This document shows, in pieces, positions 1-64,000 of a stretch of DNA of 64,000 nt. Below the pieces are notes generated by a model, which did no database searches, was not told the origin of the DNA, and saw nothing but the letters and a program-made list of their open reading frames with translations. The stretch covers positions 17,725-81,724 of the forward strand of contig JAPPLB010000093.1 of NCBI GenBank assembly GCA_028819575.1, read 5' to 3'. Position numbers and translations under genes: made by a program. How positions within the stretch are numbered: position 1 is the stretch's first letter; every line of letters starts with the position of its first letter. Source of the stretch: Bryobacterales bacterium (GTDB lineage Bacteria; Acidobacteriota; Terriglobia; Bryobacterales; UBA6623).

Positions 1-2
1 TC

Positions 3-47
3 GCCGTCACCTTCGCGGTGGCAACCCTTTGGCGCATCTTCGCCTGA
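3..47 (+). CDS. 3' end of an upstream gene (partial)
   Basis: An open frame enters from the left edge and stops at a TGA after about 14 codons. The residues visible (AVTFAVATLWRIFA) are hydrophobic and look like the last part of a membrane helix. Nothing more can be said about the product. The alternative is that this is non-coding sequence upstream of the sialidase-like gene. Confidence 0.25.
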   Translation, partial: AVTFAVATLWRIFA

Positions 48-175
48 CCGACTGCGACATTCCCGCTTCTCCTCACCGCACCCGGCAAGAGAGGGGTGGT
101 AAATCGGCGTCCTGTACCGAATGATGCGGCTTCACCTGCTAAACTCTTCCTCGCAAACCACCAGCGAGGAACCCC

Positions 176-1351
176 ATGCCCCCCTCTAACAAAACCCGTC
201 GTGACCTGCTCGGTACCCTGATCATCGCCGGCGCAGGCGCCACAGCGCTGCGCCCCCGCGCCGCCGCTGCCAAAGCCAAAGTCGACGACAAAAAGATCAT
301 CAGCATGCGGCCGCATCTCTACCACGGCTGGCCGACGCTGGCGCGGCGTGAGGACGGCGAGTTGCTCGTTGTGTGTTCCGGAGGCCGGGAAGCGCACGTC
401 TGTCCCTTTGGCTGGGTCGAGATCATGCGCTCGAAAGACGACGGACAGACCTGGGGCTGGCCGCGCGTGCTGATGGACACGGCGATCGACGACCGCGACG
501 CCGGCGTGTGCGAAACGCCGCAAGGGTCGCTGCTCGTCACGACGTTCACCTCGCTCGCCTACATCGACTATTTCAAGGAGGCCAAGCCGGGCGCCAGTGG
601 CCGCTTCACCGACTGGACCGAGAAGAAAATGGCCGCTTGGCAGGCGGCTCACGCCCGTACTTCCGCCGCCGCGCGGGAGCGTATGCTGGGCACTTGGATG
701 CTGCGGTCGAGCGATGGCGGCGTAACTTGGTCCGCGCCGTACCGCGTGCCGGTGAACAGTCCGCACGGCCCGATCCCGCTGTCCGACGGGCGTGTGATCT
801 ACGCCGGCAAGCGCCTCTGGCATGAGAAGAAGCGCATCGGCGTCGCCGAGTCGCACGATGACGGAAAGACTTGGCGCTGGCTCGCCGAGATCCCGACGCG
901 TGACGGCGATGACTTCACCGAGTACCACGAGCTTCACATCGGCGAGGCGGCCAACGGACACCTGATCGCGCAGATCCGTAACCACAACAAAAAGAACGAA
1001 CGCGAGACGCTGCAAACCGAATCCGACGACGGCGGCCGGACCTGGTCCACTCCGCACTCCATTGGCGTGTGGGGACTGCCATCACACCTGCTGAGTCTCC
1101 GCGACGGGCGCATGCTCATGACGTACGGCTACCGCCGCGAGCCCTTCGGCAACCAAGTGCGCCTGAGCAAGGACAACGGCCGAACCTGGTCTGAGCCCAT
1201 GACCATCTCCGACGACGGAGACGCCGGCGATCTCGGATACCCGTCAACCATCGAGCTGGACGACGGCTCTCTTGTCACCGTCTGGTACGAGCGCCTGAAA
1301 AGCTCACCATACGCCGTCCTGCGGCAGGCTAACTGGCGTTTGCCGGCGTAA
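176..1351 (+). CDS. Tat-exported sialidase-like (Asp-box/BNR repeat) protein
   Basis: The 391-residue product starts with a Tat-type signal (twin arginine at residues 8-9, then LLGTLIIAGAGATAL), so export in folded form to the periplasm or outside is likely. Five Asp-box motifs of the form SxDxGxTW lie near residues 86, 178, 226, 283 and 331, the hallmark of six-bladed sialidase/BNR propellers. Known members cleave terminal sialic acids or related sugars, but many Acidobacteria and Planctomycetes homologues have no tested substrate, so a specific sialidase reaction is only inferred. The ATG is preceded by GCGAGGA at a normal distance. It appears monocistronic; the next gene lies more than 500 bases away. 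Confidence 0.8.
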   Translation: MPPSNKTRRDLLGTLIIAGAGATALRPRAAAAKAKVDDKKIISMRPHLYHGWPTLARREDGELLVVCSGGREAHVCPFGWVEIMRSKDDGQTWGWPRVLMDTAIDDRDAGVCETPQGSLLVTTFTSLAYIDYFKEAKPGASGRFTDWTEKKMAAWQAAHARTSAAARERMLGTWMLRSSDGGVTWSAPYRVPVNSPHGPIPLSDGRVIYAGKRLWHEKKRIGVAESHDDGKTWRWLAEIPTRDGDDFTEYHELHIGEAANGHLIAQIRNHNKKNERETLQTESDDGGRTWSTPHSIGVWGLPSHLLSLRDGRMLMTYGYRREPFGNQVRLSKDNGRTWSEPMTISDDGDAGDLGYPSTIELDDGSLVTVWYERLKSSPYAVLRQANWRLPA

Positions 1352-1699
1352 GGTCTCGATGGGCTTGCCTGTCTCGGCCATCCGCAAACTCCTCCCTGGC
1401 GGTTGCAGACAGCAGGCTCGAAGAGGGTAACGGGTTGGACTGAACGTCGAGCGTAGCTGCATTCGCTTTGCACTGAGACCGCTATATCAAGCCCCAAAGA
1501 CAAACTCCAACGTTCAAGAGGGCAACGGCAATGACTTTCGTTCAAGGCCCTCCCCTTCACAGTCTTGTAAGTCATGTAGACCCTCCTTCGTGTCTACCTG
1601 GGAACGAAGGGGGCGGGAATTGTTCTCGAGCCAGTGCATCAAAGAAGCTCACAGTCATCGCGTAGCGGGCTCGAAAACGAGGTTCTCCTGCAGCTCCCT
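1352..1699. other. Intergenic stretch without a recognisable gene
   Basis: Open frames on both strands here have no ribosome binding site, no domain that I recognise and biased, unnatural composition. I see no structured RNA. Confidence 0.5.
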
Positions 1700-1719
1700 C
1701 CTGCCAAAGCAGGCTTTTT
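1700..1719 (+). terminator. Short intrinsic terminator-like hairpin
   Basis: CCTGC-CAAA-GCAGG followed by C and five T. The stem is only 5 bp, so it is a weak candidate. It would end transcription from the sialidase-like gene just before the next promoter. Confidence 0.4.
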
Positions 1720-1729
1720 ATTGTCCTAC

Positions 1730-1758
1730 TTGACATTGAGTTGCATGTTTGGTAGCTT
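1730..1758 (+). promoter_or_regulatory. Sigma70-like promoter for the DUF3386-like gene
   Basis: A perfect -35 box TTGACA (1730-1735), a 17-base spacer and a -10-like TAGCTT (1753-1758). It lies directly after the hairpin and about 150 bases before the likely start codon, on the right strand. Confidence 0.5.
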
Positions 1759-1910
1759 GGACAAGTCGGGGTCGTATGGGCCATCCGGCTTATATGTTCC
1801 TGAATACCCACGAAAACAGGTATTGGAGAATGATTATGGTCAAACACTGCGTCTCTGGGCAAGGAGAGGTGAGTGACAAGTATCGCAGTCATGTTGCATT
1901 TGCCAAGCAG

Positions 1911-2639
1911 ATGAAACGGCCCCTTCGAGGGCTCCGCCTAGCCGCGATGGTTGCCATCTCGGCAACCATGCCCGCTACCGCCGAACCGCCTAAGTTCGAG
2001 CCGAGCCAGGACGCGTCCGCGCTACTGGAAGCGGCCCGAGAGCATCGTGAGGTCTTTCACGAGAACTTCCCGGGCTGCCGGAGCGATCTGTTGATCCATG
2101 TCGATGGAGAAGCGCATCGCGGGTCGATGCTATTCAAGCCTCCGATCACGCTCGAAGTGCAACTTGACGACAAAGAGTTGCGCAAGGAAGTGAAACGCAC
2201 GATCAAATCCATGCTGTCGCATCGGATGGCGTCGAACAATTCCTCCCGGCAAAAGAAGCCTGTGGCTTTCGGGCCTGAAGACCACCATCCGCTGGGCCGC
2301 AAGATTCTCATCGGCGACAAGTATTCCTCGAGCTATCGCATTCACGACAATCAGATCCTCGAAGTCGACCGCCAGATGGATGAAAAGCGGTTGTTGATCA
2401 GCGTTCTTGATACGGAGAAGACCACCACGGGGCGCTATCTGTCGCGCCACTTTTTCGTAACCGTGTTCGATCGCGCCAGTGGATCGGTCAAGTCGGCGTC
2501 AGCCTACACGGACGCTTATCAGAAGCTCGGGAACAGCTACTTTCCGAAATCGAGACGCATCGTCAGTGCAGGGAAAGGGAAGACCCGAACACTGAAAATT
2601 GATTGGTTGGATGTGCAGCTCATGCAAGGCGAGGAATGA
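1911..2639 (+). CDS. Secreted DUF3386-like protein
   Basis: The 242-residue product begins with a typical Sec signal (MKRPLRGLRLAAMVAISATMPATAE region). The mature part resembles the DUF3386 family of cyanobacteria and other bacteria: an opening helix leading to FPGCRSDL, then a G-rich strand, then a helix ending in MLSHR, then a run of beta strands. The family has no known reaction. The frame stays open upstream to 1749, but residues before 1911 lack similarity and would hide the signal peptide. A GTG at 1869 sits only 2 bases after AAGGAG and is the other possible start. A promoter is visible at 1730. Confidence 0.6.
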   Translation: MKRPLRGLRLAAMVAISATMPATAEPPKFEPSQDASALLEAAREHREVFHENFPGCRSDLLIHVDGEAHRGSMLFKPPITLEVQLDDKELRKEVKRTIKSMLSHRMASNNSSRQKKPVAFGPEDHHPLGRKILIGDKYSSSYRIHDNQILEVDRQMDEKRLLISVLDTEKTTTGRYLSRHFFVTVFDRASGSVKSASAYTDAYQKLGNSYFPKSRRIVSAGKGKTRTLKIDWLDVQLMQGEE

Positions 2640-2882
2640 TAGCGTCTTGCAACTGAGGCGAAGACGCTGCGGCCTCGATTACCCGTCTTAGACGCAGCGC
2701 CTCGCCTCCTTTGGCTCAGCCGCGAGGAAAGTCCAAGCGACCGGTGCTTCAGTCGATTATAGCGAATGCCCTCCGGACTCCCCTACGGCTGAATGAATGG
2801 GCGTGGCCTTTCGGCCGCGTGGGATTGTTCAACAAAAAACCTGTGGCGGCTCGTCTACCACAGACAGATGACGGAGGGTGTG

Positions 2883-5147
2883 ATGAAGAAGGTTTCTTGT
2901 ATCTGCGGGGTGCTGCTTCTCCTGGCTTTGCAGGCACTCCCGATGTGGTCCGCGCCGACGGAAAGCCAAGTGATCGCGGGCCGAGTCGTCGACGAGACCG
3001 GCGGCGCGCTCGCAGGCGCTAATGTTTTTATCAGGGATCTCAAGACCGGGCTGGAATTTTCGACCGTCGCCAACGGCGAGGGCGCTTTTGAGGTCGCGGT
3101 TCGTCCCGGGAAGTACCGTGTCACGGCAACCCGTGCCGAGTTTGCCCATCAAACACAGATCGTAGAGGTGCCATCGCCGGAGGCGCAGAATCTGCTGGCA
3201 ACACTCACACCAGCGCCGCTGGCGCAACAGGTCGTCGTCAGTGGTTCACGGGAGGAGGAACTCATCGAGAACTCGGTGGCGAAAGTGGATGTCGTTTCCA
3301 GCACGATGATCAAAGACTCGGGTTATGAGCGTGTCAGCGACCTGCTGTCCGAAGAGCCCGGAGTGGTCGTTCGAAGCGGTTCTTCCGGGAATCGCTCGGA
3401 AACGCAGATTCAGGGTATCGACTCCCGCCAATCGCTTGTGCTGATCGACGGTTATCCCATCGTCGGGGCGAGGGGAATCAAGCGTGGCATCCTCAACATG
3501 GACCGGCAGTCGGCGGGCCGGCTGGAGCGCATCGAAGTGGTCAAGGGCGCGTCATCGGCACTCTACGGTTCCGAGGCGATCGGCGGCGTAATCAACTTGA
3601 TCACACGCGAAGCGAAACGAAAGTTTGACGGCAACGTCACGACTTCGGCGAGCAGTTTCAGCGGAGTGGATCTGCGCGGGGATGTGGGCATTCGGCACCA
3701 AGGCTGGCATGGCTTCTTCGACGTCGAGCGCCACAAGCGCAATCCCTATCGCCTGATTCCCGACAGTTTCGATACGACGGCAGCGGGCTTCCACCGATAC
3801 GACTACTTCGGCAAGATGGGCTACGACTTCTCGGAGAGGCTCAAGGTGGGATTGATGGCGAATGCCTTCGACAATGACGAGCTCGGCAGGTTCTTCGGCG
3901 AGTTCGGGCCGCAGACGACCGCGACGAAAGACAGCGCCCAGAACTACGGCCTCAACCTCGACCTGGGACTGACCCCGGTCACGCAGTGGACCTTCCGCGG
4001 CTACTACGGCAAGTACGACGAAAGCTCGAGGATCGCCGTGCTTGCGATGCCCGGACACATCGACACGAACGCGAACCTCAATCAGCGACTCTATCGGCTC
4101 GAGACGAACATCTCGCACGTCTGGGGTTCGCGACAGCTTGTTCAGGGCGGCTTGGAGTGGAACCAGGACAACTATCGCGGCTACAACCGCGTGGTCGGTG
4201 ACAACGCCGGCCAGCAGATCTCCATGGTTGATACCTGGTTCAACGACCGTATCGAGATACACCCGCGCGTCAGCTTGACCCTGGGAGCCCGTTGGAACGA
4301 TCACTCGCTGTATGGAGATAACTTCGTGCCGCGTGCGGGCGCCCTGGTGCGGGTTACCGACAACCTGCGCCTGCGGGGCTCTTGGGGCCGCGGGTTCCGC
4401 GCCCCGGATCTGGGGCAGCTCTATTTCCGCTTCCTCAACCCGACCAACTTTTATCAAGTGATCGGGAACCCCAGCCTAGTTCCGGAGACATCGACGACGA
4501 ATCAGGTCGGCTTCGACTACCGGCTGGACCGTATCCGCTTCAGCGGCGCGTATTTCCGGAACGACATCAAGAACCTGATTCAGGCCGACCTGATCGGCAG
4601 GCCGAGCACTCCCCAAGCCCTCCGTGGACTACTCAACGCCTTCAACATCGATTCGGCTTTCAATCCAGGATTGCACCGGTTGTTTTATCTCTACCGCAAC
4701 GTGGACAACGTGTACACGACTGGGGTCGAGAGCAAGGTGGAGATGAATCTGACGCGAGGTCTGATCGTCTCTTCCAGCTACACCTACCTCGACGCCCGTG
4801 ATAAGGAAACGAAGGCGTTCCTGAGTCAACGGCATCGTCACCACGGCAACTTCCGCGTGTGGTGGTCTACGAGCCGCTGGGGCGGCCTGCGGACTAACTT
4901 CCGGGGCACGTACTTCAGCAAGTGGCCGATTGCGGGGCGCAGCGGCAGCTTCATTGGCGACGCATATCAGGTATGGGATTGGTACATCGCCAAGCCCGTG
5001 GCCGTGGGAAGCGAATTCTACTTTGCGCTAGACAACCTGTTCGATTCGACGGACTCCAATCTCCAGACCGCCGATCCGTCTTTCTTCCGGGCGGACCCCG
5101 GCCGCACATTCCGAGTCGGGATGCGCTGGAACTTTGGTAGGGATTAG
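2883..5147 (+). CDS. TonB-dependent outer-membrane receptor with CarboxypepD_reg domain
   Basis: The 754-residue protein has a signal peptide (MKKVSCICGVLLLLALQALP), an N-terminal carboxypeptidase-regulatory-like beta sandwich (about residues 26-100, with VIAGRVVDETGGALAGANV), a plug domain (about 120-240, with QIQGIDSRQSLVLIDGYP and IEVVKGASSALYGSEAIGG), and a long barrel ending in RVGMRWNFGRD. Such receptors import ferric siderophores, haem, cobalamin or sugars across the outer membrane using TonB-ExbBD energy. The ligand cannot be read from sequence. The ATG follows GGAGG by 5 bases, so the 30 extra upstream codons are rejected. Two tiny genes and a PQQ-type propeller follow on the same strand. 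Confidence 0.88.
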   Translation: MKKVSCICGVLLLLALQALPMWSAPTESQVIAGRVVDETGGALAGANVFIRDLKTGLEFSTVANGEGAFEVAVRPGKYRVTATRAEFAHQTQIVEVPSPEAQNLLATLTPAPLAQQVVVSGSREEELIENSVAKVDVVSSTMIKDSGYERVSDLLSEEPGVVVRSGSSGNRSETQIQGIDSRQSLVLIDGYPIVGARGIKRGILNMDRQSAGRLERIEVVKGASSALYGSEAIGGVINLITREAKRKFDGNVTTSASSFSGVDLRGDVGIRHQGWHGFFDVERHKRNPYRLIPDSFDTTAAGFHRYDYFGKMGYDFSERLKVGLMANAFDNDELGRFFGEFGPQTTATKDSAQNYGLNLDLGLTPVTQWTFRGYYGKYDESSRIAVLAMPGHIDTNANLNQRLYRLETNISHVWGSRQLVQGGLEWNQDNYRGYNRVVGDNAGQQISMVDTWFNDRIEIHPRVSLTLGARWNDHSLYGDNFVPRAGALVRVTDNLRLRGSWGRGFRAPDLGQLYFRFLNPTNFYQVIGNPSLVPETSTTNQVGFDYRLDRIRFSGAYFRNDIKNLIQADLIGRPSTPQALRGLLNAFNIDSAFNPGLHRLFYLYRNVDNVYTTGVESKVEMNLTRGLIVSSSYTYLDARDKETKAFLSQRHRHHGNFRVWWSTSRWGGLRTNFRGTYFSKWPIAGRSGSFIGDAYQVWDWYIAKPVAVGSEFYFALDNLFDSTDSNLQTADPSFFRADPGRTFRVGMRWNFGRD

Positions 5148-5155
5148 CAAATGGC

Positions 5156-5290
5156 ATGAAAGTCCGCCTTGATGACCGAACCTATTTGTGCGTTCTGCTC
5201 GGCTCGCTTCTGGCGCAGGCCGTGGTGATGGTTTTTCTGGCGTCACTGGGACATCTTCAGTCTTCGACGACTTTGATTGGCGTGTTTTGA
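5156..5290 (+). CDS. Small single-helix membrane protein (44 aa)
   Basis: A 44-codon frame starts 8 bases after the TonB receptor stop. It encodes a short charged start (MKVRLDDRTY), one clear membrane helix (LCVLLGSLLAQAVVMVFLAS region) and a short polar tail. The spacing suggests translation coupled to the receptor gene. No family is recognised. Small membrane proteins downstream of TonB receptors are common accessory parts of uptake loci, but that role is inference. Confidence 0.45.
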   Translation: MKVRLDDRTYLCVLLGSLLAQAVVMVFLASLGHLQSSTTLIGVF

Positions 5291-5296
5291 AACATC

Positions 5297-5512
5297 ATGC
5301 AGCATAAACCCGTCGTTCTCGCACGTTATGACCGCTTCGGTTCCGTGACCCGCTGCTTGCACGGCTGCATCCATGTGCAGCTCGGGGTCACGAGTTTGAC
5401 GCTCACCGAGGGGCAGTATCTACGCTTTGCAGCGATGATCAACGATAGCGCCGCCAACTTCGAGCTCTTTCGTCACTCACAATCGGAAATCGACCATGCT
5501 GGAGGCGGATAA
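5297..5512 (+). CDS. Small Cys/His-containing protein (71 aa)
   Basis: The frame begins 6 bases after the 44-codon gene. Residues 16-33 read like a small conserved motif (TRCLHGCIHVQLG), followed by a predicted strand-helix (LTLTEGQYLRFAAMI). Short proteins with a Cys-x-x-x-Cys-x-His patch and a following helix occur beside metal and haem uptake loci, so a metal-linked role is possible but not shown. No strong ribosome binding site is visible. Translation may depend on the gene before it. Confidence 0.45.
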   Translation: MQHKPVVLARYDRFGSVTRCLHGCIHVQLGVTSLTLTEGQYLRFAAMINDSAANFELFRHSQSEIDHAGGG

Positions 5513-5556
5513 GCGCTGAAACAGGCGGGGCGATAGAAGAAAGGACAATCCCTTCG

Positions 5557-6798
5557 ATGCGAGTTTCCGGTTCCCCATTCACCTTCTCTCGCCGGGCATT
5601 CCTCAGCGCAGTCTGCGGTCCGGTCGCCGTCGCCGGGACCCGCTGGACGCAGTTCCGCGGTGATGGAGCGAGTTCCGTGGGTGCTGACCAGAGGCTTCCT
5701 CTGGAATGGTCCGACGATAAGAATGTCGCATGGAGCGTAGCCACTCCGGGTTACGGTCAATCGAGTCCGGTCGCTTATGAAGACAAGGTCTTCGTGACAA
5801 GCGTCGAAGGCGCTCAGAAGGAGACGCTCATGCTGGCCGCGCACAATCTCTCTACCGGCAAGAATCTGTGGATGTATCACGGCAGACCGGGACAGTCCAT
5901 CGAAGACTCCAATATGGTCAGCAAAGCGGCTCCGACCCCGGCGGTGGACGCGGATGCGGTCTACGCGTTTTTTGAAACCGGAAACTTAGCGGCCATCGAT
6001 CACATTGGAAAGCTCAAGTGGGAGCGGCAACTTACCAAGGAGTTCGGGGAATTCGGAGGACGCCACGGGATCGGTAGCTCGGTCCGCCTCTGTGGCTCGG
6101 GCCTGTTGGTGTTGGTGGCTCACGACGGGCCGTCCTACCTGCTCTGCACCGATCGCGGAACCGGCGAAACCGTCTGGAAGGCGGATCGCCCGAATGGCGT
6201 TAGCTGGAGCACACCCAGCATCGCCAAGCACGATGGCCGTGAGATCGCGCTTGTCAGTGTGGGAAGGCGCGTCGACGCCTACGATACCGCCGACGGCTCG
6301 TTGCTGTGGACCCTGGACGGACTCGAAGGCGCGTTCATCGCCTCTCCGACCCCCATCGCCGGCGGAGCGATCATCGGATCGAGCCGCAAGGCGCATTCCG
6401 TAGCCATCCGTTTCGGCCCGAATGCGAAAGCGATGCCGGAGATCGTCTGGCGAGCCACGGAGGCTGCTTCGTATTTCAGTTCCCCGCTTGTACATCAGTC
6501 GCGGGTTTACATGGTCAGCAAGGCCGGCGTGGCCTTCTGTCTCGATATCGAATCTGGAGAGGAGATCTGGCGTTCCCGACTCGAAGGACCAAATTGGGCC
6601 TCTCCGATCGGCTTGAAGGATCGAGTCTACTTCTGCGGCGTCAACGGCGTGACGGAAGTCATCAAGGCGGGTGCTTCATTCACACGGATCGCCAGAAACA
6701 GCCTGTCTGAAGAGAGTCGCCTCTACGGGACGGCCGTAGCCGAGGACTGCCTTCTACTGCGCTACGGTCGGCGATTGATCAAGGTATCAGCCGGCTGA
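5557..6798 (+). CDS. Exported PQQ-type beta-propeller protein
   Basis: The 413-residue product opens with a Tat-like signal (SRRAFLSAVCGPVAVAG) and WTQFRGDGASSV, a start common to quinoprotein-like WD/PQQ propellers of Acidobacteria and Planctomycetes. Repeated blades contain GKNLW, GETVWK, GSLLWTL and GEEIWR, the PQQ-repeat signature also seen in BamB. True quinoprotein dehydrogenases are longer and bind calcium-PQQ, and those ligand residues are not evident here, so I call it a scaffold or binding propeller rather than an enzyme. It follows the receptor and two tiny genes on the same strand and may share their transcript. Confidence 0.75.
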   Translation: MRVSGSPFTFSRRAFLSAVCGPVAVAGTRWTQFRGDGASSVGADQRLPLEWSDDKNVAWSVATPGYGQSSPVAYEDKVFVTSVEGAQKETLMLAAHNLSTGKNLWMYHGRPGQSIEDSNMVSKAAPTPAVDADAVYAFFETGNLAAIDHIGKLKWERQLTKEFGEFGGRHGIGSSVRLCGSGLLVLVAHDGPSYLLCTDRGTGETVWKADRPNGVSWSTPSIAKHDGREIALVSVGRRVDAYDTADGSLLWTLDGLEGAFIASPTPIAGGAIIGSSRKAHSVAIRFGPNAKAMPEIVWRATEAASYFSSPLVHQSRVYMVSKAGVAFCLDIESGEEIWRSRLEGPNWASPIGLKDRVYFCGVNGVTEVIKAGASFTRIARNSLSEESRLYGTAVAEDCLLLRYGRRLIKVSAG

Positions 6799-6870
6799 AC
6801 AAGCCTCTGGACGTCTTCCCTTCCGGGTTCAACGTCGAAGTGAACCACGATCCAGAAGGAAGGAGACTTC

Positions 6871-7158
6871 ATGCAGTTCTACATCGATTGCATTCTCGAA
6901 TTGCTCGAGGCTCCCCATCTCAGCGACGAAGACTGGCAGGACCTAGACGACTTGTCCCAACGGCTTGTTGATGGTTTCGAGCGAGTGCGCTCATTCAAAG
7001 AACGGCGACAAGGTTCGTCCGCGGCGAGTTTGCTGGACGGGATCTACCAAGCGTCATTGAACCTGCGAGGAAGCCTCACTGAGAGAGACGCGAACGTTGC
7101 TTTTCACAACGCAACCTCACTCAGAGCACAAGTGTCCCGTGTGAGGGAGAGGCGCTGA
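6871..7158 (+). CDS. Small helical protein of unknown function (95 aa)
   Basis: A strong AAGGAGA sequence precedes the ATG by 6 bases, so the gene is likely real. The product is soluble and predicted almost entirely helical, rich in Asp, Glu and Arg, with no signal peptide, cysteine pair or catalytic motif. No family is recognised. It sits alone between the propeller gene and the rimP leader. Confidence 0.6.
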   Translation: MQFYIDCILELLEAPHLSDEDWQDLDDLSQRLVDGFERVRSFKERRQGSSAASLLDGIYQASLNLRGSLTERDANVAFHNATSLRAQVSRVRERR

Positions 7159-7428
7159 ACTGCACACCCCCGAGCGGCTGTCAATAGTCTGGAATACACT
7201 CGAAACTGCATCGGTAGCTAAACCATATAGACGGTGTTTCAGGCAAAAGCCAGGTTCACACCAAGCGCGCCAACAAAGAGCGGGTCCGGATCGAAGACGC
7301 GATCTTGGCGCTGGAAACTTCGGGGGAATGCCGCCGAGAAGGACTCACGGCAGCCATTACGACTCAGGGCGGCACTGGCTCGGCGCAGTCGCTCCTGCTT
7401 GCTGACGGAATAGAAGAGGCGGCTTCTC
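7159..7428. other. Intergenic stretch without a recognisable gene
   Basis: No frame with a start signal or known domain is seen between the 95-residue gene and the rimP promoter. Confidence 0.5.
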
Positions 7429-7458
7429 TTGCGTTTCGAGAACGGCGACCTCTACAAT
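7429..7458 (+). promoter_or_regulatory. Sigma70-like promoter of the rimP-nusA-infB operon
   Basis: TTGCGT (7429-7434), an 18-base spacer and TACAAT (7453-7458), about 85 bases before rimP. A transcript would start near 7465 and contain the small AAGCC-GAAAG-GGCTT hairpin followed by the terminator-like hairpin at 7492. Confidence 0.5.
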
Positions 7459-7491
7459 AAAGCCGAAAGGGCTTACTGGGGGCGCGTTTCC

Positions 7492-7516
7492 AAAGTGGGC
7501 GAATGCCCACTTTTTT
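7492..7516 (+). promoter_or_regulatory. Terminator-like hairpin in the rimP leader
   Basis: A perfect 9-bp stem (AAAGTGGGC / GCCCACTTT) with a GAAT loop runs into a T tract ending at 7516. It lies between the promoter and rimP, so reading through it is required for operon expression. Hairpins of the GTGGGC..GCCCAC type ahead of rimP are known in many bacteria and are thought to act as attenuators or antitermination targets. Confidence 0.65.
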
Positions 7517-7540
7517 ATTGCGCCCAAAAGTGGCGGACCC

Positions 7541-8008
7541 ATGGCTTGGGCGCACGAGCGGGTTCAGCAGGAGATTCACAAGATTGCGGAAAGGGTCGCC
7601 TCGTCGACGGGGTTGGAAATTGTCGATATCGAACTGCGTGGAGGGCCGCGAAACGGTGTCCTCAGAATCTTCATCGACTGTCCGGAGGGAATTACCCATA
7701 TGGATTGCGAGGAGGTTTCACGGCAGATCGGGCCGATTCTCGATGTGGAGGATTTGATGCCCGGACCCTACCGACTCGAGGTATCGTCTCCAGGACTGGA
7801 TCGCAAGCTGATGAAGCAATCCGACTACGAGCGCTTCGCCGGAAAGAAGGCACGTATCAAGCTTCGGCTCCCGATGGAAGGTCGGAAGCAATTTACGGGC
7901 CGCCTGCGAGGCTGCATCGAAGGTGCTGTGACCGTGGAGAGCGCGGGAACCCTAAGGCAGTTTCGCCTGGAAGATATCGAGCAAGCGCGTCTTGTCGTGG
8001 AACTCTGA
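7541..8008 (+). CDS. rimP: Ribosome maturation factor RimP
   Basis: The 155-residue protein has the two RimP domains: an N-terminal alpha/beta domain (GLEIVDIELRGG, then LRIFIDCPEGITHMDCEEVSRQIG and a YRLEVSSPGLDRKL motif at about 85-98) and a C-terminal Sm-like beta barrel. RimP is needed for maturation of the 30S subunit. Length matches the family. It is the first gene of the operon, 29 bases before nusA, the classic order. Confidence 0.95.
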   Translation: MAWAHERVQQEIHKIAERVASSTGLEIVDIELRGGPRNGVLRIFIDCPEGITHMDCEEVSRQIGPILDVEDLMPGPYRLEVSSPGLDRKLMKQSDYERFAGKKARIKLRLPMEGRKQFTGRLRGCIEGAVTVESAGTLRQFRLEDIEQARLVVEL

Positions 8009-8037
8009 AGGCCGACCTTTTCTTTTTCGAGGGCAAA

Positions 8038-9663
8038 ATGGAGAATCTTTTCGGTCAAATCGAGGATTTGAGTCGCGCCAAGGGGATCGATCCCCAAGTC
8101 GTGATCGATGCCCTCAAGGACGCGATCGTAGTCGCCGCGCGTAAGTATTACAAGGCGGGCGAAGAGTTGGTCGCTGATTATAACGGCCACTCGGGCCAAG
8201 TCGAAGTGTACGCCGTCAAGATCGTTTCCGAGCTCGTAGCCAATCCGGCTCGGGAGATCAGCGTGAGCGCCGCCCGTCGCTTCCGGCCTGACGCCTCGAT
8301 CGGAGAGGAGATCCGATTCCGAAAAAAAACAGATGGTTTGGGACGCATCTCCGCCCAGCTTGCAAAACAAGTGATTTTCCAGAAGATCCGCGAGGCCGAG
8401 CGGGAAACGATCTTTAACGAGTTTTCGGATCGCATCGCCGAGATCGTACCGTGCACCGTCAAGCGCATCGAAGGGCCTGACCTGATCGTTGACATCGGGC
8501 GGACGGAGGCTCGACTTCCACGGCGCGAACAGTCGCGGCTTGAAAGCTTCTCTCCCGGTGACCGGATTCGCGTCGTGATCAAGAATATTGAAAAGGCAGG
8601 CCGCGGACCGGCCGTCATCGTTTCACGAGCCTCCGAAGAATTGGTCAAAACGCTCTTCGAACAGGAAGTTCCTGAGATCTACGACGGAACGGTCAAGATC
8701 ATGGCCTGCGGTCGCGAAGCAGGCGAGCGCACCAAGATCGCCGTTCAGTCGAGCGATCGCGATGTGGACGCTGTCGGTGCCTGCGTCGGCATGAAGGGCA
8801 TGCGCGTGCAGTCGATCATCCGAGAACTGCGAGGCGAGAAGATCGACATCATCGAATATTCCGAGGAACCGGTTGAAATGGCGACACGCGCACTGAGCCC
8901 CGCGAAGATCAGCCGTGTAACGGTCATCGACCCCCTCGCACGCCACCTTGAAGTGATCGTCGAGGAGACCCAACTCTCGCTGGCCATCGGGAAGAAAGGC
9001 CAGAATGTCCGCTTGGCCGCCAAGCTGATGAGTTGGCGGATCGATATCAAGAGCGAAGACGAAAAACGCCAGGAAGTCGAGTCCGCTATGGCCGCGATGG
9101 CGGGTTCCGGTACGCCGGTCAGCACCTTGATCGAACACGGCTTGGGCGAGAATCTCGTGGACAAGCTTCTGGAAGCGGGGTTAGCAACAGTCGAGCGGAT
9201 CGCCGACATGACGCCCGAGCAACTCGAGGAGATCCCTGGCATCGGGCCGGAAATGGTCGAGAAAATCACGCTCTCCGTTGGGGCTTATTTTGGACAGTTC
9301 GAGTCGAGAGAACCAAGCCTCACGCCCCCCGGACAGGAGACAGTCCCTGAAGAACCAGTTGTGGCTCAGGAACCAGAGCTAGTCATGGCTGACTCTACGA
9401 CGGAGACCGATGCGGTCATGCCCGGCTTGCCGGTTGAAGGTGTGGATGGGGACGATGACGGATTTGAAGACGACGACATCGATTTTGATAACATGGACGT
9501 GGATTTGTCCTTCACTACCAACAAAGTGGAGAACGAATTCATCCCCTCCGACACGGAGAGTGGCGAGACCCAACTCCAGCACTCCCCGGTTGTCGAATCA
9601 ACACCACCAGTCGAGGATGATGTCCATGACAACCTAACGGCGAAGGAGTCCGACCGGTCTTGA
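8038..9663 (+). CDS. nusA: Transcription termination/antitermination factor NusA
   Basis: The 541-residue product starts at ATG 8038 (MENLFGQIEDLSRAKGID). It carries the RNA-polymerase-binding N-terminal domain, an S1 domain (around residues 135-200), two KH domains (GMKGMRVQSIIRELRGEKID and LAIGKKGQNVRLAAKL segments) and a helix-hairpin-helix region (EIPGIGPEMVEKI). It modulates pausing, termination and antitermination. A long acidic tail after about residue 420, rich in Asp and Glu, is an added feature compared with short NusA forms. The stop overlaps the infB start in a TTGA arrangement. Confidence 0.95.
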   Translation: MENLFGQIEDLSRAKGIDPQVVIDALKDAIVVAARKYYKAGEELVADYNGHSGQVEVYAVKIVSELVANPAREISVSAARRFRPDASIGEEIRFRKKTDGLGRISAQLAKQVIFQKIREAERETIFNEFSDRIAEIVPCTVKRIEGPDLIVDIGRTEARLPRREQSRLESFSPGDRIRVVIKNIEKAGRGPAVIVSRASEELVKTLFEQEVPEIYDGTVKIMACGREAGERTKIAVQSSDRDVDAVGACVGMKGMRVQSIIRELRGEKIDIIEYSEEPVEMATRALSPAKISRVTVIDPLARHLEVIVEETQLSLAIGKKGQNVRLAAKLMSWRIDIKSEDEKRQEVESAMAAMAGSGTPVSTLIEHGLGENLVDKLLEAGLATVERIADMTPEQLEEIPGIGPEMVEKITLSVGAYFGQFESREPSLTPPGQETVPEEPVVAQEPELVMADSTTETDAVMPGLPVEGVDGDDDGFEDDDIDFDNMDVDLSFTTNKVENEFIPSDTESGETQLQHSPVVESTPPVEDDVHDNLTAKESDRS

Positions 9664-12395
9664 GTAAGACGAAAAAAACGCGGATCAACGAGCTGGCCCG
9701 CGAGCTCGAAGTCAAAGCACAGGCGATCCTCGATATCCTGCCGAAGGTCGGAGTCGTCGAGAAGAAGACCCATTCGAGCTCCATAGAAGAGGATGCCGCC
9801 GATAAGATCCGCGAACACTTTCGCCAACAGAATCAAGCTCGTCAACATGCTGGAGAATCGAGGGACGAGCCCCCGCCCGACAAGAATGTAACCCCCCGAC
9901 GTTTCACGGATGCGCTACCGGCATCAAATCGGTTTGCTTCGCGGCCCGTGGTTTCGCGACCTGTTAAGCCTTCGATTCCAACCGGATCGCGAGCCACGCC
10001 CCTGCGCCCACCCGTGCAAGCCTTACGGCCGCCTCTGAAACCGGTCCGCCCGGTGATTCCTCCCGTTATTCCGAAGACTACGCCGATCAAGCCCGTGACG
10101 CCTTCACCGGCAAGCGCCACGCAACAAAGACCGGCAGGGGGCCCAGGACATCCGGTCAAGCCGATTCCGAGACAGGCACCGAGTTCGTTGGTTCCACAAG
10201 GTCGCAGTGCTCCGTTCAAAGCGGAAACCAGCGTGACAGCCTTACCCGGCGCACCTCTTCGCCCGCCCGTAGCAGGAGTTTCACCCGCGCCGTCACAGCC
10301 TCTAGCGCGTCTCCCGACCAAGCGAGCGGTGCGGCCACACCCAGCCCGTCCACAACCGCAGACTCCTACGCCGCAGAAGCCGGTACCCGGAAAGCCGATC
10401 TATGCGCGTGCGCGCCGACCCGGTGTACCCGGACCGATGCCGGGAGCGCGTTTCCCTGGCCCCCGAGTACCTCATCCGGGAACTCTACCCCCGCCCGGCC
10501 AGCCCGCGCGCCCCGCCGGACGCAGGCCTCCTCGGCCCGCTCAGCCAAGGACAGTCCGTGATCGCGAAGCGGAACGCGAAGCGAAGGTGCTTCGACGTCA
10601 GGCTAGTCGAGCACAGGCCGCTCCTCCGAAGGCGGTCAATACGGAGGTCACTGTCAGCGCCGGTACGACCGTCAAGGAACTGGCGGAGAAGCTAGGTATC
10701 AAAGCCAACTTGATCATCAAGACTCTTGTCGACCGTGGCCTGTTCGCGACGATCAACCAGACCCTCGACATGGAGATGATTCAGGATCTCTGTAAACACT
10801 TCGGCGCCACCGCCACCGAATTGAGCTACGAAGAAGAGACGATGCTCGAGTTGGAGGAGTCCCAGGAGACAGCCGACCTGCAAGTGCGTGCTCCCGTCGT
10901 CACGGTTATGGGTCACGTCGATCACGGAAAAACATCACTGTTGGACGCCATTCGTGAGACCAACGTCGCCGAGCGCGAGGCGGGTGGCATCACCCAGGCG
11001 ATCGGCGCCTACCATGTCGAGCATGAAGGTCACCGCATTGTGTTCATCGATACACCAGGCCACGAAGCTTTTACACGCATGCGCGCGCGGGGTGCGCAGA
11101 GTACCGATGTCGTCATCTTGGTTGTAAGCGCCGACGACGGTGTAATGCCGCAAACGATCGAGGCGATCGATCATGCCAGGGCAGCGGATGTCCCAATTGT
11201 GGTTGCGATCAACAAGATCGACCTTGCCGGCGCCGACCCAGACCGTGTGAAGCAGCAACTGGCCGACCGAGGCTTGTTGCCGGAAGACTGGGGAGGCGAC
11301 GTCGTGATGGTCCCGGTTTCCGCGGCCGAGAAGACGAACCTGAACCAACTCCTGGAGATGGTCCTTCTTGTTACAGACCTAAGAGAGTTGAAAGCTAACG
11401 CGAATCGGCCGGCTGTTGGCTTCGTTCTCGAGGCCAAGCTTGACCGTGGTCAGGGACCGGTCGCCACTGTTCTGGTTCGTAACGGCACGCTGCGCAACGG
11501 AGATCACTTCCTCGTGGGGTCAGTATTCGGTAAAGTGCGCGCCATGATCGATGACCGCGGAGCCAAGGTCAAAGAGGCCCCTCCGTCGACAGCCGTCGTA
11601 GTCCTGGGTCTCGAAGGTCTCCCGGATCCCGGTGACACTCTGCAGGTAGCAACGGATACGGATAAAGCGAAAAAAATCGTCGAGTACCGCGAAGACAAGG
11701 CCCGCGAGCAGGCTCTCGCGAAATCATCCCGCTTATCACTGGAACAGTTCCAGGAGCAGCTGCGCTCTGGCGATATCAAGGAACTGCCGCTGGTGCTGAA
11801 GTGCGACGTACAGGGCTCCATGGAGGTGCTTACGGACGCACTCAGGAATCTCGCGAACGAGAAGGTCAAGGTTAATTTGATCCACACCGGAGTCGGCGCG
11901 ATTTCGGAATCCGACGTGCTGTTGGCCACCGCAGCTAACGCTGTCATTATCGGATTCAGCGTGCGCCCAGAACGAACTGCGGCCGTTGTGGCGGAGCACG
12001 AGGGTGTTGATATCCGCCTGCACACGATCATCTATGAGTTAATTGACGAGGTTAAAGCGGCAATGACGGGGCTGCTCGAGCCGATCATCAAAGAAACGAT
12101 GCTCGGCCGCGCCGATGTCCTTGAGACCTTCCGTGTCAGCAAGGTCGGTACAGTTGCGGGCTGCCTCGTTCAGGATGGCCGCCTTACGAACAAGGCCGAA
12201 GTTCGTCTGTTGCGGGACAATGTAGTCGTTTACACAGGCAAGGTCGGTTCGTTGCGCCGCTTCAAGGATGAAGTCAGCGAAGTCCGCTCGGGACAGGAAT
12301 GCGGCTTGGGTATTGCGAACTTCAACGACCTCAAGAGAGGCGACGTCATTGAGGCGTTTGTCACCGAGAAGGTGGCGCAAGAAGTCTTTGCCTGA
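9660..12395 (+). CDS. infB: Translation initiation factor IF-2
   Basis: The 911-residue GTPase begins at a TTG that overlaps the nusA stop. It has an N-terminal IF2N domain ([22 protein letters not shown]), a long Pro/Arg-rich disordered linker (about 80-320), a second IF2N-like segment, and the G domain with GHVDHGKT near residue 418, DTPGHE and NKID. Domains II to IV follow. IF-2 brings fMet-tRNA to the 30S subunit. Length and order match the family. The gene end overlaps the DUF503 start by one base. Confidence 0.97.
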
Positions 12396-12679
12396 TGTCC
12401 GTCGTCGGACTGCTGACGCTTCAACTACACATCGAGCACGCTCATTCGCTTAAGGAGAAGCGGCACGTTCTGAAGGGACTCAAGGACCGCTTGCGGAATC
12501 GCTTCAACGTTTCCGTCGCGGAAGTGGATGGTCAAGACACTTGGCAGGCGTCGGTCGTCGCCGTCGTCATGGTCTCCAGAGACCGGCAGCGCGTGCAGAA
12601 CCAGCTTGCGAAAGCCGAGAGTGAAGCGGAGCGGTTCCTCGGCGCTGACCTCATAGGCCGCGAAGTGGAGTTCCTTTGA
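12395..12679 (+). CDS. DUF503 (YlxP-like) protein
   Basis: The 94-residue product matches the DUF503/YlxP family: [23 protein letters not shown] and the VAEVDGQDTWQ segment. The family commonly sits between infB and rbfA and is linked to ribosome or RNA metabolism, without a firm biochemical role. Its ATG overlaps the infB stop (TGATG), and its own TGA overlaps the TTG start of the next gene. In most genomes rbfA comes next, but here it is absent. Confidence 0.88.
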   Translation: MSVVGLLTLQLHIEHAHSLKEKRHVLKGLKDRLRNRFNVSVAEVDGQDTWQASVVAVVMVSRDRQRVQNQLAKAESEAERFLGADLIGREVEFL

Positions 12680-13671
12680 CGCGCATTGCTGCTCTGCTCT
12701 TGGTTTACTTTGTCTCTTTTAGCGATCGGCCATCCCTTGTCGCCGCAGCGGACGAACCAACTCCACATCAGCGCTACGAAGCGAGTGCGTCGATCATGGG
12801 GTCGACCTATACCATTGCCGCTTTGGGAGAGCACCGTGGCAATCTCGCATCGGCTGTTCGGGCGGCCTTCGATGAGGCGCGTCGCATCGACGATTTTCTG
12901 AGCAATTACAAGCCGAACAGCGAACTGAGCCGCATAAACCGCGATGCAGCGGGAGGCCCTGTTATTGTTTCGCAAGAAATGGCCGACCTCTTTTCGCGCT
13001 GCTTCAAGTACAGCCGTGCGAGTGAGGGTGCTTTCGACATCACGGTCGGCGCCCTGATGAAGGTTTGGGGATTCTATAGAGGCAGCGGTGCATTACCGGA
13101 TGCATGGCAACTCGCCGCAGCGCGCAGCAAGGTCGGTTTCCAGAATGTCGAATTAGACCGTAGGAACTCGACCGTGCTCTTTCTGAAGAACGGAATTGAA
13201 CTCGATCCCGGCGGTATCGGTAAAGGCTATGCAGTCGACCGGATGGCTGACATCCTTAGCAAGGCCGGCGTGTCCGCAGCTTTCATCAGTGCGGCTGGCA
13301 GCAGCATGTATGCGATCGGCGCGCCTCCTGACAAGCCCGATGGTTGGCCGGTCCGAATTCGAAATCCCGAGAATCCCGCCGTAACGTTGGAACAAATCCA
13401 TCTCAGAGATCAATCGCTTTCAACGTCGGGCACGTATGAGAAGTTCTTCGAGGCTGATGGCCAGATCTACAGCCACATTATGGACCCCCGCACAGGGATG
13501 CCCGCTCGGGGTGTTGTGTCCGTGTCCGTTCTCGCGCCTTCTACTCTAGACAGCGAAGCCTGGACAAAAGCGTTCTTCGTGAATGGCCGAGATTGGTCGG
13601 TGAAGAACAGCCCAGAAGGCTTCCGGGTGTTCTTGTGCCAGGAAAGTCGGCCCTGCGGCTGGCTACCGTGA
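12676..13671 (+). CDS. apbE: FAD:protein FMN transferase (ApbE family)
   Basis: The 331-residue product has a signal peptide (about 1-24) and the ApbE fold. Family motifs seen are SIMGSTYTI, DDFLSNYKPNSELSRIN, EGAFDITVGALMKVWGF, LDPGGIGKGYAVDRM, STSGTYEKFF and SHIMDPRTGMPA. ApbE enzymes use FAD to attach FMN covalently to threonine of exported redox proteins such as NqrC/RnfG, and need magnesium. The usual GGD-type motif appears as SAAGSSMYAIG, a deviation worth checking. It starts with TTG overlapping the DUF503 stop, so it is cotranscribed with the translation genes, an unusual partner. Confidence 0.9.
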   Translation: MTRIAALLLVYFVSFSDRPSLVAAADEPTPHQRYEASASIMGSTYTIAALGEHRGNLASAVRAAFDEARRIDDFLSNYKPNSELSRINRDAAGGPVIVSQEMADLFSRCFKYSRASEGAFDITVGALMKVWGFYRGSGALPDAWQLAAARSKVGFQNVELDRRNSTVLFLKNGIELDPGGIGKGYAVDRMADILSKAGVSAAFISAAGSSMYAIGAPPDKPDGWPVRIRNPENPAVTLEQIHLRDQSLSTSGTYEKFFEADGQIYSHIMDPRTGMPARGVVSVSVLAPSTLDSEAWTKAFFVNGRDWSVKNSPEGFRVFLCQESRPCGWLP

Positions 13672-13963
13672 ATAACAAAGAGGGCGGGTCGGATTGTTTT
13701 GCACACATCACGTGGGCCGTCCAGCCGAATGGGAAGGACGGAAATCCTGCTTGACCAAGCGAGCGCACAGGACAGATCTTGCCGCCTTTGGAAATCGCTG
13801 CCGCAATTCTCACATTCCCACAGCCACGACAAAGACATTCCTCTTTAGACGAGCCAGTGAGAAACTTCTACTGGGCAATCCAAGGGAACATCTCTATTAG
13901 GCCTTGACACGGTAGTCATCCCAGGAATTGACAATCCCGAAGTGAAAAGTTAGCTTACTTGCG
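13672..13963. other. Intergenic stretch after the operon
   Basis: No gene or clear terminator is recognised. Confidence 0.4.
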
Positions 13964-14200
13964 ATGAAGACTGTCGCCTCATCGAAGGGTCAGATCGTCA
14001 TACTAGCCGAGATTCGCAATCTGGAGAACATCGAACTTGGCCAAGCGTTTGATATAGTTTGATACGGAACAAGTAGATTGAGGCGAATATCGACCTGCAG
14101 TTAACCCCAATAGAAGCAAGCCTGGTAGACAAGCTCCTATACCGTGCTATGAAGGCTTGGTTCGTGCCGGTCGAATCGGAGTCACTAACTCACTCGGATA
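13964..14200 (+). pseudogene. vapB: Decayed VapB-type (AbrB-fold) antitoxin
   Basis: Translation from ATG 13964 gives MKTVASSKGQIVILAEIR and ELGQAFDIV, a clear AbrB/SpoVT antitoxin N-terminus, then a TGA, then YGTSRLRRI in the same frame, matching the DRGEYRLxR region of intact homologues. A frame change leads to ASLVDKLLYRAMKAWFVPVESESLTHS, matching the family C-terminus (typically LLxxCPxKGxFVPIESES). At least one stop and one frameshift separate the parts, so no functional product is expected. Confidence 0.7.
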
Positions 14201-14206
14201 ACCATC

Positions 14207-14508
14207 ATGACGCGTCTCGTCTATGCCAAAGCGCCGTGAGAGGCTATCAAGCCGAGACTGGATCTGAGGGTGATCGAGTGGTTGATGCGTACCGCACACA
14301 AGCAATTGATCCGGTAATCCTGGGAAAAGTTCGCTTCGGGACCTTTCTCATTCCATCCGAGCGAGGGCATCGGAATCTCCAGCCGCTATGCGGAGACCTC
14401 GCTGAGTCCCGGCCGAAGCCGTCCCATGTCGTCCAAGCCCATCACGGCAACGCTCCCGAGTCGTATCGCACTTCTGCGGTCGTCGGGGAGCAGTGCGCAT
14501 CCTTCTGA
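14207..14508 (+). pseudogene. vapC: Decayed VapC-type PIN-domain toxin
   Basis: Immediately after the antitoxin relic, ATG 14207 gives MTRLVYAKAP, then a TGA, then EAIKPRLDLRVIEWLMRTAHK in frame. A frameshift follows, then AIDPVILGKVRFGTFLIPSE, and a further frame gives GRSRPMSSKPITATL. These align in order with PIN ribonuclease toxins of the VapC family (SExTKPxPDPRVxEWL, DPVILGExRFG, GRAMPxKDxLIAATAL). At least one stop and two frameshifts mark it as dead. Confidence 0.65.
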
Positions 14509-14573
14509 TCCTGTCACCAACTCGCAGAGCATATGACCTCTCGAATACAAGAAATGGAAAAAGGGACAACACC

Positions 14574-15368
14574 ATGACCACGGGAAGGTATGTCCGGGGC
14601 CTGCTGCGATACGCAGTGGGCGCGTGGCTGGTTTTGGGCACGGGGCCTACAGCGGTTGGACAGCTTGATTTCCAATATCAGCGCGGCAACCTCACGAACC
14701 CGTTCTCAGGTGAGAGGTACTATACATCCATCCTAACCATCCAGCATGCAACGGGCTGGAAGTTGGGGGACAGCTTCTTCTTCATGGACATCATCGATGA
14801 TGGCGGAAATGACGGTTTCAACGACAAGGACCTCTACGGCGAATGGTATCCAACCTTGAGCTTCGGCAAGATGACCGGCAAGCAGGTCAAGCTGGGGCCG
14901 ATCCGGGACGTCGCGCTCATCGGCGGTATCAACTTCGACGCAGACGCTAATTTCTTCAAGTACCTGCCCGGCGTGCGGCTGTCCTGGAAGGTGCCGGGCT
15001 TCTTGTTCCTCAACACCGACATAACAGCCTTCATCGACGCCAACAGCGGCGCCGCCTCGGGCGGGGCTCCCCGTACGAGCAACAGCTTCATGGTCGACGC
15101 CAATTGGGCGCTCCCCTTCAAGATCGGAGGCCAATCATTCTCGGTGGCAGGCCATGCCGAGTACATCGGAGGGACGACGGACGAATTCGGCAACCAGAAC
15201 CGGTGGTGGATTCTCGCGCAGCCACAGTTCACCTGGGATCTGGGCGCGGCGTTGTTTGGAGAGGCGAATCAACTGATGGTCGGAACGGAGTACCAGTTCT
15301 GGCGGAACAAGCTCGGCACGGCTCACCACGACAACGTATTACAACTGCTGGTGATCTGGCGGATCTGA
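14574..15368 (+). CDS. Tsx/OmpK-like outer-membrane channel
   Basis: The 264-residue product starts at ATG 14574, 7 bases after AAGGGA, with a signal peptide ending near GPTAVGQ. The mature part is a chain of amphipathic beta strands rich in aromatic residues, with GNLTNPFSGERYYTSILTIQHATGWKLGD and GDSFFFMDIID features typical of Tsx-like nucleoside channels (DUF5020/OmpK group), and ends with an aromatic strand. Such porins pass nucleosides or other small solutes across the outer membrane. The substrate is not known here. Confidence 0.75.
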   Translation: MTTGRYVRGLLRYAVGAWLVLGTGPTAVGQLDFQYQRGNLTNPFSGERYYTSILTIQHATGWKLGDSFFFMDIIDDGGNDGFNDKDLYGEWYPTLSFGKMTGKQVKLGPIRDVALIGGINFDADANFFKYLPGVRLSWKVPGFLFLNTDITAFIDANSGAASGGAPRTSNSFMVDANWALPFKIGGQSFSVAGHAEYIGGTTDEFGNQNRWWILAQPQFTWDLGAALFGEANQLMVGTEYQFWRNKLGTAHHDNVLQLLVIWRI

Positions 15369-15680
15369 CGTGCCGGCACATGGACTGCAAAGCGTACGTG
15401 CCCTACAAGGGAATCATTCCGATCAACAGCGGATACCGAATCGTGTCGTCCGCCGAACGCGAACGACTCGAAACGGTTTTCTTACAGTACAACCTCGCTC
15501 AGCATCACTTGCCGGCCGACGCATTCGGCGATGGCCGCCTCGCCGCCGAAGGCCATTTTCTGAGCAAAGGTCCACCTTGCCTCCTGGACGGCCGAGACCG
15601 CAAGCGGCCGATAGCCGAAGCGAGCTATGCTATAGAACATTCTCGACCGCCAGTGCCCTGCATGCGGTAGGTCGACGGCG
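15369..15680. other. Intergenic stretch between the channel and amtB
   Basis: Open frames on both strands in this 312-base gap lack start signals and recognisable domains. It may hold the remains of a gene, but I cannot name one. Confidence 0.4.
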
Positions 15681-15716
15681 TCATAATGTGTTGTCACATC
15701 ATAATGTGTTGTCACA
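15681..15716 (+). repeat. Two perfect tandem 18-bp units with palindromic cores
   Basis: The unit TCATAATGTGTTGTCACA occurs twice head to tail (15681-15698, 15699-15716). Each contains TGTG-TTGT-CACA, an inverted repeat of operator size. The pair lies about 60 bases before the amtB start, so they may bind a dimeric regulator. No match to the NtrC consensus is seen. Confidence 0.75.
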
Positions 15717-15778
15717 ATAAAAAATCATGAAAGGCAGGACTCGTTCACCTGAGCCTGCGGACGAGAGTAGAAGAAGAG

Positions 15779-17185
15779 ATGAACGATACTCGGAACGGAC
15801 AGTGGGTTCACCGGGCGCGCGGGGCACGCTGTGGCACCGCGGCGCGCACCGCGCTCGCGATGCTAGTGCTGCTGCTGTGCGCCCCGGCCAGCGCACAGGC
15901 GGCGAGCGACGAAACACAGTTCGTCTTCAACACGTTATCTTTCCTCCTCTGGGGCGGGCTGGTGATGTGGATGGCCGCAGGATTCACCATGCTCGAGTCC
16001 GGTTCGGTACGCACCAAGAACGCTTCCGTCATCTGTCTGAAGAATATCGGTCTTTACTCGATCGCGGGGATCGCATATTACGTCATCGGGTACAACCTGA
16101 TGTACAGCGATGTCCAGGGATGGATCGGTTCATTCACGTTCCTCTACGGTCCGTCGGCCGACGAGATCGCGCTGCTGGGCGGTCAGCAGGAGGCACAGGC
16201 GGCCGTGATCGAGAACGGCTACTCCGTGATGTCCGACTGGTTTTTCCAGATGGTCTTCGTGGCGACCGCCGCCTCCATTGTCTCCGGTGCGCTGGCCGAG
16301 CGGGTCAAGCTGTGGTCCTTCTTCCTCTTCACGTTGGTGCTGACGGCGTTCATCTACCCGATCGTCGGCTCCTGGACGTGGGGTGGTGGTTGGCTGAACG
16401 AACTCGGGTTCCAGGATTTCGCCGGGTCGAGCATCGTGCACGGCACCGGGGGCTGGGCTGCGCTCGCGGGAGCACTGATCATCGGACCGAGGCGGGGCAA
16501 GTTCAAGAGCGACGGGACTGTCCGGCCGACGCCCCCATCCAGCATCCCGGTGGTGACCCTGGGTGTCTTCATCCTATGGTTCGGCTGGTTCGGCTTCAAC
16601 GGCGGGTCGCAGCTTGCGCTGGGAACCGCAGCTGACGTGGTGGCGATGAGCCACGTGCTGGTCAACACGAACTTGGCGGGGGCCGCCGGCGTCATCGCGG
16701 CCATTGCTGTTTCGAGGCCGATTCTCGGGCGACTCGACCTGCTCGCCGGGCTGAACGGCGCCATTGCGGGACTCGTCTCGATTACCGCCGGTCCCGATAT
16801 CGTCGAGCACCATTGGGCGATCATCATCGGAGCCATCGGCGCCGTTATCTGCACCGCCAGCATGAAGCTGCTGGAGAAGGTCAGAGTGGACGACGTGGTA
16901 GGCGCGGTGCCCGCCCACTTGTTCGCCGGCGCGTGGGGCACTCTCGCGACGTGCATCGCTGCCGGCGCCGACATCGGCGTTCAACTGCTTGGCGTGGCCG
17001 CCATCGGGGTTTTTGCGTTCGGAACTTCATTTCTGCTGTGGAAGGGGCTGGAATTGACGGTCGGCGCCCGGGTGTCGCAGCGAGTCGAGCAGCTTGGTCA
17101 GGATGTCGCGGATCTCGGGATCGAGGCGTATCCGGAGTTCGTGCTCATGCCGGAGCCAGACGACGATCCCGACGCCGCAGAGTGA
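15779..17185 (+). CDS. amtB: Ammonium transporter (Amt family)
   Basis: The 468-residue protein has a signal-like N-terminus ending near AQAASDE and eleven expected membrane helices. Family motifs include WGGLVMWMAAGFTMLESGSVRTKN, DWFFQMVFVATAASIVSGALAER, DFAGSSIVHGTGGWAAL and WFGWFGFNGGS, with the conserved channel histidines. Amt proteins conduct ammonium across the inner membrane as trimers and are often gated by GlnK, but no glnK lies nearby. The gene faces a SpoIIE/HATPase/STAS cassette tail to tail, with 23 bases between. Confidence 0.93.
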   Translation: MNDTRNGQWVHRARGARCGTAARTALAMLVLLLCAPASAQAASDETQFVFNTLSFLLWGGLVMWMAAGFTMLESGSVRTKNASVICLKNIGLYSIAGIAYYVIGYNLMYSDVQGWIGSFTFLYGPSADEIALLGGQQEAQAAVIENGYSVMSDWFFQMVFVATAASIVSGALAERVKLWSFFLFTLVLTAFIYPIVGSWTWGGGWLNELGFQDFAGSSIVHGTGGWAALAGALIIGPRRGKFKSDGTVRPTPPSSIPVVTLGVFILWFGWFGFNGGSQLALGTAADVVAMSHVLVNTNLAGAAGVIAAIAVSRPILGRLDLLAGLNGAIAGLVSITAGPDIVEHHWAIIIGAIGAVICTASMKLLEKVRVDDVVGAVPAHLFAGAWGTLATCIAAGADIGVQLLGVAAIGVFAFGTSFLLWKGLELTVGARVSQRVEQLGQDVADLGIEAYPEFVLMPEPDDDPDAAE

Positions 17186-17208
17186 CGCATCGGGGGTTGG
17201 TCAGAAGA

Positions 17209-17547
17209 TCAGAACACGGCGGTGGCGGACTGACGTGAGTCAAGGATCGGGATGATCTGATCGAAGCCACTGATGTGGAAGACTTCATGGATGTGGTCCT
17301 GCATCTCGCACAGGACCAGCTTCCCCTTGCTCGCGTTGAGTCTCTTCGCAGCGATGAGAAGCACTCGCATGCCGGAACTGCTGATGAAGGCCAGTCGGCT
17401 GAAATCGACGATCAGGTGTTGTTCGCCATTCCCGATGTGATCCATGATGATCGACTCGAACGTGCGCGCGTTCGCACTGTCGAGACGTCCGACAGGCAGC
17501 AGCACCAGAACCCCGTTGTCTCGTTCTTCCGCGACTTCAATATTCAT
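17209..17547 (-). CDS. STAS-domain anti-sigma factor antagonist
   Basis: The 112-residue protein is a single STAS domain (MNIEVAEERDNGVLVLLPVGRLDSANA start, then LIVDFSRLAFISSSGMRVLL). The ISSSGM segment holds the serine that partner HATPase kinases phosphorylate and SpoIIE phosphatases dephosphorylate in SpoIIAA/RsbV-like systems. It is last in a three-gene minus-strand cassette, 41 bases after the HATPase gene. The final target (a sigma factor or another enzyme) is not encoded in the window. Confidence 0.88.
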   Translation of the reverse strand: MNIEVAEERDNGVLVLLPVGRLDSANARTFESIIMDHIGNGEQHLIVDFSRLAFISSSGMRVLLIAAKRLNASKGKLVLCEMQDHIHEVFHISGFDQIIPILDSRQSATAVF

Positions 17548-17588
17548 CGATATACCTCTTCCTCGGGTCGGACTCGATTTCGTCTCGG

Positions 17589-18020
17589 TTATCCCGATGC
17601 CGGCTTGAGATCGTGCTCCAACGTTAAACGGTTCTTGCCTCCCACGAATTCGTAGGAAACGCGGTCGGCGAAGCTCTTGACCAGATGCAGCCCCAGGCCG
17701 CCCACCTCACGTCTCTCCAATGAAGACTCGGTGTCCGGTTCCGTGTCGATCGTCGGATCGAACATAGACCCGTTGTCCTCTATTGTCAAGATCAAGATAT
17801 CATGATCGACTCTCAGGCGAACCTCAATCTTGGGATCGGACGCGTTCTCGAAGCTGCCGTGGGTCACGGCGTTGGTGATGAGCTCATCCAGCGCCAAGTT
17901 GATGACAAAGACTTTCGCTACAGGCAACCCGTGTTCGTCCCCGAACTCTTCCACCATGGCCGACAGATCATGCAGCTTAGACAGCCGGGGCGATAGTGTG
18001 ACGTGCAAATCCTCGGGCAT
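17589..18020 (-). CDS. HATPase_c anti-sigma factor / serine kinase (RsbW-like)
   Basis: The 143-residue product has the GHKL ATP-binding fold: N box LALDELITNAVTHG, G1 box IEDNGSMFDP and G2 box GGLGLHLVKSF. RsbW/SpoIIAB-type proteins of this size phosphorylate a STAS partner and sequester a target when the partner is phosphorylated. The matching STAS gene is directly downstream and the matching phosphatase directly upstream, so the three form one partner switch. Confidence 0.88.
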   Translation of the reverse strand: MPEDLHVTLSPRLSKLHDLSAMVEEFGDEHGLPVAKVFVINLALDELITNAVTHGSFENASDPKIEVRLRVDHDILILTIEDNGSMFDPTIDTEPDTESSLERREVGGLGLHLVKSFADRVSYEFVGGKNRLTLEHDLKPASG

Positions 18021-18114
18021 GAGTATGATGATCTTTGGCGGCTACGAACCGATTCCTTTCAATAACATTCGGAGGAGCCCACACCGTGGCGTAGCCTCAT
18101 CGGCCCTCGCAATC

Positions 18115-20592
18115 TCATCGGCGGTGAAGCACGAGACAGGTCATGTCGTCCGCAGCCGCAGTGCCAGCCGAGAAGTTCCCGATCTCTGACCAGACGTGGT
18201 TCACGATGTCTTCAGGTGATCGCCCGGCGGAACCATTCAGGGTCCCCTCCAGCCGCTCCTTGCCGAACAACTCCCCTTTGCGGTTTGTCGCATCGGTCAG
18301 TCCATCAGTATACAGAAACAGGGTTTCTCCCGGCTGAAGGGTCTCGCGCCTGCTCGCATAGCCGAATTCTTCCATCAGGCCCATCGCCAGTCCGCCGGTC
18401 ATCGGGAGTGGCCGTCTGGAGTCGTCGGGACTTATCAGATACGCAGGCTCGTGTCCTGCACAGACGTAGTCCACCACGCCGTTGTTGAGGTTGACCCTGG
18501 CGAGCACGCAGGTGACGAACAGGCCCATCGGATTCTGGCTGCACAGCCGGCTGTTCGCCTGTTCGGCGACCGCATCGATCCCAGCGTGCTCGGCGGACGC
18601 AGACTTGACCGCCGCCTGGGACGCCGCCATGAAGAGTGCGGCGGCAACGCCCTTGCCAGAAACATCGCCGACCGCCAGGAACAGCATCCCGTCCGACGGC
18701 TCCGCGATATCGACGAAATCGCCGCCGACCTGCTGCGCCGGAGTCATCCGCGCGTACGCTGAGAATGTCCCTAGGTCGGCGCTCCCTTCCCGCACCAGCG
18801 CGGCCTGCACGACCTTTGCCATCTTGAGGTCCTGATCGATCGCTTCCTGGGCGAGACGCAGGTGCTGATTGCTGGTTTGCAGTTCCTTGGTCCGTTCCGA
18901 CACCAATGTCTCGAGCTGTTCCTCGCGGTTGAAGACCTGAACCGTCATGTCCGAGAAGACGCGCGCCAGACTGCCGATCTCGTCCGATCTGCGACTTACC
19001 GATTCCATGTCTGCACGGTCCGGTTGCTCTCCCGACTCCACCTGCCGGGCGGCATCAGCGATGATTTCGATAGGGTGCGTCAGCAATCGAGTGCCGAAGA
19101 GCGCGGCAACGGCGGTGAGACCGAGCAGCAGGAACGCGATGAGGGCAGTGTTCCGCGCCTCGCCTTGCACCTTCAGCGCAATTTCGTCCAGGCTGACAGC
19201 GATGCCCAGACCGCCGATCAGGATCCCGCCGTCGTTGACGATCGGTGAGGCAACCCAGATACCGCGATCTTCGGGCGACAAGAGACTCAAACTCGCCGCA
19301 CTGACCACATGCTGCTGGTCCATTGCATCCTTCATGAAGGCTTCGGTGCGTTGCTCGAAGATGCGTTGTACATCCACCGTTTCCTCACCGGTTTGCAACT
19401 CTGGGCGAGGCGCGGCCGCCGCCAGCTCACGTTCGAGGTTGACGATCCAGAGCGCCTGAAGATTTCGGGAACGGACCAGGATGTCCGCCTCCTTCTGGTA
19501 CACGGAATAGAGCAGGTTGCCTGAACTGCTTTCGATAGGAACGCCGACCTGCACCAAACGCGGGGAGTTCTTCCTGGCGACCGTGACGTACTTGTAAGCG
19601 CTGCCGTCAGAGGCGTGCGGAGCTGTAGCGTGCTCCACAACCTGTTCCGATCCGTTCACCAAAACACCGAGATCCTTTGCGTGCGGAAGGTCGACCGTGG
19701 CTGTGCTGCCCTGCGGCAGGCTGGAATAAATGGCGTAGACTCCGCTCGCGTCAGTAACGCGAATCTCGCCAATGGCGGTGGAATCGACGATACTCCTCAA
19801 TCTGAGGTCGAGATCGTCCTTCGTCCAAGAAGCTGCCTCCGCAGCAGAGACGAAGTGATCCAACATCGTGGCTTGCACCCTCATATGCTGGCCCAGGATG
19901 CCCTCAATGACTGCCGAGACATCTGCCCGCTGCGAGGCGTAGACGTTGGTAAGAATCTCCTGTTCGCCGAACGCCAGCGCATTACCGACCTGCACGATCC
20001 TCGGCTTGTCGACGCCTCCGACGCCGACGTACTTGTAAACCTCCTGGTCGATCTCCCGCACCTGCGCCGGTTGCGTGATGAAATCGTCGCCATCCAGAGG
20101 CGCATCAAGTAGAACGTAGAACTTCGACGCCTGCGGCTGCACGGCAGGATCGGGATCGAAACGGAAGGGCACCGGAACGCCAGCCTCGTCCCGCACGTTG
20201 GTTAGATAGGAAAAGCCCTCCTCGTCGGTGATCCAGAACTCGTCGAGCACCGTCTCCTGGGTGATTTCATCCAGAATCCTGTTGATGCGGGGCGGGTTGT
20301 ACCCGGCGGCTTCAGCAGCTTCCGTGAGATGGGCAGCGATGCGCGCCTGCGCTGTCATCGGGCCGTCGAGCGTCGCGTCCAACGTGCGCGCAACATTGGC
20401 AAGCGAGATTTCGCCCATTTCGGCGAAGCTCCCGGAAAGCAACTCCGCCAGATGCACTGCTGCGGCTTCCGCCTCGTCACGCAAAGCCGATGCGGTGTTA
20501 TAGAGAAGAGTCGCAGAAGTCGTCAGGACCGCAACGGTCAATATTCCCGCAAGCGCGATAAACACACGTGCCGCTAGGCGTAACCGTTTCAT
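18115..20592 (-). CDS. Membrane sensor with HAMP and SpoIIE-type PP2C phosphatase
   Basis: The 825-residue protein starts with a membrane helix (about 10-30), a large extracytoplasmic region of two related sensor segments (each with a KYVxVxxxxxPRxVQVG motif, near residues 187 and 335), a second helix (about 480-500), a HAMP linker, a coiled coil and a SpoIIE phosphatase domain. Metal-binding aspartates are seen in GGDFVDI, GDVSGKG, YTDGLTDATN and ADDMTCL. It likely senses an external signal and dephosphorylates the STAS protein. The duplicated KYV..PRxVQVG block suggests a tandem Cache-like sensor. Confidence 0.88.
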   Translation of the reverse strand: MKRLRLAARVFIALAGILTVAVLTTSATLLYNTASALRDEAEAAAVHLAELLSGSFAEMGEISLANVARTLDATLDGPMTAQARIAAHLTEAAEAAGYNPPRINRILDEITQETVLDEFWITDEEGFSYLTNVRDEAGVPVPFRFDPDPAVQPQASKFYVLLDAPLDGDDFITQPAQVREIDQEVYKYVGVGGVDKPRIVQVGNALAFGEQEILTNVYASQRADVSAVIEGILGQHMRVQATMLDHFVSAAEAASWTKDDLDLRLRSIVDSTAIGEIRVTDASGVYAIYSSLPQGSTATVDLPHAKDLGVLVNGSEQVVEHATAPHASDGSAYKYVTVARKNSPRLVQVGVPIESSSGNLLYSVYQKEADILVRSRNLQALWIVNLERELAAAAPRPELQTGEETVDVQRIFEQRTEAFMKDAMDQQHVVSAASLSLLSPEDRGIWVASPIVNDGGILIGGLGIAVSLDEIALKVQGEARNTALIAFLLLGLTAVAALFGTRLLTHPIEIIADAARQVESGEQPDRADMESVSRRSDEIGSLARVFSDMTVQVFNREEQLETLVSERTKELQTSNQHLRLAQEAIDQDLKMAKVVQAALVREGSADLGTFSAYARMTPAQQVGGDFVDIAEPSDGMLFLAVGDVSGKGVAAALFMAASQAAVKSASAEHAGIDAVAEQANSRLCSQNPMGLFVTCVLARVNLNNGVVDYVCAGHEPAYLISPDDSRRPLPMTGGLAMGLMEEFGYASRRETLQPGETLFLYTDGLTDATNRKGELFGKERLEGTLNGSAGRSPEDIVNHVWSEIGNFSAGTAAADDMTCLVLHRR

Positions 20593-20886
20593 TGTTTCAG
20601 TCCGAGGAAGACATGGCCGGTGGGCCTTCGGTCATGTCGCTTCCGAGAATAGGTGTCCTCCTCCGGGATCGCCGCAATTTCCCGGAGCCGTTCTGTAGAG
20701 ATAACTATTGTATACGCAAATCTTTCGTTGCGCTTGGCCCAGCGGGCAGTAATCAATCGGATGCACGCTACAACATCTCAAGCAAACTCCAAGGAGTGAC
20801 AGCTCAATGGAATTGGTAATAGACATTCCTTGTTACCGGATCTCCTCTGTCGGCGGGTAAAGACAAGTCACCACCAGCCAATCTAC

Positions 20887-23163
20887 TCATTTGGGCGTAC
20901 TTCCGTACCGCAGGACATCAGAAATCCGGATTTCACCGATTTGTCCAAAGAAGTTCCCAAAGCCCAGATAGTTGAAGCCTCCGCCGTATTTGGCATAACC
21001 ATCCAAACGCGTCGTGACACTGAACTGGGCGTCGTGCTGACGGTTGTTGACCAATCTCCGTCCGTCCGGGCTCTTCATCCGCCAGATGAGTCTGCCATCC
21101 AAGAACAGTTGGTGCAAGTCATCGGCGTAGTTATATTGCCACGCCACGTGATGCCACTCGATATCCGAAATCCCGGCATCGGTCAGTTCACCGACGACGC
21201 CCTCGGGACGCTTCCACGGATGCAGATCCATCAACGCCTGATCCGGTTCGGCGCCCAGGAAGTGAACCCCCACAGCCATGCTTCCGTCGGGCGAGTCGCT
21301 GTCGGACAAATAGAGTTCCCACACGCCGCGTTCCGTGTTGTCATATGAACCCATGATGTGACCGTAGTCGAACGGTTGATTATGTTCCCGTAGTCGATCA
21401 CCGAACGCCCGAAACGGCCCACCGCGCCGCACCCAGGCCTCGACCGTCCAGGCCTCAGTGCAGGTCTTCAAGTCGAGCTTCGGGTTGCCTTTCCCTGTTA
21501 TCACGAAGCCATGCTCTCCATGACCGACAAACTGTGGAAAGCGGCCTTCGCGACCCGGCCAGGATATGCGGCGATCGCCACCCATATTGGTCCAAGTCAG
21601 GGTCAGCTCTTCATCGCCCATGAGGTCTTTGATGAACCGGCCGTTCGGGCCCTGCCAGTCATAGAGGACAACCGTGTTCTCATCGGGCTTGATCGTTCGT
21701 AGCTTCTTTGGCAGCACCTTGAGCAGCAGGGCCTGCCGCAGTTGCAGTCCGTTCGCATCGGTAAGTTGAACAGCAAACTTCGCCCATTCTTGTCTCAAAG
21801 GCACTCCCGACAGGATGCCCGTCTGAGCATCAAGGGAAATTCCTTCCGGCAGGTTGCCCGCTGAGACCTGCCACCGCAGGGGTTCAGCAGCGTGTACTGT
21901 TTGCAGAGACGCTCGATAGGCCGAGCCTGAGAACGAGGGGGGCAGAGACTTCGTCACGATCCTTCCGGGAGCCACGGTGATCGCGAAAGTGTGCTGATCG
22001 GATTTACCCGAAGAATCCTCGGCTTCGATCGTCGCCTTACGGTCTTCGACGATTTCCTGTGGGTGTCCCTGAATCGCACCACGTATAGGGTCGAGAGTCA
22101 ACCCTCGCGGCAAAGCACCTTCGATCAGCTTCCAGGCCACTTTGCCCTTGGCCGCGTCCGTTGCCAGTTGAAACTTATAGGGCAGGTTCAATCCCGCCCT
22201 GGGAGGAGTCTCCCTCACAATGGCCAGTTCATGCGAGACGGGATATCGCATGATGCTCGAGATGCGCAACTCATCAATCTCGCCTTCGAAGTTGCCGAAC
22301 TCCAGATAAAAGGGAGGATCTTGGGAATGGATGAAGCCGCCCACCACAAAAGGAACGACGACGTCTGTGGCGTCGTTGATGACTTTCCCTTGCTGGTCCC
22401 CGGGAAATGGAAGCTGGACCTTTCGAACGACCTGTCCGTCGAGATAGAAGAAATGTGTCTGGTCCCGGTAGCGAAACTGCCAAGCCACGTGGTGCCATTG
22501 CTGATCGGTGATGTGCGCGGGGTGGGAGCCGGTATACCCCCCGCCTCGTTGATGAGGGAAGAGCAAGCCGCTGGTGTCATGGTTGGGGTCTTTCCTGCGC
22601 AGAGAGCCAATGAAACGCGCGACAGGGGTAGTCCCTTCTGACAAGGTAGGCCGATTCCAGAGGGCAAAGTTCCAGCCGCCGCGAAAGCCGATCGGCAGGC
22701 TGAATCCTTCATCATCTGTACCGGCGATGTTGGCGTAGGTGTCCCCGCCGTCTTCTCCGACGGGACCTGTGTAGCGTACCCAGGCCTCGATCGTCCATTC
22801 CCTGGTGCAACTGCGCAGGTGGAGCTTGTCGTTGTCGACCGGCCCCACGAGGACATTTCCGTCGTCCGCATGGCGTTCAAAGCGCGCAGTCGATCCAAAG
22901 CCCGCGCGCTTGCCCCATAGGCCCCGTTTTGCCCGAAGAGTCAGTTCCGGGTCGCCGAGAGCATCGTGAGTGACGTTCCCGCCGCCCTCATCGAAATGGT
23001 AGAGCACGACGGTGTGCTCGTCTGGAGTAAACGGAAGCCTCCACTCGTCGTCCGCTCCGGCCATCGAGCAAGCAAGAAAAACAGCAAGCAGATAGCGGGA
23101 GTAGTTCTGACTCAATAGTCTGACGAAGGTCTTACACGACTCAACAGCGGCCGGGGCTGGCAT
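20887..23163 (-). CDS. Secreted protein with two LamG-like lectin domains and Ig-like repeats
   Basis: The likely start at 23163 gives 758 residues with a signal (RYLLAVFLACSMAGADDE). Two concanavalin-like/LamG domains flank the protein: the first around residues 40-250 (TVVLYHFDEGGG, then WHHVAWQFRYRDQTHFFYLDGQ), the second in the last third (NTVVLYDWQG, then EWHHVAWQYNYADDLHQLFLDGR). Between them are two He_PIG-type Ig-like repeats with LPRGLTLDPIRGAIQG and LPEGISLDAQTGILSG. Such proteins bind or display carbohydrate outside the cell. An ATG at 23229 is the other possible start. No catalytic domain is seen. Confidence 0.75.
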   Translation of the reverse strand: MPAPAAVESCKTFVRLLSQNYSRYLLAVFLACSMAGADDEWRLPFTPDEHTVVLYHFDEGGGNVTHDALGDPELTLRAKRGLWGKRAGFGSTARFERHADDGNVLVGPVDNDKLHLRSCTREWTIEAWVRYTGPVGEDGGDTYANIAGTDDEGFSLPIGFRGGWNFALWNRPTLSEGTTPVARFIGSLRRKDPNHDTSGLLFPHQRGGGYTGSHPAHITDQQWHHVAWQFRYRDQTHFFYLDGQVVRKVQLPFPGDQQGKVINDATDVVVPFVVGGFIHSQDPPFYLEFGNFEGEIDELRISSIMRYPVSHELAIVRETPPRAGLNLPYKFQLATDAAKGKVAWKLIEGALPRGLTLDPIRGAIQGHPQEIVEDRKATIEAEDSSGKSDQHTFAITVAPGRIVTKSLPPSFSGSAYRASLQTVHAAEPLRWQVSAGNLPEGISLDAQTGILSGVPLRQEWAKFAVQLTDANGLQLRQALLLKVLPKKLRTIKPDENTVVLYDWQGPNGRFIKDLMGDEELTLTWTNMGGDRRISWPGREGRFPQFVGHGEHGFVITGKGNPKLDLKTCTEAWTVEAWVRRGGPFRAFGDRLREHNQPFDYGHIMGSYDNTERGVWELYLSDSDSPDGSMAVGVHFLGAEPDQALMDLHPWKRPEGVVGELTDAGISDIEWHHVAWQYNYADDLHQLFLDGRLIWRMKSPDGRRLVNNRQHDAQFSVTTRLDGYAKYGGGFNYLGFGNFFGQIGEIRISDVLRYGSTPK

Positions 23164-23229
23164 GTCGTTCCCGGTGACTCTAATGAAACGATAGGTGAAG
23201 ATCTTGGCGGCGCCAATGCAAGTCATCAA

Positions 23230-23388
23230 CTCTGCCGGAGACGGAATACCAGGCGCCGGGTTTGAACAGCCACTTGAGCAGGGTGGGCTTGTCCACTCAA
23301 TGCATCACCACTGCAACAGGATACTGTTACTCATAGTTTTTCTCAATAGCGATACCAGCCGTGCATTTTCTATCTGTCGACCTCCACC
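23230..23388. other. Intergenic stretch upstream of the LamG gene
   Basis: Nothing recognised before the MITE-like element. Confidence 0.4.
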
Positions 23389-23597
23389 CTAGCCTGCATT
23401 TCTCACCACCCGACGGCCGAAGCACACGATACGACCGCCAGGACTTCGTTGCGCTTGCTTGCCGTGCTCAACGTACGGTTCAAGTACGCCTGCGCGCGCC
23501 AAGCGGCTCGCGCCTTTTTCCTCCGCCCGGCTTGCGCCTAGTCCTGACGGCCCTCTCACGCACTTCGCCTCGCCGCGTGGTGAGAAATGCAGGCTAG
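23389..23597. mobile_element. MITE-like element, full copy 1 (209 bp, CTAG duplication)
   Basis: Ends are perfect inverted repeats (CCTGCATTTCTCACCAC and its complement), each flanked by CTAG. The 201-bp core contains no transposase. Two other full copies have exactly the same length (41393-41601, 47032-47240). Open frames inside it on both strands recur with each copy and are artefacts of the repeat. Confidence 0.85.
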
Positions 23598-23827
23598 CCA
23601 CTTAGTCCAACACGATCCGGCATGTTCCGCCACACGATGGCAACAACTCGCCGGGAAACTTGATATTCGTGTTCGTGGATGACCGTCAGTGTGAGGCAAC
23701 CGGCCTTGATGAAATGACCGAGGTGAATCCGATCAGACCGTGCGGACCAGCCCAATGCGCCTTTGCTCATGACATGGACGCCGCCGGTCTGGCCAAGTAT
23801 CTTAGCCGCAACGAGCGCTTGAGGCAC
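23594..23827 (-). pseudogene. Possible gene remnant
   Basis: The minus strand reads GGVHVMSKGALGWSARSDRIHLG and IKAGCLTLTVIHEHEYQ, which looks protein-like, but the frame has no start signal, ends in the MITE-like element, and further similarity appears to lie in another frame upstream. I do not recognise a family. Confidence 0.25.
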
Positions 23828-23928
23828 TGGCGGGTGAGCTTCAGTGATTCGGCCACGCGGGCGATCACTCGAAGATGCTCCGCAGCGAGGAGTGGAGATG
23901 GTGCGAGCGGAACGCCAAATCCCTGCCT

Positions 23929-25299
23929 CTATTGTTCTCCGAGAAGAGTAAAAGAACTGATACGACTCAGGAGATCGCCTCTACTGCGCGATAAACTGCT
24001 GATCTCACGTCCCGGCGACAGGCTGGTGATGACCGACTTGCCGATCAGGTACCGGCCTGACTGCGACTCATCCGTGGACTCCGTCCTTAGTCCCCAAATC
24101 GTGTGAAACGCCACGGGAGAACCTTCAAACGTTCCCAAATAAAGCATGTTGTGGCCGCTCAGGTTAAGTATTGTGCGGAAGGGTACGGCCGTGGATACAA
24201 TGCGCTCTTGCTTTTCTGCAAGCGAGAGTTTCTCAATAATCACATTTCTCCCTGCGCCAGCCTGTTTCCTCGAATTACGAGGAAGCGGTAAAGCAAACGG
24301 GAGGAAGACATCCAGGATCGTGGACGAGCAGTCGCGATGCCCGCCCAATCCACCCCATCCATAGGGCTGCCCGAGTATTTCATTGATCAACCGGGCGAGT
24401 TGATCCTCAGAGAACGGAAGAGGAAATAGAGCGGCATCCCGGTCCAGCAGACTAAAGCGTGTCAGCAACGCGCGACGTCTTACGTCCGCCACTGGAGCCA
24501 ATAGACTTACTTCAGATTCTGCTCTTGCAGCCATGGGCAAAATCATGCCGATCCGGCCTAGAAACAGGAAGCTTCCCTCGTTGCTTGAGATGGGTATCCG
24601 ATCTCGCCGTATTGCAGCCAAGTTCGCAGAACGGTACTTCGCGACGAACTCCTCGTCTACATACGCGATGTCGCCCGAATCGATCCAGCCGCAGGTATAG
24701 GGCGATTCCGCAGCGATAAATCGTCCGTCCCGGGAGATGTGCGACAGGAACAGAGGCGTTCCCGCCCACACCGCCGAATTCTGGTTGTAATCGAACGGAT
24801 ATCCTTCTCCCGCCTTGCGGAAGTCGTAGAAGAACGGGTCGGTTGAAGGCAGCGCGCGCATCGATGTGTTTCGGACCGTGATCCCGTAAGCGGATCGACT
24901 GGGATATTTGCCGAGTTGTGCGTTCGCCGTGACGGCTTCAAGACCGGAGGCGGTAACCTCCAAGAGGTTGGGACCAAAGATCGACTGTTTTGGAAATGAT
25001 TCAGCAGCCCAGCCGAACTCCTCAGCAGTACAGATCTCCGGCTCGGTTCGCTCCCATGGACCGTACCAGTAATCTTCAAACTCCCCAAGCCTACGCTCAT
25101 CGACTTGGAGAATCGGAGAGCCTCCGGGTTCCGCAAATGCCGTGGCATCCTGCGGAATTTTTTCCAGGTCATCAAGAGGGCCGGTCGATACCAGCGGTAT
25201 TTCATCAGGCGAGCAGCCGATGATCGACAAGAGTGCAACTGCAACCACAAACTTATCAGCCCGTGGCAAAAGCCCCCCTGCATTCAAGCGGCGATTCAT
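23929..25299 (-). CDS. Lipoprotein with SH3b and NlpC/P60 peptidase domains
   Basis: Starting at 25299, the 456-residue product has a lipobox (LLSIIGC), so it is likely anchored in the envelope. The N-terminal half contains an SH3b1-type wall-binding segment (ITVRNTSMRALPSTDPFFYDF, SPYTCGWI), followed by an NlpC/P60 domain with catalytic Cys in GHRDCSSTILDVF and His in SGHNMLYLG. This family cleaves peptidoglycan stem peptides, as in gamma-D-glutamyl-diamino acid endopeptidases of the SH3b1-NlpC type. No neighbour suggests an operon. Confidence 0.82.
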   Translation of the reverse strand: MNRRLNAGGLLPRADKFVVAVALLSIIGCSPDEIPLVSTGPLDDLEKIPQDATAFAEPGGSPILQVDERRLGEFEDYWYGPWERTEPEICTAEEFGWAAESFPKQSIFGPNLLEVTASGLEAVTANAQLGKYPSRSAYGITVRNTSMRALPSTDPFFYDFRKAGEGYPFDYNQNSAVWAGTPLFLSHISRDGRFIAAESPYTCGWIDSGDIAYVDEEFVAKYRSANLAAIRRDRIPISSNEGSFLFLGRIGMILPMAARAESEVSLLAPVADVRRRALLTRFSLLDRDAALFPLPFSEDQLARLINEILGQPYGWGGLGGHRDCSSTILDVFLPFALPLPRNSRKQAGAGRNVIIEKLSLAEKQERIVSTAVPFRTILNLSGHNMLYLGTFEGSPVAFHTIWGLRTESTDESQSGRYLIGKSVITSLSPGREISSLSRSRGDLLSRISSFTLLGEQ

Positions 25300-25422
25300 C
25301 CCGACTGAACTGCGTTGCTCCTCGGTCAAATATGTCCAATATGCCCCCTCGTCGCGTCTTGTCAGCCGGACGCCTCCCCGCTCTCGGTGCTACGCGGGGT
25401 TTTACCACGGACTGATATCTGA

Positions 25423-25875
25423 ATCCATGAGGCGACCCTACATCGTACACTGCGGAAAAGGGACTATCGGATCATCGACCAAGTCGTCCGGGTAGTCCCT
25501 CAAGCTGCTCCATTCCGGGGACAGCTTGGGCTCAAGTCACTCGTCTTCCAGCGCTGGTTCGGACGCGATGTGTTCCGTAACCGGGGGATGCGCAACCTGG
25601 ATATGCGCCTGCTGCGTCGATTTGCCAGCTCGAAGGGCTCGAGCCTGGAACTCTGGGTCGAGTTGTTCAACGCGTTCAACCTCGACAATGTCGATTTCGG
25701 CCGCTACAACGCGATCCATGGCCCGGGTCTTGACCTTGCGACGGGAGAACCGATAGGTCCGAACCCTTCGTTCCAGCGCTTTCGCGGCGCGGATGGCAGA
25801 TACGACTACAGCAACACGCAGGTCCTTGGAGTCGGCCCCTGGCAAGCACCAGTTGGCCTTCGGTTTTTCTTCTGA
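25423..25875 (+). pseudogene. C-terminal remnant of a TonB-dependent receptor-like protein
   Basis: An open frame after TGA 25420 encodes about 150 residues that match only the barrel end of Oar/TonB-type receptors: RNRGMRNLDMRLLRRF, then LELWVELFNAFNLDNVDFG, ending LGVGPWQAPVGLRFFF with the terminal aromatic. The plug and most of the barrel are missing and there is no start signal, so this is a truncated relic. Directly before it lies a TTTTACCACGGACTG stretch shared with the end of the second MITE at 60919. Confidence 0.6.
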
Positions 25876-26318
25876 CTCCGGTCGCTTTTCGAGTGGCGCA
25901 ACCGCTCGCCAGAGGCCGGCTCTCCATGCCATCTGAGGTGATTGCCGAAGCAATTCGGTAAGGGTAGATGTGGGAAAATGGAACGAGAAAATGCGCATAA
26001 GCGTGTTTTGCTGTGGACCTGCCGCCAAAAGAAAGCGAACTCAAGACTTGCAGGCACTTGAAACACCGCCTGTAAGATGCCTACTCGCCGGGAGATGCCC
26101 GGCAAAGTTTGATGCTCCAGACTCCGGATTGTCGTAGGCTTGCTGCCAGAAGGGTTCCTTGCCCCACGGCAGAGGCAGAGACCAGAAATCGAGCCAACAC
26201 GCACCGAACGTGAATTCCAGTAGCAAGCTCCATCCACGAAGGGAGCGAATGAGGTGAAAGTCGGGTTCGGCTCGACACCCGGCGGATCAAGGACTGACAG
26301 GCAAAGGACGAACATCCG
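25876..26318. other. Intergenic stretch before the ABC transporter
   Basis: Over 440 bases hold no gene with a start signal. A minus-strand stretch around 26041-26226 (FWSLPLPWGKEPFWQQAYDNPE) looks protein-like but no family is recognised and the frame breaks on both sides. Confidence 0.4.
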
Positions 26319-27431
26319 GTGAATCCAAACGGCAACGCACACGTAGAATTCGAGGGCGTCAGCAAAAGCTACGACGGGCAGACGGATGTGGTGCAGAATC
26401 TGAATCTGAGGGTGAAGAAGGGGGAATTCCTGACCCTGCTAGGACCGTCCGGCTCCGGCAAGACCACCTGTCTCATGATGCTCGCCGGCTTCGAAATGCC
26501 CACGGCAGGCAGCATCCGCATTGACGGCCGCTCCGTTCACAATCTGCCACCTCACAAGCGCGGCATCGGTATGGTGTTCCAGAACTACGCGCTGTTTCCG
26601 CACATGACAGTGAGCGGGAACCTCTCTTTCCCTCTGGAGGTGCGCGGGCTGAATCCGGAGCAGCGCCGCGAGCGGATCAGAAAGGCACTGGAACTGGTTC
26701 GTCTCGACGGACTGCAGGAGCGGCGTCCCGCCGAACTTTCCGGGGGCCAGCAGCAGCGAGTGGCCATAGCCCGCGCACTCGTATTCGAGCCGAGTCTCGT
26801 TCTGATGGATGAACCCCTGGGCGCCCTTGATCGCCGCCTGCGGGAGGAACTGCAATATGAGATCCGACGCATCCAGCGCAGCCTGAAAGTGACCATCGTG
26901 TATGTCACCCATGACCAGCAAGAAGCGATGGTGATGTCGGATCGCGTAGCCGTCTTTCAACAAGGGCGCGTCGAGCAAGTGGCTTCACCCGAAGCCATCT
27001 ACGAAGAACCGGAACGCCGATTTGTCGCCCGCTTTATCGGTGAAAACAACCTGCTGCCCGGAAAGGTCACCGCCGTTGAAGGTGACCTCTGCCAAGTCGA
27101 GATCGAAGGCGCTATCGTCAAGGCGTTCCGCGTGGCCCCGTGTCGTCCCGGCGACATGGTGACGCTAGCCATTCGTCCGGAGCGAGTGTGCGTTGCTCCA
27201 GATCCAGAGGTCTACAGCAACGAGCTGGAAGCCAAGATCGAGGACCTCGTTTTTCTGGGCGACCATCTCCGGCTGCGCATGAACGTGCACGGCAGATCGG
27301 ACTTCATCGTCAAGATTCCCAACATTGTGGGTCACGGCGCGGTGTTGGAGGGGGACCGGGTACGCATTGGTTGGACACCGACCGACTGCCGAGCTCTGGA
27401 ACCTGTTGGGGAGAAGGGAGTTACTCTTTGA
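26319..27431 (+). CDS. potA: Polyamine-type ABC transporter ATPase (PotA-like)
   Basis: The 370-residue ATPase starts at GTG. It has Walker A GPSGSGKT (near residue 43), Q-loop FQNYALFPHMT, signature LSGGQQQR, Walker B LVLMDEPLGALD and H-loop VTHDQQEA, then a C-terminal TOBE domain (NNLLPGKVTAVEGD, LAIRPERV). This layout is that of PotA/FbpC-type importers. It heads a four-gene operon with binding protein and two permeases. Polyamine as substrate is inferred from the partners. Confidence 0.88.
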   Translation: MNPNGNAHVEFEGVSKSYDGQTDVVQNLNLRVKKGEFLTLLGPSGSGKTTCLMMLAGFEMPTAGSIRIDGRSVHNLPPHKRGIGMVFQNYALFPHMTVSGNLSFPLEVRGLNPEQRRERIRKALELVRLDGLQERRPAELSGGQQQRVAIARALVFEPSLVLMDEPLGALDRRLREELQYEIRRIQRSLKVTIVYVTHDQQEAMVMSDRVAVFQQGRVEQVASPEAIYEEPERRFVARFIGENNLLPGKVTAVEGDLCQVEIEGAIVKAFRVAPCRPGDMVTLAIRPERVCVAPDPEVYSNELEAKIEDLVFLGDHLRLRMNVHGRSDFIVKIPNIVGHGAVLEGDRVRIGWTPTDCRALEPVGEKGVTL

Positions 27432-28585
27432 CTGCTTATCCCAACACGGGGCGGATGCGCCGCGAGAACGCCGCTCGATCCCGCGCAACGCCGCTCGGAG
27501 CCGGCCCTCGAACAGCGCCGGTCATGCTCTCGATCTTCCTGCTGATCTGGAGCCAACCACTGACAAGCGCCGAATCGCTGACGGTCGTTTCCTGGGGCGG
27601 CTCCTACGCCCGGGCATGCACGAAGGCCTATCATGAGCCCTTCACCGCCAAGAGCGGCATCAAGATTCGCCTGGAGGACTACAACGGCGGCCTGGCTCAG
27701 ATCCGCGCCCAGGTCGAGACCGGCAACATCCACTGGGACGTCGTGGACTTGGAAATAGCGGACGCAGTGCTGGCCTGTGACGAAGGACTGCTGGAATTCA
27801 TCGAAGCCGACGATCTCCCAGCGGGGCCGGACGGCACACCCGCCACTCAGGACTTCCCTCCCGACACGCTCACCGAGTGCAGCGTGGGAACAAACTTCTA
27901 CTCCACGATCTATGCCTACAACCGGGAGAACTTCTCCGGCGGCGAGCCTGCCACGATCGAAGACTTCTTCGACATGAAGAAATTCCCGGGGCGCCGCGGG
28001 ATGCGGCGCACTCCCCAGGTCAACCTCGAGTTTGCGCTGATGGCGGATGGCGTGCCTCTGGACCAGGTGTACGCCACGCTCAGCACGGCGGAGGGCGTAG
28101 ACCGGGCTTTTCGCAAGCTGGATACGATCAAGGAACACATCGTGTGGTGGACCGCCGGCGCGCAGCCGCCGCAGATGCTTGCCGATGGCGAGGTGGTGAT
28201 GAGCACGGCCTACAACGGCCGTATCTTCAACGCCCAGGTGCTGGAAAATCAGCCCTTCACCGTGGTCTGGGACGGTCAGGTCCTGGACAAGGGGCAACTG
28301 GCCATCGTCTATGGGACTCCGAGGCTGAAAGAGGCACGAAGATTCCTTGCCTTTGCGGCGAGATCCGAGTCCATGGCTCGGCTTGGCCGCTATATCTCCT
28401 ACAGTCCCGTCCGGCGGTCCGGATCAGCATTGATCACGACTCACATGGAGACAGGCGTAGACATGAAGCCACACATGCCGACCACTCCCGAGAACATGAC
28501 TCGCGCACTGCACAATGATTGGGAATGGTGGAGCGATCATGTGGACGAAATGAACGAGCGGTTCAGCGCATGGATGGCACGCTGA
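27428..28585 (+). CDS. potD: Polyamine-type periplasmic binding protein (PotD-like)
   Basis: The 385-residue product likely begins at the TTG overlapping the potA stop, 7 bases after AAGGGAG. A signal peptide (VMLSIFLLIWSQPLTSAES region) precedes the binding-protein fold: LTVVSWGGSYARACTKAYHEPF, GNIHWDVVDLE, TNFYSTIYAYN, and the WWTAGAQPPQMLADGEV segment typical of the PotD/putrescine group. It would deliver polyamines or similar cations to the permeases. An ATG at 27455 is the alternative start. Confidence 0.85.
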   Translation: MTAYPNTGRMRRENAARSRATPLGAGPRTAPVMLSIFLLIWSQPLTSAESLTVVSWGGSYARACTKAYHEPFTAKSGIKIRLEDYNGGLAQIRAQVETGNIHWDVVDLEIADAVLACDEGLLEFIEADDLPAGPDGTPATQDFPPDTLTECSVGTNFYSTIYAYNRENFSGGEPATIEDFFDMKKFPGRRGMRRTPQVNLEFALMADGVPLDQVYATLSTAEGVDRAFRKLDTIKEHIVWWTAGAQPPQMLADGEVVMSTAYNGRIFNAQVLENQPFTVVWDGQVLDKGQLAIVYGTPRLKEARRFLAFAARSESMARLGRYISYSPVRRSGSALITTHMETGVDMKPHMPTTPENMTRALHNDWEWWSDHVDEMNERFSAWMAR

Positions 28586-29769
28586 GGACAGTTCGGCTGC
28601 GGGCGGCAGTGCCGGTTCTGCCGCTGTCGGCCTTCATCCTGGTGACCTTCATCGCTCCACTGGCGACCATGCTGGTGCGTAGCGTCTACGACCCTCTGGT
28701 TGCCGGAGCGATGCCCGAAACTCTCTTCCTGTTGAGTGAATGGGATGGCAAGAGCACTCCAAGAGAGGCCGTGTTCGAGGCGGCTGTGCGTGAGTTGCTG
28801 GAGGCTCGCCAAGCACGAAATCTAGGACGGATCGTGACGCGCATCAACCGCGTTCAGCCGGGGATGCGCAGCGTGGTCATGAAGAGCGTGCGCAAGCTGC
28901 GCGGGATTTCGGGCAGCGACTCCTGGCGTGACACTCTGATCGACATGGACCCCGCCTGGGGCGAAGTGCAAACCTGGCGTGCCATTCGCCGTACGGGAGA
29001 GCGTTTCACCATGAGGCACTACCTACACGCGCTGGATCTGGATCGCGGCCCTGGCGGCGGCATCGTCCGGCAAACACCCGAGCGGCGCATCTACATACCC
29101 CTGCTCGGGCGCACGCTGGCGGTGAGCCTGAGCATCACAGCACTGTGCCTGCTATTCGGCTATCCAGTGGCCTACCTTATCGCGAATGCATCGCCCCGAT
29201 GGGCCAACCTGCTGTTGCTGTTGGTACTGGTTCCCTTCTGGACCTCGTTACTGGTGCGGACAACTTCCTGGATCGTGCTGCTGCAAACACGAGGGGTAAT
29301 CAACGATGCGCTGGTGGCGCTCGGACTGATTGCTGAAGAGAACCGGATCGCCATGATCTACAACATGACCGGCACGGTGGTGGCCATGACGCACGTGCTA
29401 CTACCCTTCATGGTGCTGCCGCTTTATTCGGTCATGCGCGCCATTCCGCCGCTCTACATGAATGCGGCGGCTACCCTGGGAGCGAGCTTTCCGAGGGCGT
29501 TCTGGCGTGTTTACTGGCCCCAGACGCAGCCCGGCGTGTTTGCTGGATCACTGCTCGTATTCATCCTGGCCATCGGGTACTACATCACTCCCGAACTGGT
29601 GGGCGGACGCAGTGGACAGCTCATCTCGAACATGATCGCTTACCACATGCAACAATCGCTCAACTGGGGACTGGCCGGGGCGCTCAGCGGCATCCTGCTG
29701 GCGTGCGTGTTCGTGATCTATCTGATCTATGATCGCGTCGTCGGAATCGAGCGCATGAAATTGGGTTGA
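28570..29769 (+). CDS. potB: ABC permease (PotB-like) with enlarged first periplasmic loop
   Basis: The gene starts at ATG 28570, inside the 3' end of potD, and encodes 399 residues. After the first membrane helix (VPVLPLSAFILVTFIAPLATMLV) comes an insertion of about 140 polar residues (about 35-175), then the usual BPD_transp_1 core of five helices with the EAA-type loop MNAAATLGASFPRAFWRVYWPQT. PotB proteins are normally near 285 residues, so the loop accounts for the extra length. It would form the membrane channel with PotC. Confidence 0.85.
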   Translation: MDGTLRTVRLRAAVPVLPLSAFILVTFIAPLATMLVRSVYDPLVAGAMPETLFLLSEWDGKSTPREAVFEAAVRELLEARQARNLGRIVTRINRVQPGMRSVVMKSVRKLRGISGSDSWRDTLIDMDPAWGEVQTWRAIRRTGERFTMRHYLHALDLDRGPGGGIVRQTPERRIYIPLLGRTLAVSLSITALCLLFGYPVAYLIANASPRWANLLLLLVLVPFWTSLLVRTTSWIVLLQTRGVINDALVALGLIAEENRIAMIYNMTGTVVAMTHVLLPFMVLPLYSVMRAIPPLYMNAAATLGASFPRAFWRVYWPQTQPGVFAGSLLVFILAIGYYITPELVGGRSGQLISNMIAYHMQQSLNWGLAGALSGILLACVFVIYLIYDRVVGIERMKLG

Positions 29770-29770
29770 A

Positions 29771-30607
29771 ATGGCAACCATCAGAGGGCCCTGGGAGAAC
29801 GCCGGCCGACTCTCCTATCTGATGTTCTGCACGGCCGTGCTGCTGTTCCTGGTCGCGCCGATTCTGGTCATCGTACCGCTCAGCTTCAATGTGGAACCGT
29901 ATTTCACCTTCACCGAGGGGATGCTGTCGCTGGACCCTCAAGCCTACTCGCTCCGCTGGTACCGGAGCGTTCTCGGAGATGAACAGTGGCTGTTGGCGAT
30001 GGTCAACAGCTTGACCATCGGGATCTCGGCGACCGTGCTGGCAACCACCTTGGGCACCCTGGCGGCGTTGGGACTGGCCAACCCCGCCATGCCCCGCCGC
30101 TCTCTGGCCATGGGCCTGTTGATCTCGCCCATGATCACTCCGGTCATCATCTCGGCAACCGGCATGTTCTTCTTCTACTCCAATCTGGGGCTGACACAAA
30201 CGCACCTGGGACTGATTCTGGCCCACACCGCGCTGGGTACGCCGTTCGTAGTGATCACTGTTACCGCCACCCTGGCCGGTTTCGACCCGAACCTGAAGCG
30301 GGCGGCAGCCACTCTGGGAGCCGGACCGCTGCGCACCTTCATACGCATACAACTGCCGCAAATCGCCCCTGGCGTCATATCCGGCGCACTGTTCGCTTTC
30401 GCCACCTCGTTTGACGAAGTGGTCACGGTACTGTTCATGGGCGGCCTGGACCAGCGCACCATTCCTCGCCAGATGTGGGTCGGGATCCGGGAACAGATCA
30501 GCCCGGCCATCCTGGCCGTCGCCACCTTTCTCATTGCCTTCTCGTTGCTTTTCATGATCATCGTGGAATGGCTGCGCCGCCGTGGAAACGCGCCGGCGAA
30601 GGCCTGA
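29771..30607 (+). CDS. potC: ABC permease (PotC-like)
   Basis: The 278-residue membrane protein has six helices and the EAA loop KRAAATLGAGPLRTFIRIQLPQI, with SFDEVVTVLFMGG following, characteristic of PotC. Its ATG comes one base after the potB stop. The TGA stop (30605-30607) coincides with the tetranucleotide that borders a damaged MITE-like element, so the element abuts the coding end exactly. Confidence 0.88.
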   Translation: MATIRGPWENAGRLSYLMFCTAVLLFLVAPILVIVPLSFNVEPYFTFTEGMLSLDPQAYSLRWYRSVLGDEQWLLAMVNSLTIGISATVLATTLGTLAALGLANPAMPRRSLAMGLLISPMITPVIISATGMFFFYSNLGLTQTHLGLILAHTALGTPFVVITVTATLAGFDPNLKRAAATLGAGPLRTFIRIQLPQIAPGVISGALFAFATSFDEVVTVLFMGGLDQRTIPRQMWVGIREQISPAILAVATFLIAFSLLFMIIVEWLRRRGNAPAKA

Positions 30608-30778
30608 CCTGCCTTTCTCCCCACCCGACATCGGAAGCACGCGAAAAAAAGGCCGTGACTCGTGTCTCGTGATTCGTAAAACCTCGAAGGCCGTGTTGCC
30701 GGCGTGGGCGGTGCGCGCCTCGTCCTGACGGCCCTCTCGCGCACTTCGCCTTGCCACGTGGTGAGACATGCAGTCTAG
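30604..30778. mobile_element. Damaged MITE-like copy containing a heptamer array
   Basis: The left end (CCTGCCTTTCTCCCCACC) and right end (GTGGTGAGACATGCAG, then CTAG) are recognisable. The middle of the 201-bp core is replaced by GGCCGTG, ACTCGTG, TCTCGTG and ATTCGT heptamers plus ACCTCGAAGGCCGTG. It therefore joins the two repeat types of this window in one element. Confidence 0.7.
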
Positions 30779-30787
30779 AATGGGGGC

Positions 30788-31696
30788 TTGTCGAGAATAC
30801 ACGCCTTAGCGGAGATCGTACGGAAAGGAAAATCCTCGACCGCGGAAACCGTGGCGGCTCTGCGGGCTGTCCACCAGCGTGAACCCGTGCGGATCTTCGA
30901 GGATCCCTACGCCAAGTTCCTGTGCGGATGGTTCTGGCGCCTGGTCCTGCGAATTCGCCCGTTGGAATGGATCATCCGTGTCATGACCAAGCCGATGGCG
31001 CCCACCGCCATGTGCGTTGTGATGCGTGCGCGGTATGCCGAGCAGGCCCTGGAGCAAGCCGTCGAAGACGGCATCACACAATACGTCATCATCGGATCCG
31101 GCATGGATTCGTTCGCTTTCCGCAGGCCCGACCTGATGGAGCGGATCGATGTCTTCGAGATCGACCATCCCGCGACGCAACACAAGAAGTTGGAGCGCAT
31201 TCGCCGGTCGGGACTGACCATCCCTTCCCGGCTGCATTTCGTACCTGCCGACCTCACGAAAATCTCCGCTATGGATGCACTGGCCGGTTCGGGCTTCGAA
31301 ATGGGCCGGCCGACATTCCTGACACTGCTGGGGGTTGTCTACTATCTCACAGCCGATTCTCTGGCCGAGACGGCTCGCTCCATATCTCGACACCTGCCCG
31401 CCGGAACACTCCTGGTGTTCGACTACATGCTTGATGTAGAGTCCGCTCGACCCGAACATCTCACCATGCGGGAGAATCTGAGATCCTTCGTTGCGAGAAT
31501 GGGAGAGCCCATGGTCAGCGATTACTCTCTTGCTGCGATGAATACCTTGATGGCTGACCAGGGCTTCGAAGCCGTTGAAAACTTCGCCCTCCCCGATCTG
31601 GAGCAGAGCTACCGGGAGGAACTGGGCGACCTGCCGTTGGAAATTCCCAGCATCTTCGCGTTCGGCACGTTCCAGGTAGCCGCTCGGGACGTCTGA
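30788..31696 (+). CDS. SAM-dependent methyltransferase (TIGR00027/LCMT-like)
   Basis: The 302-residue product has the family's opening (SSTAETVAALRAVHQ, then DPYAKFLCG), the SAM-binding motif VIIGSGMDSFAFR, an acidic residue after strand 2 (VFEIDHPATQHKK) and the late motif LLGVVYYLTADSL. Known relatives methylate carboxyl or hydroxyl groups of diverse small molecules. Its substrate is unknown. The start is uncertain: TTG 30788 lies only 10 bases after the repeat end, with a G-run as a poor binding site, so the repeat may have replaced the native upstream region. Confidence 0.78.
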   Translation: MSRIHALAEIVRKGKSSTAETVAALRAVHQREPVRIFEDPYAKFLCGWFWRLVLRIRPLEWIIRVMTKPMAPTAMCVVMRARYAEQALEQAVEDGITQYVIIGSGMDSFAFRRPDLMERIDVFEIDHPATQHKKLERIRRSGLTIPSRLHFVPADLTKISAMDALAGSGFEMGRPTFLTLLGVVYYLTADSLAETARSISRHLPAGTLLVFDYMLDVESARPEHLTMRENLRSFVARMGEPMVSDYSLAAMNTLMADQGFEAVENFALPDLEQSYREELGDLPLEIPSIFAFGTFQVAARDV

Positions 31697-31717
31697 AGCA
31701 ATCCGGAGGGCAGGGCT

Positions 31718-32263
31718 TTACTGTCCCAGGTCATGACACAGGAAACATTCGTTAGAAACCTGCCGCTGCGCGTGGCAGTTCATGCACACGATCATGCTCG
31801 TGGACACTTCTCTGGCAAGGACGTCCCGCTCTTGAACCGCACCGTGGCAGGTTGAGCATCGTTCGCCGGCCCCGGTGTGATTGACGTGGCTGAAGAAGAC
31901 GAAGTCCGGCACCTGGTAGACCCGAACCCACCGAAGCTCTCCACCGCGTTCGGCGAGAGACGACAGTTCCTGGATGGCGGCACGGTCTTTCGCGACGGTT
32001 GCGTGACAGAGCATGCATTGACCCGCCGTTGGCAGCCCGGCCCGCTCTTTCCTGGTTGCGCCGGAGTGGCAATCGAGGCACTTGACCCCGGCGCGGCTGT
32101 GGATCTTGTGGCTAAAGGGAATGGGCTGAGGAGCGACCTTGACCGGGAGTTTCTCGATTTGGCCCTGGTAGGCGGTCTGTGCGACTGCGATCGTGGGCCA
32201 GCAGCAGACAGCCGTCACGAGGAACGCGAGGCAGGTTGTGGGAAGTTGCAGCAAGCCGATCAT
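31718..32263 (-). CDS. Periplasmic multihaem cytochrome c (five CxxCH)
   Basis: Starting at 32263, the 181-residue product has a signal peptide (ending near TIAVAQ) and five haem-binding motifs: CLDCH, CMLCH, CSTCH, CMNCH and CFLCH, with axial-ligand histidines in FSHKIHSRAG and FSHVNHTGAG. This is the cytochrome c3/c7-like pattern of periplasmic electron carriers. An ATG at 32326 is possible but adds residues with no similarity. No reductase partner lies nearby, so its role in respiration is open. Confidence 0.8.
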   Translation of the reverse strand: MIGLLQLPTTCLAFLVTAVCCWPTIAVAQTAYQGQIEKLPVKVAPQPIPFSHKIHSRAGVKCLDCHSGATRKERAGLPTAGQCMLCHATVAKDRAAIQELSSLAERGGELRWVRVYQVPDFVFFSHVNHTGAGERCSTCHGAVQERDVLAREVSTSMIVCMNCHAQRQVSNECFLCHDLGQ

Positions 32264-32549
32264 TCCGCGGCACCGCGGCGCCACTGTCAAAAACTGATCT
32301 CGTTCGGCTGCCCCGGCCTCATTCACGGTGCCGGACCAGTTTTCTTGTCGCTGGCCAGGGTTGACATTTGAGTCAAGTTCTCGCAGCGATCAGTTGTCCT
32401 GCTTGTTGGTCGGAGGCGGAGCCTCGCTAGTCAGTTTACCGCGCCCTCGGCCGGAGTCCGAAAGCCCCGAGCGCGGCATCGAGATCACGGTTGTGACGAA
32501 ATCGATTCGTTACAATCGGGCTTACCGCGGTTGCGGGAACCGCCCGTAC

Positions 32550-34910
32550 GTGAACATCCTTTATCGCTACGTTTTCCGAGAGATCTTCGTCAGCACGCTG
32601 ATCGGGACGCTGCTGTTCACTTTCGTCCTCTTTCTTCAGACCATCGGCAGCGTGATGGAGCTGCTGATCGGCCCGAACGTCTCAGGACACCAGACAATCT
32701 ATCTGTTTCTGCTGATGGTTCCACGGACGCTCGTTTTCACGATTCCGATGGGCGTGCTTGTCGGCGTCCTGGTAGGTCTCGGCCGGATGGCGACGGATGG
32801 CGAGATCACAGCCATGCGGGCAGCGGGCATTCCGGGACGGCGTCTGATCCTGCCGATTGCGGCGTGGGCCTTGTTGGGGGCTTCCGCGAGCTCGCTCACG
32901 ACCCACTATCTGAACCCCTGGGCGCAACGCGAGTTGCAGAACATGCGCGAGAGTCTGAAAATCTCGCAGGCGACGGCACAGATTCAGCCAAGGATCTTTG
33001 TCGAGAATTTTCCGGACTTCGTGTTGTACGTGCGTGAAGTGTTACCGGCCGATACCGCCCGCCTGAAGCATGTATTTGTCGCCGACATGCGCACGCCGGA
33101 ATTGCGAGGATCGTTCAGCGGCTTGAATGCCACGGCCAGCGGCCCGAGGATTACTCTGGCCGAGCAGGCGTTTGCGATTCCGATCCTGGAGCAAAACCGG
33201 GTGCAACTGAATCTGCCGTCGGCAAGCCGGTACGAGCAGTCTTCCGACCCGGACCAATATCATTTCTCCGAGTACGAAGACATCGATCAAGTACTCGAGT
33301 TCGAGACGACAACGCCCGCAGCCGGCAGCAGCCCTTTCGAGCAGATGAGCACGCCGGAGTTGGCCGCCGCCGCTCGGGAAAGCGATCAGCCGATTCTGGC
33401 CGGCGTGGAACTCCACCAACGATTCGCATTTCCGATGACTTGTCTTATCTTCCCGATTGTGGGTATTCCGCTGGCGATCAGCTCACAGCGTTCGAGCCGC
33501 TCGGTGGGCGTGGTATTGGGAATCGTGCTGGTATTCATCTACTGGATGATCTGGCTGAGCGGCGTGGCGATGGCGAACGCGGAGATTCTGCCAGTGGGAC
33601 TCGCTCTCTGGATGGGCAATCTCATCTTCGGCGTCGCGGGTCTGCTGATGCTGGCGCGCCTGGATTCACCCAAGAGCCGCGACTTCGCCGCAGCCGTGCT
33701 GCGACCGTTTCGACGATTGACCGCGTGGCTTCAGTCGCGGAGGTCGCAGCCGGACGAGGCAGCCGGCAAAGATCAGGATATCGAGGAAAACGGCGCGGAG
33801 GCCGAGAGCTCTTCGCAGCCGTTTTTCCCGATCACGGATCGCTACCTGCTCTCGACGTTCCTGTACTACTTCGTCGTCATGGTGGCCAGCTTTGTATTGA
33901 TCTGGTTCGTCTTCAGTTTCTTCGAGCTGTTGCGCGACATGCTCGAACGCGACAAGCTCGGTCTGTTCATCCCGTACATCTATTACCTGACGCCTTTCCT
34001 GATCTACGAAACCGTGCCGCTCGGGGTACTGGTCGCCACGTTGATTACATTCTTCATCCTCGCGAAGCATCATGAACTGACGGCGTTCAAAGCCTGCGGC
34101 ATCAGCCTGTATCGGCTGGCGACACCGATCTTTGTCGTTTCATTGCTACTGAGCGGACTTCTGTTCGCAATGGACCAACGCTATCTGCCGGAGACGAATC
34201 GGCGCCAGGACGGGATTCGCAATGAGATCAAAGGCCGGCCGGTGCAGACCTATCTGAACCCGAACCGGCAATGGACGTTCGGGCAGTCGGAGAGGATCTT
34301 CTTTCATCGTTTTTTTGACTCCGAGAACAACGTGCTCGCCGGCGTGAACGTCTACGATCTCGACCCGAACACGTTCAAGTTGCGCCGCCACATCGCAGCG
34401 CAGCGGGCCCACTGGGACAAGACGCAAAGTGCATGGGTGTTCGAGGAAGGCTGGGTTCGCGAGATCGACGGGGACCAGGTAGAGAGCTACGAAAAGTTCG
34501 AAAGTCGTCCTTTCGCCGACATCGAAGAGGGGCCGAGCCACTTTTTCAAGGAGGAGAAGCAGTACCGGCAGATGAACTGGCGAGAGCTGAACGCGTACAT
34601 CGGCGAGCTTACGCAAGCGGGCTTTGATACGGTCAAGTTTCAGGTGCAGCTTCACAAGAAGCTGGCATTTCCGCTGTTCGCATTCATCATGGGGGTGCTA
34701 GCGGCGCCTTTTTCGATGCTGGCGGGGCACCGCGGAGCGTTCACGGGGGTCGTGCTGTGCATCGGACTGGCCGTCGCCTATTATTCCCTGAATGCTTTTT
34801 TCGAAGGATTGGGACGTCACAGCCAACTCAGTCCGGTCATTGCCGCCTGGTCGCCGAGCGTGATTTTCGGGCTGAGCGGGACGTATCTCTTCAGCCGCCT
34901 GCGTTCCTGA
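32550..34910 (+). CDS. Fused LptF-LptG lipopolysaccharide export permease
   Basis: The likely GTG start (RBS GGGAA about 9 bases upstream) gives 786 residues made of two LptF/LptG-family halves. The first runs from NILYRYVFREIFVSTLIGTLLF to the helices near LALWMGNLIFGVAGLLML; the second starts at ITDRYLLSTFLYYFVVMVASF and ends at SPSVIFGLSGTYLFSRL. Each half has the six-helix plan with a periplasmic beta-jellyroll loop. Normally LptF and LptG are separate subunits that pair with LptB to pull LPS to the outer membrane; here one chain supplies both. A PLP enzyme gene follows after 19 bases. Confidence 0.9.
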   Translation: MNILYRYVFREIFVSTLIGTLLFTFVLFLQTIGSVMELLIGPNVSGHQTIYLFLLMVPRTLVFTIPMGVLVGVLVGLGRMATDGEITAMRAAGIPGRRLILPIAAWALLGASASSLTTHYLNPWAQRELQNMRESLKISQATAQIQPRIFVENFPDFVLYVREVLPADTARLKHVFVADMRTPELRGSFSGLNATASGPRITLAEQAFAIPILEQNRVQLNLPSASRYEQSSDPDQYHFSEYEDIDQVLEFETTTPAAGSSPFEQMSTPELAAAARESDQPILAGVELHQRFAFPMTCLIFPIVGIPLAISSQRSSRSVGVVLGIVLVFIYWMIWLSGVAMANAEILPVGLALWMGNLIFGVAGLLMLARLDSPKSRDFAAAVLRPFRRLTAWLQSRRSQPDEAAGKDQDIEENGAEAESSSQPFFPITDRYLLSTFLYYFVVMVASFVLIWFVFSFFELLRDMLERDKLGLFIPYIYYLTPFLIYETVPLGVLVATLITFFILAKHHELTAFKACGISLYRLATPIFVVSLLLSGLLFAMDQRYLPETNRRQDGIRNEIKGRPVQTYLNPNRQWTFGQSERIFFHRFFDSENNVLAGVNVYDLDPNTFKLRRHIAAQRAHWDKTQSAWVFEEGWVREIDGDQVESYEKFESRPFADIEEGPSHFFKEEKQYRQMNWRELNAYIGELTQAGFDTVKFQVQLHKKLAFPLFAFIMGVLAAPFSMLAGHRGAFTGVVLCIGLAVAYYSLNAFFEGLGRHSQLSPVIAAWSPSVIFGLSGTYLFSRLRS

Positions 34911-34929
34911 ACCCCTTATCGAGAGAACC

Positions 34930-35880
34930 ATGTTGAGGCAGATCGAGAAGGCGCGTGAGCGTCTCAGCGAGTACTTTTCTCCCACGCCAACCGTGCGCTC
35001 CGACATCTTGTCGCAGCAACACGGAGGCCCAGTCCGGCTGAAACTGGAGACCCAGCAGCCGACCGGCTCGTTCAAGGTGCGGCCGTCGATGAACAGCATG
35101 TTGACGCGCCTGGAGCAAGCACGGTCGAAGGGGGTCGTGACATCGTCCTCTGGGAACTTCGCGCAGGGCGCCGCGTATGCGGCGCGGCGACTGGGAGTCG
35201 ATCTTCAGGTAGTGATGATGAAGAGCGCCTCGGGATTCAAACGGCAGCGCACAGAGGAGTTGGGAGCGACGGTGGTTCCGTGCGAGAACACCTTCAAAGA
35301 CCGCTGGGACACGACGTACCGGATCGCGGGTGAATCGGGGCGTCTGTTGATTCACCCGTATGACTCCGAGGAGACCATAGCGGGCGACGGAACCATCGGG
35401 CTCGAACTGCTGGAGCAGGTCGAAGGGGATTTTTGCGTCGTCGTACCGATCAGCGGCGGCGGTGTGATCTCGGGCATCGCAACGGCCATCAAGGAGAGCC
35501 GCCCGGGGTGCCGTGTGGTCGGCGCGCAACCGTCGGCGAACGGATCGATGGCTCGTTCGCTGTTGGAGGGCAAGCCGGTGGCGGTAACGCCCGGACCGAC
35601 CCTGGCGGATGCCTTGATGATTGCGCAGCCGGGGAAACGTACGTTCGAGATCGTGCGGCGGCTCGTGGACGATGTTGTCGCCGTGGACGAGAGCGAGATC
35701 AGGGGCGCGGTGAAGCTGCTGGCGGAGCAGCAGAAGCTCGTCGTCGAAGGCGGCGGGGCGGTGGGCGCGGCGGCTCTGCTGAACGGAAAAGTGAAGACCG
35801 CCGGACTGCCGGTGGTGTGCGTACTCAGCGGAGGGAACATTCAGCCGAGCAAGCTGGCAGAGATACTGGCGGCATCGTAG
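34930..35880 (+). CDS. PLP-dependent threonine dehydratase / serine racemase-like enzyme
   Basis: The 316-residue protein has fold-type II PLP motifs: the Schiff-base lysine in PTGSFKVRP, the asparagine loop SSSGNFAQGAAYAA, the phosphate-binding glycine loop SGGGVISG and SGGNI near the end. Catabolic threonine/serine dehydratases and serine racemases share this plan and length, and no regulatory ACT domain is present, which argues against the biosynthetic IlvA. It lies 19 bases after lptFG and may be cotranscribed, without an obvious functional link. Confidence 0.85.
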   Translation: MLRQIEKARERLSEYFSPTPTVRSDILSQQHGGPVRLKLETQQPTGSFKVRPSMNSMLTRLEQARSKGVVTSSSGNFAQGAAYAARRLGVDLQVVMMKSASGFKRQRTEELGATVVPCENTFKDRWDTTYRIAGESGRLLIHPYDSEETIAGDGTIGLELLEQVEGDFCVVVPISGGGVISGIATAIKESRPGCRVVGAQPSANGSMARSLLEGKPVAVTPGPTLADALMIAQPGKRTFEIVRRLVDDVVAVDESEIRGAVKLLAEQQKLVVEGGGAVGAAALLNGKVKTAGLPVVCVLSGGNIQPSKLAEILAAS

Positions 35881-35972
35881 CAGTTGACCTGAAATATCCT
35901 CCTGATCAAGCGTCGTTGACACCGGTCCGAATGTTTCCCTCTCGTGTGATCCGCACGCGGGCGGAGGAAAAA

Positions 35973-35996
35973 CCAGCCTGCATTTCTCACCACGCG
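35973..35996. repeat. Solo end of the MITE-like element
   Basis: CCTGCATTTCTCACCAC followed by GCG, which is the right-end sequence in inverted orientation. No partner end is seen nearby. Confidence 0.6.
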
Positions 35997-36100
35997 CCTC
36001 AGCACCGCATCTGCCTCGCGCCCGGCGCGGCGGCGACTTGTCAGATGGGACTGCCGGGCGCAACAGGCTGTCCGCCTCGAAACCGAAGTACAGCCATCCG

Positions 36101-37048
36101 TCAATGAGACGGAGCAGGAAGACAGCCCCGCGCGCGAAGCGTTCCCGGCAGCAAAGCGGCATAGATTGCCGAGTGGACGGGCGCCGGCACTTGTGATTCG
36201 CGGGCATAACGGACCACGGTGCCGGTCTGGAACTCGAACTCGGAAGGTCTGCCGGCGAGGATGTCACGATGCATGGAAGCGGTCGCATCGGCAGGGAGCT
36301 GATCGATGCGGCGGATCGCCCGTTCGGGAAGGGAGGGATCAAGCGCGATGCCTCGCTTCGAGGCGAGGGCGACGATTTCCTCCATGGCCGACAGCAGCAT
36401 GCGGCGGGTTTCGGGAACGGTGCGGAGAACGCCGGCGGGCTCGCGAACGACAGAGCCCACGGCGCCGAGCGGCTCGACATGCATGAGCTTCTGCCACAGG
36501 GCAACCTGAATGTCGTCCGGCACGACGGTGGCCATGCCGGCTGCAGGAGCGAAGGCAGCGCGAACACGCTCGACTCTCCCGGTCTTCTCGCCGCTCATCT
36601 CACCGAACTCGATAGCGGGTTCAAGGCCAATGTGCCCGATGGTAACGGGGCCGGTCTTCGAAGCGAAGATCTTGCAGAGCCCGCCGAGGACGACTTCCGG
36701 ACCAAGCGCTTCCGAGAGCAGAGCGGGGGCCTCGAGGCCGTTCTGCATCGGGATGACGACCGTGTCCACTCCCACGAGCGGAGCGAGCGAGGGTGCGATT
36801 TCCTGGACCTGGTAAGCTTTGACCGCTACGAGGACGACATCGCAGCGGCCGATCTCGGCCGGGTCGTCCGCGGCATTCGGATTCTGAATCTCGAAGTCTC
36901 CGGCGATGCTTTGAATCCTCAGCCCCTCTGCCCGAAGGGACGCAAGAGTCTTTCCGCGAGCGAGAAAAACGACATCGAGACCGGCCTGCGCCAGCCTTCC
37001 TCCAAAGTAGCCCCCAACGGCCCCCACTCCAACCACGGCGATTCGCAT
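36101..37048 (-). CDS. panE: 2-dehydropantoate 2-reductase-like enzyme
   Basis: The 315-residue protein has an N-terminal NADP-binding Rossmann fold (MRIAVVGVGAVGGYFGGRLA), then VVLVAVKAYQV and MQNGLEA, and the C-terminal helical ApbA_C domain with catalytic Lys in LWQKLMHVEPLGAVGS and SMHRDILAGRPSEFE. PanE reduces ketopantoate to pantoate in coenzyme A synthesis, though many paralogues act on other keto acids. No other pantothenate gene is nearby. Confidence 0.85.
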   Translation of the reverse strand: MRIAVVGVGAVGGYFGGRLAQAGLDVVFLARGKTLASLRAEGLRIQSIAGDFEIQNPNAADDPAEIGRCDVVLVAVKAYQVQEIAPSLAPLVGVDTVVIPMQNGLEAPALLSEALGPEVVLGGLCKIFASKTGPVTIGHIGLEPAIEFGEMSGEKTGRVERVRAAFAPAAGMATVVPDDIQVALWQKLMHVEPLGAVGSVVREPAGVLRTVPETRRMLLSAMEEIVALASKRGIALDPSLPERAIRRIDQLPADATASMHRDILAGRPSEFEFQTGTVVRYARESQVPAPVHSAIYAALLPGTLRARGCLPAPSH

Positions 37049-37075
37049 GGCATCTATTGTCGCGAACCGGGCCGC

Positions 37076-37131
37076 CCTGCGTTTCTCGCTGGGTAACGAG
37101 GCGAAGTGCGTGAGAGAGCCGACAGGACAGC
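37076..37131. repeat. Fragment of the MITE-like element, inverted
   Basis: CCTGCGTTTCTCGC followed by GAGGCGAAGTGCGTGAGAG matches the right half of the element in reverse orientation. It fills most of the gap between two minus-strand genes. Confidence 0.6.
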
Positions 37132-37135
37132 CGAC

Positions 37136-38320
37136 TCAGCCCATCACCTGCGCTGATTCGAGGTTCAGAAACGGTTCCCCTTCCGCGAAGCGAGCCGCTC
37201 TCAAGGCGTGAACATCGAAGCTTTCGGCCGCGCCGTCCAGGATCATCTCGCCGAGAATCCTGCTCACCGCGGGGGCCATCTTGAAGCCATGTCCGCTGAA
37301 GCCGACAGCGCAGAAGACGCCTTCGACGCCGGGCAGACGGTCCAGGATGGGGTGCCAGTCCGGCGTGACCGAGTAGAGAGCACCATAGCCTCCACGGCCA
37401 ACCGCGCGCTGGAGGGAGGGGTTACGACGCTGGATCTTGTGCCGCATCTCGTCGACAAACTCCCGGTCGGCGACCTCGTTGTAGGCATCCGGGTCGACTT
37501 CGGCGCGCTCTTCTCTCGGATCGATATTGCCGATGTGGAGCAGGCCGCCCGGCAGCGGACGACAATAGGTCTCATGGACAAAGTCACAGTAGACCGGCTG
37601 CTGGCGGGGCCGGCCGGAAGAACAGGGACCCCGCAGCATGGCGATCTGAACACGACAGGGCTTGACAGGCAGTGAGAAGCCGGCCGTTTCAGCCAGAGCC
37701 GCGCTCCAGGGACCGGCCGCGAGGACGACCGTTCCAGCGGCGATCTCACCATCCGTGGCCGCAACTCCGGTGACCTTTCCGTTCTGTGTGAGGATGCGTG
37801 TTGCCTGCGAGCCCTCATGAATCTCCACCCCCTTCGAACGGGCCGCTCGGGCGTACGACGCGACGACCTGCAAGGCGTCGCAATATCCGGCTTGCTCCTC
37901 GAACGCCGCCACCTCACCGTCGGCGAGCGAGGCTTGCGGATCGATCTCCCGCAGTTCGTCTTTTGCAATCAAGTTCACCTTAACGCCCATCCGTTTCTGC
38001 AGATCGAGCACGAATTCCAAATGCCGGTGGCGGTTCGGGGGGGCGATGATGAGGAGCCCCGCCCTCGTAAACACGGGAGGTCCACCGAACACATCCGTAA
38101 AAGTCTCGAAAGTACGCAGGCCGTGCAGCGCCATCGACGTGGTCAGAGGGTGGGAGTAATGGCACCGAATGTTTGCGCCCGACTTCCCGGAAGACCCTGC
38201 GCCCAGGGCTTTTTTTTCAAGGACGGCCACCGCGCCCGCACCGCGCCGCGCCAACTCGCAGCCAATGGCGACACCCATCACGCCGCCCCCGATCACTACA
38301 ACATCGGCCGTATTTTTCAT
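37136..38320 (-). CDS. FAD-dependent oxidoreductase (DAO / sarcosine oxidase beta-like)
   Basis: From ATG 38320 the product has 394 residues and begins with a dinucleotide-binding motif (VVVIGGGVMGVAIGCELARRG). Further DAO-family marks are SGANIRCHYSHP, GEVAAFEEQAGYCDALQVV, the second FAD strand VVLAAGPWS and the C-terminal GVFCAVGFSGHGFKMAPAVSR. Enzymes of this type oxidise secondary or tertiary amines such as sarcosine or glycine derivatives and release hydrogen peroxide or pass electrons on. The ten extra upstream residues are unlikely to be used. Confidence 0.85.
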   Translation of the reverse strand: MKNTADVVVIGGGVMGVAIGCELARRGAGAVAVLEKKALGAGSSGKSGANIRCHYSHPLTTSMALHGLRTFETFTDVFGGPPVFTRAGLLIIAPPNRHRHLEFVLDLQKRMGVKVNLIAKDELREIDPQASLADGEVAAFEEQAGYCDALQVVASYARAARSKGVEIHEGSQATRILTQNGKVTGVAATDGEIAAGTVVLAAGPWSAALAETAGFSLPVKPCRVQIAMLRGPCSSGRPRQQPVYCDFVHETYCRPLPGGLLHIGNIDPREERAEVDPDAYNEVADREFVDEMRHKIQRRNPSLQRAVGRGGYGALYSVTPDWHPILDRLPGVEGVFCAVGFSGHGFKMAPAVSRILGEMILDGAAESFDVHALRAARFAEGEPFLNLESAQVMG

Positions 38321-38430
38321 CACTGATCCCGCTTGATCTGACGGTACCAAAAACGAGCATGAACCAGCCGGTAGTCCTCGGGCGCCGTCACGGCGGCCGC
38401 CGAGGGGCGCCTCACCACCCTGGTCGGTGG

Positions 38431-39339
38431 TTACGTATCTGCGCGTTCAGGAAAAGAGACCCCGACCAACTCCAGACATTCCTTCAGCGCCGAGGCGAGG
38501 AAGCCGGCTGCGCGCAGCGACTGCTCGTCCGCGCCGCCGGCAGCCACCAGATTCGGACCCGTCAGTACGGCCCCGAGCCAGCCTTCGCTGTGCCATTGTC
38601 CTTCGCCCGCCAGGGGCGGCAACGGCGGGTCATGCGGATAAGGCCACGGGGTCACGTAGAGATAGGGCTCGCAGTAATCCTCGTCCCCCGGTGTCATGCC
38701 CACTCCGATCGAGCGGCCGGAATCGCGTCCCTGGGCCGGCTGGAACTCGATCAGCGTGGCCATGTCGAAGTGGTGCGGCCAGCAGCGAACCGGGGACGCC
38801 TTGGGCGTCTCGGCCTCGATCTTGCGGCACAGGCGGTCGCTGTTCGCAAACCAACGCCGCAGTTCGGCAAAGGATTCCGGCGAAGCGAAGGAAAACGGCT
38901 GGCCCTGGGCGACCGGATGCGCAGGGATGGGGTTGGGCGAACGGACGATCCCCTTCGAGAGCTTGCTCCCTGAGAAGCGCTCGATCACGGACTCCAACCA
39001 GGCGTAGGCCGCCTCGACGGTTTGTCCGTCGAGATCGAAGGAGCTCAGGACCTCGCGGCGGTCCTCGCCGCTGACCAGAAGCAGCCGCAGCCCCGCGACG
39101 TCCAACGCGGCATGGAAGGATGGGTCGCCGGCGGCGGGCTTGCTCATCAGAGCGCCGAGGGAGTCGACCCATTCGAGGTTGGTGTGGCTGTCGTCCCTGG
39201 CCGGTTCGACGAAAGTGAATCCGACCGAGCTCGCGATTTGAGCAGCGTGATGAAGCTGCCGACGCGCGTCGACGAGGCTGCCCGGTGAAGGGTCTCCGAG
39301 CTTTTCCCAATTTACGGCGGGCTCTGCCGAGATGGTCAT
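38431..39339 (-). CDS. Conserved hypothetical cytoplasmic protein
   Basis: Starting at ATG 39339, the 302-residue product has no signal or membrane helix. A conserved-looking core reads VRCWPHHFDMATLIEF and GVGMTPGDEDYCEPYLYVTPWP, similar in style to DUF5996-type proteins, for which no reaction is known. The histidines and acidic residues in that core may be a metal site, but this is inference. It lies downstream of no obvious partner. Confidence 0.65.
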   Translation of the reverse strand: MTISAEPAVNWEKLGDPSPGSLVDARRQLHHAAQIASSVGFTFVEPARDDSHTNLEWVDSLGALMSKPAAGDPSFHAALDVAGLRLLLVSGEDRREVLSSFDLDGQTVEAAYAWLESVIERFSGSKLSKGIVRSPNPIPAHPVAQGQPFSFASPESFAELRRWFANSDRLCRKIEAETPKASPVRCWPHHFDMATLIEFQPAQGRDSGRSIGVGMTPGDEDYCEPYLYVTPWPYPHDPPLPPLAGEGQWHSEGWLGAVLTGPNLVAAGGADEQSLRAAGFLASALKECLELVGVSFPERADT

Positions 39340-39425
39340 GAACGGACAACATAACACTCTTGCCACCGGCAAGGGTTTGCCGCCCCGGGGTTTCCGAGAC
39401 CCTTCCGCGCGAGGGCTGGAGAACG

Positions 39426-39454
39426 TTGCGGCCCGGGCGGGGCTCGACTATGCT
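39426..39454 (+). promoter_or_regulatory. Sigma70-like promoter ahead of the dehydratase gene
   Basis: TTGCGG (39426-39431), a 17-base spacer and TATGCT (39449-39454). A transcript would start near 39461 and run through the hairpin at 39531 before reaching the ATG at 39642. Confidence 0.45.
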
Positions 39455-39530
39455 GATGCTTGCCGCGGCGGCCGGGAGCTTCACCATTGCGGCAGCAACT
39501 CCGCGGGCTCTGTTCCGTTTCCGAGACGAG

Positions 39531-39552
39531 GCAGGCCGTCGGCCTGCTTTTT
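39531..39552 (+). terminator. Intrinsic terminator inside the dehydratase leader
   Basis: GCAGGCC-GTC-GGCCTGC followed by five T. It faces the plus strand although the gene before it runs the other way, so it can only act on transcripts from the promoter at 39426. That suggests an attenuated leader or a short RNA of about 90 bases. Confidence 0.6.
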
Positions 39553-39641
39553 CGCTCTGCGGTTCGGGCGGACTTCTTGACGAGTCCGCGCATCCATACT
39601 TTGCTGGTGGACATCACCACTTTTTCTCACGGGAGTAGCAC

Positions 39642-41396
39642 ATGAGCAGCCCTCTTCGCTCGCAGGATTGGTTTGGACGCAAGGACAAGCTCGGCTTCAT
39701 TCACCGTTCTTGGATGAAGACGGAAGGCTTCTCCGACTCGGTGTTCCGGAACAAGCCGGTCATCGGCATCTGCAACTCATGGAGCGAGCTTACGAACTGC
39801 AACGCGCACCTGCGCCAAGTCGCGGAGGCGGTGAAGCGCGGCGTCTGGGCGGCAGGGGGATTTCCCCTGGAGTTCCCCACCATCTCGCTGGGCGAGCCGT
39901 TCATGCGGCCGACGTCGATGATGTTCCGCAACCTGATGGCGATGGACGTAGAGGAATCGATCCGGGCCAATCCGTTGGACGGAGTCGTGCTCCTGTGCGG
40001 TTGTGACAAGACCACGCCGGCGCAACTGATGGGCGCGGCGAGCGCCGGGCTGCCGGCGATCATGGTCACCGGCGGGCCGATGCTCCGCGGCATGTGGCGG
40101 AACCAGCCTCTCGGCTCAGGCACCGACGTCTGGCATTACTGGGACGAGCTGCGCGCCGGCCGCATCAACGAGGAGGAATGGTGCGAGCTGGAAAGCTGCA
40201 TGTCACGCAGCACCGGCCACTGCATGGTGATGGGCACGGCGTCCACGATGACGAGCCTGGCCGAAGCGATGGGCATGACCTTGACGGGTTGCGCGAGCAT
40301 TCCCGCGGCCGATTCCCGGCGCAACGAGATCGCCGAGCGCAGCGGAGCGCGGATCGTCGCCATGGTCCGTGAGAACCTGACGCCCGACAAGATCATCACC
40401 CGCAAATCGATCGAGAACGCGATCCGGGTGAACATGGCGATCGGAGGCTCGACGAACGCCATCATCCATCTCAAGGCGGTGGCGGGGCGTCTGGGCATCG
40501 ATCTGCCGCTGAGGTTGTACGACGAAATCTCGAACATCACGCCTGTGATCGCGAACATCCGTCCATCGGGCGAGTACCTGATGGAAGACCTGTTCTATGC
40601 GGGAGGGGTGCCGGCGGTGATGAAGCAGATCGAGAGCATGCTTCATCCAGATGCCCTCACCGTGACGGGCAAGACGACGGCCGAGAACATCGCTTCGGCG
40701 AAGTGCCACAACCCGGATGTGATTCGCCCGCTCGACAACCCCTTGCAGACCGAGGGCGGGACCGTGATCCTCTACGGCAATCTCTGTCCTGACGGCGCGG
40801 TGATCAAGACGAGCGCCGCCGATCCCAGGCTGATGCGGCACACGGGCCGGGCGGTGGTGTTCGAGGATCACGAGGATTTCATGGCCCGCTATGACGACCC
40901 GACACTCGAAATCGAAGAAACCTGCGTGATGGTGCTCAAGAACGGCGGACCCAAGGGCGGACCGGGGATGCCGGAATACGGCAACCTGCCGATACCGGCG
41001 AAGCTGTTGAAGAAGGGCGTCAGCGACATGGTGCGCATCAGCGACTCGCGGATGAGCGGGACGAGCTACGGCACGGTCGTGTTGCACGTCTCACCCGAGT
41101 CGGCGGTGGGCGGCCCGCTGTGGGCGGTCCGGAACGGCGACGAGATTCGGCTGGACGTGGAGAACCGCCGGCTCGACCTGCTGATTGACGACCACGAGAT
41201 GAACCGCCGCCTGCGGCTCTTCAAACCCCGGGCGCCGCACTACGACCGGGGCTACGGGCGGCTCTTCATCGACAGCGTGCTGCAGGCGGATCAGGGTTGC
41301 GACTTCAGCTTCCTCGTCCAGTCGGAGAAGCGGGACGAAAACGGCGACTACGCCGAAGGGACTCGGGCGGCGGACAAGCTGCCGTTGGCATTCTAG
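39642..41396 (+). CDS. IlvD/Edd-family sugar-acid dehydratase (L-arabinonate dehydratase-like)
   Basis: The 584-residue protein has the iron-sulphur cysteines of the family in GICNSWSELTNCNAH (near 50), LLCGCDKTTPAQLMG and GMTLTGCASIPAADSRR, plus KNGGPKGGPGMPEYG and ISDSRMSGTSYGTVVLHVSPE. The HYWDELRAG and DYDRGYGRLF-type features are closer to pentonate/hexonate dehydratases than to IlvD, so a role in sugar-acid breakdown is likely. The TAG stop (41394-41396) is part of the CTAG that borders the MITE-like element. Confidence 0.82.
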   Translation: MSSPLRSQDWFGRKDKLGFIHRSWMKTEGFSDSVFRNKPVIGICNSWSELTNCNAHLRQVAEAVKRGVWAAGGFPLEFPTISLGEPFMRPTSMMFRNLMAMDVEESIRANPLDGVVLLCGCDKTTPAQLMGAASAGLPAIMVTGGPMLRGMWRNQPLGSGTDVWHYWDELRAGRINEEEWCELESCMSRSTGHCMVMGTASTMTSLAEAMGMTLTGCASIPAADSRRNEIAERSGARIVAMVRENLTPDKIITRKSIENAIRVNMAIGGSTNAIIHLKAVAGRLGIDLPLRLYDEISNITPVIANIRPSGEYLMEDLFYAGGVPAVMKQIESMLHPDALTVTGKTTAENIASAKCHNPDVIRPLDNPLQTEGGTVILYGNLCPDGAVIKTSAADPRLMRHTGRAVVFEDHEDFMARYDDPTLEIEETCVMVLKNGGPKGGPGMPEYGNLPIPAKLLKKGVSDMVRISDSRMSGTSYGTVVLHVSPESAVGGPLWAVRNGDEIRLDVENRRLDLLIDDHEMNRRLRLFKPRAPHYDRGYGRLFIDSVLQADQGCDFSFLVQSEKRDENGDYAEGTRAADKLPLAF

Positions 41397-41601
41397 CCTG
41401 CATTTCTCACCACCCGACGGTCGAAGCACGCGATACGACCGCCATGACTTCGTTGCGCTTGCTTGCCGTGCTCAACGTACGGTTCAAGTACGCCTGCGCG
41501 CGCCAAGCGGCTCGCGCCTTTTTCCTCCGCCCGGCTTGCGCCTAGTCCTAACGGCCCTCTCACCCACTTCGCCTCGCCGCGTGGTGAGACATGCAGGCCA
41601 G
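41393..41601. mobile_element. MITE-like element, full copy 2 (209 bp)
   Basis: Same length and ends as copy 1, flanked by CTAG on the left and CCAG (a one-base change) on the right. The left CTAG holds the stop codon of the dehydratase gene. Confidence 0.85.
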
Positions 41602-41741
41602 CGGGCATTTCTCATCAGCGGACGGAGAGGCCGGCCGTCTCGGCTCGACCGGCCCCTCTTCGGAGGGGAAGGCCGATGTTCGACGGGGTCAAGCGGTCGG
41701 AATCAAGAATGCGCCCAGGCTCATCTGATATCATTCCCCGC

Positions 41742-42977
41742 ATGCGAATCGAGCTGGCCTGCTTGCTTACGGCGGCCGCGGCGGCGGCCCTGTCGGTCCG
41801 CCCCGCTGCGGGCGCCGAACCGTCCTTCAAGGAAGAGACCTTCCACAGGCGTCACGCCTACGTCCTGGAGACGGATCAAGTACGGGTGAGCGCGCTTCGC
41901 GGCGCGGGGCATTGGGCCGAGATTCGGCTCAAGTCCGACGATCCGAAAAAGAGCGTCAACCCGATGCGCATTCCCCACTTCCCCACGATCGAGCCGTGGG
42001 AGTACGACGGCGCCAAGCACGACAAGATCTATGGCGGCGGGACGAACCGCTGGCTGCAATCCGGATACATGGGACATCTGCTGAACTTCCCGACGTTCGG
42101 CGGGCCTTCCGAAAAAGAAGCGCAAAGCGGCCTCGGCAATCACGGCGAGGCGCTGGTCGTCGAGTGGAAGAAGGACGCGGCAATCACGAGCGCGGATGCG
42201 GTCCAACTCGTCTACTCCGCCTACCTGCCCAGGACCCAGTACAACGTGGGACGGACGCTGACCCTGCTCGATGGAGAGACCGTGATGTACGTCGAGGAGT
42301 GGGTCGAAAACCTGCTTGCGTTCGGCCGTCCGGCTCATTGGGTGCAGCACGCGACGTTCGGACCGCCGTTCGTCGAGCCCGGCAAAAACGTGCTCGACGC
42401 ATCGGCGACGCGGGGCGAAGTGCGCGGTCCGACAAGTCCGAACCGCATGCTGGCCCGGGGCCCGATCGACTGGCCTTGGGGGACGTCGCCGGAAGGACGT
42501 CGAGTCAGTCTGCGCGAGATGCAGGACCGGCCGAAATCCGGTATCTACTACGCGATGTTGATGGACCCGGACCGCGAGCGCAACTACTTCACGATGTTCC
42601 ACAAGGACTACAACGTGCTGATCGGCTACCTGTGGCATACGAAGGACTTTCCGTGGCTTGGCGACTGGCAGGAGAACCAAGGCAACGGCGGTTTGCCGTG
42701 GAACCACCAGGTCGTCGCCCGCGGCATGGAGTTCGGCACGACGCCTTTTGGCGGGCCGATGGAGAACGTCGTCAGCGAAGGCAAGCTCTACGGCGTGCCG
42801 TTGTATCGCTGGATCGACGGCCGCGAAAAGGCGACGGTCCGCTACGTGGTCTTTCTCGCCGAGATACCCGACGGCTACGAAGGGGTGCAAGATGTCGAGA
42901 CGAAAGCCGGCAAGATCGTCATCACCGAGCGAGGGACGGGCCGCTCGATCGTGCTCGACAGCAGCAGGGAGTGGTGA
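41742..42977 (+). CDS. Secreted protein, weakly aldose-epimerase-like
   Basis: Starting at ATG 41742, the 411-residue product has a signal peptide (LACLLTAAAAAALSVRPAAGAE). The body is rich in beta strands and aromatic residues (GHWAEIRLKS, then IPHFPTIEPWEYD; HWVQHATFGPPF; MLMDPDRERNYFTMFHKDYNVLIGYLW), reminiscent of the galactose-mutarotase-like beta-sandwich used by sugar epimerases and lyases. This fold assignment is tentative. It follows the sugar-acid dehydratase after a MITE and may act on the same kind of substrate. Confidence 0.65.
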   Translation: MRIELACLLTAAAAAALSVRPAAGAEPSFKEETFHRRHAYVLETDQVRVSALRGAGHWAEIRLKSDDPKKSVNPMRIPHFPTIEPWEYDGAKHDKIYGGGTNRWLQSGYMGHLLNFPTFGGPSEKEAQSGLGNHGEALVVEWKKDAAITSADAVQLVYSAYLPRTQYNVGRTLTLLDGETVMYVEEWVENLLAFGRPAHWVQHATFGPPFVEPGKNVLDASATRGEVRGPTSPNRMLARGPIDWPWGTSPEGRRVSLREMQDRPKSGIYYAMLMDPDRERNYFTMFHKDYNVLIGYLWHTKDFPWLGDWQENQGNGGLPWNHQVVARGMEFGTTPFGGPMENVVSEGKLYGVPLYRWIDGREKATVRYVVFLAEIPDGYEGVQDVETKAGKIVITERGTGRSIVLDSSREW

Positions 42978-42983
42978 GAAGCC

Positions 42984-43799
42984 GTGACGATGAAGACGCT
43001 GCTGGCGGCAAGCTGCCTGCTGTTCGTCCCTGCTTCCTCCGCGCAGGAAACCAAGATGATCGTGACGGTCGTCGATCAGAAGACCGGCGAGCCGATTCGC
43101 GGTCTGGAAGCGCGGAACTTCCACATCATGGACGACAAGACGCGGCTGCGTGTCGATGAGGCCGAGTTCAAGAGCACGACGATCGACATCATGCTGTTGA
43201 TCGACACCAGTCTGGCCGGGCCGATGGTCCGGCCGCTGGCCGGCTCGTTCATCAACGAGCTTGGCGAGAAGGAGCAGATGGCGATCGTCTCGTACCACGA
43301 CTCCGCCGATCTGATCCAGGACTTCACTTCGAGCAAATCGCTGCTTCACCAGGCCTTGGAGCGAGTGCAGTACGGCAACAACCCGCGAGTCCTCGACGCG
43401 CTGTACGCCGCGATCGACGGCGGATTCACCTCGAACGTAGGGCGGCGCGTGATCGTCCTGCTGTCGGCGGGAGTCGAAGGATACAGCCGAGTCAACGAGG
43501 GAGAAGTCCTGCGGTTGGCCCGCAGCCGCGGCGTCTCGATCTTTCCGGTCTACGTGGTGGGCGTCGAGCGCGGGATGTTCCGGCGCTTGTCGGACTACTC
43601 CGGGGGCGCTCCGTTCGCCGCACGCAAGCTGAAACTTCAGCCCGCGGCGCTGAGCCGCCTGGTCTACTCGGTCTTGCGGGAGTACTACGAACTAGGGGTC
43701 AGCGGCGTCTACACCGTGGGCGACCGCATCCAGGTGACCATCGAGGGGCTGGGGAAGTCGAAGCAAAAACTCCGCGCGTCAAGCCTGCCTCTTGAATGA
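42984..43799 (+). CDS. Secreted VWA-domain protein
   Basis: The 271-residue product begins 6 bases after the previous stop (GTG 42984; ATG 42990 also possible) with a short signal (LLAASCLLFVPASSAQ). It reads VVDQKTGEPIRGLEARNFHIMDD, then a von Willebrand A domain with a MIDAS-like start DIMLLIDTSLAGPM, AIVSYHDSADLI and VIVLLSAGVEGYS. This VWFA-related arrangement is widespread in Acidobacteria. The MIDAS motif is DTSLA rather than DxSxS, so metal binding may be weak. Likely cotranscribed with the upstream gene. Confidence 0.78.
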   Translation: MTMKTLLAASCLLFVPASSAQETKMIVTVVDQKTGEPIRGLEARNFHIMDDKTRLRVDEAEFKSTTIDIMLLIDTSLAGPMVRPLAGSFINELGEKEQMAIVSYHDSADLIQDFTSSKSLLHQALERVQYGNNPRVLDALYAAIDGGFTSNVGRRVIVLLSAGVEGYSRVNEGEVLRLARSRGVSIFPVYVVGVERGMFRRLSDYSGGAPFAARKLKLQPAALSRLVYSVLREYYELGVSGVYTVGDRIQVTIEGLGKSKQKLRASSLPLE

Positions 43800-43813
43800 G
43801 TTGAATGAGAGAG

Positions 43814-43837
43814 CCGGCCCCAGAGAGGCCGGATTTT
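43814..43837. terminator. Hairpin between convergent genes
   Basis: CCGGCC-CCAGAGA-GGCCGG, then A and four T on the plus strand. It sits between two converging genes and could end the plus-strand transcript. Confidence 0.5.
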
Positions 43838-43862
43838 CGATGCTCCTACGAACCGGAGCGGT

Positions 43863-44792
43863 CTATTCGCTGCCGGAGGTGTTCGCCGCCGCTCGCCGGG
43901 GTTGCTGGACCTTGGGGGTCGCCAGATAGCCGACGATGCGGTCTTTGGAGATGCGGTTGACGACCAGCTCGCAAGGTTGGCGCGACCCGATGACATAGAA
44001 CTGGACGGGTTCGAGCAGCGTCTTGTTCTTCTTTTCGATCCGCTTGTCATCGGCCCAGAGGTCGATGTTGAAGCGATTGCGCTTGGTGTCGGCTCTGCGA
44101 AGCCGAATGGTGACCGGGCCGACCCGCGAGGCCTGCTTCGCTTTCGTGATATCGAACTCGAAGTAGTTCCGCTCGCCCAACTCACGCAGCGCCGTGAGTT
44201 CGTCGGCGTTCGTCGCGATCAGGCCGCTCTGCACGCCGAGGTCGCCGCGAACCGTCTTCAGATCGGCGATCGTCCGCTCCAGCTCCTGCCGCGTCTCGTC
44301 GACCTTCTCTTCGACGGTCCCCACCTTGCCCGTGAGCGAGCCGAGCCGGTTGCCGGTCTGCTGCGTCGTGGAGCGCAATTCCTGAATGCTGCCTCCCACC
44401 TCGTTGAAGCGGGCTTGCTGCTGAGCCTGGGTCTCTTCGATGGCCTCCGAGAGCTTGGCGGCGCGCCCCATCGCGCGCTTCTCGACCTGGGTGGTCTTGG
44501 CGGCGAGTTCCTTTTCAGCGGAGTCCACCATTCCCTCGACCTTTCTGACGCTCGAGGTGATCTCCCTCGAGGTGCGGGTGACCGAGCCCTCCAGTTGCGC
44601 CAGCTTCTCTTCATGGACCTGAAGCATGGCGACGTGCGGCTCGAGCCGCGCCTGGGTGTCCTTCAATTCGAGAAACAGGTACAGCGTGGTTCCCATCAGG
44701 CAGGCCACCACCACGAGCAGGCCGATCATGATCGGCGGCGTTGCCGGACGGCCGCCGGACGGTGCGCCGGCATCATATTGATTCGTAGACAT
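43863..44792 (-). CDS. Membrane-anchored coiled-coil protein
   Basis: The 309-residue product has a short cytoplasmic head, one membrane helix (IMIGLLVVVACLMGTTLYLFL, about 22-42), a long coiled coil (about 45-205, with heptad-spaced Leu/Ile/Val and many Glu, Lys and Gln) and a C-terminal beta-rich domain (YFEFDITKAKQASRVGPVTIRLR, then YVIGSRQPCELVVNRI). The C-terminal domain recurs in Acidobacteria envelope proteins without known function. It likely spans the periplasm as a structural or tethering protein. Confidence 0.72.
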   Translation of the reverse strand: MSTNQYDAGAPSGGRPATPPIMIGLLVVVACLMGTTLYLFLELKDTQARLEPHVAMLQVHEEKLAQLEGSVTRTSREITSSVRKVEGMVDSAEKELAAKTTQVEKRAMGRAAKLSEAIEETQAQQQARFNEVGGSIQELRSTTQQTGNRLGSLTGKVGTVEEKVDETRQELERTIADLKTVRGDLGVQSGLIATNADELTALRELGERNYFEFDITKAKQASRVGPVTIRLRRADTKRNRFNIDLWADDKRIEKKNKTLLEPVQFYVIGSRQPCELVVNRISKDRIVGYLATPKVQQPRRAAANTSGSE

Positions 44793-44895
44793 GAGCTTTC
44801 CCCCGAGGTGGATATCTTCCAGCGAACAAGCGGTTCAGGGCGGGGGCCGCCAACATTACCGCCGGACCCATTGTAACATCGCCCTCCGCTGCGAA

Positions 44896-44914
44896 CTAGC
44901 CTGCATGTCTCATT
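44896..44914. repeat. Solo end of the MITE-like element
   Basis: CTAG followed by CCTGCATGTCTCATT, a slightly changed left end. No right end nearby. Confidence 0.55.
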
Positions 44915-45026
44915 GGACGCGGGAAGCACCTCATTCGGTTTCCGTCAAGCTTTCGTTCCGGACGGTTGAAGCCGGTGTTCGCCCGGGACGGAACTCACGG
45001 GAGGTTTGTTATGATCGGCTGTCCCG

Positions 45027-45944
45027 ATGCCCGCGGCTCCCCGGTTGTCGATCGTGGTCCCTGTTCGGGATGAGCAGGATACGGTCCATGAACTGGCGGC
45101 AAGGATCGCCGGAGCCGTCAAGGACGAGTACGAACTCATCTTCATCGACGACGGCAGCACGGACGACACCTGGAAACGGTTAGTGGAACTCCACCAGCCG
45201 GACCGGGTCCGACTGTTGCGCTTTCGCAGGCACTCCGGGAAGACGCCCGCGTTGATGGCCGGGTTCCGCGCGGCGCGGGGAGAAACGATCGTAACGCTGG
45301 ACGGCGATCTGCAGGACGACCCTGCCGAGATTCCCCGCTTCGTCGCCAAGCTCGGCGAGGGTTACGACCTGGTCACGGGCTGGAAGAAGCAGCGCCGCGA
45401 TCCCCTGATCAAAGTGATCTCGTCGCGGCTGTTCAACTTCGCCGCGCGGCTCTCGACGGGTCTGCGGCTCCATGACATCAATTGCGGATTCAAAGCCATG
45501 CGGGGCGAAGCGGCGCGCTCGCTGCGCATCCACGGTGACCTGCACCGCTTCATTCCCGTTCTGGCGGCCGCCCGAGGCTTCCGGGTCACCGAGATCGAGG
45601 TCACCCACCATCCGCGCCGCCACGGCCGCTCCAAGTACGGCATCGAACGGATGTTCAGGGGCCTGTTCGACCTGCTGACGGTCGCGCTGGCGACCCGGTT
45701 GCTCAAGCGGCCGGCGCAGGGGTTCGCCTGGGTGGATCTCGCTTTTCTGGCGCTGGCGCTCCTCTTGCTCGGAGGGTTGATCGCACAGGGCGCCGGGACG
45801 CCGCCGCTCGTCGCCGCGGGCGCGGTCCTTATTGTGGCGAGGTTCGTCTTCAGGGCCGCGGGCCGGGCGGCGGAGCGTGTCGCGTCCACGGGAGCGCCGG
45901 ACCCGGAGCTTCCCAGATATGCGATCCAGGAGAGGCTCGACTGA
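45027..45944 (+). CDS. Family 2 glycosyltransferase with C-terminal membrane helices
   Basis: The 305-residue protein has the GT2 catalytic domain (LSIVVPVRDEQDTVHE; IFIDDGSTDDTW; VTLDGDLQDDP, the metal-binding DxD-like motif) and DINCGFKAMR, typical of dolichol/undecaprenyl-phosphate sugar transferases such as ArnC, GtrB and DPMS. Two membrane helices follow (about 235-275). It likely moves a sugar from a nucleotide donor to a lipid carrier. The next gene, an LPG-synthase-TM protein, is a frequent partner. Confidence 0.85.
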   Translation: MPAAPRLSIVVPVRDEQDTVHELAARIAGAVKDEYELIFIDDGSTDDTWKRLVELHQPDRVRLLRFRRHSGKTPALMAGFRAARGETIVTLDGDLQDDPAEIPRFVAKLGEGYDLVTGWKKQRRDPLIKVISSRLFNFAARLSTGLRLHDINCGFKAMRGEAARSLRIHGDLHRFIPVLAAARGFRVTEIEVTHHPRRHGRSKYGIERMFRGLFDLLTVALATRLLKRPAQGFAWVDLAFLALALLLLGGLIAQGAGTPPLVAAGAVLIVARFVFRAAGRAAERVASTGAPDPELPRYAIQERLD

Positions 45945-45992
45945 GTCCGAGGCATCCGCCTGACAGCGACGAAAAGAGCACGAGATTCCCGC

Positions 45993-46907
45993 TTGCAACG
46001 CGCCGTTCAGGTCCTGAAGTATCTCGTCCCGGTGGTCATCGCGTTCTTCATCGGAAGGGTCATCTATCAGAACTGGCAGGAGGTGCGGAATGCGGCCTGG
46101 AGTTTCCGACCTATCGAGCTTTCGGCTTCGTTCCTGCTGACCGGCTGGTGGTTCGTGCTGCGGCCCCGCGTGTGGGGATTCGTCCTGGACCACTTCGGCC
46201 ACAAGCTCACTTTCCACCAGGCGTTCCAAGTGGTGCGAAAAGCGGAGCTGAGCCGTTACGTGCCCGGCACGATCTGGCAGTACGTCAGCCGCATCTACCT
46301 GGCCGGCCGCTACGGCGTGCCCACCCATGCGACCATCGCCACCACGCTGGTGGAAACGGTCATTCTGTTTCTGGCGTCGCTGATTCCCGCCCTGTGGTTC
46401 CTGTCGGAAACGCTGCCGTCGCTGAACCGCTATCACCTGATCATGTTGTGGATCATCCCGATCGCGGCCTTCGTTGCGATCCACCCCGGGGTTCTGAACT
46501 TCTGGGCGAAACGCCTCTCCCGACGGCTCAAGCAGGACTATGAACCGCTGAAGATCCGCTGGCTGACGATGGCGGGCATCTGGGCGTTCCTGCTGCTGAG
46601 CTGGCTGATCTTCGGGACCGCGGCCGCGCTCTTCGTCCGCGGAGTGCTCGCGACGCCGTGGGGAATGATTCCGCAGCTCGCGAGCGACTACGCGCTTTCC
46701 TGGGTGGTGGGCATGATCTCGATGATCGCGCCCGCCGGGATGGGCATTCGCGACGGCATGTTCGGCCTGCTCGTGGGACAGCGCATCGGCATCGGCACCG
46801 CCATGACCGTCGCCATCGGCCTGCGGCTGTGGCTGACGCTGACCGAGCTGGCCTGGACCTTCGGCGGCCTGTGGTTTTTGGGGCGGGGAAAAAGCCGTGT
46901 TTCGTGA
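45993..46907 (+). CDS. Integral membrane protein (LPG-synthase TM / UPF0104-like)
   Basis: The 304-residue product starts at TTG and has about seven to eight membrane helices. SRYVPGTIWQYVSRIYLAGRYGVP and the IAPAGMGIRDGMFGLL segment are marks of the lysylphosphatidylglycerol synthase transmembrane family, which handles lipid-linked substrates. Paired with the GT2 gene 48 bases upstream it likely belongs to a glycolipid pathway. The last codons (KSRVS and the TGA) are made of the first heptamers of an intergenic array, so the native C-terminus may have been altered. Confidence 0.8.
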   Translation: MQRAVQVLKYLVPVVIAFFIGRVIYQNWQEVRNAAWSFRPIELSASFLLTGWWFVLRPRVWGFVLDHFGHKLTFHQAFQVVRKAELSRYVPGTIWQYVSRIYLAGRYGVPTHATIATTLVETVILFLASLIPALWFLSETLPSLNRYHLIMLWIIPIAAFVAIHPGVLNFWAKRLSRRLKQDYEPLKIRWLTMAGIWAFLLLSWLIFGTAAALFVRGVLATPWGMIPQLASDYALSWVVGMISMIAPAGMGIRDGMFGLLVGQRIGIGTAMTVAIGLRLWLTLTELAWTFGGLWFLGRGKSRVS

Positions 46908-47031
46908 TTCGTGTCTCGTGTTTCGTGACCCCAAAACCAGGCGGGCGGTAGGGCCGTTGCTCCAAGGCAACATGAAAAGCCGTGCCTCGTGTTTCGTGTT
47001 TCGTGTCTCGTGAAAAACCGGTTGGCCGGGC
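46889..47031. repeat. Heptamer/module mosaic array 1
   Basis: AAAAAGCCGTG is followed by TTTCGTG, ATTCGTG, TCTCGTG and TTTCGTG, a GGGCCGTTGCTCC module, a second AAAAGCCGTG with four heptamers, and a cut GGTTGGCCGGGCTT module that ends at MITE copy 3. The first heptamers form the end of the preceding gene. Confidence 0.85.
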
Positions 47032-47240
47032 TTAACCTGCATTTCTCACCACCCGACGGTCGAAGCACGCGATACGACCGCCAGGACTTCGTTGCGCTTG
47101 CTTGCCGTGCTCAATGTACTGTTCAAGTACGCCTGCGCGCGCCAAGCGGCTCGCGCCTTTTTCCTCCGCCCGGCTTGCGCCTAGTCCTGACGGCCCTCTC
47201 ACCCACTTCGCCTCGCCTCGTGGTGAGACATGCAGGTTAA
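47032..47240. mobile_element. MITE-like element, full copy 3 (209 bp, TTAA duplication)
   Basis: Core ends as in copy 1, but both borders are TTAA instead of CTAG. The matched change at both ends shows that the tetranucleotide is a target duplication and not part of the element. Confidence 0.88.
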
Positions 47241-47301
47241 GGAAATTATTGATTCAGAGCACCACACGCCCTGGACATGGAGTTGACTTCATATGTACTG
47301 A

Positions 47302-47679
47302 ATGCCATATTGTGGGGTGAGCTGGGTTGTCGAAATTGCCGACGAGTTCGAGCCGGAGTTCGACGCGCTCCCCGAAGATGCGCAGACAGAGATATTGGCG
47401 CTGTCGCGGTTATTGCAGCAGTTCGGACCGCGTCTCGGGCGACCTCGGGTTGACACGCTCAACGGCTCACGCCACAAGAACATGAAGGAACTGCGGTTCC
47501 ATACGGCGGATGGCCAATGGCGGGTGGCCTTTGCCTTCGACACGAAACGGAAAGCCGTCCTGCTCGTGGCTGGAGACAAATCCGGAGGCAGCGAAAAACG
47601 GTTCTACCGCCGGCTGATCCGCAAGGCCGATGATCGTTTTGACGAGCTTCTCTCCCGTTTGAAGAAAGAAGGCAAGTAA
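47302..47679 (+). CDS. RelE/HigB-like toxin (Gp49 family)
   Basis: The 125-residue basic protein matches the phage-derived Gp49/HigB group: EIADEFEPEFDALPEDAQ, then RPRVDTLNGSRHKNMKELRF, GQWRVAFAFD and FYRRLIRKADDRFDELL. These ribosome-dependent mRNases are held inactive by an antitoxin. A GTG at 47317 is an alternative start. The XRE antitoxin gene follows after 2 bases, with toxin first as in HigBA modules. The gene starts 61 bases after MITE copy 3. Confidence 0.85.
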   Translation: MPYCGVSWVVEIADEFEPEFDALPEDAQTEILALSRLLQQFGPRLGRPRVDTLNGSRHKNMKELRFHTADGQWRVAFAFDTKRKAVLLVAGDKSGGSEKRFYRRLIRKADDRFDELLSRLKKEGK

Positions 47680-47681
47680 CG

Positions 47682-48008
47682 ATGTCTGTGAATGTAGAGG
47701 AAAAAATCAGCAAGCTAAGCCCCGCTCAGCGCAAAAAGGTCGAGGGGCGCGCGGCAGAGTTGATCGCTGAGGAAATGACCCTGCGCGAGCTGCGCAAGGC
47801 CCGCAAGCTTACGCAAGTACGCATGGCCCGTCAGCTTGGCATCACGCAGGACAGCGTATCGCGGCTGGAGAAGCGTAGCGATCTTCTGCTTTCCACACTG
47901 AGGAAGACCGTGGAGGCCATGGGGGGAAACTTGTCGCTGGTCGCCCAATTCCCGGATCGCGCGCCGGTCGTCCTGGCGGGGATTGCAGAGGACGACCCGC
48001 GCGGGTAA
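47682..48008 (+). CDS. XRE-family antitoxin (HigA-like)
   Basis: The 108-residue protein carries a helix-turn-helix (LRELRKARKLTQVRMARQLGITQDSVSRLEKRSDL, about 38-72), preceded by a helical region and followed by LRKTVEAMGGNLSLVAQFPD, the usual XRE antitoxin plan. It should bind the toxin and repress the shared promoter. It starts 2 bases after the toxin stop. Confidence 0.85.
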   Translation: MSVNVEEKISKLSPAQRKKVEGRAAELIAEEMTLRELRKARKLTQVRMARQLGITQDSVSRLEKRSDLLLSTLRKTVEAMGGNLSLVAQFPDRAPVVLAGIAEDDPRG

Positions 48009-48047
48009 ACCAAAGTCATGTTCCGCTGCTTGAAAAGACCTGACCGG

Positions 48048-48079
48048 CACTTCGCCGGGCCACGGGGGAGACATACAGG
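48048..48079. repeat. Degraded right end of the MITE-like element
   Basis: CACTTCGCCGGGCCACGG followed by GGGAGACATACAGG resembles the right end with several changes. Confidence 0.45.
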
Positions 48080-48090
48080 GTCGCGGCTCG

Positions 48091-49800
48091 TCAGATTCCG
48101 GCTTTCCTGCGGTAGACCTGATAGGTTCGCGTGCGCGGCTTGCTTCCGCGGTCCCACCAGGGGACACCATGAAGCGGATAGGAGTATTCCCAGACTTTCT
48201 CGAAGCGATCATCGAGGCCGCGGGGATGTCCTCCGCGCGGGTTCCAGAACACATACCAATCCACGCCGGGGTAATCGTCGAACTGGTCGTCGGGTATGCG
48301 TCCGCGGAACTGCTGATTGTGGGGCGCTTCGCTGTCGAGCAGGGCGACCCAATGCATATCGGGGATATAGAAATAGACGGCCATGCCCTTGACGTTGCGG
48401 AAAAAGGCGACCCTGTCGCCGGGGTCGAGGTTGGCCTGGAGATAGTCGATCAGGGGCTGGGTATAGGAGGCATCGCGGGTCAGTTGGCGTTCCAGCATCT
48501 GCTCGCCGCCGGAGCGGTTCCAGTTGAGGTTGGGCCAGACGACGACCCCCGCCAAGAGCGCGGCGGCGGCCCGTTTGCCGGCGGCGCGCCGGGTCTGCGC
48601 GGCCGCCAGGGCGCAGAGCAATACCGCGGCCGGCACGGTCTGATAGTAGTGCCGCGTATTCACTCTGTTCTTTCCGACGGCCACCGCGAACAAGGGCGAC
48701 AGGAACAGGACCAATCCCGCCAGCAGGGCGGCGCGGCTCCAGACTCCCCGTGAGGGCAGCTTCCGCCAGGCCCACAAGAAACCGAGCGGGACGGTCAGGC
48801 ATAGGGAGGCGAACAGCCAGAAGGCCGCGGCGGGCAGAGCCAGAATATCCGAGGCCGAGAAGAAGAACGACGAGAGGGCAAGAAGAGAGCCGCCGCCCAG
48901 CAGGGCGGTCAAGGCCGGCGGAGAAGAGGGCGCCCGGCGGCAGAACAGAAAGAAGCCGACCGGAACCAGCAGAACCAGAGGCACGGCCCGCCAGAAATCG
49001 CGGCCTCGAACCGTCAGCGCCTCAGCATAGATCTCGTCGAGCGAGCGGTCGATCGGCGGCGGCCACATGCCGGCGAACTCCCAATGCAGGAAGCGGAACT
49101 CGATGCCCAACAAGACGGCCAGGACGGCCGACAGCTTGACGAACCCCCGCAGGAACCTGCGGTCGGCCTCGATCAAGGCGAAGACGCCGAGCGCAAGCCA
49201 CATTCCCGCGAAGGCCACGTAATTCGACAGGTAGAGCATTGCGCCGTAGAGCCCGAGCCGGAGATAGAAGGCCCGCGACGCGGCGCGCTCGGGTTCGCGG
49301 AGGTAGCGGCACATCTCCAGCAGCAGCAAGGCCGCCGCCAGCAGGATGAGGACGTAATAGCGGGAGCTTCGCGCGGCGTAGAGAAAGTAGATCGACAGGA
49401 GACCGATCGAGGGAAGCATCAGCGGACGCGCCCCGCCGCCGAAGAGCACCACGCCCACGCGGTACAGAACGAACAACGTCGCCGCGCCGAGCAGGGCGAA
49501 GGGCGCCCGGGCCGACCAGGTACTGACGCCGAGCAGCTTGAACCCCACCGCGCTCACGTAGAACTGCAGCCAGCTCTGCATGGCGGGCAACAAATGGGAG
49601 TTGACGTCGTGACCGTCCGCCGCCTGCACGATCAGTTGCTCGCCGTCGAAGACGCGCGGAATCCACACGCCGCTCTCGGCCATCAAGCGCCCCCAGTTGG
49701 CGGTCGTCGTCTCGTCGCGCCACAGCGGGACGCCATCGAGGCGCCAGAAAAGCAGAAACGCCGAGAGGAGAACGAGCAGGACAGCGAGAACGTTGCGCAT
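48091..49800 (-). CDS. Membrane glycosyltransferase (ArnT/GT39-like, GT-C fold)
   Basis: From ATG 49800 the product has 569 residues with about eleven membrane helices. The first loop carries the acidic pair of GT-C enzymes in WRLDGVPLWRDETTTANW, and AARSSRYYVLILLAAALLLLEMCRYL is typical of the family. It should move a sugar from a lipid-phosphate donor to a periplasmic acceptor such as lipid A or protein. The frame remains open upstream to 49989 through a MITE end, but the signal-like MRNVLAVLLVLLSAFLLFW is the natural start. Confidence 0.8.
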   Translation of the reverse strand: MRNVLAVLLVLLSAFLLFWRLDGVPLWRDETTTANWGRLMAESGVWIPRVFDGEQLIVQAADGHDVNSHLLPAMQSWLQFYVSAVGFKLLGVSTWSARAPFALLGAATLFVLYRVGVVLFGGGARPLMLPSIGLLSIYFLYAARSSRYYVLILLAAALLLLEMCRYLREPERAASRAFYLRLGLYGAMLYLSNYVAFAGMWLALGVFALIEADRRFLRGFVKLSAVLAVLLGIEFRFLHWEFAGMWPPPIDRSLDEIYAEALTVRGRDFWRAVPLVLLVPVGFFLFCRRAPSSPPALTALLGGGSLLALSSFFFSASDILALPAAAFWLFASLCLTVPLGFLWAWRKLPSRGVWSRAALLAGLVLFLSPLFAVAVGKNRVNTRHYYQTVPAAVLLCALAAAQTRRAAGKRAAAALLAGVVVWPNLNWNRSGGEQMLERQLTRDASYTQPLIDYLQANLDPGDRVAFFRNVKGMAVYFYIPDMHWVALLDSEAPHNQQFRGRIPDDQFDDYPGVDWYVFWNPRGGHPRGLDDRFEKVWEYSYPLHGVPWWDRGSKPRTRTYQVYRRKAGI

Positions 49801-49860
49801 CAAGGGGACCGGCAATTGCGCCCTGGGAGAGCCTAGTATAGCCGACACCGGCAGATCCGC

Positions 49861-49887
49861 CTCGCCACTTTGTGAGACATGCAGGTT
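49861..49887. repeat. Right end fragment of the MITE-like element
   Basis: CTCGCCACTTTGTGAGACATGCAGG is the outer right end; the tetranucleotide after it has decayed. Confidence 0.5.
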
Positions 49888-49891
49888 CGAT

Positions 49892-51604
49892 CTACCGCAG
49901 CCCTTCCTGGCCGAACTGTTCGCGGGTGGGCAGGGCCTGGAGGTCGAGGACCGAGGTCTCACCCGACTTGACTTCAACTTTCCCGCCATAGCGAGCGAGT
50001 TTCTTTCGATATCTGGGGTCTTCGATGCTGTAACCGGCGCGGTCCGGAAACGCGAACGCCTCGTATTCGCCGGGCGGCACCGCGGTGATCTCGAATCCTC
50101 CCTCGCGCACCCGTCCCATAAGCCGGGGGTGAGCAGACGGACCCTCCCCGGCCGGCAGGAGCCGCACCGTTCTGGCAGGCGGAAGCAGGCCGCCCTTTCC
50201 GAGAAGGGCGCCCGTCGACTCGCCGTCTTCCAACTCCCTCACGGTCCCCCGGACGGTCCCCGTCGCAAAGCTCATCGTGAGAACTACATCGCCGGAAATC
50301 CCGTTCCGCGGGACGGTCAGCTTCGATCCTGGCATGGGGCGGCCGTCGATCTCGATGCCTTCGACATAGGCGCCCTTCGGGCCGAAGGCCATGAGCCGAT
50401 ACCGCCCCGGGACGGCCGTCAACTCGAACGGCCCTTCCCCGCCCATCCCCTCGACTTTCGCGAACATGCTCCGAGTGCGCCTGGTTTCCGTCGGGTCCAG
50501 GTTGTCCGCTTCCAGCCGAATCTGCGACGACCAGACCCCGCTTTCATCGCCGACGGAATCCGGCGGGTCAACGAGGACCAGCCGGCCCACGATATCGCGC
50601 TCGGCAAGAGCCTCGACCTCGACGGCCTCGACTCTTCCTTCCGACACCGTGAACGGCTGGCGGCCGAAAGCCTGGCGGCCGGTTCGACGGTCATACAGGC
50701 GCGCGACCGCCAGGTAACGCCCCGGCGGCAACCCGAACAAGGAGAACGACCCCCGTTCGGTTGTCGACCGGCTTCCGACCATCCTGACCGAACTCCCGTC
50801 CCGCCGATACACCTCGAACCGGCATGGGCTGCAAGAGATGCGCGCGTCCGGGCTCGAGACGCGGCCGTGAGCGCTGGTGGGCGGCGCCTTCACAAGGCGC
50901 ACGTCGATGCCCTGCTTCTCCTCTCCCCATTCGACCGTGACACGAGCCGCGCCGCTCAACGAGCCGGCGTTCGGATAGTAGCCCGGCGCGGCGGCGAAAC
51001 GAAGCTGGCCATCCAACCCCGGCTCTTCGGTGGGACGGACCGCGATCACATACTCGTCCGCCGACAGCCCGAAGATGCGGTACACGCCGCGATCGTCCGT
51101 TCGAAAACCACCGTGAAAGCGGGTCATGCGGGAGTTCTGGTCCCGCCATCGGAGACGGCCTTCAAGGAATTGCTCCCGCAGCGCCTCGACTCTCGCGCCG
51201 ACGACAGCGCGGCCGTCTTCGTCCAGAACGCGTCCGGTGATCACCGCCGAGCGGTTGATTTGCAGGTCCAGGCCATCCAACGGCCGGCCGGAGGGAATCC
51301 GGATCCTCTTCCGCAACAACTCATGGCCGGGCGCCGCGACACCGATCTCGTATTCCCCGACCGGCGCGTTCTCGATGACAAACGAGCCATTGAAGCGGGT
51401 GAAGGCCGAGACGTTCTCGCGCTCGCGGGCCGTGACCGCCACCTTGGCGCCTCGGACCGGGACGCCCCTCTGCCCCGAAAGCACCCGTCCGCGCAACTCG
51501 ACCGTCTCGGCCGGCTGGGCCGGGCCGGCGGACTGCCCGCCGGGCTGCGCACACACCAAGCCCGCCGACGCGAGAATCGAAGCTGCAAGAACGCGAGTCC
51601 TCAT
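49892..51604 (-). CDS. Exported multi-domain CarboxypepD_reg-like protein
   Basis: The 570-residue product starts at ATG 51604 with a signal (RTRVLAASILASAGLVCAQ). It is a string of carboxypeptidase-regulatory-like beta-sandwich repeats with recurring marks such as VELRGRVLSGQRGVPVRGAKV, GSFVIENAPVGEYEIGV, AVITGRVLDEDGRAVVGARV, GVYRIFGLSADEYVIAV and GSFSLFGLPPGRYLAVARL. No catalytic domain is present, so it is likely a surface or periplasmic binding/structural protein. The start codon lies within a solo end of the MITE-like element (CTAGCCTGCATGA on the coding strand). Confidence 0.78.
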   Translation of the reverse strand: MRTRVLAASILASAGLVCAQPGGQSAGPAQPAETVELRGRVLSGQRGVPVRGAKVAVTARERENVSAFTRFNGSFVIENAPVGEYEIGVAAPGHELLRKRIRIPSGRPLDGLDLQINRSAVITGRVLDEDGRAVVGARVEALREQFLEGRLRWRDQNSRMTRFHGGFRTDDRGVYRIFGLSADEYVIAVRPTEEPGLDGQLRFAAAPGYYPNAGSLSGAARVTVEWGEEKQGIDVRLVKAPPTSAHGRVSSPDARISCSPCRFEVYRRDGSSVRMVGSRSTTERGSFSLFGLPPGRYLAVARLYDRRTGRQAFGRQPFTVSEGRVEAVEVEALAERDIVGRLVLVDPPDSVGDESGVWSSQIRLEADNLDPTETRRTRSMFAKVEGMGGEGPFELTAVPGRYRLMAFGPKGAYVEGIEIDGRPMPGSKLTVPRNGISGDVVLTMSFATGTVRGTVRELEDGESTGALLGKGGLLPPARTVRLLPAGEGPSAHPRLMGRVREGGFEITAVPPGEYEAFAFPDRAGYSIEDPRYRKKLARYGGKVEVKSGETSVLDLQALPTREQFGQEGLR

Positions 51605-51613
51605 GCAGGCTAG
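51602..51613. repeat. Solo end of the MITE-like element carrying a start codon
   Basis: On the minus strand CTAG-CCTGCATG matches the outer left end; its ATG is the start of the following gene. Confidence 0.5.
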
Positions 51614-51745
51614 CGTTCCGCCCCCGCCCAAGTGCGGATCAATCACAGCAAAAAAAGTCACGTCGCGCCTTCCGTCCTACCTCTTCCGTCCCTTCGCACC
51701 GTCCCCGTTTCGACCTATCCGTGGCGAGGATTGTGAGTTTTCACA

Positions 51746-53509
51746 TCAGCGTTCCGCTGTCAGGTCGACTTCCATCTCGAAGCCCGGCTCGACCGTGATC
51801 GTCCGGACCGCCGAGGCGGCCTCCGCCCAGGCCTCTTCATCGGAGACGTCGGCGGCGGGGTCGCGCCAGGCGGCGATCCGATACTCGCCCGGTATCACCT
51901 TTTCGAAGGCAAACACCCCGTTCTCGTCCGCCGCGGAGGAAAACGAACCGCGGGCGCCGCGCAGGCCGACGAGGAAATGCGCGCCCGCGGGCCGGGATTC
52001 CCGGCCACCGCCGCGGGCCAGGCGAACCGCGCCGAAAATCTTGGCGAACTCGGACGAAACCTGCATCTCGAGGCCGGTCATCGAGCCCGGGTGCACGGTG
52101 AAGGAGTAGTCCTCCACGAGGTAGCGGTCGCCGGGGCGCAGCGAGGCGCTGTACTCGCCCGGGGGCAGCCCGCCGTGCTCGAACGCATAGTCGGGCCCTT
52201 CGACCCGCAGGTATTCCCCGGCCCTCGGTTCGGTCCCCCTGGGATGGATTCGAACATTCAGGTTGCTCTTCTCCCCATCCGCAAACGCGACCCTGCCGCG
52301 AACGCCCGTCGGCGGGGAAGGCCGCAAACGCAGATCCATCAGATCCCGGTCGACCGTCAGCACCGCGAGCAGCCGCATGTCCCGCGTATTGGATGAGCTA
52401 TCCTGCCCGGTCTGCAAGACGTAATCCCCTTTCTCGAGCCCATCCACCCGAAACTTTCCTTCCCGAGCCACCATGAACAGGGCCCAGGAATCGCCGCCGC
52501 GGGCGGCCTTGGGCCGGATGGCGACGAAGGTCGGGTGAGGCTCTTCGTCCGTGAGCCGCTCGACGATTCCGGAAATCGAGAACACGCCGGCGTCCCCCCG
52601 CAGTTGAAAGCTCACCGACTGGGGTTCGACGCCGCCGGCGATCTCGACCTCACGAGCGTCGAGCCGGAACTTCGGCAGCCAGCCAGGGAACAGGAAGCGC
52701 ATCCGCGCCTCGAACAGGTAGCGGCCCGGCTTCAGGCCCCAGATACGGAAGTAGCCGCGGTCGTCGCTCAGCGCGCTCCCTGCCGCCCTGCCGCCCGCAC
52801 GGCCCCGCCCGAGCCGCTCCGTCGGCGCACCGGGAGCGGGCGTGAGCGTCACTTCCGCCCCTTGCACCGGCCCTCCGAAGTCGTCGCTCAGATAACCCTC
52901 GAGCACACCGGCGCGGGCGGCCAGGAAGTCAATGCTGCCGCACTCGCCCTCCGGCGGACAGGTGCGCGTGATGGTTTCCGAGTCCAGCCCGCCCGCTTTG
53001 AGCGTGTAGCAACCCTCGGCGGCGACACCGAGGGTTACACGGCCTTCGGGCACGCCCTCGATCAGATAGCGCCCCCGCGAGTCGGTCTCGGCCTGCGCGA
53101 CTACGCGCTCGGGACTGCCGGCCTTGACCTGGACGTAGGCTCCGGGCAGCGGAACGGCATCGGAGCCGTCCTGCTCGAATACCGTGCCCGAAAGGAAGGC
53201 GGCGCCCCAGGCCGCCTGGGCGAGCACCAGCGACCCGGCAAGGGCAAGGAGGAAAAAGCCGTGTTTCGTGTCTCGATAAAAAGCCGTGATTCGTGTTTCG
53301 TGTCTCGTGATTCGTGAAAACCTTGGAATTCGCGCTGGCTTGCGCCGCGCGCCAAGAAAGGCCGTGTTTCGCGTCTTGTGTCTCGTATCTCGTGAAAAAC
53401 CGGTTGGCCGGGCTTGGGGTGGCTCGGCAAAACCTCGTGTTTCGTGTTTCGTGAAAACCCGTTGGCCGGGCCTTTGGTGGCTCAAGCCGGAAACGAACCG
53501 GTCAAGCAT
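51746..53509 (-). CDS. Exported CarboxypepD_reg-like protein with a repeat-encoded N-terminus
   Basis: From about 53257 down, the protein reads FFLLALAGSLVLAQAAWGAA, a signal-peptide core and cleavage region, then repeated carboxypeptidase-regulatory-like sandwiches (SGTVFEQDGSDAVPLPGAYVQV, GRYLIEGVPEGRVTLGV, GYFRIWGLKPGRYLFEARM, GKFRVDGLEKGDYVLQTG). No in-frame ATG, GTG or TTG lies next to the signal core; the nearest starts (TTG about 53485, ATG 53509) are upstream within heptamer-module sequence, which is translated as RDTKHG, HETRIT and similar. The gene is a paralogue of the one downstream. The 5' end is therefore uncertain, and the native start may be lost. Confidence 0.65.
   Translation of the reverse strand: MLDRFVSGLSHQRPGQRVFTKHETRGFAEPPQARPTGFSRDTRHKTRNTAFLGARRKPARIPRFSRITRHETRITAFYRDTKHGFFLLALAGSLVLAQAAWGAAFLSGTVFEQDGSDAVPLPGAYVQVKAGSPERVVAQAETDSRGRYLIEGVPEGRVTLGVAAEGCYTLKAGGLDSETITRTCPPEGECGSIDFLAARAGVLEGYLSDDFGGPVQGAEVTLTPAPGAPTERLGRGRAGGRAAGSALSDDRGYFRIWGLKPGRYLFEARMRFLFPGWLPKFRLDAREVEIAGGVEPQSVSFQLRGDAGVFSISGIVERLTDEEPHPTFVAIRPKAARGGDSWALFMVAREGKFRVDGLEKGDYVLQTGQDSSSNTRDMRLLAVLTVDRDLMDLRLRPSPPTGVRGRVAFADGEKSNLNVRIHPRGTEPRAGEYLRVEGPDYAFEHGGLPPGEYSASLRPGDRYLVEDYSFTVHPGSMTGLEMQVSSEFAKIFGAVRLARGGGRESRPAGAHFLVGLRGARGSFSSAADENGVFAFEKVIPGEYRIAAWRDPAADVSDEEAWAEAASAVRTITVEPGFEMEVDLTAER
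53251..53490. repeat. Heptamer/module mosaic array 2
   Basis: Several AAAAGCCGTG units with two to five heptamers each, joined to a GGAATTCGCGCTGGCTTGCG module and two GGTTGGCCGGGC modules. It runs directly into the signal-peptide coding region of the minus-strand gene. Confidence 0.85.
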
Positions 53510-53593
53510 ACCTGCTCGCGGCCAGCGGCTCGCGCCTTGTCCCGACAGCACTCTCACGGACTTCGCCTCCCCCGGTGGTGAGATATGCGGGCT
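53500..53593. repeat. Right-half fragment of the MITE-like element
   Basis: CAAGCATACCTGCTCGCGG then CCAGCGGCTCGCGCC, ending GTGGTGAGATATGCGGG. About 94 bp of the right half with scattered changes, lying between two heptamer arrays. Confidence 0.65.
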
Positions 53594-53627
53594 GTCAGGT
53601 GTAGACGCCAACTTGCGCTCCCGGGTT

Positions 53628-53876
53628 TCAAAAAAGCCGTGTTTCGTGTCTCGTGTTTCGAAAAAAAGCCGTGATTCGTGTTTCGTGTCTCGTGTTTCGT
53701 GACCCAAAACCCCGGGGGGGCGGGGCGGCCGTGGCTCTCTAGCGGCTTGGGGGGAAGGCCGATAAAAGGCCGTGATTCGTGAAAACCTCGGAACTCGCGC
53801 TGGCTTGCGCCGCGCGGCTTAAAAGCCGTGATTCGTGATTCGTGAAAAACCGGTTGGCCGGGCTTGGGGCGGCTCT
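53628..53876. repeat. Heptamer/module mosaic array 3
   Basis: Holds AAAAAGCCGTG units with heptamers, one GGGCGGCCGTGGCTC module, one GGAACTCGCGCTGGCTTGCG module and one GGTTGGCCGGGCTTGG module, ending 24 bases before the deacetylase stop. Confidence 0.85.
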
Positions 53877-53899
53877 ACCAGGGGACGACGGACAGCAGG

Positions 53900-55141
53900 C
53901 TAACGGATCTCCAGGACGGTGTCGGGTTGGACGGTAATCAGCAGGCGGCCGTTGTCGAGGCGGTAGAACTCGTCGTCCCAGCCGTAGGACGGGCCGGCGC
54001 TTCGCGGCGCGAGCTCGCCGCGGGCGGTCCGCACGGAGGCGACCTCGCGGCCGCCGGTGTCGAACTCGATGGTCACGCTGTTGGGGAACACGCGGGGCGA
54101 GAGATCGTGCGTGACGGCGAAGCGGGCATCGTCGAGGGGATGGACCCGGGTGCGCTCGACGACCGTCCGGTAGGCGTAGAGCGGTCCCATCGGGACGTAC
54201 CAGACGTCGCCGCGGCGGGCGATATGACGAATGTGCCGCTCGTAGTAGGAGCCGGGCTCGTAGTCGAGCCAATTGGGATGGGTGAGGAAATTGTAAATGC
54301 CTCCCGCCTCGTAGACCTCGTCGAACGCGCCGTTGATCAGCGCCACGTCGGTCCGGCCCTCGGGAGAAATGCCTCCCTTGTTCTGCACGGCCTGCGTGTA
54401 CAAAGCCCGATAGGGACGGCGGTCCCAGGTGTTCATGCCGGGCGCCAGTTGGCCGCCGATCAACTCGTCCGGGTAGATGCGCGCCGCCAGGTAACCGGCG
54501 TGACGCAGCTTGTCGCGCACGAAGGCGTATTCGGGGCATTGCCCGCAGGGGTAGGCGAACGACCAAACGTGAGGCTGATCGACCTGGGCCAGGATGCGGT
54601 CACGCGATCCGATCAACTCGTCGTTCGAGTAGGCCAGGATGCAGAACCAGCGGTCCGGCGGGAACTGGCAGGGGTGGGTGCGGGTGTGAGAGCCGATCTC
54701 ATGGCCGTTGTTGACCGCGCGCGCCAGGACGGGCCACAGGCCGCCGGCGTGAAAGGTGCTGACGAAGAAGGTGGCCTTGACGCCGTAGCGGTCGAGAATG
54801 GCGAGCGCATCGGGAATCCTGGGGCTGGAATCGTCGGCGGTGTGCGTGACCACCGCGCGGGCGTCGTTCCAGTAGTTCGTCAGCCCGACGACGCGGACGC
54901 CGCCGGAGGAGCCGCCGCCGCGAACGTCCGCCGGATCGATGCCGAGCCGCGCGAGCGGGTCGCCGGAGCGGCGGCCGATCGGCTCGGGATCGGTGAACCA
55001 GGTTTCCAGGTCCGACGGAGCGAGCCTCCTGTCACGGATGAGATGGCCGGCCCAGACGGCGGCGGCGAGCAACAGCAAGGCCAGGATGAGCCGAAAAAAG
55101 GCCGTGTTTCGTGTCTCGTGATTCGTGTCTCGTGAAAACAT
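53900..55141 (-). CDS. Polysaccharide deacetylase (NodB-like), membrane anchored
   Basis: The 413-residue protein contains a NodB homology domain: ALAILDRYGVKATFFVST, the metal site SHTRTHP, and an early acidic motif in VVTHTADDSS, consistent with zinc-dependent removal of acetyl groups from polysaccharide or peptidoglycan. A membrane helix (LILALLLLAAAVWAGHLI, about 18-35) anchors it. The residues before the helix (MFSRDTNHETRNTAFF) are encoded by heptamer repeats, and no other ATG is present near the helix, so the repeat supplies the start and the positively charged head. Confidence 0.78.
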   Translation of the reverse strand: MFSRDTNHETRNTAFFRLILALLLLAAAVWAGHLIRDRRLAPSDLETWFTDPEPIGRRSGDPLARLGIDPADVRGGGSSGGVRVVGLTNYWNDARAVVTHTADDSSPRIPDALAILDRYGVKATFFVSTFHAGGLWPVLARAVNNGHEIGSHTRTHPCQFPPDRWFCILAYSNDELIGSRDRILAQVDQPHVWSFAYPCGQCPEYAFVRDKLRHAGYLAARIYPDELIGGQLAPGMNTWDRRPYRALYTQAVQNKGGISPEGRTDVALINGAFDEVYEAGGIYNFLTHPNWLDYEPGSYYERHIRHIARRGDVWYVPMGPLYAYRTVVERTRVHPLDDARFAVTHDLSPRVFPNSVTIEFDTGGREVASVRTARGELAPRSAGPSYGWDDEFYRLDNGRLLITVQPDTVLEIR

Positions 55142-55316
55142 CGGAATTCGCGCTGGCTTGCGCGGCGCGCTTTAAAAGCCGTGATTCGTGTCTCGTGTCT
55201 CGTGTCTCGTGAAAACCTCAAAACCTGTTTTTAGTTTTTCGTGAAAACCTCGGAATTCGCGCTGGCTTGCGCCGCGCGCTTTAAAACCCGTGTCGTCTCG
55301 TGTTTCGTGAAAACCT
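55093..55316. repeat. Heptamer/module mosaic array 4
   Basis: Begins with AAAAAAGGCCGTG and four heptamers, includes two GGAATTCGCGCTGGCTTGCG modules and runs up to a MITE-like end. Its first part forms the 5' end of the deacetylase gene. Confidence 0.85.
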
Positions 55317-55324
55317 GGCATCCC

Positions 55325-55348
55325 CAGGTGATGAGATATGCATGCTAG
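55325..55348. repeat. Right end of the MITE-like element with CTAG
   Basis: AGGTGATGAGATATGCATG, then CTAG at 55345-55348, which holds the stop codon of the hydrolase gene on the minus strand. Confidence 0.6.
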
Positions 55349-56448
55349 GGGGTTACCTCTTCTTCCGCTTCTGCTTCTTCTTCGGGTGGCGGCTCGGGCA
55401 TCTGCTCCTCGAGGAAGGCGAAAATCCGGCTCCAGGCGGCATCCCGTTCCTGATGCCAGCGAGCGGGCCGGGCGCCGTCGTCGAAGCCGGTGAGGAACAA
55501 CGGGGACAGGCCGGGGAACTCGAGCACGTCGGGCTGAATGCCGTGTTCGGCGAGCACGCCGAGAAAACGGCGCTGGTCGCGGTAACCGGGATCGGAGCCG
55601 GTATGCATGAAGATCATCGGCGTCCGGATGCGCCGCGCCTGCCGGAACATGTCGCGCTGGTACAATTCCCGCAGCAGGTCCGGCCGGGACAGCTCGCGGC
55701 CGAAAAGCTCCTGCTGCAGGCCCCTGAGCCGATCGATGCCCGTGTAGCCGTACTCGGGCATACCGGAGAAGATCAGGGGAGAGACGATCACGGCGGCGCG
55801 AAAGACATTCGAGCGCTCGATCGCCAGCAGCGCGGCCGTGGCGCCGTGGCCCTCGGCGATGACGGCCATCCGCAGGGAGTCGACATACTCGAGCTTGCGT
55901 CCGAGCTGCGTGAGCTGCAGCAGGTCGATGACTTCGTTGCGGCCGATCTGGACGACGCCCTCCGAGCGCCCCTCGGGCCCGGCGCGCCCGCGGAACGTCG
56001 GGGCCAGGACGACATAGCCGCGGCGGGCGAAGTCCAGGGCGACGGAGCGATAGCGGGCATCCACGCCGCCCTGGTAGCCGTGACCGAGGACCACCATCGG
56101 ATACTTGATCTCTTCCTCTTCGTCGATGTAGGGGCGGGCCAGGACACCGGTCATGTTGAGCCCCAGACTCTTGTAGGCGATGTTCCAGCCTTCGTGGCCG
56201 TCGCCGCGGTGAAAGCGTTCGAGGTGACGCAGCTCCCAATCGGCCACGCCGAGCCGTTGCCAGTCCCGCTGGGCGGGCAGGAACGAGGGCTTGGCGGTGA
56301 TCTTCAGCAGCCCGGGCGGGGTTTCGGCCCGCAAGGCGGGCAAGGCCGTGGCGATGAGGAGGCTCAGGAGCGCGGCAAGAGACAGGACCGCCGACGCGGG
56401 AGAACGGCGAAGCGGCCCGATCCGACGGGGAGGCGGGAAAGTCGTCAC
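55345..56448 (-). CDS. Alpha/beta-hydrolase-fold protein, nucleophile apparently missing
   Basis: From GTG 56448 the product has 367 residues with a signal peptide (LSLAALLSLLIATALPALRAE). It shows the hydrolase fold: MVVLGHGYQGG (oxyanion region), FARRGYVVLAPTFRGR, and the nucleophile elbow position MAVIAEGHGATAALLAIE. Where active relatives have GxSxG this reads AEGHG, with Gly at the serine position, and the late catalytic His loop reads GLSPLFLTG. It may be a pseudoenzyme or use another mechanism. The open frame extends upstream to 56742, but that part crosses a terminator and is rejected. The acidic tail EEEAEAEEEV is unusual. Confidence 0.7.
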   Translation of the reverse strand: MTTFPPPRRIGPLRRSPASAVLSLAALLSLLIATALPALRAETPPGLLKITAKPSFLPAQRDWQRLGVADWELRHLERFHRGDGHEGWNIAYKSLGLNMTGVLARPYIDEEEEIKYPMVVLGHGYQGGVDARYRSVALDFARRGYVVLAPTFRGRAGPEGRSEGVVQIGRNEVIDLLQLTQLGRKLEYVDSLRMAVIAEGHGATAALLAIERSNVFRAAVIVSPLIFSGMPEYGYTGIDRLRGLQQELFGRELSRPDLLRELYQRDMFRQARRIRTPMIFMHTGSDPGYRDQRRFLGVLAEHGIQPDVLEFPGLSPLFLTGFDDGARPARWHQERDAAWSRIFAFLEEQMPEPPPEEEAEAEEEVTP

Positions 56449-56623
56449 GGTGAGGGGCAAGCCCAAGCTTGCCGTTGATTGTAACCCGTCAGCCCGTGGG
56501 GGATGCCACTTCCAGGCGTCGTCCCAGCCTGTGGGTTCGTCCTCTCGCCAAAGGCTCCGCAGCCATGTCGTTATCCATCGCTTGCCGGCAGGCGGTCCGG
56601 CGCGCGGTTCGGACCCGTGACGC

Positions 56624-56657
56624 AAAAAAGCGGTTCCGCCTCTCGACGGAACCGCTT
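56624..56657 (-). terminator. Strong intrinsic terminator
   Basis: On the minus strand AAGCGGTTCCG and CGGAACCGCTT form a perfect 11-bp stem with an 8-base loop, followed by a T tract. It ends transcription of the acidic secreted protein gene upstream at 56766. Confidence 0.85.
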
Positions 56658-56765
56658 GTGAAAATAGTCCGGGAGTATGGCAGGAGCCGCTTTTCCCGTC
56701 AGACGCGTTCGGCCGGAACGAATCGGACGCGGCCCCCACCAACTCTCACAGGGCGCGATCGCGCT

Positions 56766-58094
56766 TTACTGCGCATTGACCAGGTAGCCCTGGCCGATGC
56801 CGTTGGCGGCGTCGCTGAGGAAGACGTAGCCGGTGGCGCCCGAGAACGAGCACTGCACGCTCAGGCTCCCATCGTAGTCAGCGCCGCGCTGCATTGACAC
56901 CAGGAAGGCCATGTGGTCCTTGCCGTCCACGTCGATCGTGGACAAGGCTTCCATCTCGTCGTCGTCGAGGTCCATGTTGCCCCAGTTCAGCGAGCAGCTT
57001 CCATCGACCTCCGAGTCGTTGACGACCACGATGCCGGTGTCCCATCCCGTCATGGAGGTGACGAACGGGAAGTACAGCATGTCGCCCTCGCAGGCGCCAT
57101 AGGAGCCGATTACGAGTTGCGCGGAGTAGGCGAACGATTCATCCGTCCGCCGAGCGGGAAGGATCATGGCGCTGAGCGTGACATCGTCACCGACGGCGCC
57201 GCCCGCAGCGGGCTCGAACTTGATGGAAAGAGCTCCGGAATCATCCGAATCGGTTGGGGTCACGTCGATGACCAACTCGCCGGCTCCGCCTTCAGCGGTC
57301 ACATCGAAGACACCCGCATCACTGGCGCTGATCTTTCCGGACGAGGTCATGAGCATGATGTCGTTTTCGTCCATCCACGCCATCCGATAGCCTTCTTCGA
57401 TGTTCACCGAGATCGTCGCGGAACCCGGCTCGCAAGAATTGAAAGTCGCCTTGTCGTCCGCATCGAACGACAGATCGAGCGCCTGATCGACACGGGCCAC
57501 GTTAACGGAAGCGGAATCCATATCGAGAGTTACGTCAGTAGCAAGGTTGTAACCAATCATGTCCCCCGACACTTCGAGCCTGTCATCGGATATGCTGGTC
57601 GCATCGACGTAAAGACCGGCGATCATGAAGGTTTCGGCGGTGCCATCCCAATTGCCGGGAAACAGAATGTCTTCCCAATACACCGTGTCACGGTCGACTG
57701 TACCCATGGGGGCGGGCATCCTGTAGCCCATCGCATCGACTTCGCCGGTAACTCCGGCCCCGGCATCTGCGTCCATGAGCATCAGCGTTACGGGCATGTC
57801 GGCGTCGTCGCCGTCGTCATTGAGAAGATCCCCGTTGAACTGCAACTCGAGGTCGAACATGCTCTCGTCAGAACGAGTAGCGATTTCACTGCCGGTGGCG
57901 CTGGCAGTCGTAGTGATATCGGCCGCAGCCGTCAACGTACACCGGACCGTGAGGTTATCGAGCATTTCCATCTCGCTCTCCATCCTGATGCGCTGGTTGT
58001 TGGGCCGAACCTCACACTCGACCTGGGCCAGCACGGACGGAACGAACAACAGCATACTCAGAACAAGCAAACTGCTGATTTTCAAAAACTTCAT
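56766..58094 (-). CDS. Acidic secreted protein of unknown function
   Basis: The 442-residue product has a signal peptide (MKFLKISSLLVLSMLLFVPSVLAQ) and follows AAGGAG at a good distance. It is very rich in Asp, Met and Ala, with few basic residues, and consists of beta-sandwich-like segments. The last third has YFPFVTSMTGWDTGIVVVND and CSLNWGNMDLDDD, a domain seen at the end of several Acidobacteria surface proteins, with paired cysteines. No enzyme motif is seen. The Asp-rich patches could bind calcium. It has its own strong terminator. Confidence 0.72.
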   Translation of the reverse strand: MKFLKISSLLVLSMLLFVPSVLAQVECEVRPNNQRIRMESEMEMLDNLTVRCTLTAAADITTTASATGSEIATRSDESMFDLELQFNGDLLNDDGDDADMPVTLMLMDADAGAGVTGEVDAMGYRMPAPMGTVDRDTVYWEDILFPGNWDGTAETFMIAGLYVDATSISDDRLEVSGDMIGYNLATDVTLDMDSASVNVARVDQALDLSFDADDKATFNSCEPGSATISVNIEEGYRMAWMDENDIMLMTSSGKISASDAGVFDVTAEGGAGELVIDVTPTDSDDSGALSIKFEPAAGGAVGDDVTLSAMILPARRTDESFAYSAQLVIGSYGACEGDMLYFPFVTSMTGWDTGIVVVNDSEVDGSCSLNWGNMDLDDDEMEALSTIDVDGKDHMAFLVSMQRGADYDGSLSVQCSFSGATGYVFLSDAANGIGQGYLVNAQ

Positions 58095-58473
58095 GTGTTT
58101 CTCCTTGATTCTTCCTCAAAAGAAAGTACTCGGCATCACAAGATGCCCTTTCGAATTCGAACGAGACGCTCAGGCGTGAACCCGGCTCTCATTTCGTTTC
58201 ATGGTATCGGGCGATGCCTCGGTACGCCGTAAGCATACCATGGCAGGCGCCGTCAAGTCCAGCCTTGCGCGGGGTTCGTCAACGCACTATGGAACGTTCC
58301 CCTGGCCCGGCATGGGTTGGCTGACGGCGCGAAGCATCACGTCCGTGGCGCGAAGGCCCGCTTTCCGGGAGCAAGCAAGCGGCTTGCTCCGTTGGCGCAG
58401 CCGTGGCGCAGGACGAGGACCCCACCCACGATACCATCAATCCTTCTCTCACAAATTCCGCGGCTTGTCAAGG
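58095..58473. other. Intergenic stretch upstream of the acidic protein gene
   Basis: No gene recognised. The AT-richer part next to 58094 probably holds its promoter, but I cannot place boxes with confidence. Confidence 0.4.
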
Positions 58474-58866
58474 GAAAGGCCGTGTTTCGTGTCTCGTGTC
58501 TCGTGACCCAAAACCGGAGGTGGCAGGCAGGGCCGTGGCTCCAGGGCGGGAGGAAAGGCCGTAAAAGCCGTGTTTCGTGTCTCGTGTTTCGTGCCTCGTG
58601 GAAAACCGGTTGGCCGGGCTTGGGGCGGCTCTCATTGGAGTCGCCACAGGGGCGACGGCGTTCCCTGGAAAGCGGTTCGAGAAAAAGGGGCCGTTGGGTA
58701 GGGCCGCATCGCCACGGACATGGCGTAAGCAAAGATTATCCAGAGATTCATGAAACATGCGGGCCGGAAATTGGTTCAGGAAGGAAAAGCCTAAAAAGCC
58801 GTGTTTCGCGACTCGTGTTTCGTGACCCCAAAACCCGGGAGGCGGTGCGGCCGTGACTCTCTGGCG
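58474..58866. repeat. Heptamer/module mosaic array 5
   Basis: Two parts (58474-58632 and 58792-58866) with AAAGGCCGTG units, heptamers, GGGCCGTGGCTCC modules and one GGTTGGCCGGGCTTGG module, separated by unrelated sequence. Confidence 0.8.
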
Positions 58867-59070
58867 GTATTGGCCGGAGGGGGCTCTTGTTCCCTGGAAA
58901 GGGACGCTTGCGCTGGGAGGCGATGCATTCAGGAAGCCTCTGACCCGGCTGCCGCTTGCCGCTGTGCGCGGGGGCGCTTGCTATGCGGCCCCGGGGGAGC
59001 CGGGCAATAGTGGGCAATTCCGGGCAATTGTGAGCAAGGAAGCAAGGCGGGGACTCGGGAAAGGGCTGAA
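58867..59070. other. Intergenic stretch between arrays
   Basis: No gene recognised; a short AATAGTGGGCAATTCCGGGC run repeats a GGGCAATT motif three times near 59005-59035. Confidence 0.4.
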
Positions 59071-59462
59071 AAAAGGCCGAGAAAAAGCCGTGATTCGTAT
59101 CTCGTGTCTCGTGTTTCGTGAAAACCTCGGAATTCGCGCTGGCTTGCGCCGCGCCCTGGCATAAGCCGTGTTTCGTGTTTCGTGAAAAACCCCCGGGGGC
59201 AGGGCGGCCGTGGCTCTAAAGCGGCATTCGGTAAGGCCGAGAAAAGGCCGTGTCTCGTGTCTCGTGTTTCGTGTTTCGTGAAAACCTGTTGGCCGGGCTT
59301 GGGGTGGCTCAACAAAAACCCGTGATTCGTGTCGAAAAGGCCGTGTTTCGATAAAAAGCCGTGTTTCGTGATTCGTGACCCAAAACCCCGGGGGTCGGGG
59401 CGGCCGTGGCTCCACGGCGGCTTGGGGAACGGCCATAAACTCCTTGATTCGTGTTTCGTGAT
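59071..59462. repeat. Heptamer/module mosaic array 6
   Basis: The longest array: six or more AAAAGCCGTG-type units with heptamers, two GGCGGCCGTGGCTC modules, one GGAATTCGCGCTGGCTTGCG module and one TGTTGGCCGGGCTTGG module. Confidence 0.85.
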
Positions 59463-59514
59463 GGGCGGGCATGGTTTCTTGCATCGGGCGTTCAGGTCGA
59501 CGAGGGCCCCTCGA

Positions 59515-59538
59515 TGCGAGGTGAGAAAAGCAGGCTAG
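59515..59538. repeat. Right end of the MITE-like element with CTAG
   Basis: GAGGTGAGAAAAGCAGG, then CTAG at 59535-59538. The CTAG contains the stop codon of the gp27-like gene on the minus strand. Confidence 0.6.
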
Positions 59539-60119
59539 ACACCATAGATTTCCCGGATGACCTCCCTCACCTTCTCAGGGGTGGCGGGGACACGCCTGGC
59601 AGCCTTGGCTTTCTCGGCCTCCTCGGCGGCCTGGCGCTTGATCTCGCGGTCACGGCGTACGGCGATCTCACTGGAACGCTCGAGGCGCTGCGCCATGAGG
59701 CTGACCTTGTTGGCGCTCGCGACGATGCCGGGCAGCGACTTCTCGTCGATCACGCGGTCCTGGAGACCCTGGATCTGGTAAGCGAGGTCGAACACCAGCA
59801 TGCGCAGCATTTCGGTGACGATATGGCCGAACTGCCCGGCGGGCACCGAGCCCAGCTTGTCGGCCCAGACCTCAGTGACCTGCCGGGATTGGGCCAGCCG
59901 CTCACAGGCCGCCCGCATGCGCTGGTCGTAGCGGTTGACGGCCTGCCGGCTGACGTACTCGGCCGGTTTTCCCTCCGGCTGCTGCGCCGCCAGCTCGTCG
60001 AGCAGGGCGTTGGTCCGCTCCGTCGCCTCGGTCTGCGTGATGGCGGGGTCGCGCAACCAGCCTTGGAGCGCCTCGCGGACCTCGCTCGGCAACCGATCGA
60101 TGCTGCTGGGCTGTGACAT
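59535..60119 (-). CDS. Mu gp27-like phage protein (DUF3486), orphan
   Basis: The 194-residue product fits the DUF3486/Mu gp27 family: SSIDRLPSEVREALQGWLRD, then TQTEATERTNALLDEL, a helical centre and a basic tail (RRDREIKRQAAEEAEKAKAARR). In Mu-like phages gp27 lies beside the large terminase subunit and is thought to act in DNA packaging. No other phage gene lies within reach here, so this is an orphan, either a prophage remnant or a reused DNA-binding protein. Its stop codon comes from the MITE-like CTAG. Confidence 0.68.
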   Translation of the reverse strand: MSQPSSIDRLPSEVREALQGWLRDPAITQTEATERTNALLDELAAQQPEGKPAEYVSRQAVNRYDQRMRAACERLAQSRQVTEVWADKLGSVPAGQFGHIVTEMLRMLVFDLAYQIQGLQDRVIDEKSLPGIVASANKVSLMAQRLERSSEIAVRRDREIKRQAAEEAEKAKAARRVPATPEKVREVIREIYGV

Positions 60120-60192
60120 GATTCTTCTCCCTTATTCTCCTATTTTATCCCATATTATCTCATTTTCTTCGCTCCCTTCCGGCTCGGACTTT

Positions 60193-60475
60193 TAAAAGGC
60201 CGTGTCTCGTGTCTCGTGATTCGTGTTTCGTGACCCCAAAGCAAAACCTAGGCAGTAAGCAGGCGGTACGGCCGTTGCTCCAGGACGGCTTGGGAAGAAG
60301 CAGTGTCTCGTGTCTCGTGAAAACCGGTTGGCCGGGCTTGGGGTGGCTCTTGTTGGGAGCGCAGGTGAAACGGGAAAGGCCGTGTTTCGTGTTTCGTGTT
60401 TCGTGACCCTAACAGCTTAAAGGCAGTGGATAGTGAATTCGTGAAAAACCGGTTGGTGAGGCTTGGGGTGGCCGG
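60193..60475. repeat. Heptamer/module mosaic array 7
   Basis: AAAAGGCCGTG with heptamers, a GTACGGCCGTTGCTCC module, and two GGTTGGCCGGGC/GGTTGGTGAGGC modules. Confidence 0.85.
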
Positions 60476-60512
60476 CCCCGGCAGCCTTCCCTGTGCTGTA
60501 AGATCATGTATG

Positions 60513-60525
60513 TCATGCAGGCTAG
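60513..60525. repeat. Solo end of the MITE-like element
   Basis: TCATGCAGG, then CTAG (60522-60525); only the outer right end remains. Confidence 0.45.
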
Positions 60526-60583
60526 CGGCGGCGAGCCGCGTCCTGGTTCATGACTTCGGCAGACCGGGCAAGGAGAATAAGTC

Positions 60584-61156
60584 ATGGCCACTTTGACCGA
60601 ACCCGCTCCCGGCGAAACCTCCGGGGCGCTGTTTCGCGCCCTGCGAAGCGCCGGCGTCGAACCCGATCTGGCCCAGCAGCCCGTGGCAAAAGTCACGCAG
60701 GCGGCGTTACGCGCCGCGGGGCCGGTTGCCTGATGCATGGATGCTCCAGGAACACAGCACCGTGCTTTCCGCGAAGCCAAGCGGAAGCGGCGCGTAACCC
60801 TTCGGGCGACGGACGTTTGCAGCCGTCGGCTTTGTCGTTCGTCGGAGGAGATCACCCGGATCGCCATCCTCCTCACTCCGCGCCGAGCGACCGCAGGAGC
60901 CCGTCGCGCCTTCCACGGGACTTTTACCACGGACTGCTAGCTCGCCGATGACGAGATGCGCACTCACGCCGGCCAGAATGTCATTACAGTCGTGAATGCG
61001 CGCTTTGACGAACTCAGCGCCAAGATCGACGCCGTGAACAGCCGCATCGACGCCGTGAACAGCCGCATCGACACCCTGCAGCGGGTCATCTGGCCGCTCG
61101 TGGTGCTGCTGGCCTCGACGGTCTTCGGCCTGCTGTATCGCGTCCTCACCTCGTAG
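60584..61156 (+). pseudogene. DUF1640-like coiled-coil membrane protein, split by a MITE
   Basis: ATG 60584 follows AAGGAG and starts MATLTEPAPGETSGALFRALRSAG, ending EPDLA before the element at 60674. After the element the frame resumes with LADDEMRTHAGQNVITVVNARFDEL, a coiled coil with a duplicated NSRIDAV, and a membrane helix (VIWPLVVLLASTVFGLLYRVL), stopping at 61156. Joined, the parts give a protein of about 100 residues with the head-coil-anchor plan of small DUF1640/CCDC90-like proteins. As it stands the first part ends at a TGA inside the element (60731-60733). A new start at ATG 60956 could still yield the coiled-coil anchor alone. Confidence 0.6.
60674..60940. mobile_element. Second MITE type (about 267 bp) inserted in a coding region
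   Basis: Inverted ends AGCAGCCCGTGGCAAAAGTC (60675-60694) and the complement of AGCAGTCCGTGGTAAAAGTC (60919-60938) match at 18 of 20 positions. Flanks CTGGCC (60668-60673) and CTCGCC (60941-60946) differ at one base and look like a target duplication. Inside is a second inverted pair (GTTACGCGCCGC / GCGGCGCGTAAC). No transposase is present. It is unrelated to the 209-bp element. Confidence 0.7.
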
Positions 61157-61187
61157 CGCGGCCTGTCCCTTGCACCCGGGCTGCTTT

Positions 61188-61447
61188 GAAAAAGGCCGTG
61201 TTTCGATAAAAAGCCGTGATTCGTGTTTCGTGTCTCGTGTTTCGTGAACCCCTAAAACCCGGGGGTCGGGGCGGCCGTGGCTCCAGGGGGGGCTTGGGTG
61301 AGAAAGGCCGTGATTTGGGGAAAACCTCAAAAGCCGTGTTTCGAAAAAAGGCCGTGATTCGTGTCTCGTGATTCGTGAAAACCTTGGAATTCGCGCTGGC
61401 TTGCGCCGCGCGTCAGGAAAAGCCGTGTTTCGTGTTTCGTGGTCGTG
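61188..61447. repeat. Heptamer/module mosaic array 8
   Basis: Five AAAAGCCGTG-type units, heptamers, one GGCGGCCGTGGCTCC module and one GGAATTCGCGCTGGCTTGCG module. Confidence 0.85.
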
Positions 61448-61527
61448 CAACCTGGGCGGGCTATGGGGCCGGGTTGAGACAGGTTTTATCCGTGCTTATT
61501 TGTTGGTGGTGATGCGGTTGGTTGGGT

Positions 61528-62820
61528 TCAGGGTTGGGGCAGGGCGGCTTTGGCTCGGTCTACTTCGGCGGGGCGAACTACCAGGAGCATGAGCAGGGGG
61601 ACGGCCATGGCGAGGCCGGCGAACCAGAAGGACTGGACGTAGGAGAGGGCGAGGCCTTCGCGGAGGGGTCCGACGAGCCAGTTGCCGAAGACGTGGCCGA
61701 TGTTGGAGACGGTCATGAAGATGGTGTAGACGGTGGCGGCGGCGCGGGTCCAGGAGATGCGCATCGACATTGCGAGGTAGCCGACGGTACCCATGGCGAG
61801 GATGCCGGGGTTGAGGAAGAGGTAGCCGGCGGTGAGCCAGGTCTCGCGCCAGAGTGACGAGCACAGGGCGAAGGCAATGGCCATCAGTCCATAGCCGCCG
61901 AGGCCCATGAGCATGACCTTGCGGCGTCCGTAGCGGTCGGCGATGTAGCCGCCGAGCAGCGCCCCGCCCATCTCGGAGAGGGCGGCGGAGCCGGAGACCT
62001 GCGAGACCTCGACGAAGGTCCAGCCGAGCTGCTGGGTGTAGAGGGTCTTGGTGATGACCTCGACGATGCCCCAGCCGACCATGCTGATGGTCCCGAACAC
62101 GACGAAGACGGCGGTGGAGGTGAGCGAGAAGCCTTGACGCAGGTCGCGGAGTACGCGGCCGGGGCTGCGAAAGCTCGAATCGGCGGCGGCGCCGCGGGCC
62201 GCGCCGCGGCTCCACGGGAAGCGCTTCTCGCCGGGCCGTTCGAGCAGCAAGAGAGGGAACAGCATGAGGAGCAGCAGGAGTCCGAACTGCACCATGACGG
62301 CCCCGGAGAGGCCCCAGGCGTCGATGGCCATGGCCATGACGGCGCCGCCGATGCCCTTGCCGATCAGCTTCGAGCCCCACATCAGCCCGTTGGTGCGGCC
62401 CTGCTCGGGGGGCGGCAGGACGTCGACGGCGAGGGCGTCGGTGGAGACGTCCTGGAGGGACGAGAAGCAGTTGTGGATGAAGAACATCCAGCCCAGCAGG
62501 CGCAGGTTTTCGGTGAGGTCGCCGAGCAGGAGGATGCCGATCAGCGAGAGCGCCATGAGGAACTCGGCGGCGATGATCCAGAAGCGGCGGCGGCCCATCG
62601 AGCGGACCGTGACGGTGTCGATGAGGGGTCCCCAGACGAGCTTGAAGGTCCAGGGGAGCAGCACGACGGCGGTCAGCTCGCCGGCGTCGCCGTCGCCCAC
62701 GCCGCGATCGGTGAGGTAGCTGATCAGGGCGATCGTCATGAAGCCCCAGGGGACGCCCTGGGCGAAGTACATCGCGCAGAGCATCCCGAGGCGCTGGCGG
62801 CGGTTGTCGATGAGGGCCAT
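61528..62820 (-). CDS. AmpG/PAT-like MFS transporter
   Basis: From ATG 62820 the product has 430 residues and about twelve membrane helices. MYFAQGVPWGFMTIALISYLTDRGV, LPWTFKLVWGPLIDTV, GRRRFWII and SSLQDVSTDALAVDVLPPPEQG are typical of the AmpG/acetyl-CoA transporter (PAT) family, which in enterobacteria takes up anhydromuropeptides. The central loop and later half (GGYIADRYGRRKVMLMG) fit the MFS fold. Substrate not known. The open frame upstream of 62820 is heptamer and MITE sequence and is rejected. Confidence 0.82.
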   Translation of the reverse strand: MALIDNRRQRLGMLCAMYFAQGVPWGFMTIALISYLTDRGVGDGDAGELTAVVLLPWTFKLVWGPLIDTVTVRSMGRRRFWIIAAEFLMALSLIGILLLGDLTENLRLLGWMFFIHNCFSSLQDVSTDALAVDVLPPPEQGRTNGLMWGSKLIGKGIGGAVMAMAIDAWGLSGAVMVQFGLLLLLMLFPLLLLERPGEKRFPWSRGAARGAAADSSFRSPGRVLRDLRQGFSLTSTAVFVVFGTISMVGWGIVEVITKTLYTQQLGWTFVEVSQVSGSAALSEMGGALLGGYIADRYGRRKVMLMGLGGYGLMAIAFALCSSLWRETWLTAGYLFLNPGILAMGTVGYLAMSMRISWTRAAATVYTIFMTVSNIGHVFGNWLVGPLREGLALSYVQSFWFAGLAMAVPLLMLLVVRPAEVDRAKAALPQP

Positions 62821-62887
62821 GCGTTGGGCGGATCGCCGGACGGGAGCTTCACGGGGGGGCGAAGCGAGGTGATACGGTAGCACAGGG

Positions 62888-63000
62888 GGAAAAGGCCGTG
62901 ATTCGTGTCTCGTGTTTCGTGTTTCGTGAAAACCTAAAAGCTCGGGGGTCGGTAGGGCCGTGGCTCTAGAAAAAGCCGTGATTCGTGTTTCGTGTTTCGA
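62888..63000. repeat. Heptamer/module mosaic array 9
   Basis: AAAAGGCCGTG with four heptamers, a GTAGGGCCGTGGCTC module, then AAAAAGCCGTG with three heptamers. Confidence 0.85.
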
Positions 63001-63021
63001 GGGGTGAAGGAGGCGATTTGG

Positions 63022-63121
63022 CAAGTACGCCTGCGCGCGCCTTTTTCCTCCGCCCGGCTTGCGCCTCGCCCTGACGGCCCTCTCACCCACTTCGCCTCGC
63101 CGCGTGGCGAGACATGCAGGC
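63022..63121. repeat. Right-half fragment of the MITE-like element
   Basis: Starts AAGTACGCCTGCGCGCGCC and ends GTGGCGAGACATGCAGG; about 100 bp, with a short internal deletion compared with the full copies. Confidence 0.7.
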
Positions 63122-63147
63122 TGGGTAGGCGCCAGCGCTGTGATTTG

Positions 63148-63726
63148 TCAATCCAGAACCCCAGCTATGGCAATCTGGGCGGCTCCTCTGTCCGGCGGAC
63201 TGCCGCTTGGAGCCCGCATAACACCTCTCTGAAGGGCGGCCCATCGTCTTATCTCCAGGTCACTGCGGGCCAGGAAGTCGTCAAGATCATGAGCGTTCTT
63301 GAGCGTAAAGGATTCGCGCGATTTCGAATGATACACAACGACAGGCTTATCTTGAGCGAGGAGGCGCAGCACGTTGGCCAACGTGCCCGTGCTCTTGCCA
63401 TCCCAAAGCATGAAGCCCACTGAAGACCGGTCCGTCATGACACGGTCCTTGACCGCATAGAAGTTTCTACCTGTCACCCCGTCAGGCGCTGTAACTTCTT
63501 CGGACGGCCAATTGCCCAAGTTGTTCCTGCAGCGGCCGGACATACAGAAGACGTGGACGTTGGAATAGCCGCGGTCGTTGAAATACCGCTGGAAGGCTTT
63601 GTCAGCTCCATTGGCGTCACCGACAAGGACCTCAAGCCCCTTCTCAATGATTCGGTCCAGGTGTTGTCGAATCTCAGGATTCAAGCGGGAGACACGCCTA
63701 GACCCACCAATGAAGACTTTCTTCAT
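63148..63726 (-). CDS. SLOG-family (YspA/LOG-like) nucleotide-binding protein
   Basis: The 192-residue product opens MKKVFIGGSRRVSRL and continues VLVGDANGADKAFQRYF, a Rossmann-like SLOG motif with the GGSR and GxxxGAD elements, then GFMLWDGKSTGTLANVLRLL, typical of the family. SLOG domains bind nucleotides or nucleotide derivatives, and some cleave the N-glycosidic bond. The ATG overlaps the stop of the ComF-like gene (ATGA), so translation is coupled. The C-terminal tail after about residue 165 is poorly conserved in appearance. Confidence 0.72.
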   Translation of the reverse strand: MKKVFIGGSRRVSRLNPEIRQHLDRIIEKGLEVLVGDANGADKAFQRYFNDRGYSNVHVFCMSGRCRNNLGNWPSEEVTAPDGVTGRNFYAVKDRVMTDRSSVGFMLWDGKSTGTLANVLRLLAQDKPVVVYHSKSRESFTLKNAHDLDDFLARSDLEIRRWAALQRGVMRAPSGSPPDRGAAQIAIAGVLD

Positions 63727-63950
63727 CGAATTGAACGAGTACGCGTCAACGCGAGCGCGTAAATCGCACCAACATGACTCTCATCCTGGAGAACATCCGC
63801 CACAGCATTCATCGTCGCCCCTGACCGATACAGATCATCAAACAGAAGAACCGTCTTACCTTTCAGATCAGCCGTCTTCACTGTAAAGGCTCCGTCGAGA
63901 AGCTTGTTGCGCTCGTCGAGGTCAAAAATGTTTTTTAACTGCGGAGTTAA
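63723..63950 (-). CDS. ComF-like phosphoribosyltransferase, N-terminus cut by a MITE
   Basis: The native frame covers about 75 residues: TPQLKNIFDLDERNKLLDGAF, then the PRPP-binding motif VLLFDDLYRSGATMNAV and YALALTRTR. This is the C-terminal half of ComF-type phosphoribosyltransferases, which are usually over 200 residues. Upstream the frame passes at TTAA (63947-63950) into a MITE-like element, so the first part is displaced beyond the window or lost. It is coupled to the SLOG gene by an ATGA overlap. Confidence 0.72.
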   Translation of the reverse strand, partial: LTPQLKNIFDLDERNKLLDGAFTVKTADLKGKTVLLFDDLYRSGATMNAVADVLQDESHVGAIYALALTRTRSIR

Positions 63951-64000
63951 CCTGCATTTCTCACCACCCGACGGTCGAAGCACACGATACGACCGCCAGG
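63947..64000. mobile_element. MITE-like element, left end of a fourth copy (cut by window edge)
   Basis: TTAA, then CCTGCATTTCTCACCAC and the following core match copy 3. The right half lies outside the window. Confidence 0.8.

Follow-up and report, generated by a model that had tools for sequence, protein, structure and literature searches.

Several described systems resemble the repeats analysed here, the closest being the BrickBuilt minisatellite-MITEs, the heptanucleotide repeats, the BIMEs and the STAR elements, and all of them differ from the present family. BrickBuilt and MITE464/PgRS of Porphyromonas gingivalis are reported as a minisatellite within a miniature inverted-repeat element; BrickBuilt is always intergenic, its ends match a resident IS family, both ends are kept in 4 of 19 copies and its flanking duplications are uneven in length (PMC4596501). 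The present family resembles it in these traits. According to the cited account, however, BrickBuilt/MITE464 has units of 23 or 41 nt in 10-20 copies and IS5-type ends (PMC4596501), whereas here the units are of 7 nt in three main variants, mostly with four or fewer per run, and occur in hundreds of copies with several GC-rich modules, IS1380-type ends and a strong regional orientation. The TAACTGA repeat of Beggiatoaceae is described as a one-unit repeat located mostly just upstream of start codons in the genome studied (PMC4679880). GGGAATC in Xanthomonas and the Nostoc types are, in the pages cited, generally unassociated with mobile elements; the Xanthomonas heptamer set varies among close relatives, and heptamers of Calothrix and Helicobacter are also cited (PMC4692102). 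Short intergenic tandem heptamers at many loci are found in the present family as well, which makes them heptanucleotide repeats of the STRR type, but unlike in the known repeats, as far as these are described, the heptamers form one module within mobile-like repeats and show no clear preference for a gene context.

Staphylococcal STAR elements are described as GC-rich direct repeats clustered between genes, with spacers that recur and an expansion specific to lineages, traits that the present family shares, and their mover is given as unknown. They have a 14-bp core, their authors prefer within-locus change over exchange between loci, and inverted-repeat ends, unlike in the present family, are not mentioned in the cited part of that report (PMC3532100). 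BIMEs and REPINs are, like the present family, interspersed intergenic palindrome mosaics. The REPs in BIMEs, as described, alternate in orientation and accompany RAYT genes (PMC2817692, PMC3116915), whereas here neighbours are co-oriented and no RAYT profile match was found in the two genomes that share the family.

The window, that is, the whole stretch of 64,000 nucleotides that was analysed, lies in a genome of 5.37 Mb (G000); G002 is a close relative sharing the repeat family and G001 a genome of the same genus. Tandem (N)(T/C)TCGTG runs of at least two units number 27 in the window, 27 on the plus strand and 0 on the minus strand. All but one of these lie within 46,900-62,994; the remaining run, at 30,658, is the only one of the 27 to sit inside a complete pair of element ends (Table 1). 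Modules M1 (GGTTGGCCGGGC), M2 (one base free) and M3 occur five, six and four times, respectively, all on the plus strand. In the unit pair at the start of the dense region, M1 is interrupted after GGGCTT by the adjoining plain element; at the syntenic site of G002 both units are present with differing unit numbers, and the M1-like module is uninterrupted. The toxin-antitoxin-like pair of the composite is found at a different location in G002 (C154).

Table 1 Features of the repeat family in the window
Feature	Position	Strand	Remarks
Plain 201-bp element	23393..23593	+	CTAG at both flanks
Complete inverted-repeat element with heptamer run	30608..30774	+	Leader at 30647; heptamers begin at 30658
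Plain 201-bp element, both ends present	41397..41597	+	
Two head-to-tail heptamer units	46889..47035	+	Leader, 4 heptamers, M3-like; leader, 4 heptamers, cut M1
Plain palindromic element	47036..47236	+	Both terminal repeats, TTAA each side; absent from G002 site
Composite: plain element and DUF891/HTH toxin-antitoxin-like pair (47302-48008)	47036..48079	+	Further right-end-like sequence 48064-48079 closes composite
Heptamer-unit cluster: M2, M1, M1-like modules	53253..53477	+	
Solo right end of inverted-repeat element	53576..53591	-	
Heptamer-unit cluster: M3, M2, M1 modules	53631..53875	+	
Heptamer units with two M2 modules	55096..55344	+	Terminal solo right end 55329-55344
Three heptamer units: M3-like, M1, M3-like	58475..58860	+	
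Heptamer units: M2, M3, M1, M3	59082..59534	+	Solo right end 59519-59534
Heptamer units: M3-like, M1, M1-like	60194..60470	+	TAGTG-type units near 60424
Heptamer units: M3, M2	61190..61441	+	Some truncated leader-TTTCGA units
Two heptamer units, then right arm and right end of inverted-repeat element	62890..63120	+	Right end 63105-63120
Left end of another element	63951..64000	+	Cut by contig end (contig and window end together)

The heptamers stand in a bounded order: a GGCCGTG-like leader, mostly one to four heptamers, a trailer and a GC-rich module. Run length peaks at four units (81 of 161 runs) and exceeds four in 6 of 161, and the leader-to-trailer distance is divisible by seven in 161 of 193 cases. 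Positions 3-7 of the heptamer are a single base in 95.5-98.5 %. Its variants are mainly three discrete units and not free combinations of W and Y (Fisher p = 1e-16), with AT-TT-TC-AT as the modal order. Identical adjacent heptamers are rarer than expected from shuffling within arrays (48 of 331 vs 66), an effect that is weak when unique orders only are counted (38 of 224 vs 45 expected, p 0.06-0.08).

Genome-wide, the double heptamer WYTCGTGWYTCGTG has 873 matches (437 + 436, overlapping matches included) in the 5.37 Mb and 0 in the reversed sequence used as control. When G000 was searched among 100 relatives for the triple heptamer (WYTCGTGx3), 458 copies were counted in G000, 441 in G002, 5 in G001 and 0 in the other 97 of the 100, so that dense arrays are restricted to one genus among the relatives searched. 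Terminal repeats (TIRs), searched in 61 genomes, number 504 in G000, 175 in G002, 0 in G001, 1 in G042 and 0 in the remaining 57. Miniatures with such ends are also present in records of Verrucomicrobia and Gammaproteobacteria. Copies of the family occur at about one per 7-9 kb across many contigs. The heptamer repeats belong to an intergenic family of short, non-coding, mobile-element-like repeats in G000 and one close relative. Heptamer runs of similar type, mostly uniform, are also present in viral contigs and in further genomes of this phylum. Heptamers on a contig labelled Rhodothermales (L118) were considered as a cross-phylum transfer, but over its first 0.5 kb it matches G002 and G000 at 93-94 % identity, and the contig is probably a mislabelled relative.

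These counts bear out the heptamer-plus-module mosaic and the patchy distribution of the original prediction. They also remove two of the findings that it had named as refuting, confinement of the arrays to this contig and random occurrence. CRISPR had rightly been rejected: the sequences between leaders are recurring modules of varying length. Heptamer runs are indeed absent from the first 30 kb, but the family is not: a plain element of it lies there, with a heptamer-bearing one just beyond (first two rows of Table 1); the inverted-repeat elements had gone unnoticed. Tandem runs had been correctly read, but as two to five units of the form (A/T)(T/C)TCGTG, where they are mostly of one to four and mainly of three variants. 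The idea of a shuffled code of interchangeable units finds no support in these few variants, their modal order and the short runs.

The miniature element is palindromic, with ends CCTGCATTTCTCACCAC and YTAR flanks. Among 108 TIR pairs the commonest lengths are 176 (20), 177 (17) and 201 bp (14), and the one plain element that was folded forms a single long hairpin (z = -5.1). Flanks of paired elements are CTAG, TTAG, TTAA or CTAA in 116 of 214 cases. Identical 4-bp flanks are found in 26 of 107 pairs, against a null mean of 10.9 and a maximum of 22 in 1000; in the other 81 pairs the flanks are not identical. At one site G002 has an empty CTAG where G000 is filled, with TTAG and CTAT as flanks of the filled site, and at one G000 site the heptamer leader itself forms the left junction. 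Composite elements were observed directly. A TIR left arm precedes 46 of 161 units in the stretches examined, and no left arm is recognised in 115; such heptamer units without an arm, which make up most of those in the window, are not by themselves inverted-repeat miniature elements.

The IS1380 family, including ISEcp1, has a DDE_Tnp_1_4 transposase and 4-bp YTAR flanks, and ISEcp1-like elements capture neighbouring genes. G000 has seven matches to PF13701 (IS1380 family; domain match E = 2.9e-148), of which two are nearly full length and carry 492-codon open frames. The left ends of these two copies are CCCGCATTTCTCACCA and CCTGCATTTCTCACCA, of which the second equals the miniature end exactly, and the right ends of both are CCCGGATATCTCACCA (3 mismatches); in all, about 16 bp agree between IS1380-family and miniature ends at 0-3 mismatches. 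One copy is flanked by CTAA on both sides and the other by CTAG. The second is embedded in sequence matching the interior of the miniature element, while the 70 bp at each end of the copies are, by eye, unlike the miniature beyond the terminal repeat. PF13701 has five matches in G001, which is nearly heptamer-free, and eight in G002, none intact at full length. The elements are like the IS1380 family in matching ends and YTAR flanks, the captured toxin-antitoxin pair resembles ISEcp1-like capture, and they are unlike it in being non-coding and in bearing heptamers and modules. As judged from these ends, an IS1380-type transposase is likely the mover of the family, and it, or a lost relative, would have moved the elements in trans. 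A selfish repeat moved by an enzyme had been among the roles suggested; this is now likely, with a candidate that had not been named.

Several left contexts are found combined with several right modules on the other side of the heptamer run. Following a TIR arm, M1 was found 2 times, M3 2, M4 19, M5 10, M6 1 and other modules 6 times (137 units examined); the exchange is uneven, since M4 or M5 follows the arm in 29 of 40 cases and M2 in none. M1, M3 and M4 were considered as diverged copies of one module and this was rejected (alignment z only 0.4-3.5). At syntenic sites of G000 and G002 whose flanks are 90-96 % identical, seven of seven have changed, the arrays differing at three and being absent at four. 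Because recombination around the heptamers joins arms and modules anew, and does so unevenly, the heptamer run is likely a homology hinge. As the sole sequence common to all module types it would act in pairing, and gene conversion or template switching there would reorder units and swap modules.

The explanation favoured here, and a reasonably probable one on these comparisons, is that the arrays belong, as modules, to a mosaic intergenic family found genome-wide, partly palindromic miniatures with IS1380-like ends. A transposase of that type likely spread the family, and recombination among its copies likely reshuffled it. The heptamers need no encoded function. The puzzling 'code' then becomes a testable growth model of bacterial intergenic mosaics as nested miniature transposons, among which a common heptamer core would permit module exchange. 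An ordinary minisatellite, with heptamers made by slipped-strand mispairing and modules as mere neighbouring repeats, would fit the integer unit numbers, their variation at syntenic sites and the similar runs elsewhere in the phylum and in viral contigs. It is nonetheless unlikely: runs peak at four units with only six longer, identical neighbours are fewer than expected (weakly so for unique orders), and slippage does not account for leaders, trailers and modules that are fixed and occur in several combinations.

A functional DNA or RNA signal, be it a terminator, an attenuator or a regulatory protein-binding array, would agree with the near-invariant heptamer positions and with gene cores free of elements (0 of 254, at 84 % coding; 0 of 112 merged heptamer loci, with 2 in over-extended 5' ends). 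Yet every gene-pair arrangement is used: relative to the array, left and right genes are -/-, +/+, +/- and -/+ in 17, 13, 13 and 13 cases in G000 and 7, 2, 7 and 10 in G002, the rest being at contig ends, and divergent and convergent pairs number 13 vs 13 in G000 and 10 vs 7 in G002. Tested heptamer units fold no better than shuffles (z -0.6 to 2.3 for 8 RNA strands), an Rfam search of the window gave no match, and the syntenic sites had all changed, which leaves such a signal improbable. An intrinsic terminator or RNA structure is rejected on the folding and the gene arrangements, and with it the transcription-end structures that the original prediction had proposed. Its RAYT mover fared no better. 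A REP/BIME-type element with a RAYT (Y1) transposase as its mover would suit a high-copy, palindromic, intergenic mosaic, but Y1_Tnp (PF01797) matches are 0 in G000, 0 in G002 and 9 in G001, the genome with five triple heptamers, and the reading is hardly credible. Very improbable too is an unusual integron cassette array, with attC-like palindromic ends and the toxin-antitoxin pair as a cassette. It would explain the locally uniform orientation, the long imperfect palindrome and a gene pair flanked by ends and located elsewhere in G002, but the ends match IS1380 ends with YTAR flanks, and copies lie on many contigs in all gene contexts.

Neighbouring elements of the family are co-oriented in 203 of 228 cases, and 86-97 % of pairs at most 20 kb apart have the same orientation. 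Concordance is 0.92 at 5-10 kb and drops to 0.50 at 40-80 kb and 0.38 at 80-120 kb; at 120-210 kb, where the 95 pairs come from few contigs, it is 0.75. Neighbouring genes were rejected as the cause (213 on the same strand vs 244 on the opposite; gene-strand concordance 0.49-0.51 beyond 5 kb), as was local duplication, mean identity being 0.858 within 20 kb (115 pairs) and 0.849 across contigs (4512 pairs; p = 0.48). The values at 40-120 kb give no direct support to one orientation per replichore. Orientation tracks local third-position T/A skew; across the first 18 domains it did not follow plain GC skew (p 0.73) or plain TA skew (p 0.42). The rule is surprising in that symmetric-ended DDE elements are expected to be indifferent to direction. 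We know of no reason for such an element to hold one orientation and of no fork-oriented behaviour of IS1380-type elements; lagging-strand targeting has been described for IS200/IS605 and a group II intron.

Element orientation is plausibly tied to fork direction: replication direction would set it and later inversions would scramble the blocks. It may be, though we put this forward tentatively and as the less probable case, that a miniature with near-identical ends inserts or survives one way relative to the fork. About one arrow per 7-9 kb would then keep a record of the direction of the fork and of earlier inversions spanning tens of kb, and the heptamer run, part of the asymmetry of the palindrome, would be an orientation or recombination signal. 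If fork-driven, the elements would serve as natural markers from which the direction of the fork and the history of inversions could be read in uncultured bacteria, and transposition of the IS1380 type (ISEcp1 family) may be replication-coupled. In few and non-independent cases, the elements closest to ribosomal L2 run opposite to it in both species, with the sign flipping 34-43 kb along, and those nearest dnaA oppose dnaA in G000, the nearest in G002 being more than 30 kb off. At one site the elements of G000 and G002 stand in opposite orientation.

With AAA(A/G)GCCGTG as the leader anchor and the downstream sequence left free, the stretches fetched yielded 240 leaders, 193 of them followed by a trailer within 60 nt and 47 by none. 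The leader-trailer distance was a multiple of seven in 161 of the 193, giving units with one (22), two (21), three (31), four (81), five (5) or seven (1) heptamers of the form (A/T)(T/C)TCGTG. In a slightly smaller, earlier set, heptamer positions 3-7 each held a single base at 95.5-98.5 %, and positions 1 and 2 were variable. Three variants made up 388 of 463 heptamers (ATTCGTG 156, TTTCGTG 122 and TCTCGTG 110) and the fourth combination, ACTCGTG, was rare (18; Fisher p = 1e-16), indicating that unit types vary rather than free bases. The most frequent order was AT-TT-TC-AT, but 32 different orders occurred among 70 four-unit arrays. The original prediction of shuffled copies is a fair description; a code was not indicated. 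A second heptamer class, NNTAGTG, with the same kind of leader (AAAGGCAGTG), was observed in the window and near 13.2 kb in stretch L048 (minus strand).

In the window all 27 tandem heptamer runs are on the + strand. The repeats are not limited to this contig: the double heptamer WYTCGTGWYTCGTG gave 437 forward and 436 reverse matches (overlaps counted) in the own genome (G000; 5.37 Mb in 200 contigs, 98.7 % complete), and a reversed control gave 0. Among 100 relatives searched, triple heptamers numbered 458 in G000, 441 in G002 and 5 in G001, the latter two from the same genus, with no match in the remaining 97. In a phylum-wide count of pattern matches alone, 9 of 396 genomes were positive, including the own genome. 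The other 8 held 2-10 matches each, mostly uniform ATTCGTGx3, a number close to background for heptamer repeats since the reversed control pattern also matched in 5 genomes. Viral contigs contributed 31 stretches with heptamers, mostly uniform repeats and mostly lacking a leader or module in 45-60 nt on either side. Short heptamer runs of this type are widespread; the dense module-bearing mosaic was seen only in this genus. In two contigs filed as viral (L277 and L280) triple heptamers are flanked by sequences resembling a leader (AAAAGCGCGTG, AAACCGTG) and a trailer (GTGAAAATC). A heptamer-bearing element was also present in a 3-kb contig labelled Rhodothermales (L118); its first 0.5 kb is 93-94 % identical to G002 and G000, and judged by its sequence it probably is a mislabelled relative.

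In some of the units the heptamer run is part of a miniature element. Seen directly, the heptamer-bearing form consists of a left end (Y)TA(R)CCTGCATTTCTCACCACCCGACGG..., leader, heptamers, trailer and one of several GC-rich modules; in intact copies the module is followed by a right arm terminating in ...GTGGTGAGAAATGCAGG(Y)TAR. A plain form has the same two arms without heptamers and is a palindrome with common lengths of 176, 177 and 201 bp; one G002 plain copy folded as a single long hairpin (z = -5.1). The left arm precedes the heptamer run in 46 of 161 units, or in 40 of 137 by another test. In the window 26 of the 27 runs lie outside any complete end pair. Their leader-heptamer-module units are clustered in tandem, and a solo right end follows several of the clusters. 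Many fetched G000 contigs (e.g. C8, C9, C19 and C161) start or stop inside an element; these repeats thus seem to be break points of the draft assembly.

Positions of complete elements and other features in the window
Position	Feature	Remark
23,393	Complete element	
30,608	Complete element	With heptamers
41,397	Complete element	
47,036	Complete element	
47,036-48,079	Element with DUF891/HTH pair	Inside M1 module
47302-48008	DUF891 (Gp49-like) and HTH genes	Toxin-antitoxin-like; element ends on both sides
59535-60119	Phage Mu Gp27 family gene (PF11985)	Between arrays
60419-60445	Second heptamer class	
60675-60940	Separate repeat, ~265 bp	In G002 >20 copies (identity 79-94 %); no Rfam match in window

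The end sequence (R)CCTGCATTTCTCACCAC had 504 matches in G000, 175 in G002 and 1 in one other relative among 61 genomes, with none in G001 or in the remaining 57; in G001 the plain element has relatives of greater divergence (identity about 72-85 % across longer matches). Among the public-genome matches listed, the end occurred under labels that include Verrucomicrobia and Gammaproteobacteria, and in several of these records the interior is a different one. Since a collection of that size is expected to contain a few chance matches of 18 bases, weight is given only to records in which the end is paired or present in several copies. Elements of 175-177 bp with the same ends were observed in L094 and L096 (labelled Gammaproteobacteria), L117 (Proteobacteria) and L066 (a same-order relative). 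The interior of L117 is the same as here and the other three are different; positions 179-251 of L094 match a group II intron in Rfam (RF00029).

The arrays differ between the two species at the comparable sites; the original prediction had proposed such a check between strains. For most of the 80 clusters tried, the G002 stretches fetched lacked both flanks; at the seven comparable sites (flanks 90-96 % identical) the arrays differed in three and were absent from G002 in four. Among 137 units examined, the left arm was combined with M1 (2), M3 (2), M4 (19), M5 (10), M6 (1) or other sequence (6), and M1, M2 and M3 showed several mutual successions. Mixing was uneven: M4 or M5 accounted for 29 of the 40 units behind the arm, and M2 for none. 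The sequence common to the junctions between left contexts and modules is the heptamer run, and recombination between copies is therefore inferred to pair there; such pairing would join different left contexts and right modules. Four heptamers were found in 31 of 46 units behind the arm versus 50 of 115 others, a greater uniformity as expected of recent expansion.

Matches to PF13701 (DDE_Tnp_1_4, IS1380 type) were found in G000 (7), G001 (5) and G002 (8), and only two copies, each from G000, have an open frame of nearly full length. Their left ends read CCCGCATTTCTCACCA and CCTGCATTTCTCACCA and their right ends CCCGGATATCTCACCA, with CTAA (one copy) or CTAG (the other) on both sides. Identical 4-bp flanks were present in 26 of the 107 paired miniature elements that could be scored (null mean 10.9), and 116 of 214 flanks were CTAG, TTAG, TTAA or CTAA. 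One site reads CTAG in G002 versus two elements between TTAG and CTAT in G000. The flanks and this site pair agree with the 4-bp YTAR target of a DDE element. Several points weigh against a full IS1380 assignment: the IS interior is not common to the miniature elements, most flanks are non-identical, armless units need another route, and in one place the heptamer leader forms the left junction. RAYT genes, a further candidate for a co-occurring enzyme, were detected in G001 and in neither G000 nor G002. The second near-full copy (L189, about 1256-2979) is surrounded by sequence matching the miniature-element interior and appears to have inserted at CTAG within such an element. The DUF891/HTH element is missing from the syntenic site in G002; the pair occurs elsewhere in that genome, at C154, where a repeat copy splits it near its junction. 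In G002 two element ends (L114, 1316-2937) enclose 1.6 kb with an IS110-family transposase broken into two open pieces, consistent with entry of an IS110-family element near the centre of a 176-bp miniature element.

None of 254 elements lay in a gene core and two lay in over-extended 5' ends, at a coding share of 84 %; the codon-usage ORF caller used over-extends starts and misses some genes. The gene-pair contexts -/-, +/+, convergent and divergent were all occupied (17, 13, 13 and 13 in G000; 7, 2, 7 and 10 in G002), which makes terminators, leaders and promoters unlikely. The units tested folded no better than shuffles, and the transcription-end role proposed earlier is not upheld.

Neighbouring elements share their orientation in 203 of 228 pairs (G000 135/151, G002 68/77): 63 of 66 heptamer-heptamer, 90 of 100 mixed and 50 of 62 plain-plain pairs. 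An earlier count of 156/170 was reached by 0 of 2000 shuffles. Over 286 elements in 2.14 Mb, concordance of all pairs was 0.97 (<2 kb), 0.93 (2-5 kb), 0.92 (5-10 kb), 0.86 (10-20 kb), 0.63 (20-40 kb), 0.50 (40-80 kb), 0.38 (80-120 kb) and 0.75 (120-210 kb), the longest distances resting on few contigs. The choice of contigs was non-random, array-bearing ones being taken first and later ones by number or length. Gene-strand agreement beyond 5 kb was 0.49-0.51. Local copying was rejected as the reason because sequence similarity is not higher among close neighbours than among elements far apart. Gene-strand-corrected third-position T/A skew was related to element sign within 3 kb (-0.0515 +/- 0.0062) and at 3-10 kb (-0.029 +/- 0.007), with errors that treat genes as independent, which they not quite are; no effect was found at 10-20 kb. 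By domain (76), the T/A effect was -0.045 (reached by 0 of 2000 sign flips) and genes tended to the strand opposite the elements (-0.113, p = 0.0025); G/C skew had no effect (p = 0.28), and whole-sequence TA and GC skew did not track element sign in the first 18 domains. The T/A skew domains fade across tens of kb in G000 and G002 contigs (autocorrelation 0.24 to 0.04), suggesting an inversion-scrambled chromosome. We favour the interpretation that the elements may keep one orientation relative to the replication fork, in a chromosome that inversions would have divided into blocks.

Earlier papers describe minisatellites within MITEs (PMC4596501), heptamers between genes (PMC4679880, PMC4692102) and STAR elements (PMC3532100). 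Heptamer doubles and the element end sequence did not occur in the literature searched for these strings, and among the literature matches listed there were no orientation-biased miniature elements of this kind. The orientation rule is the one feature that merits a direct test. At one site the elements are opposite in G000 versus G002, so exceptions to the rule arise.
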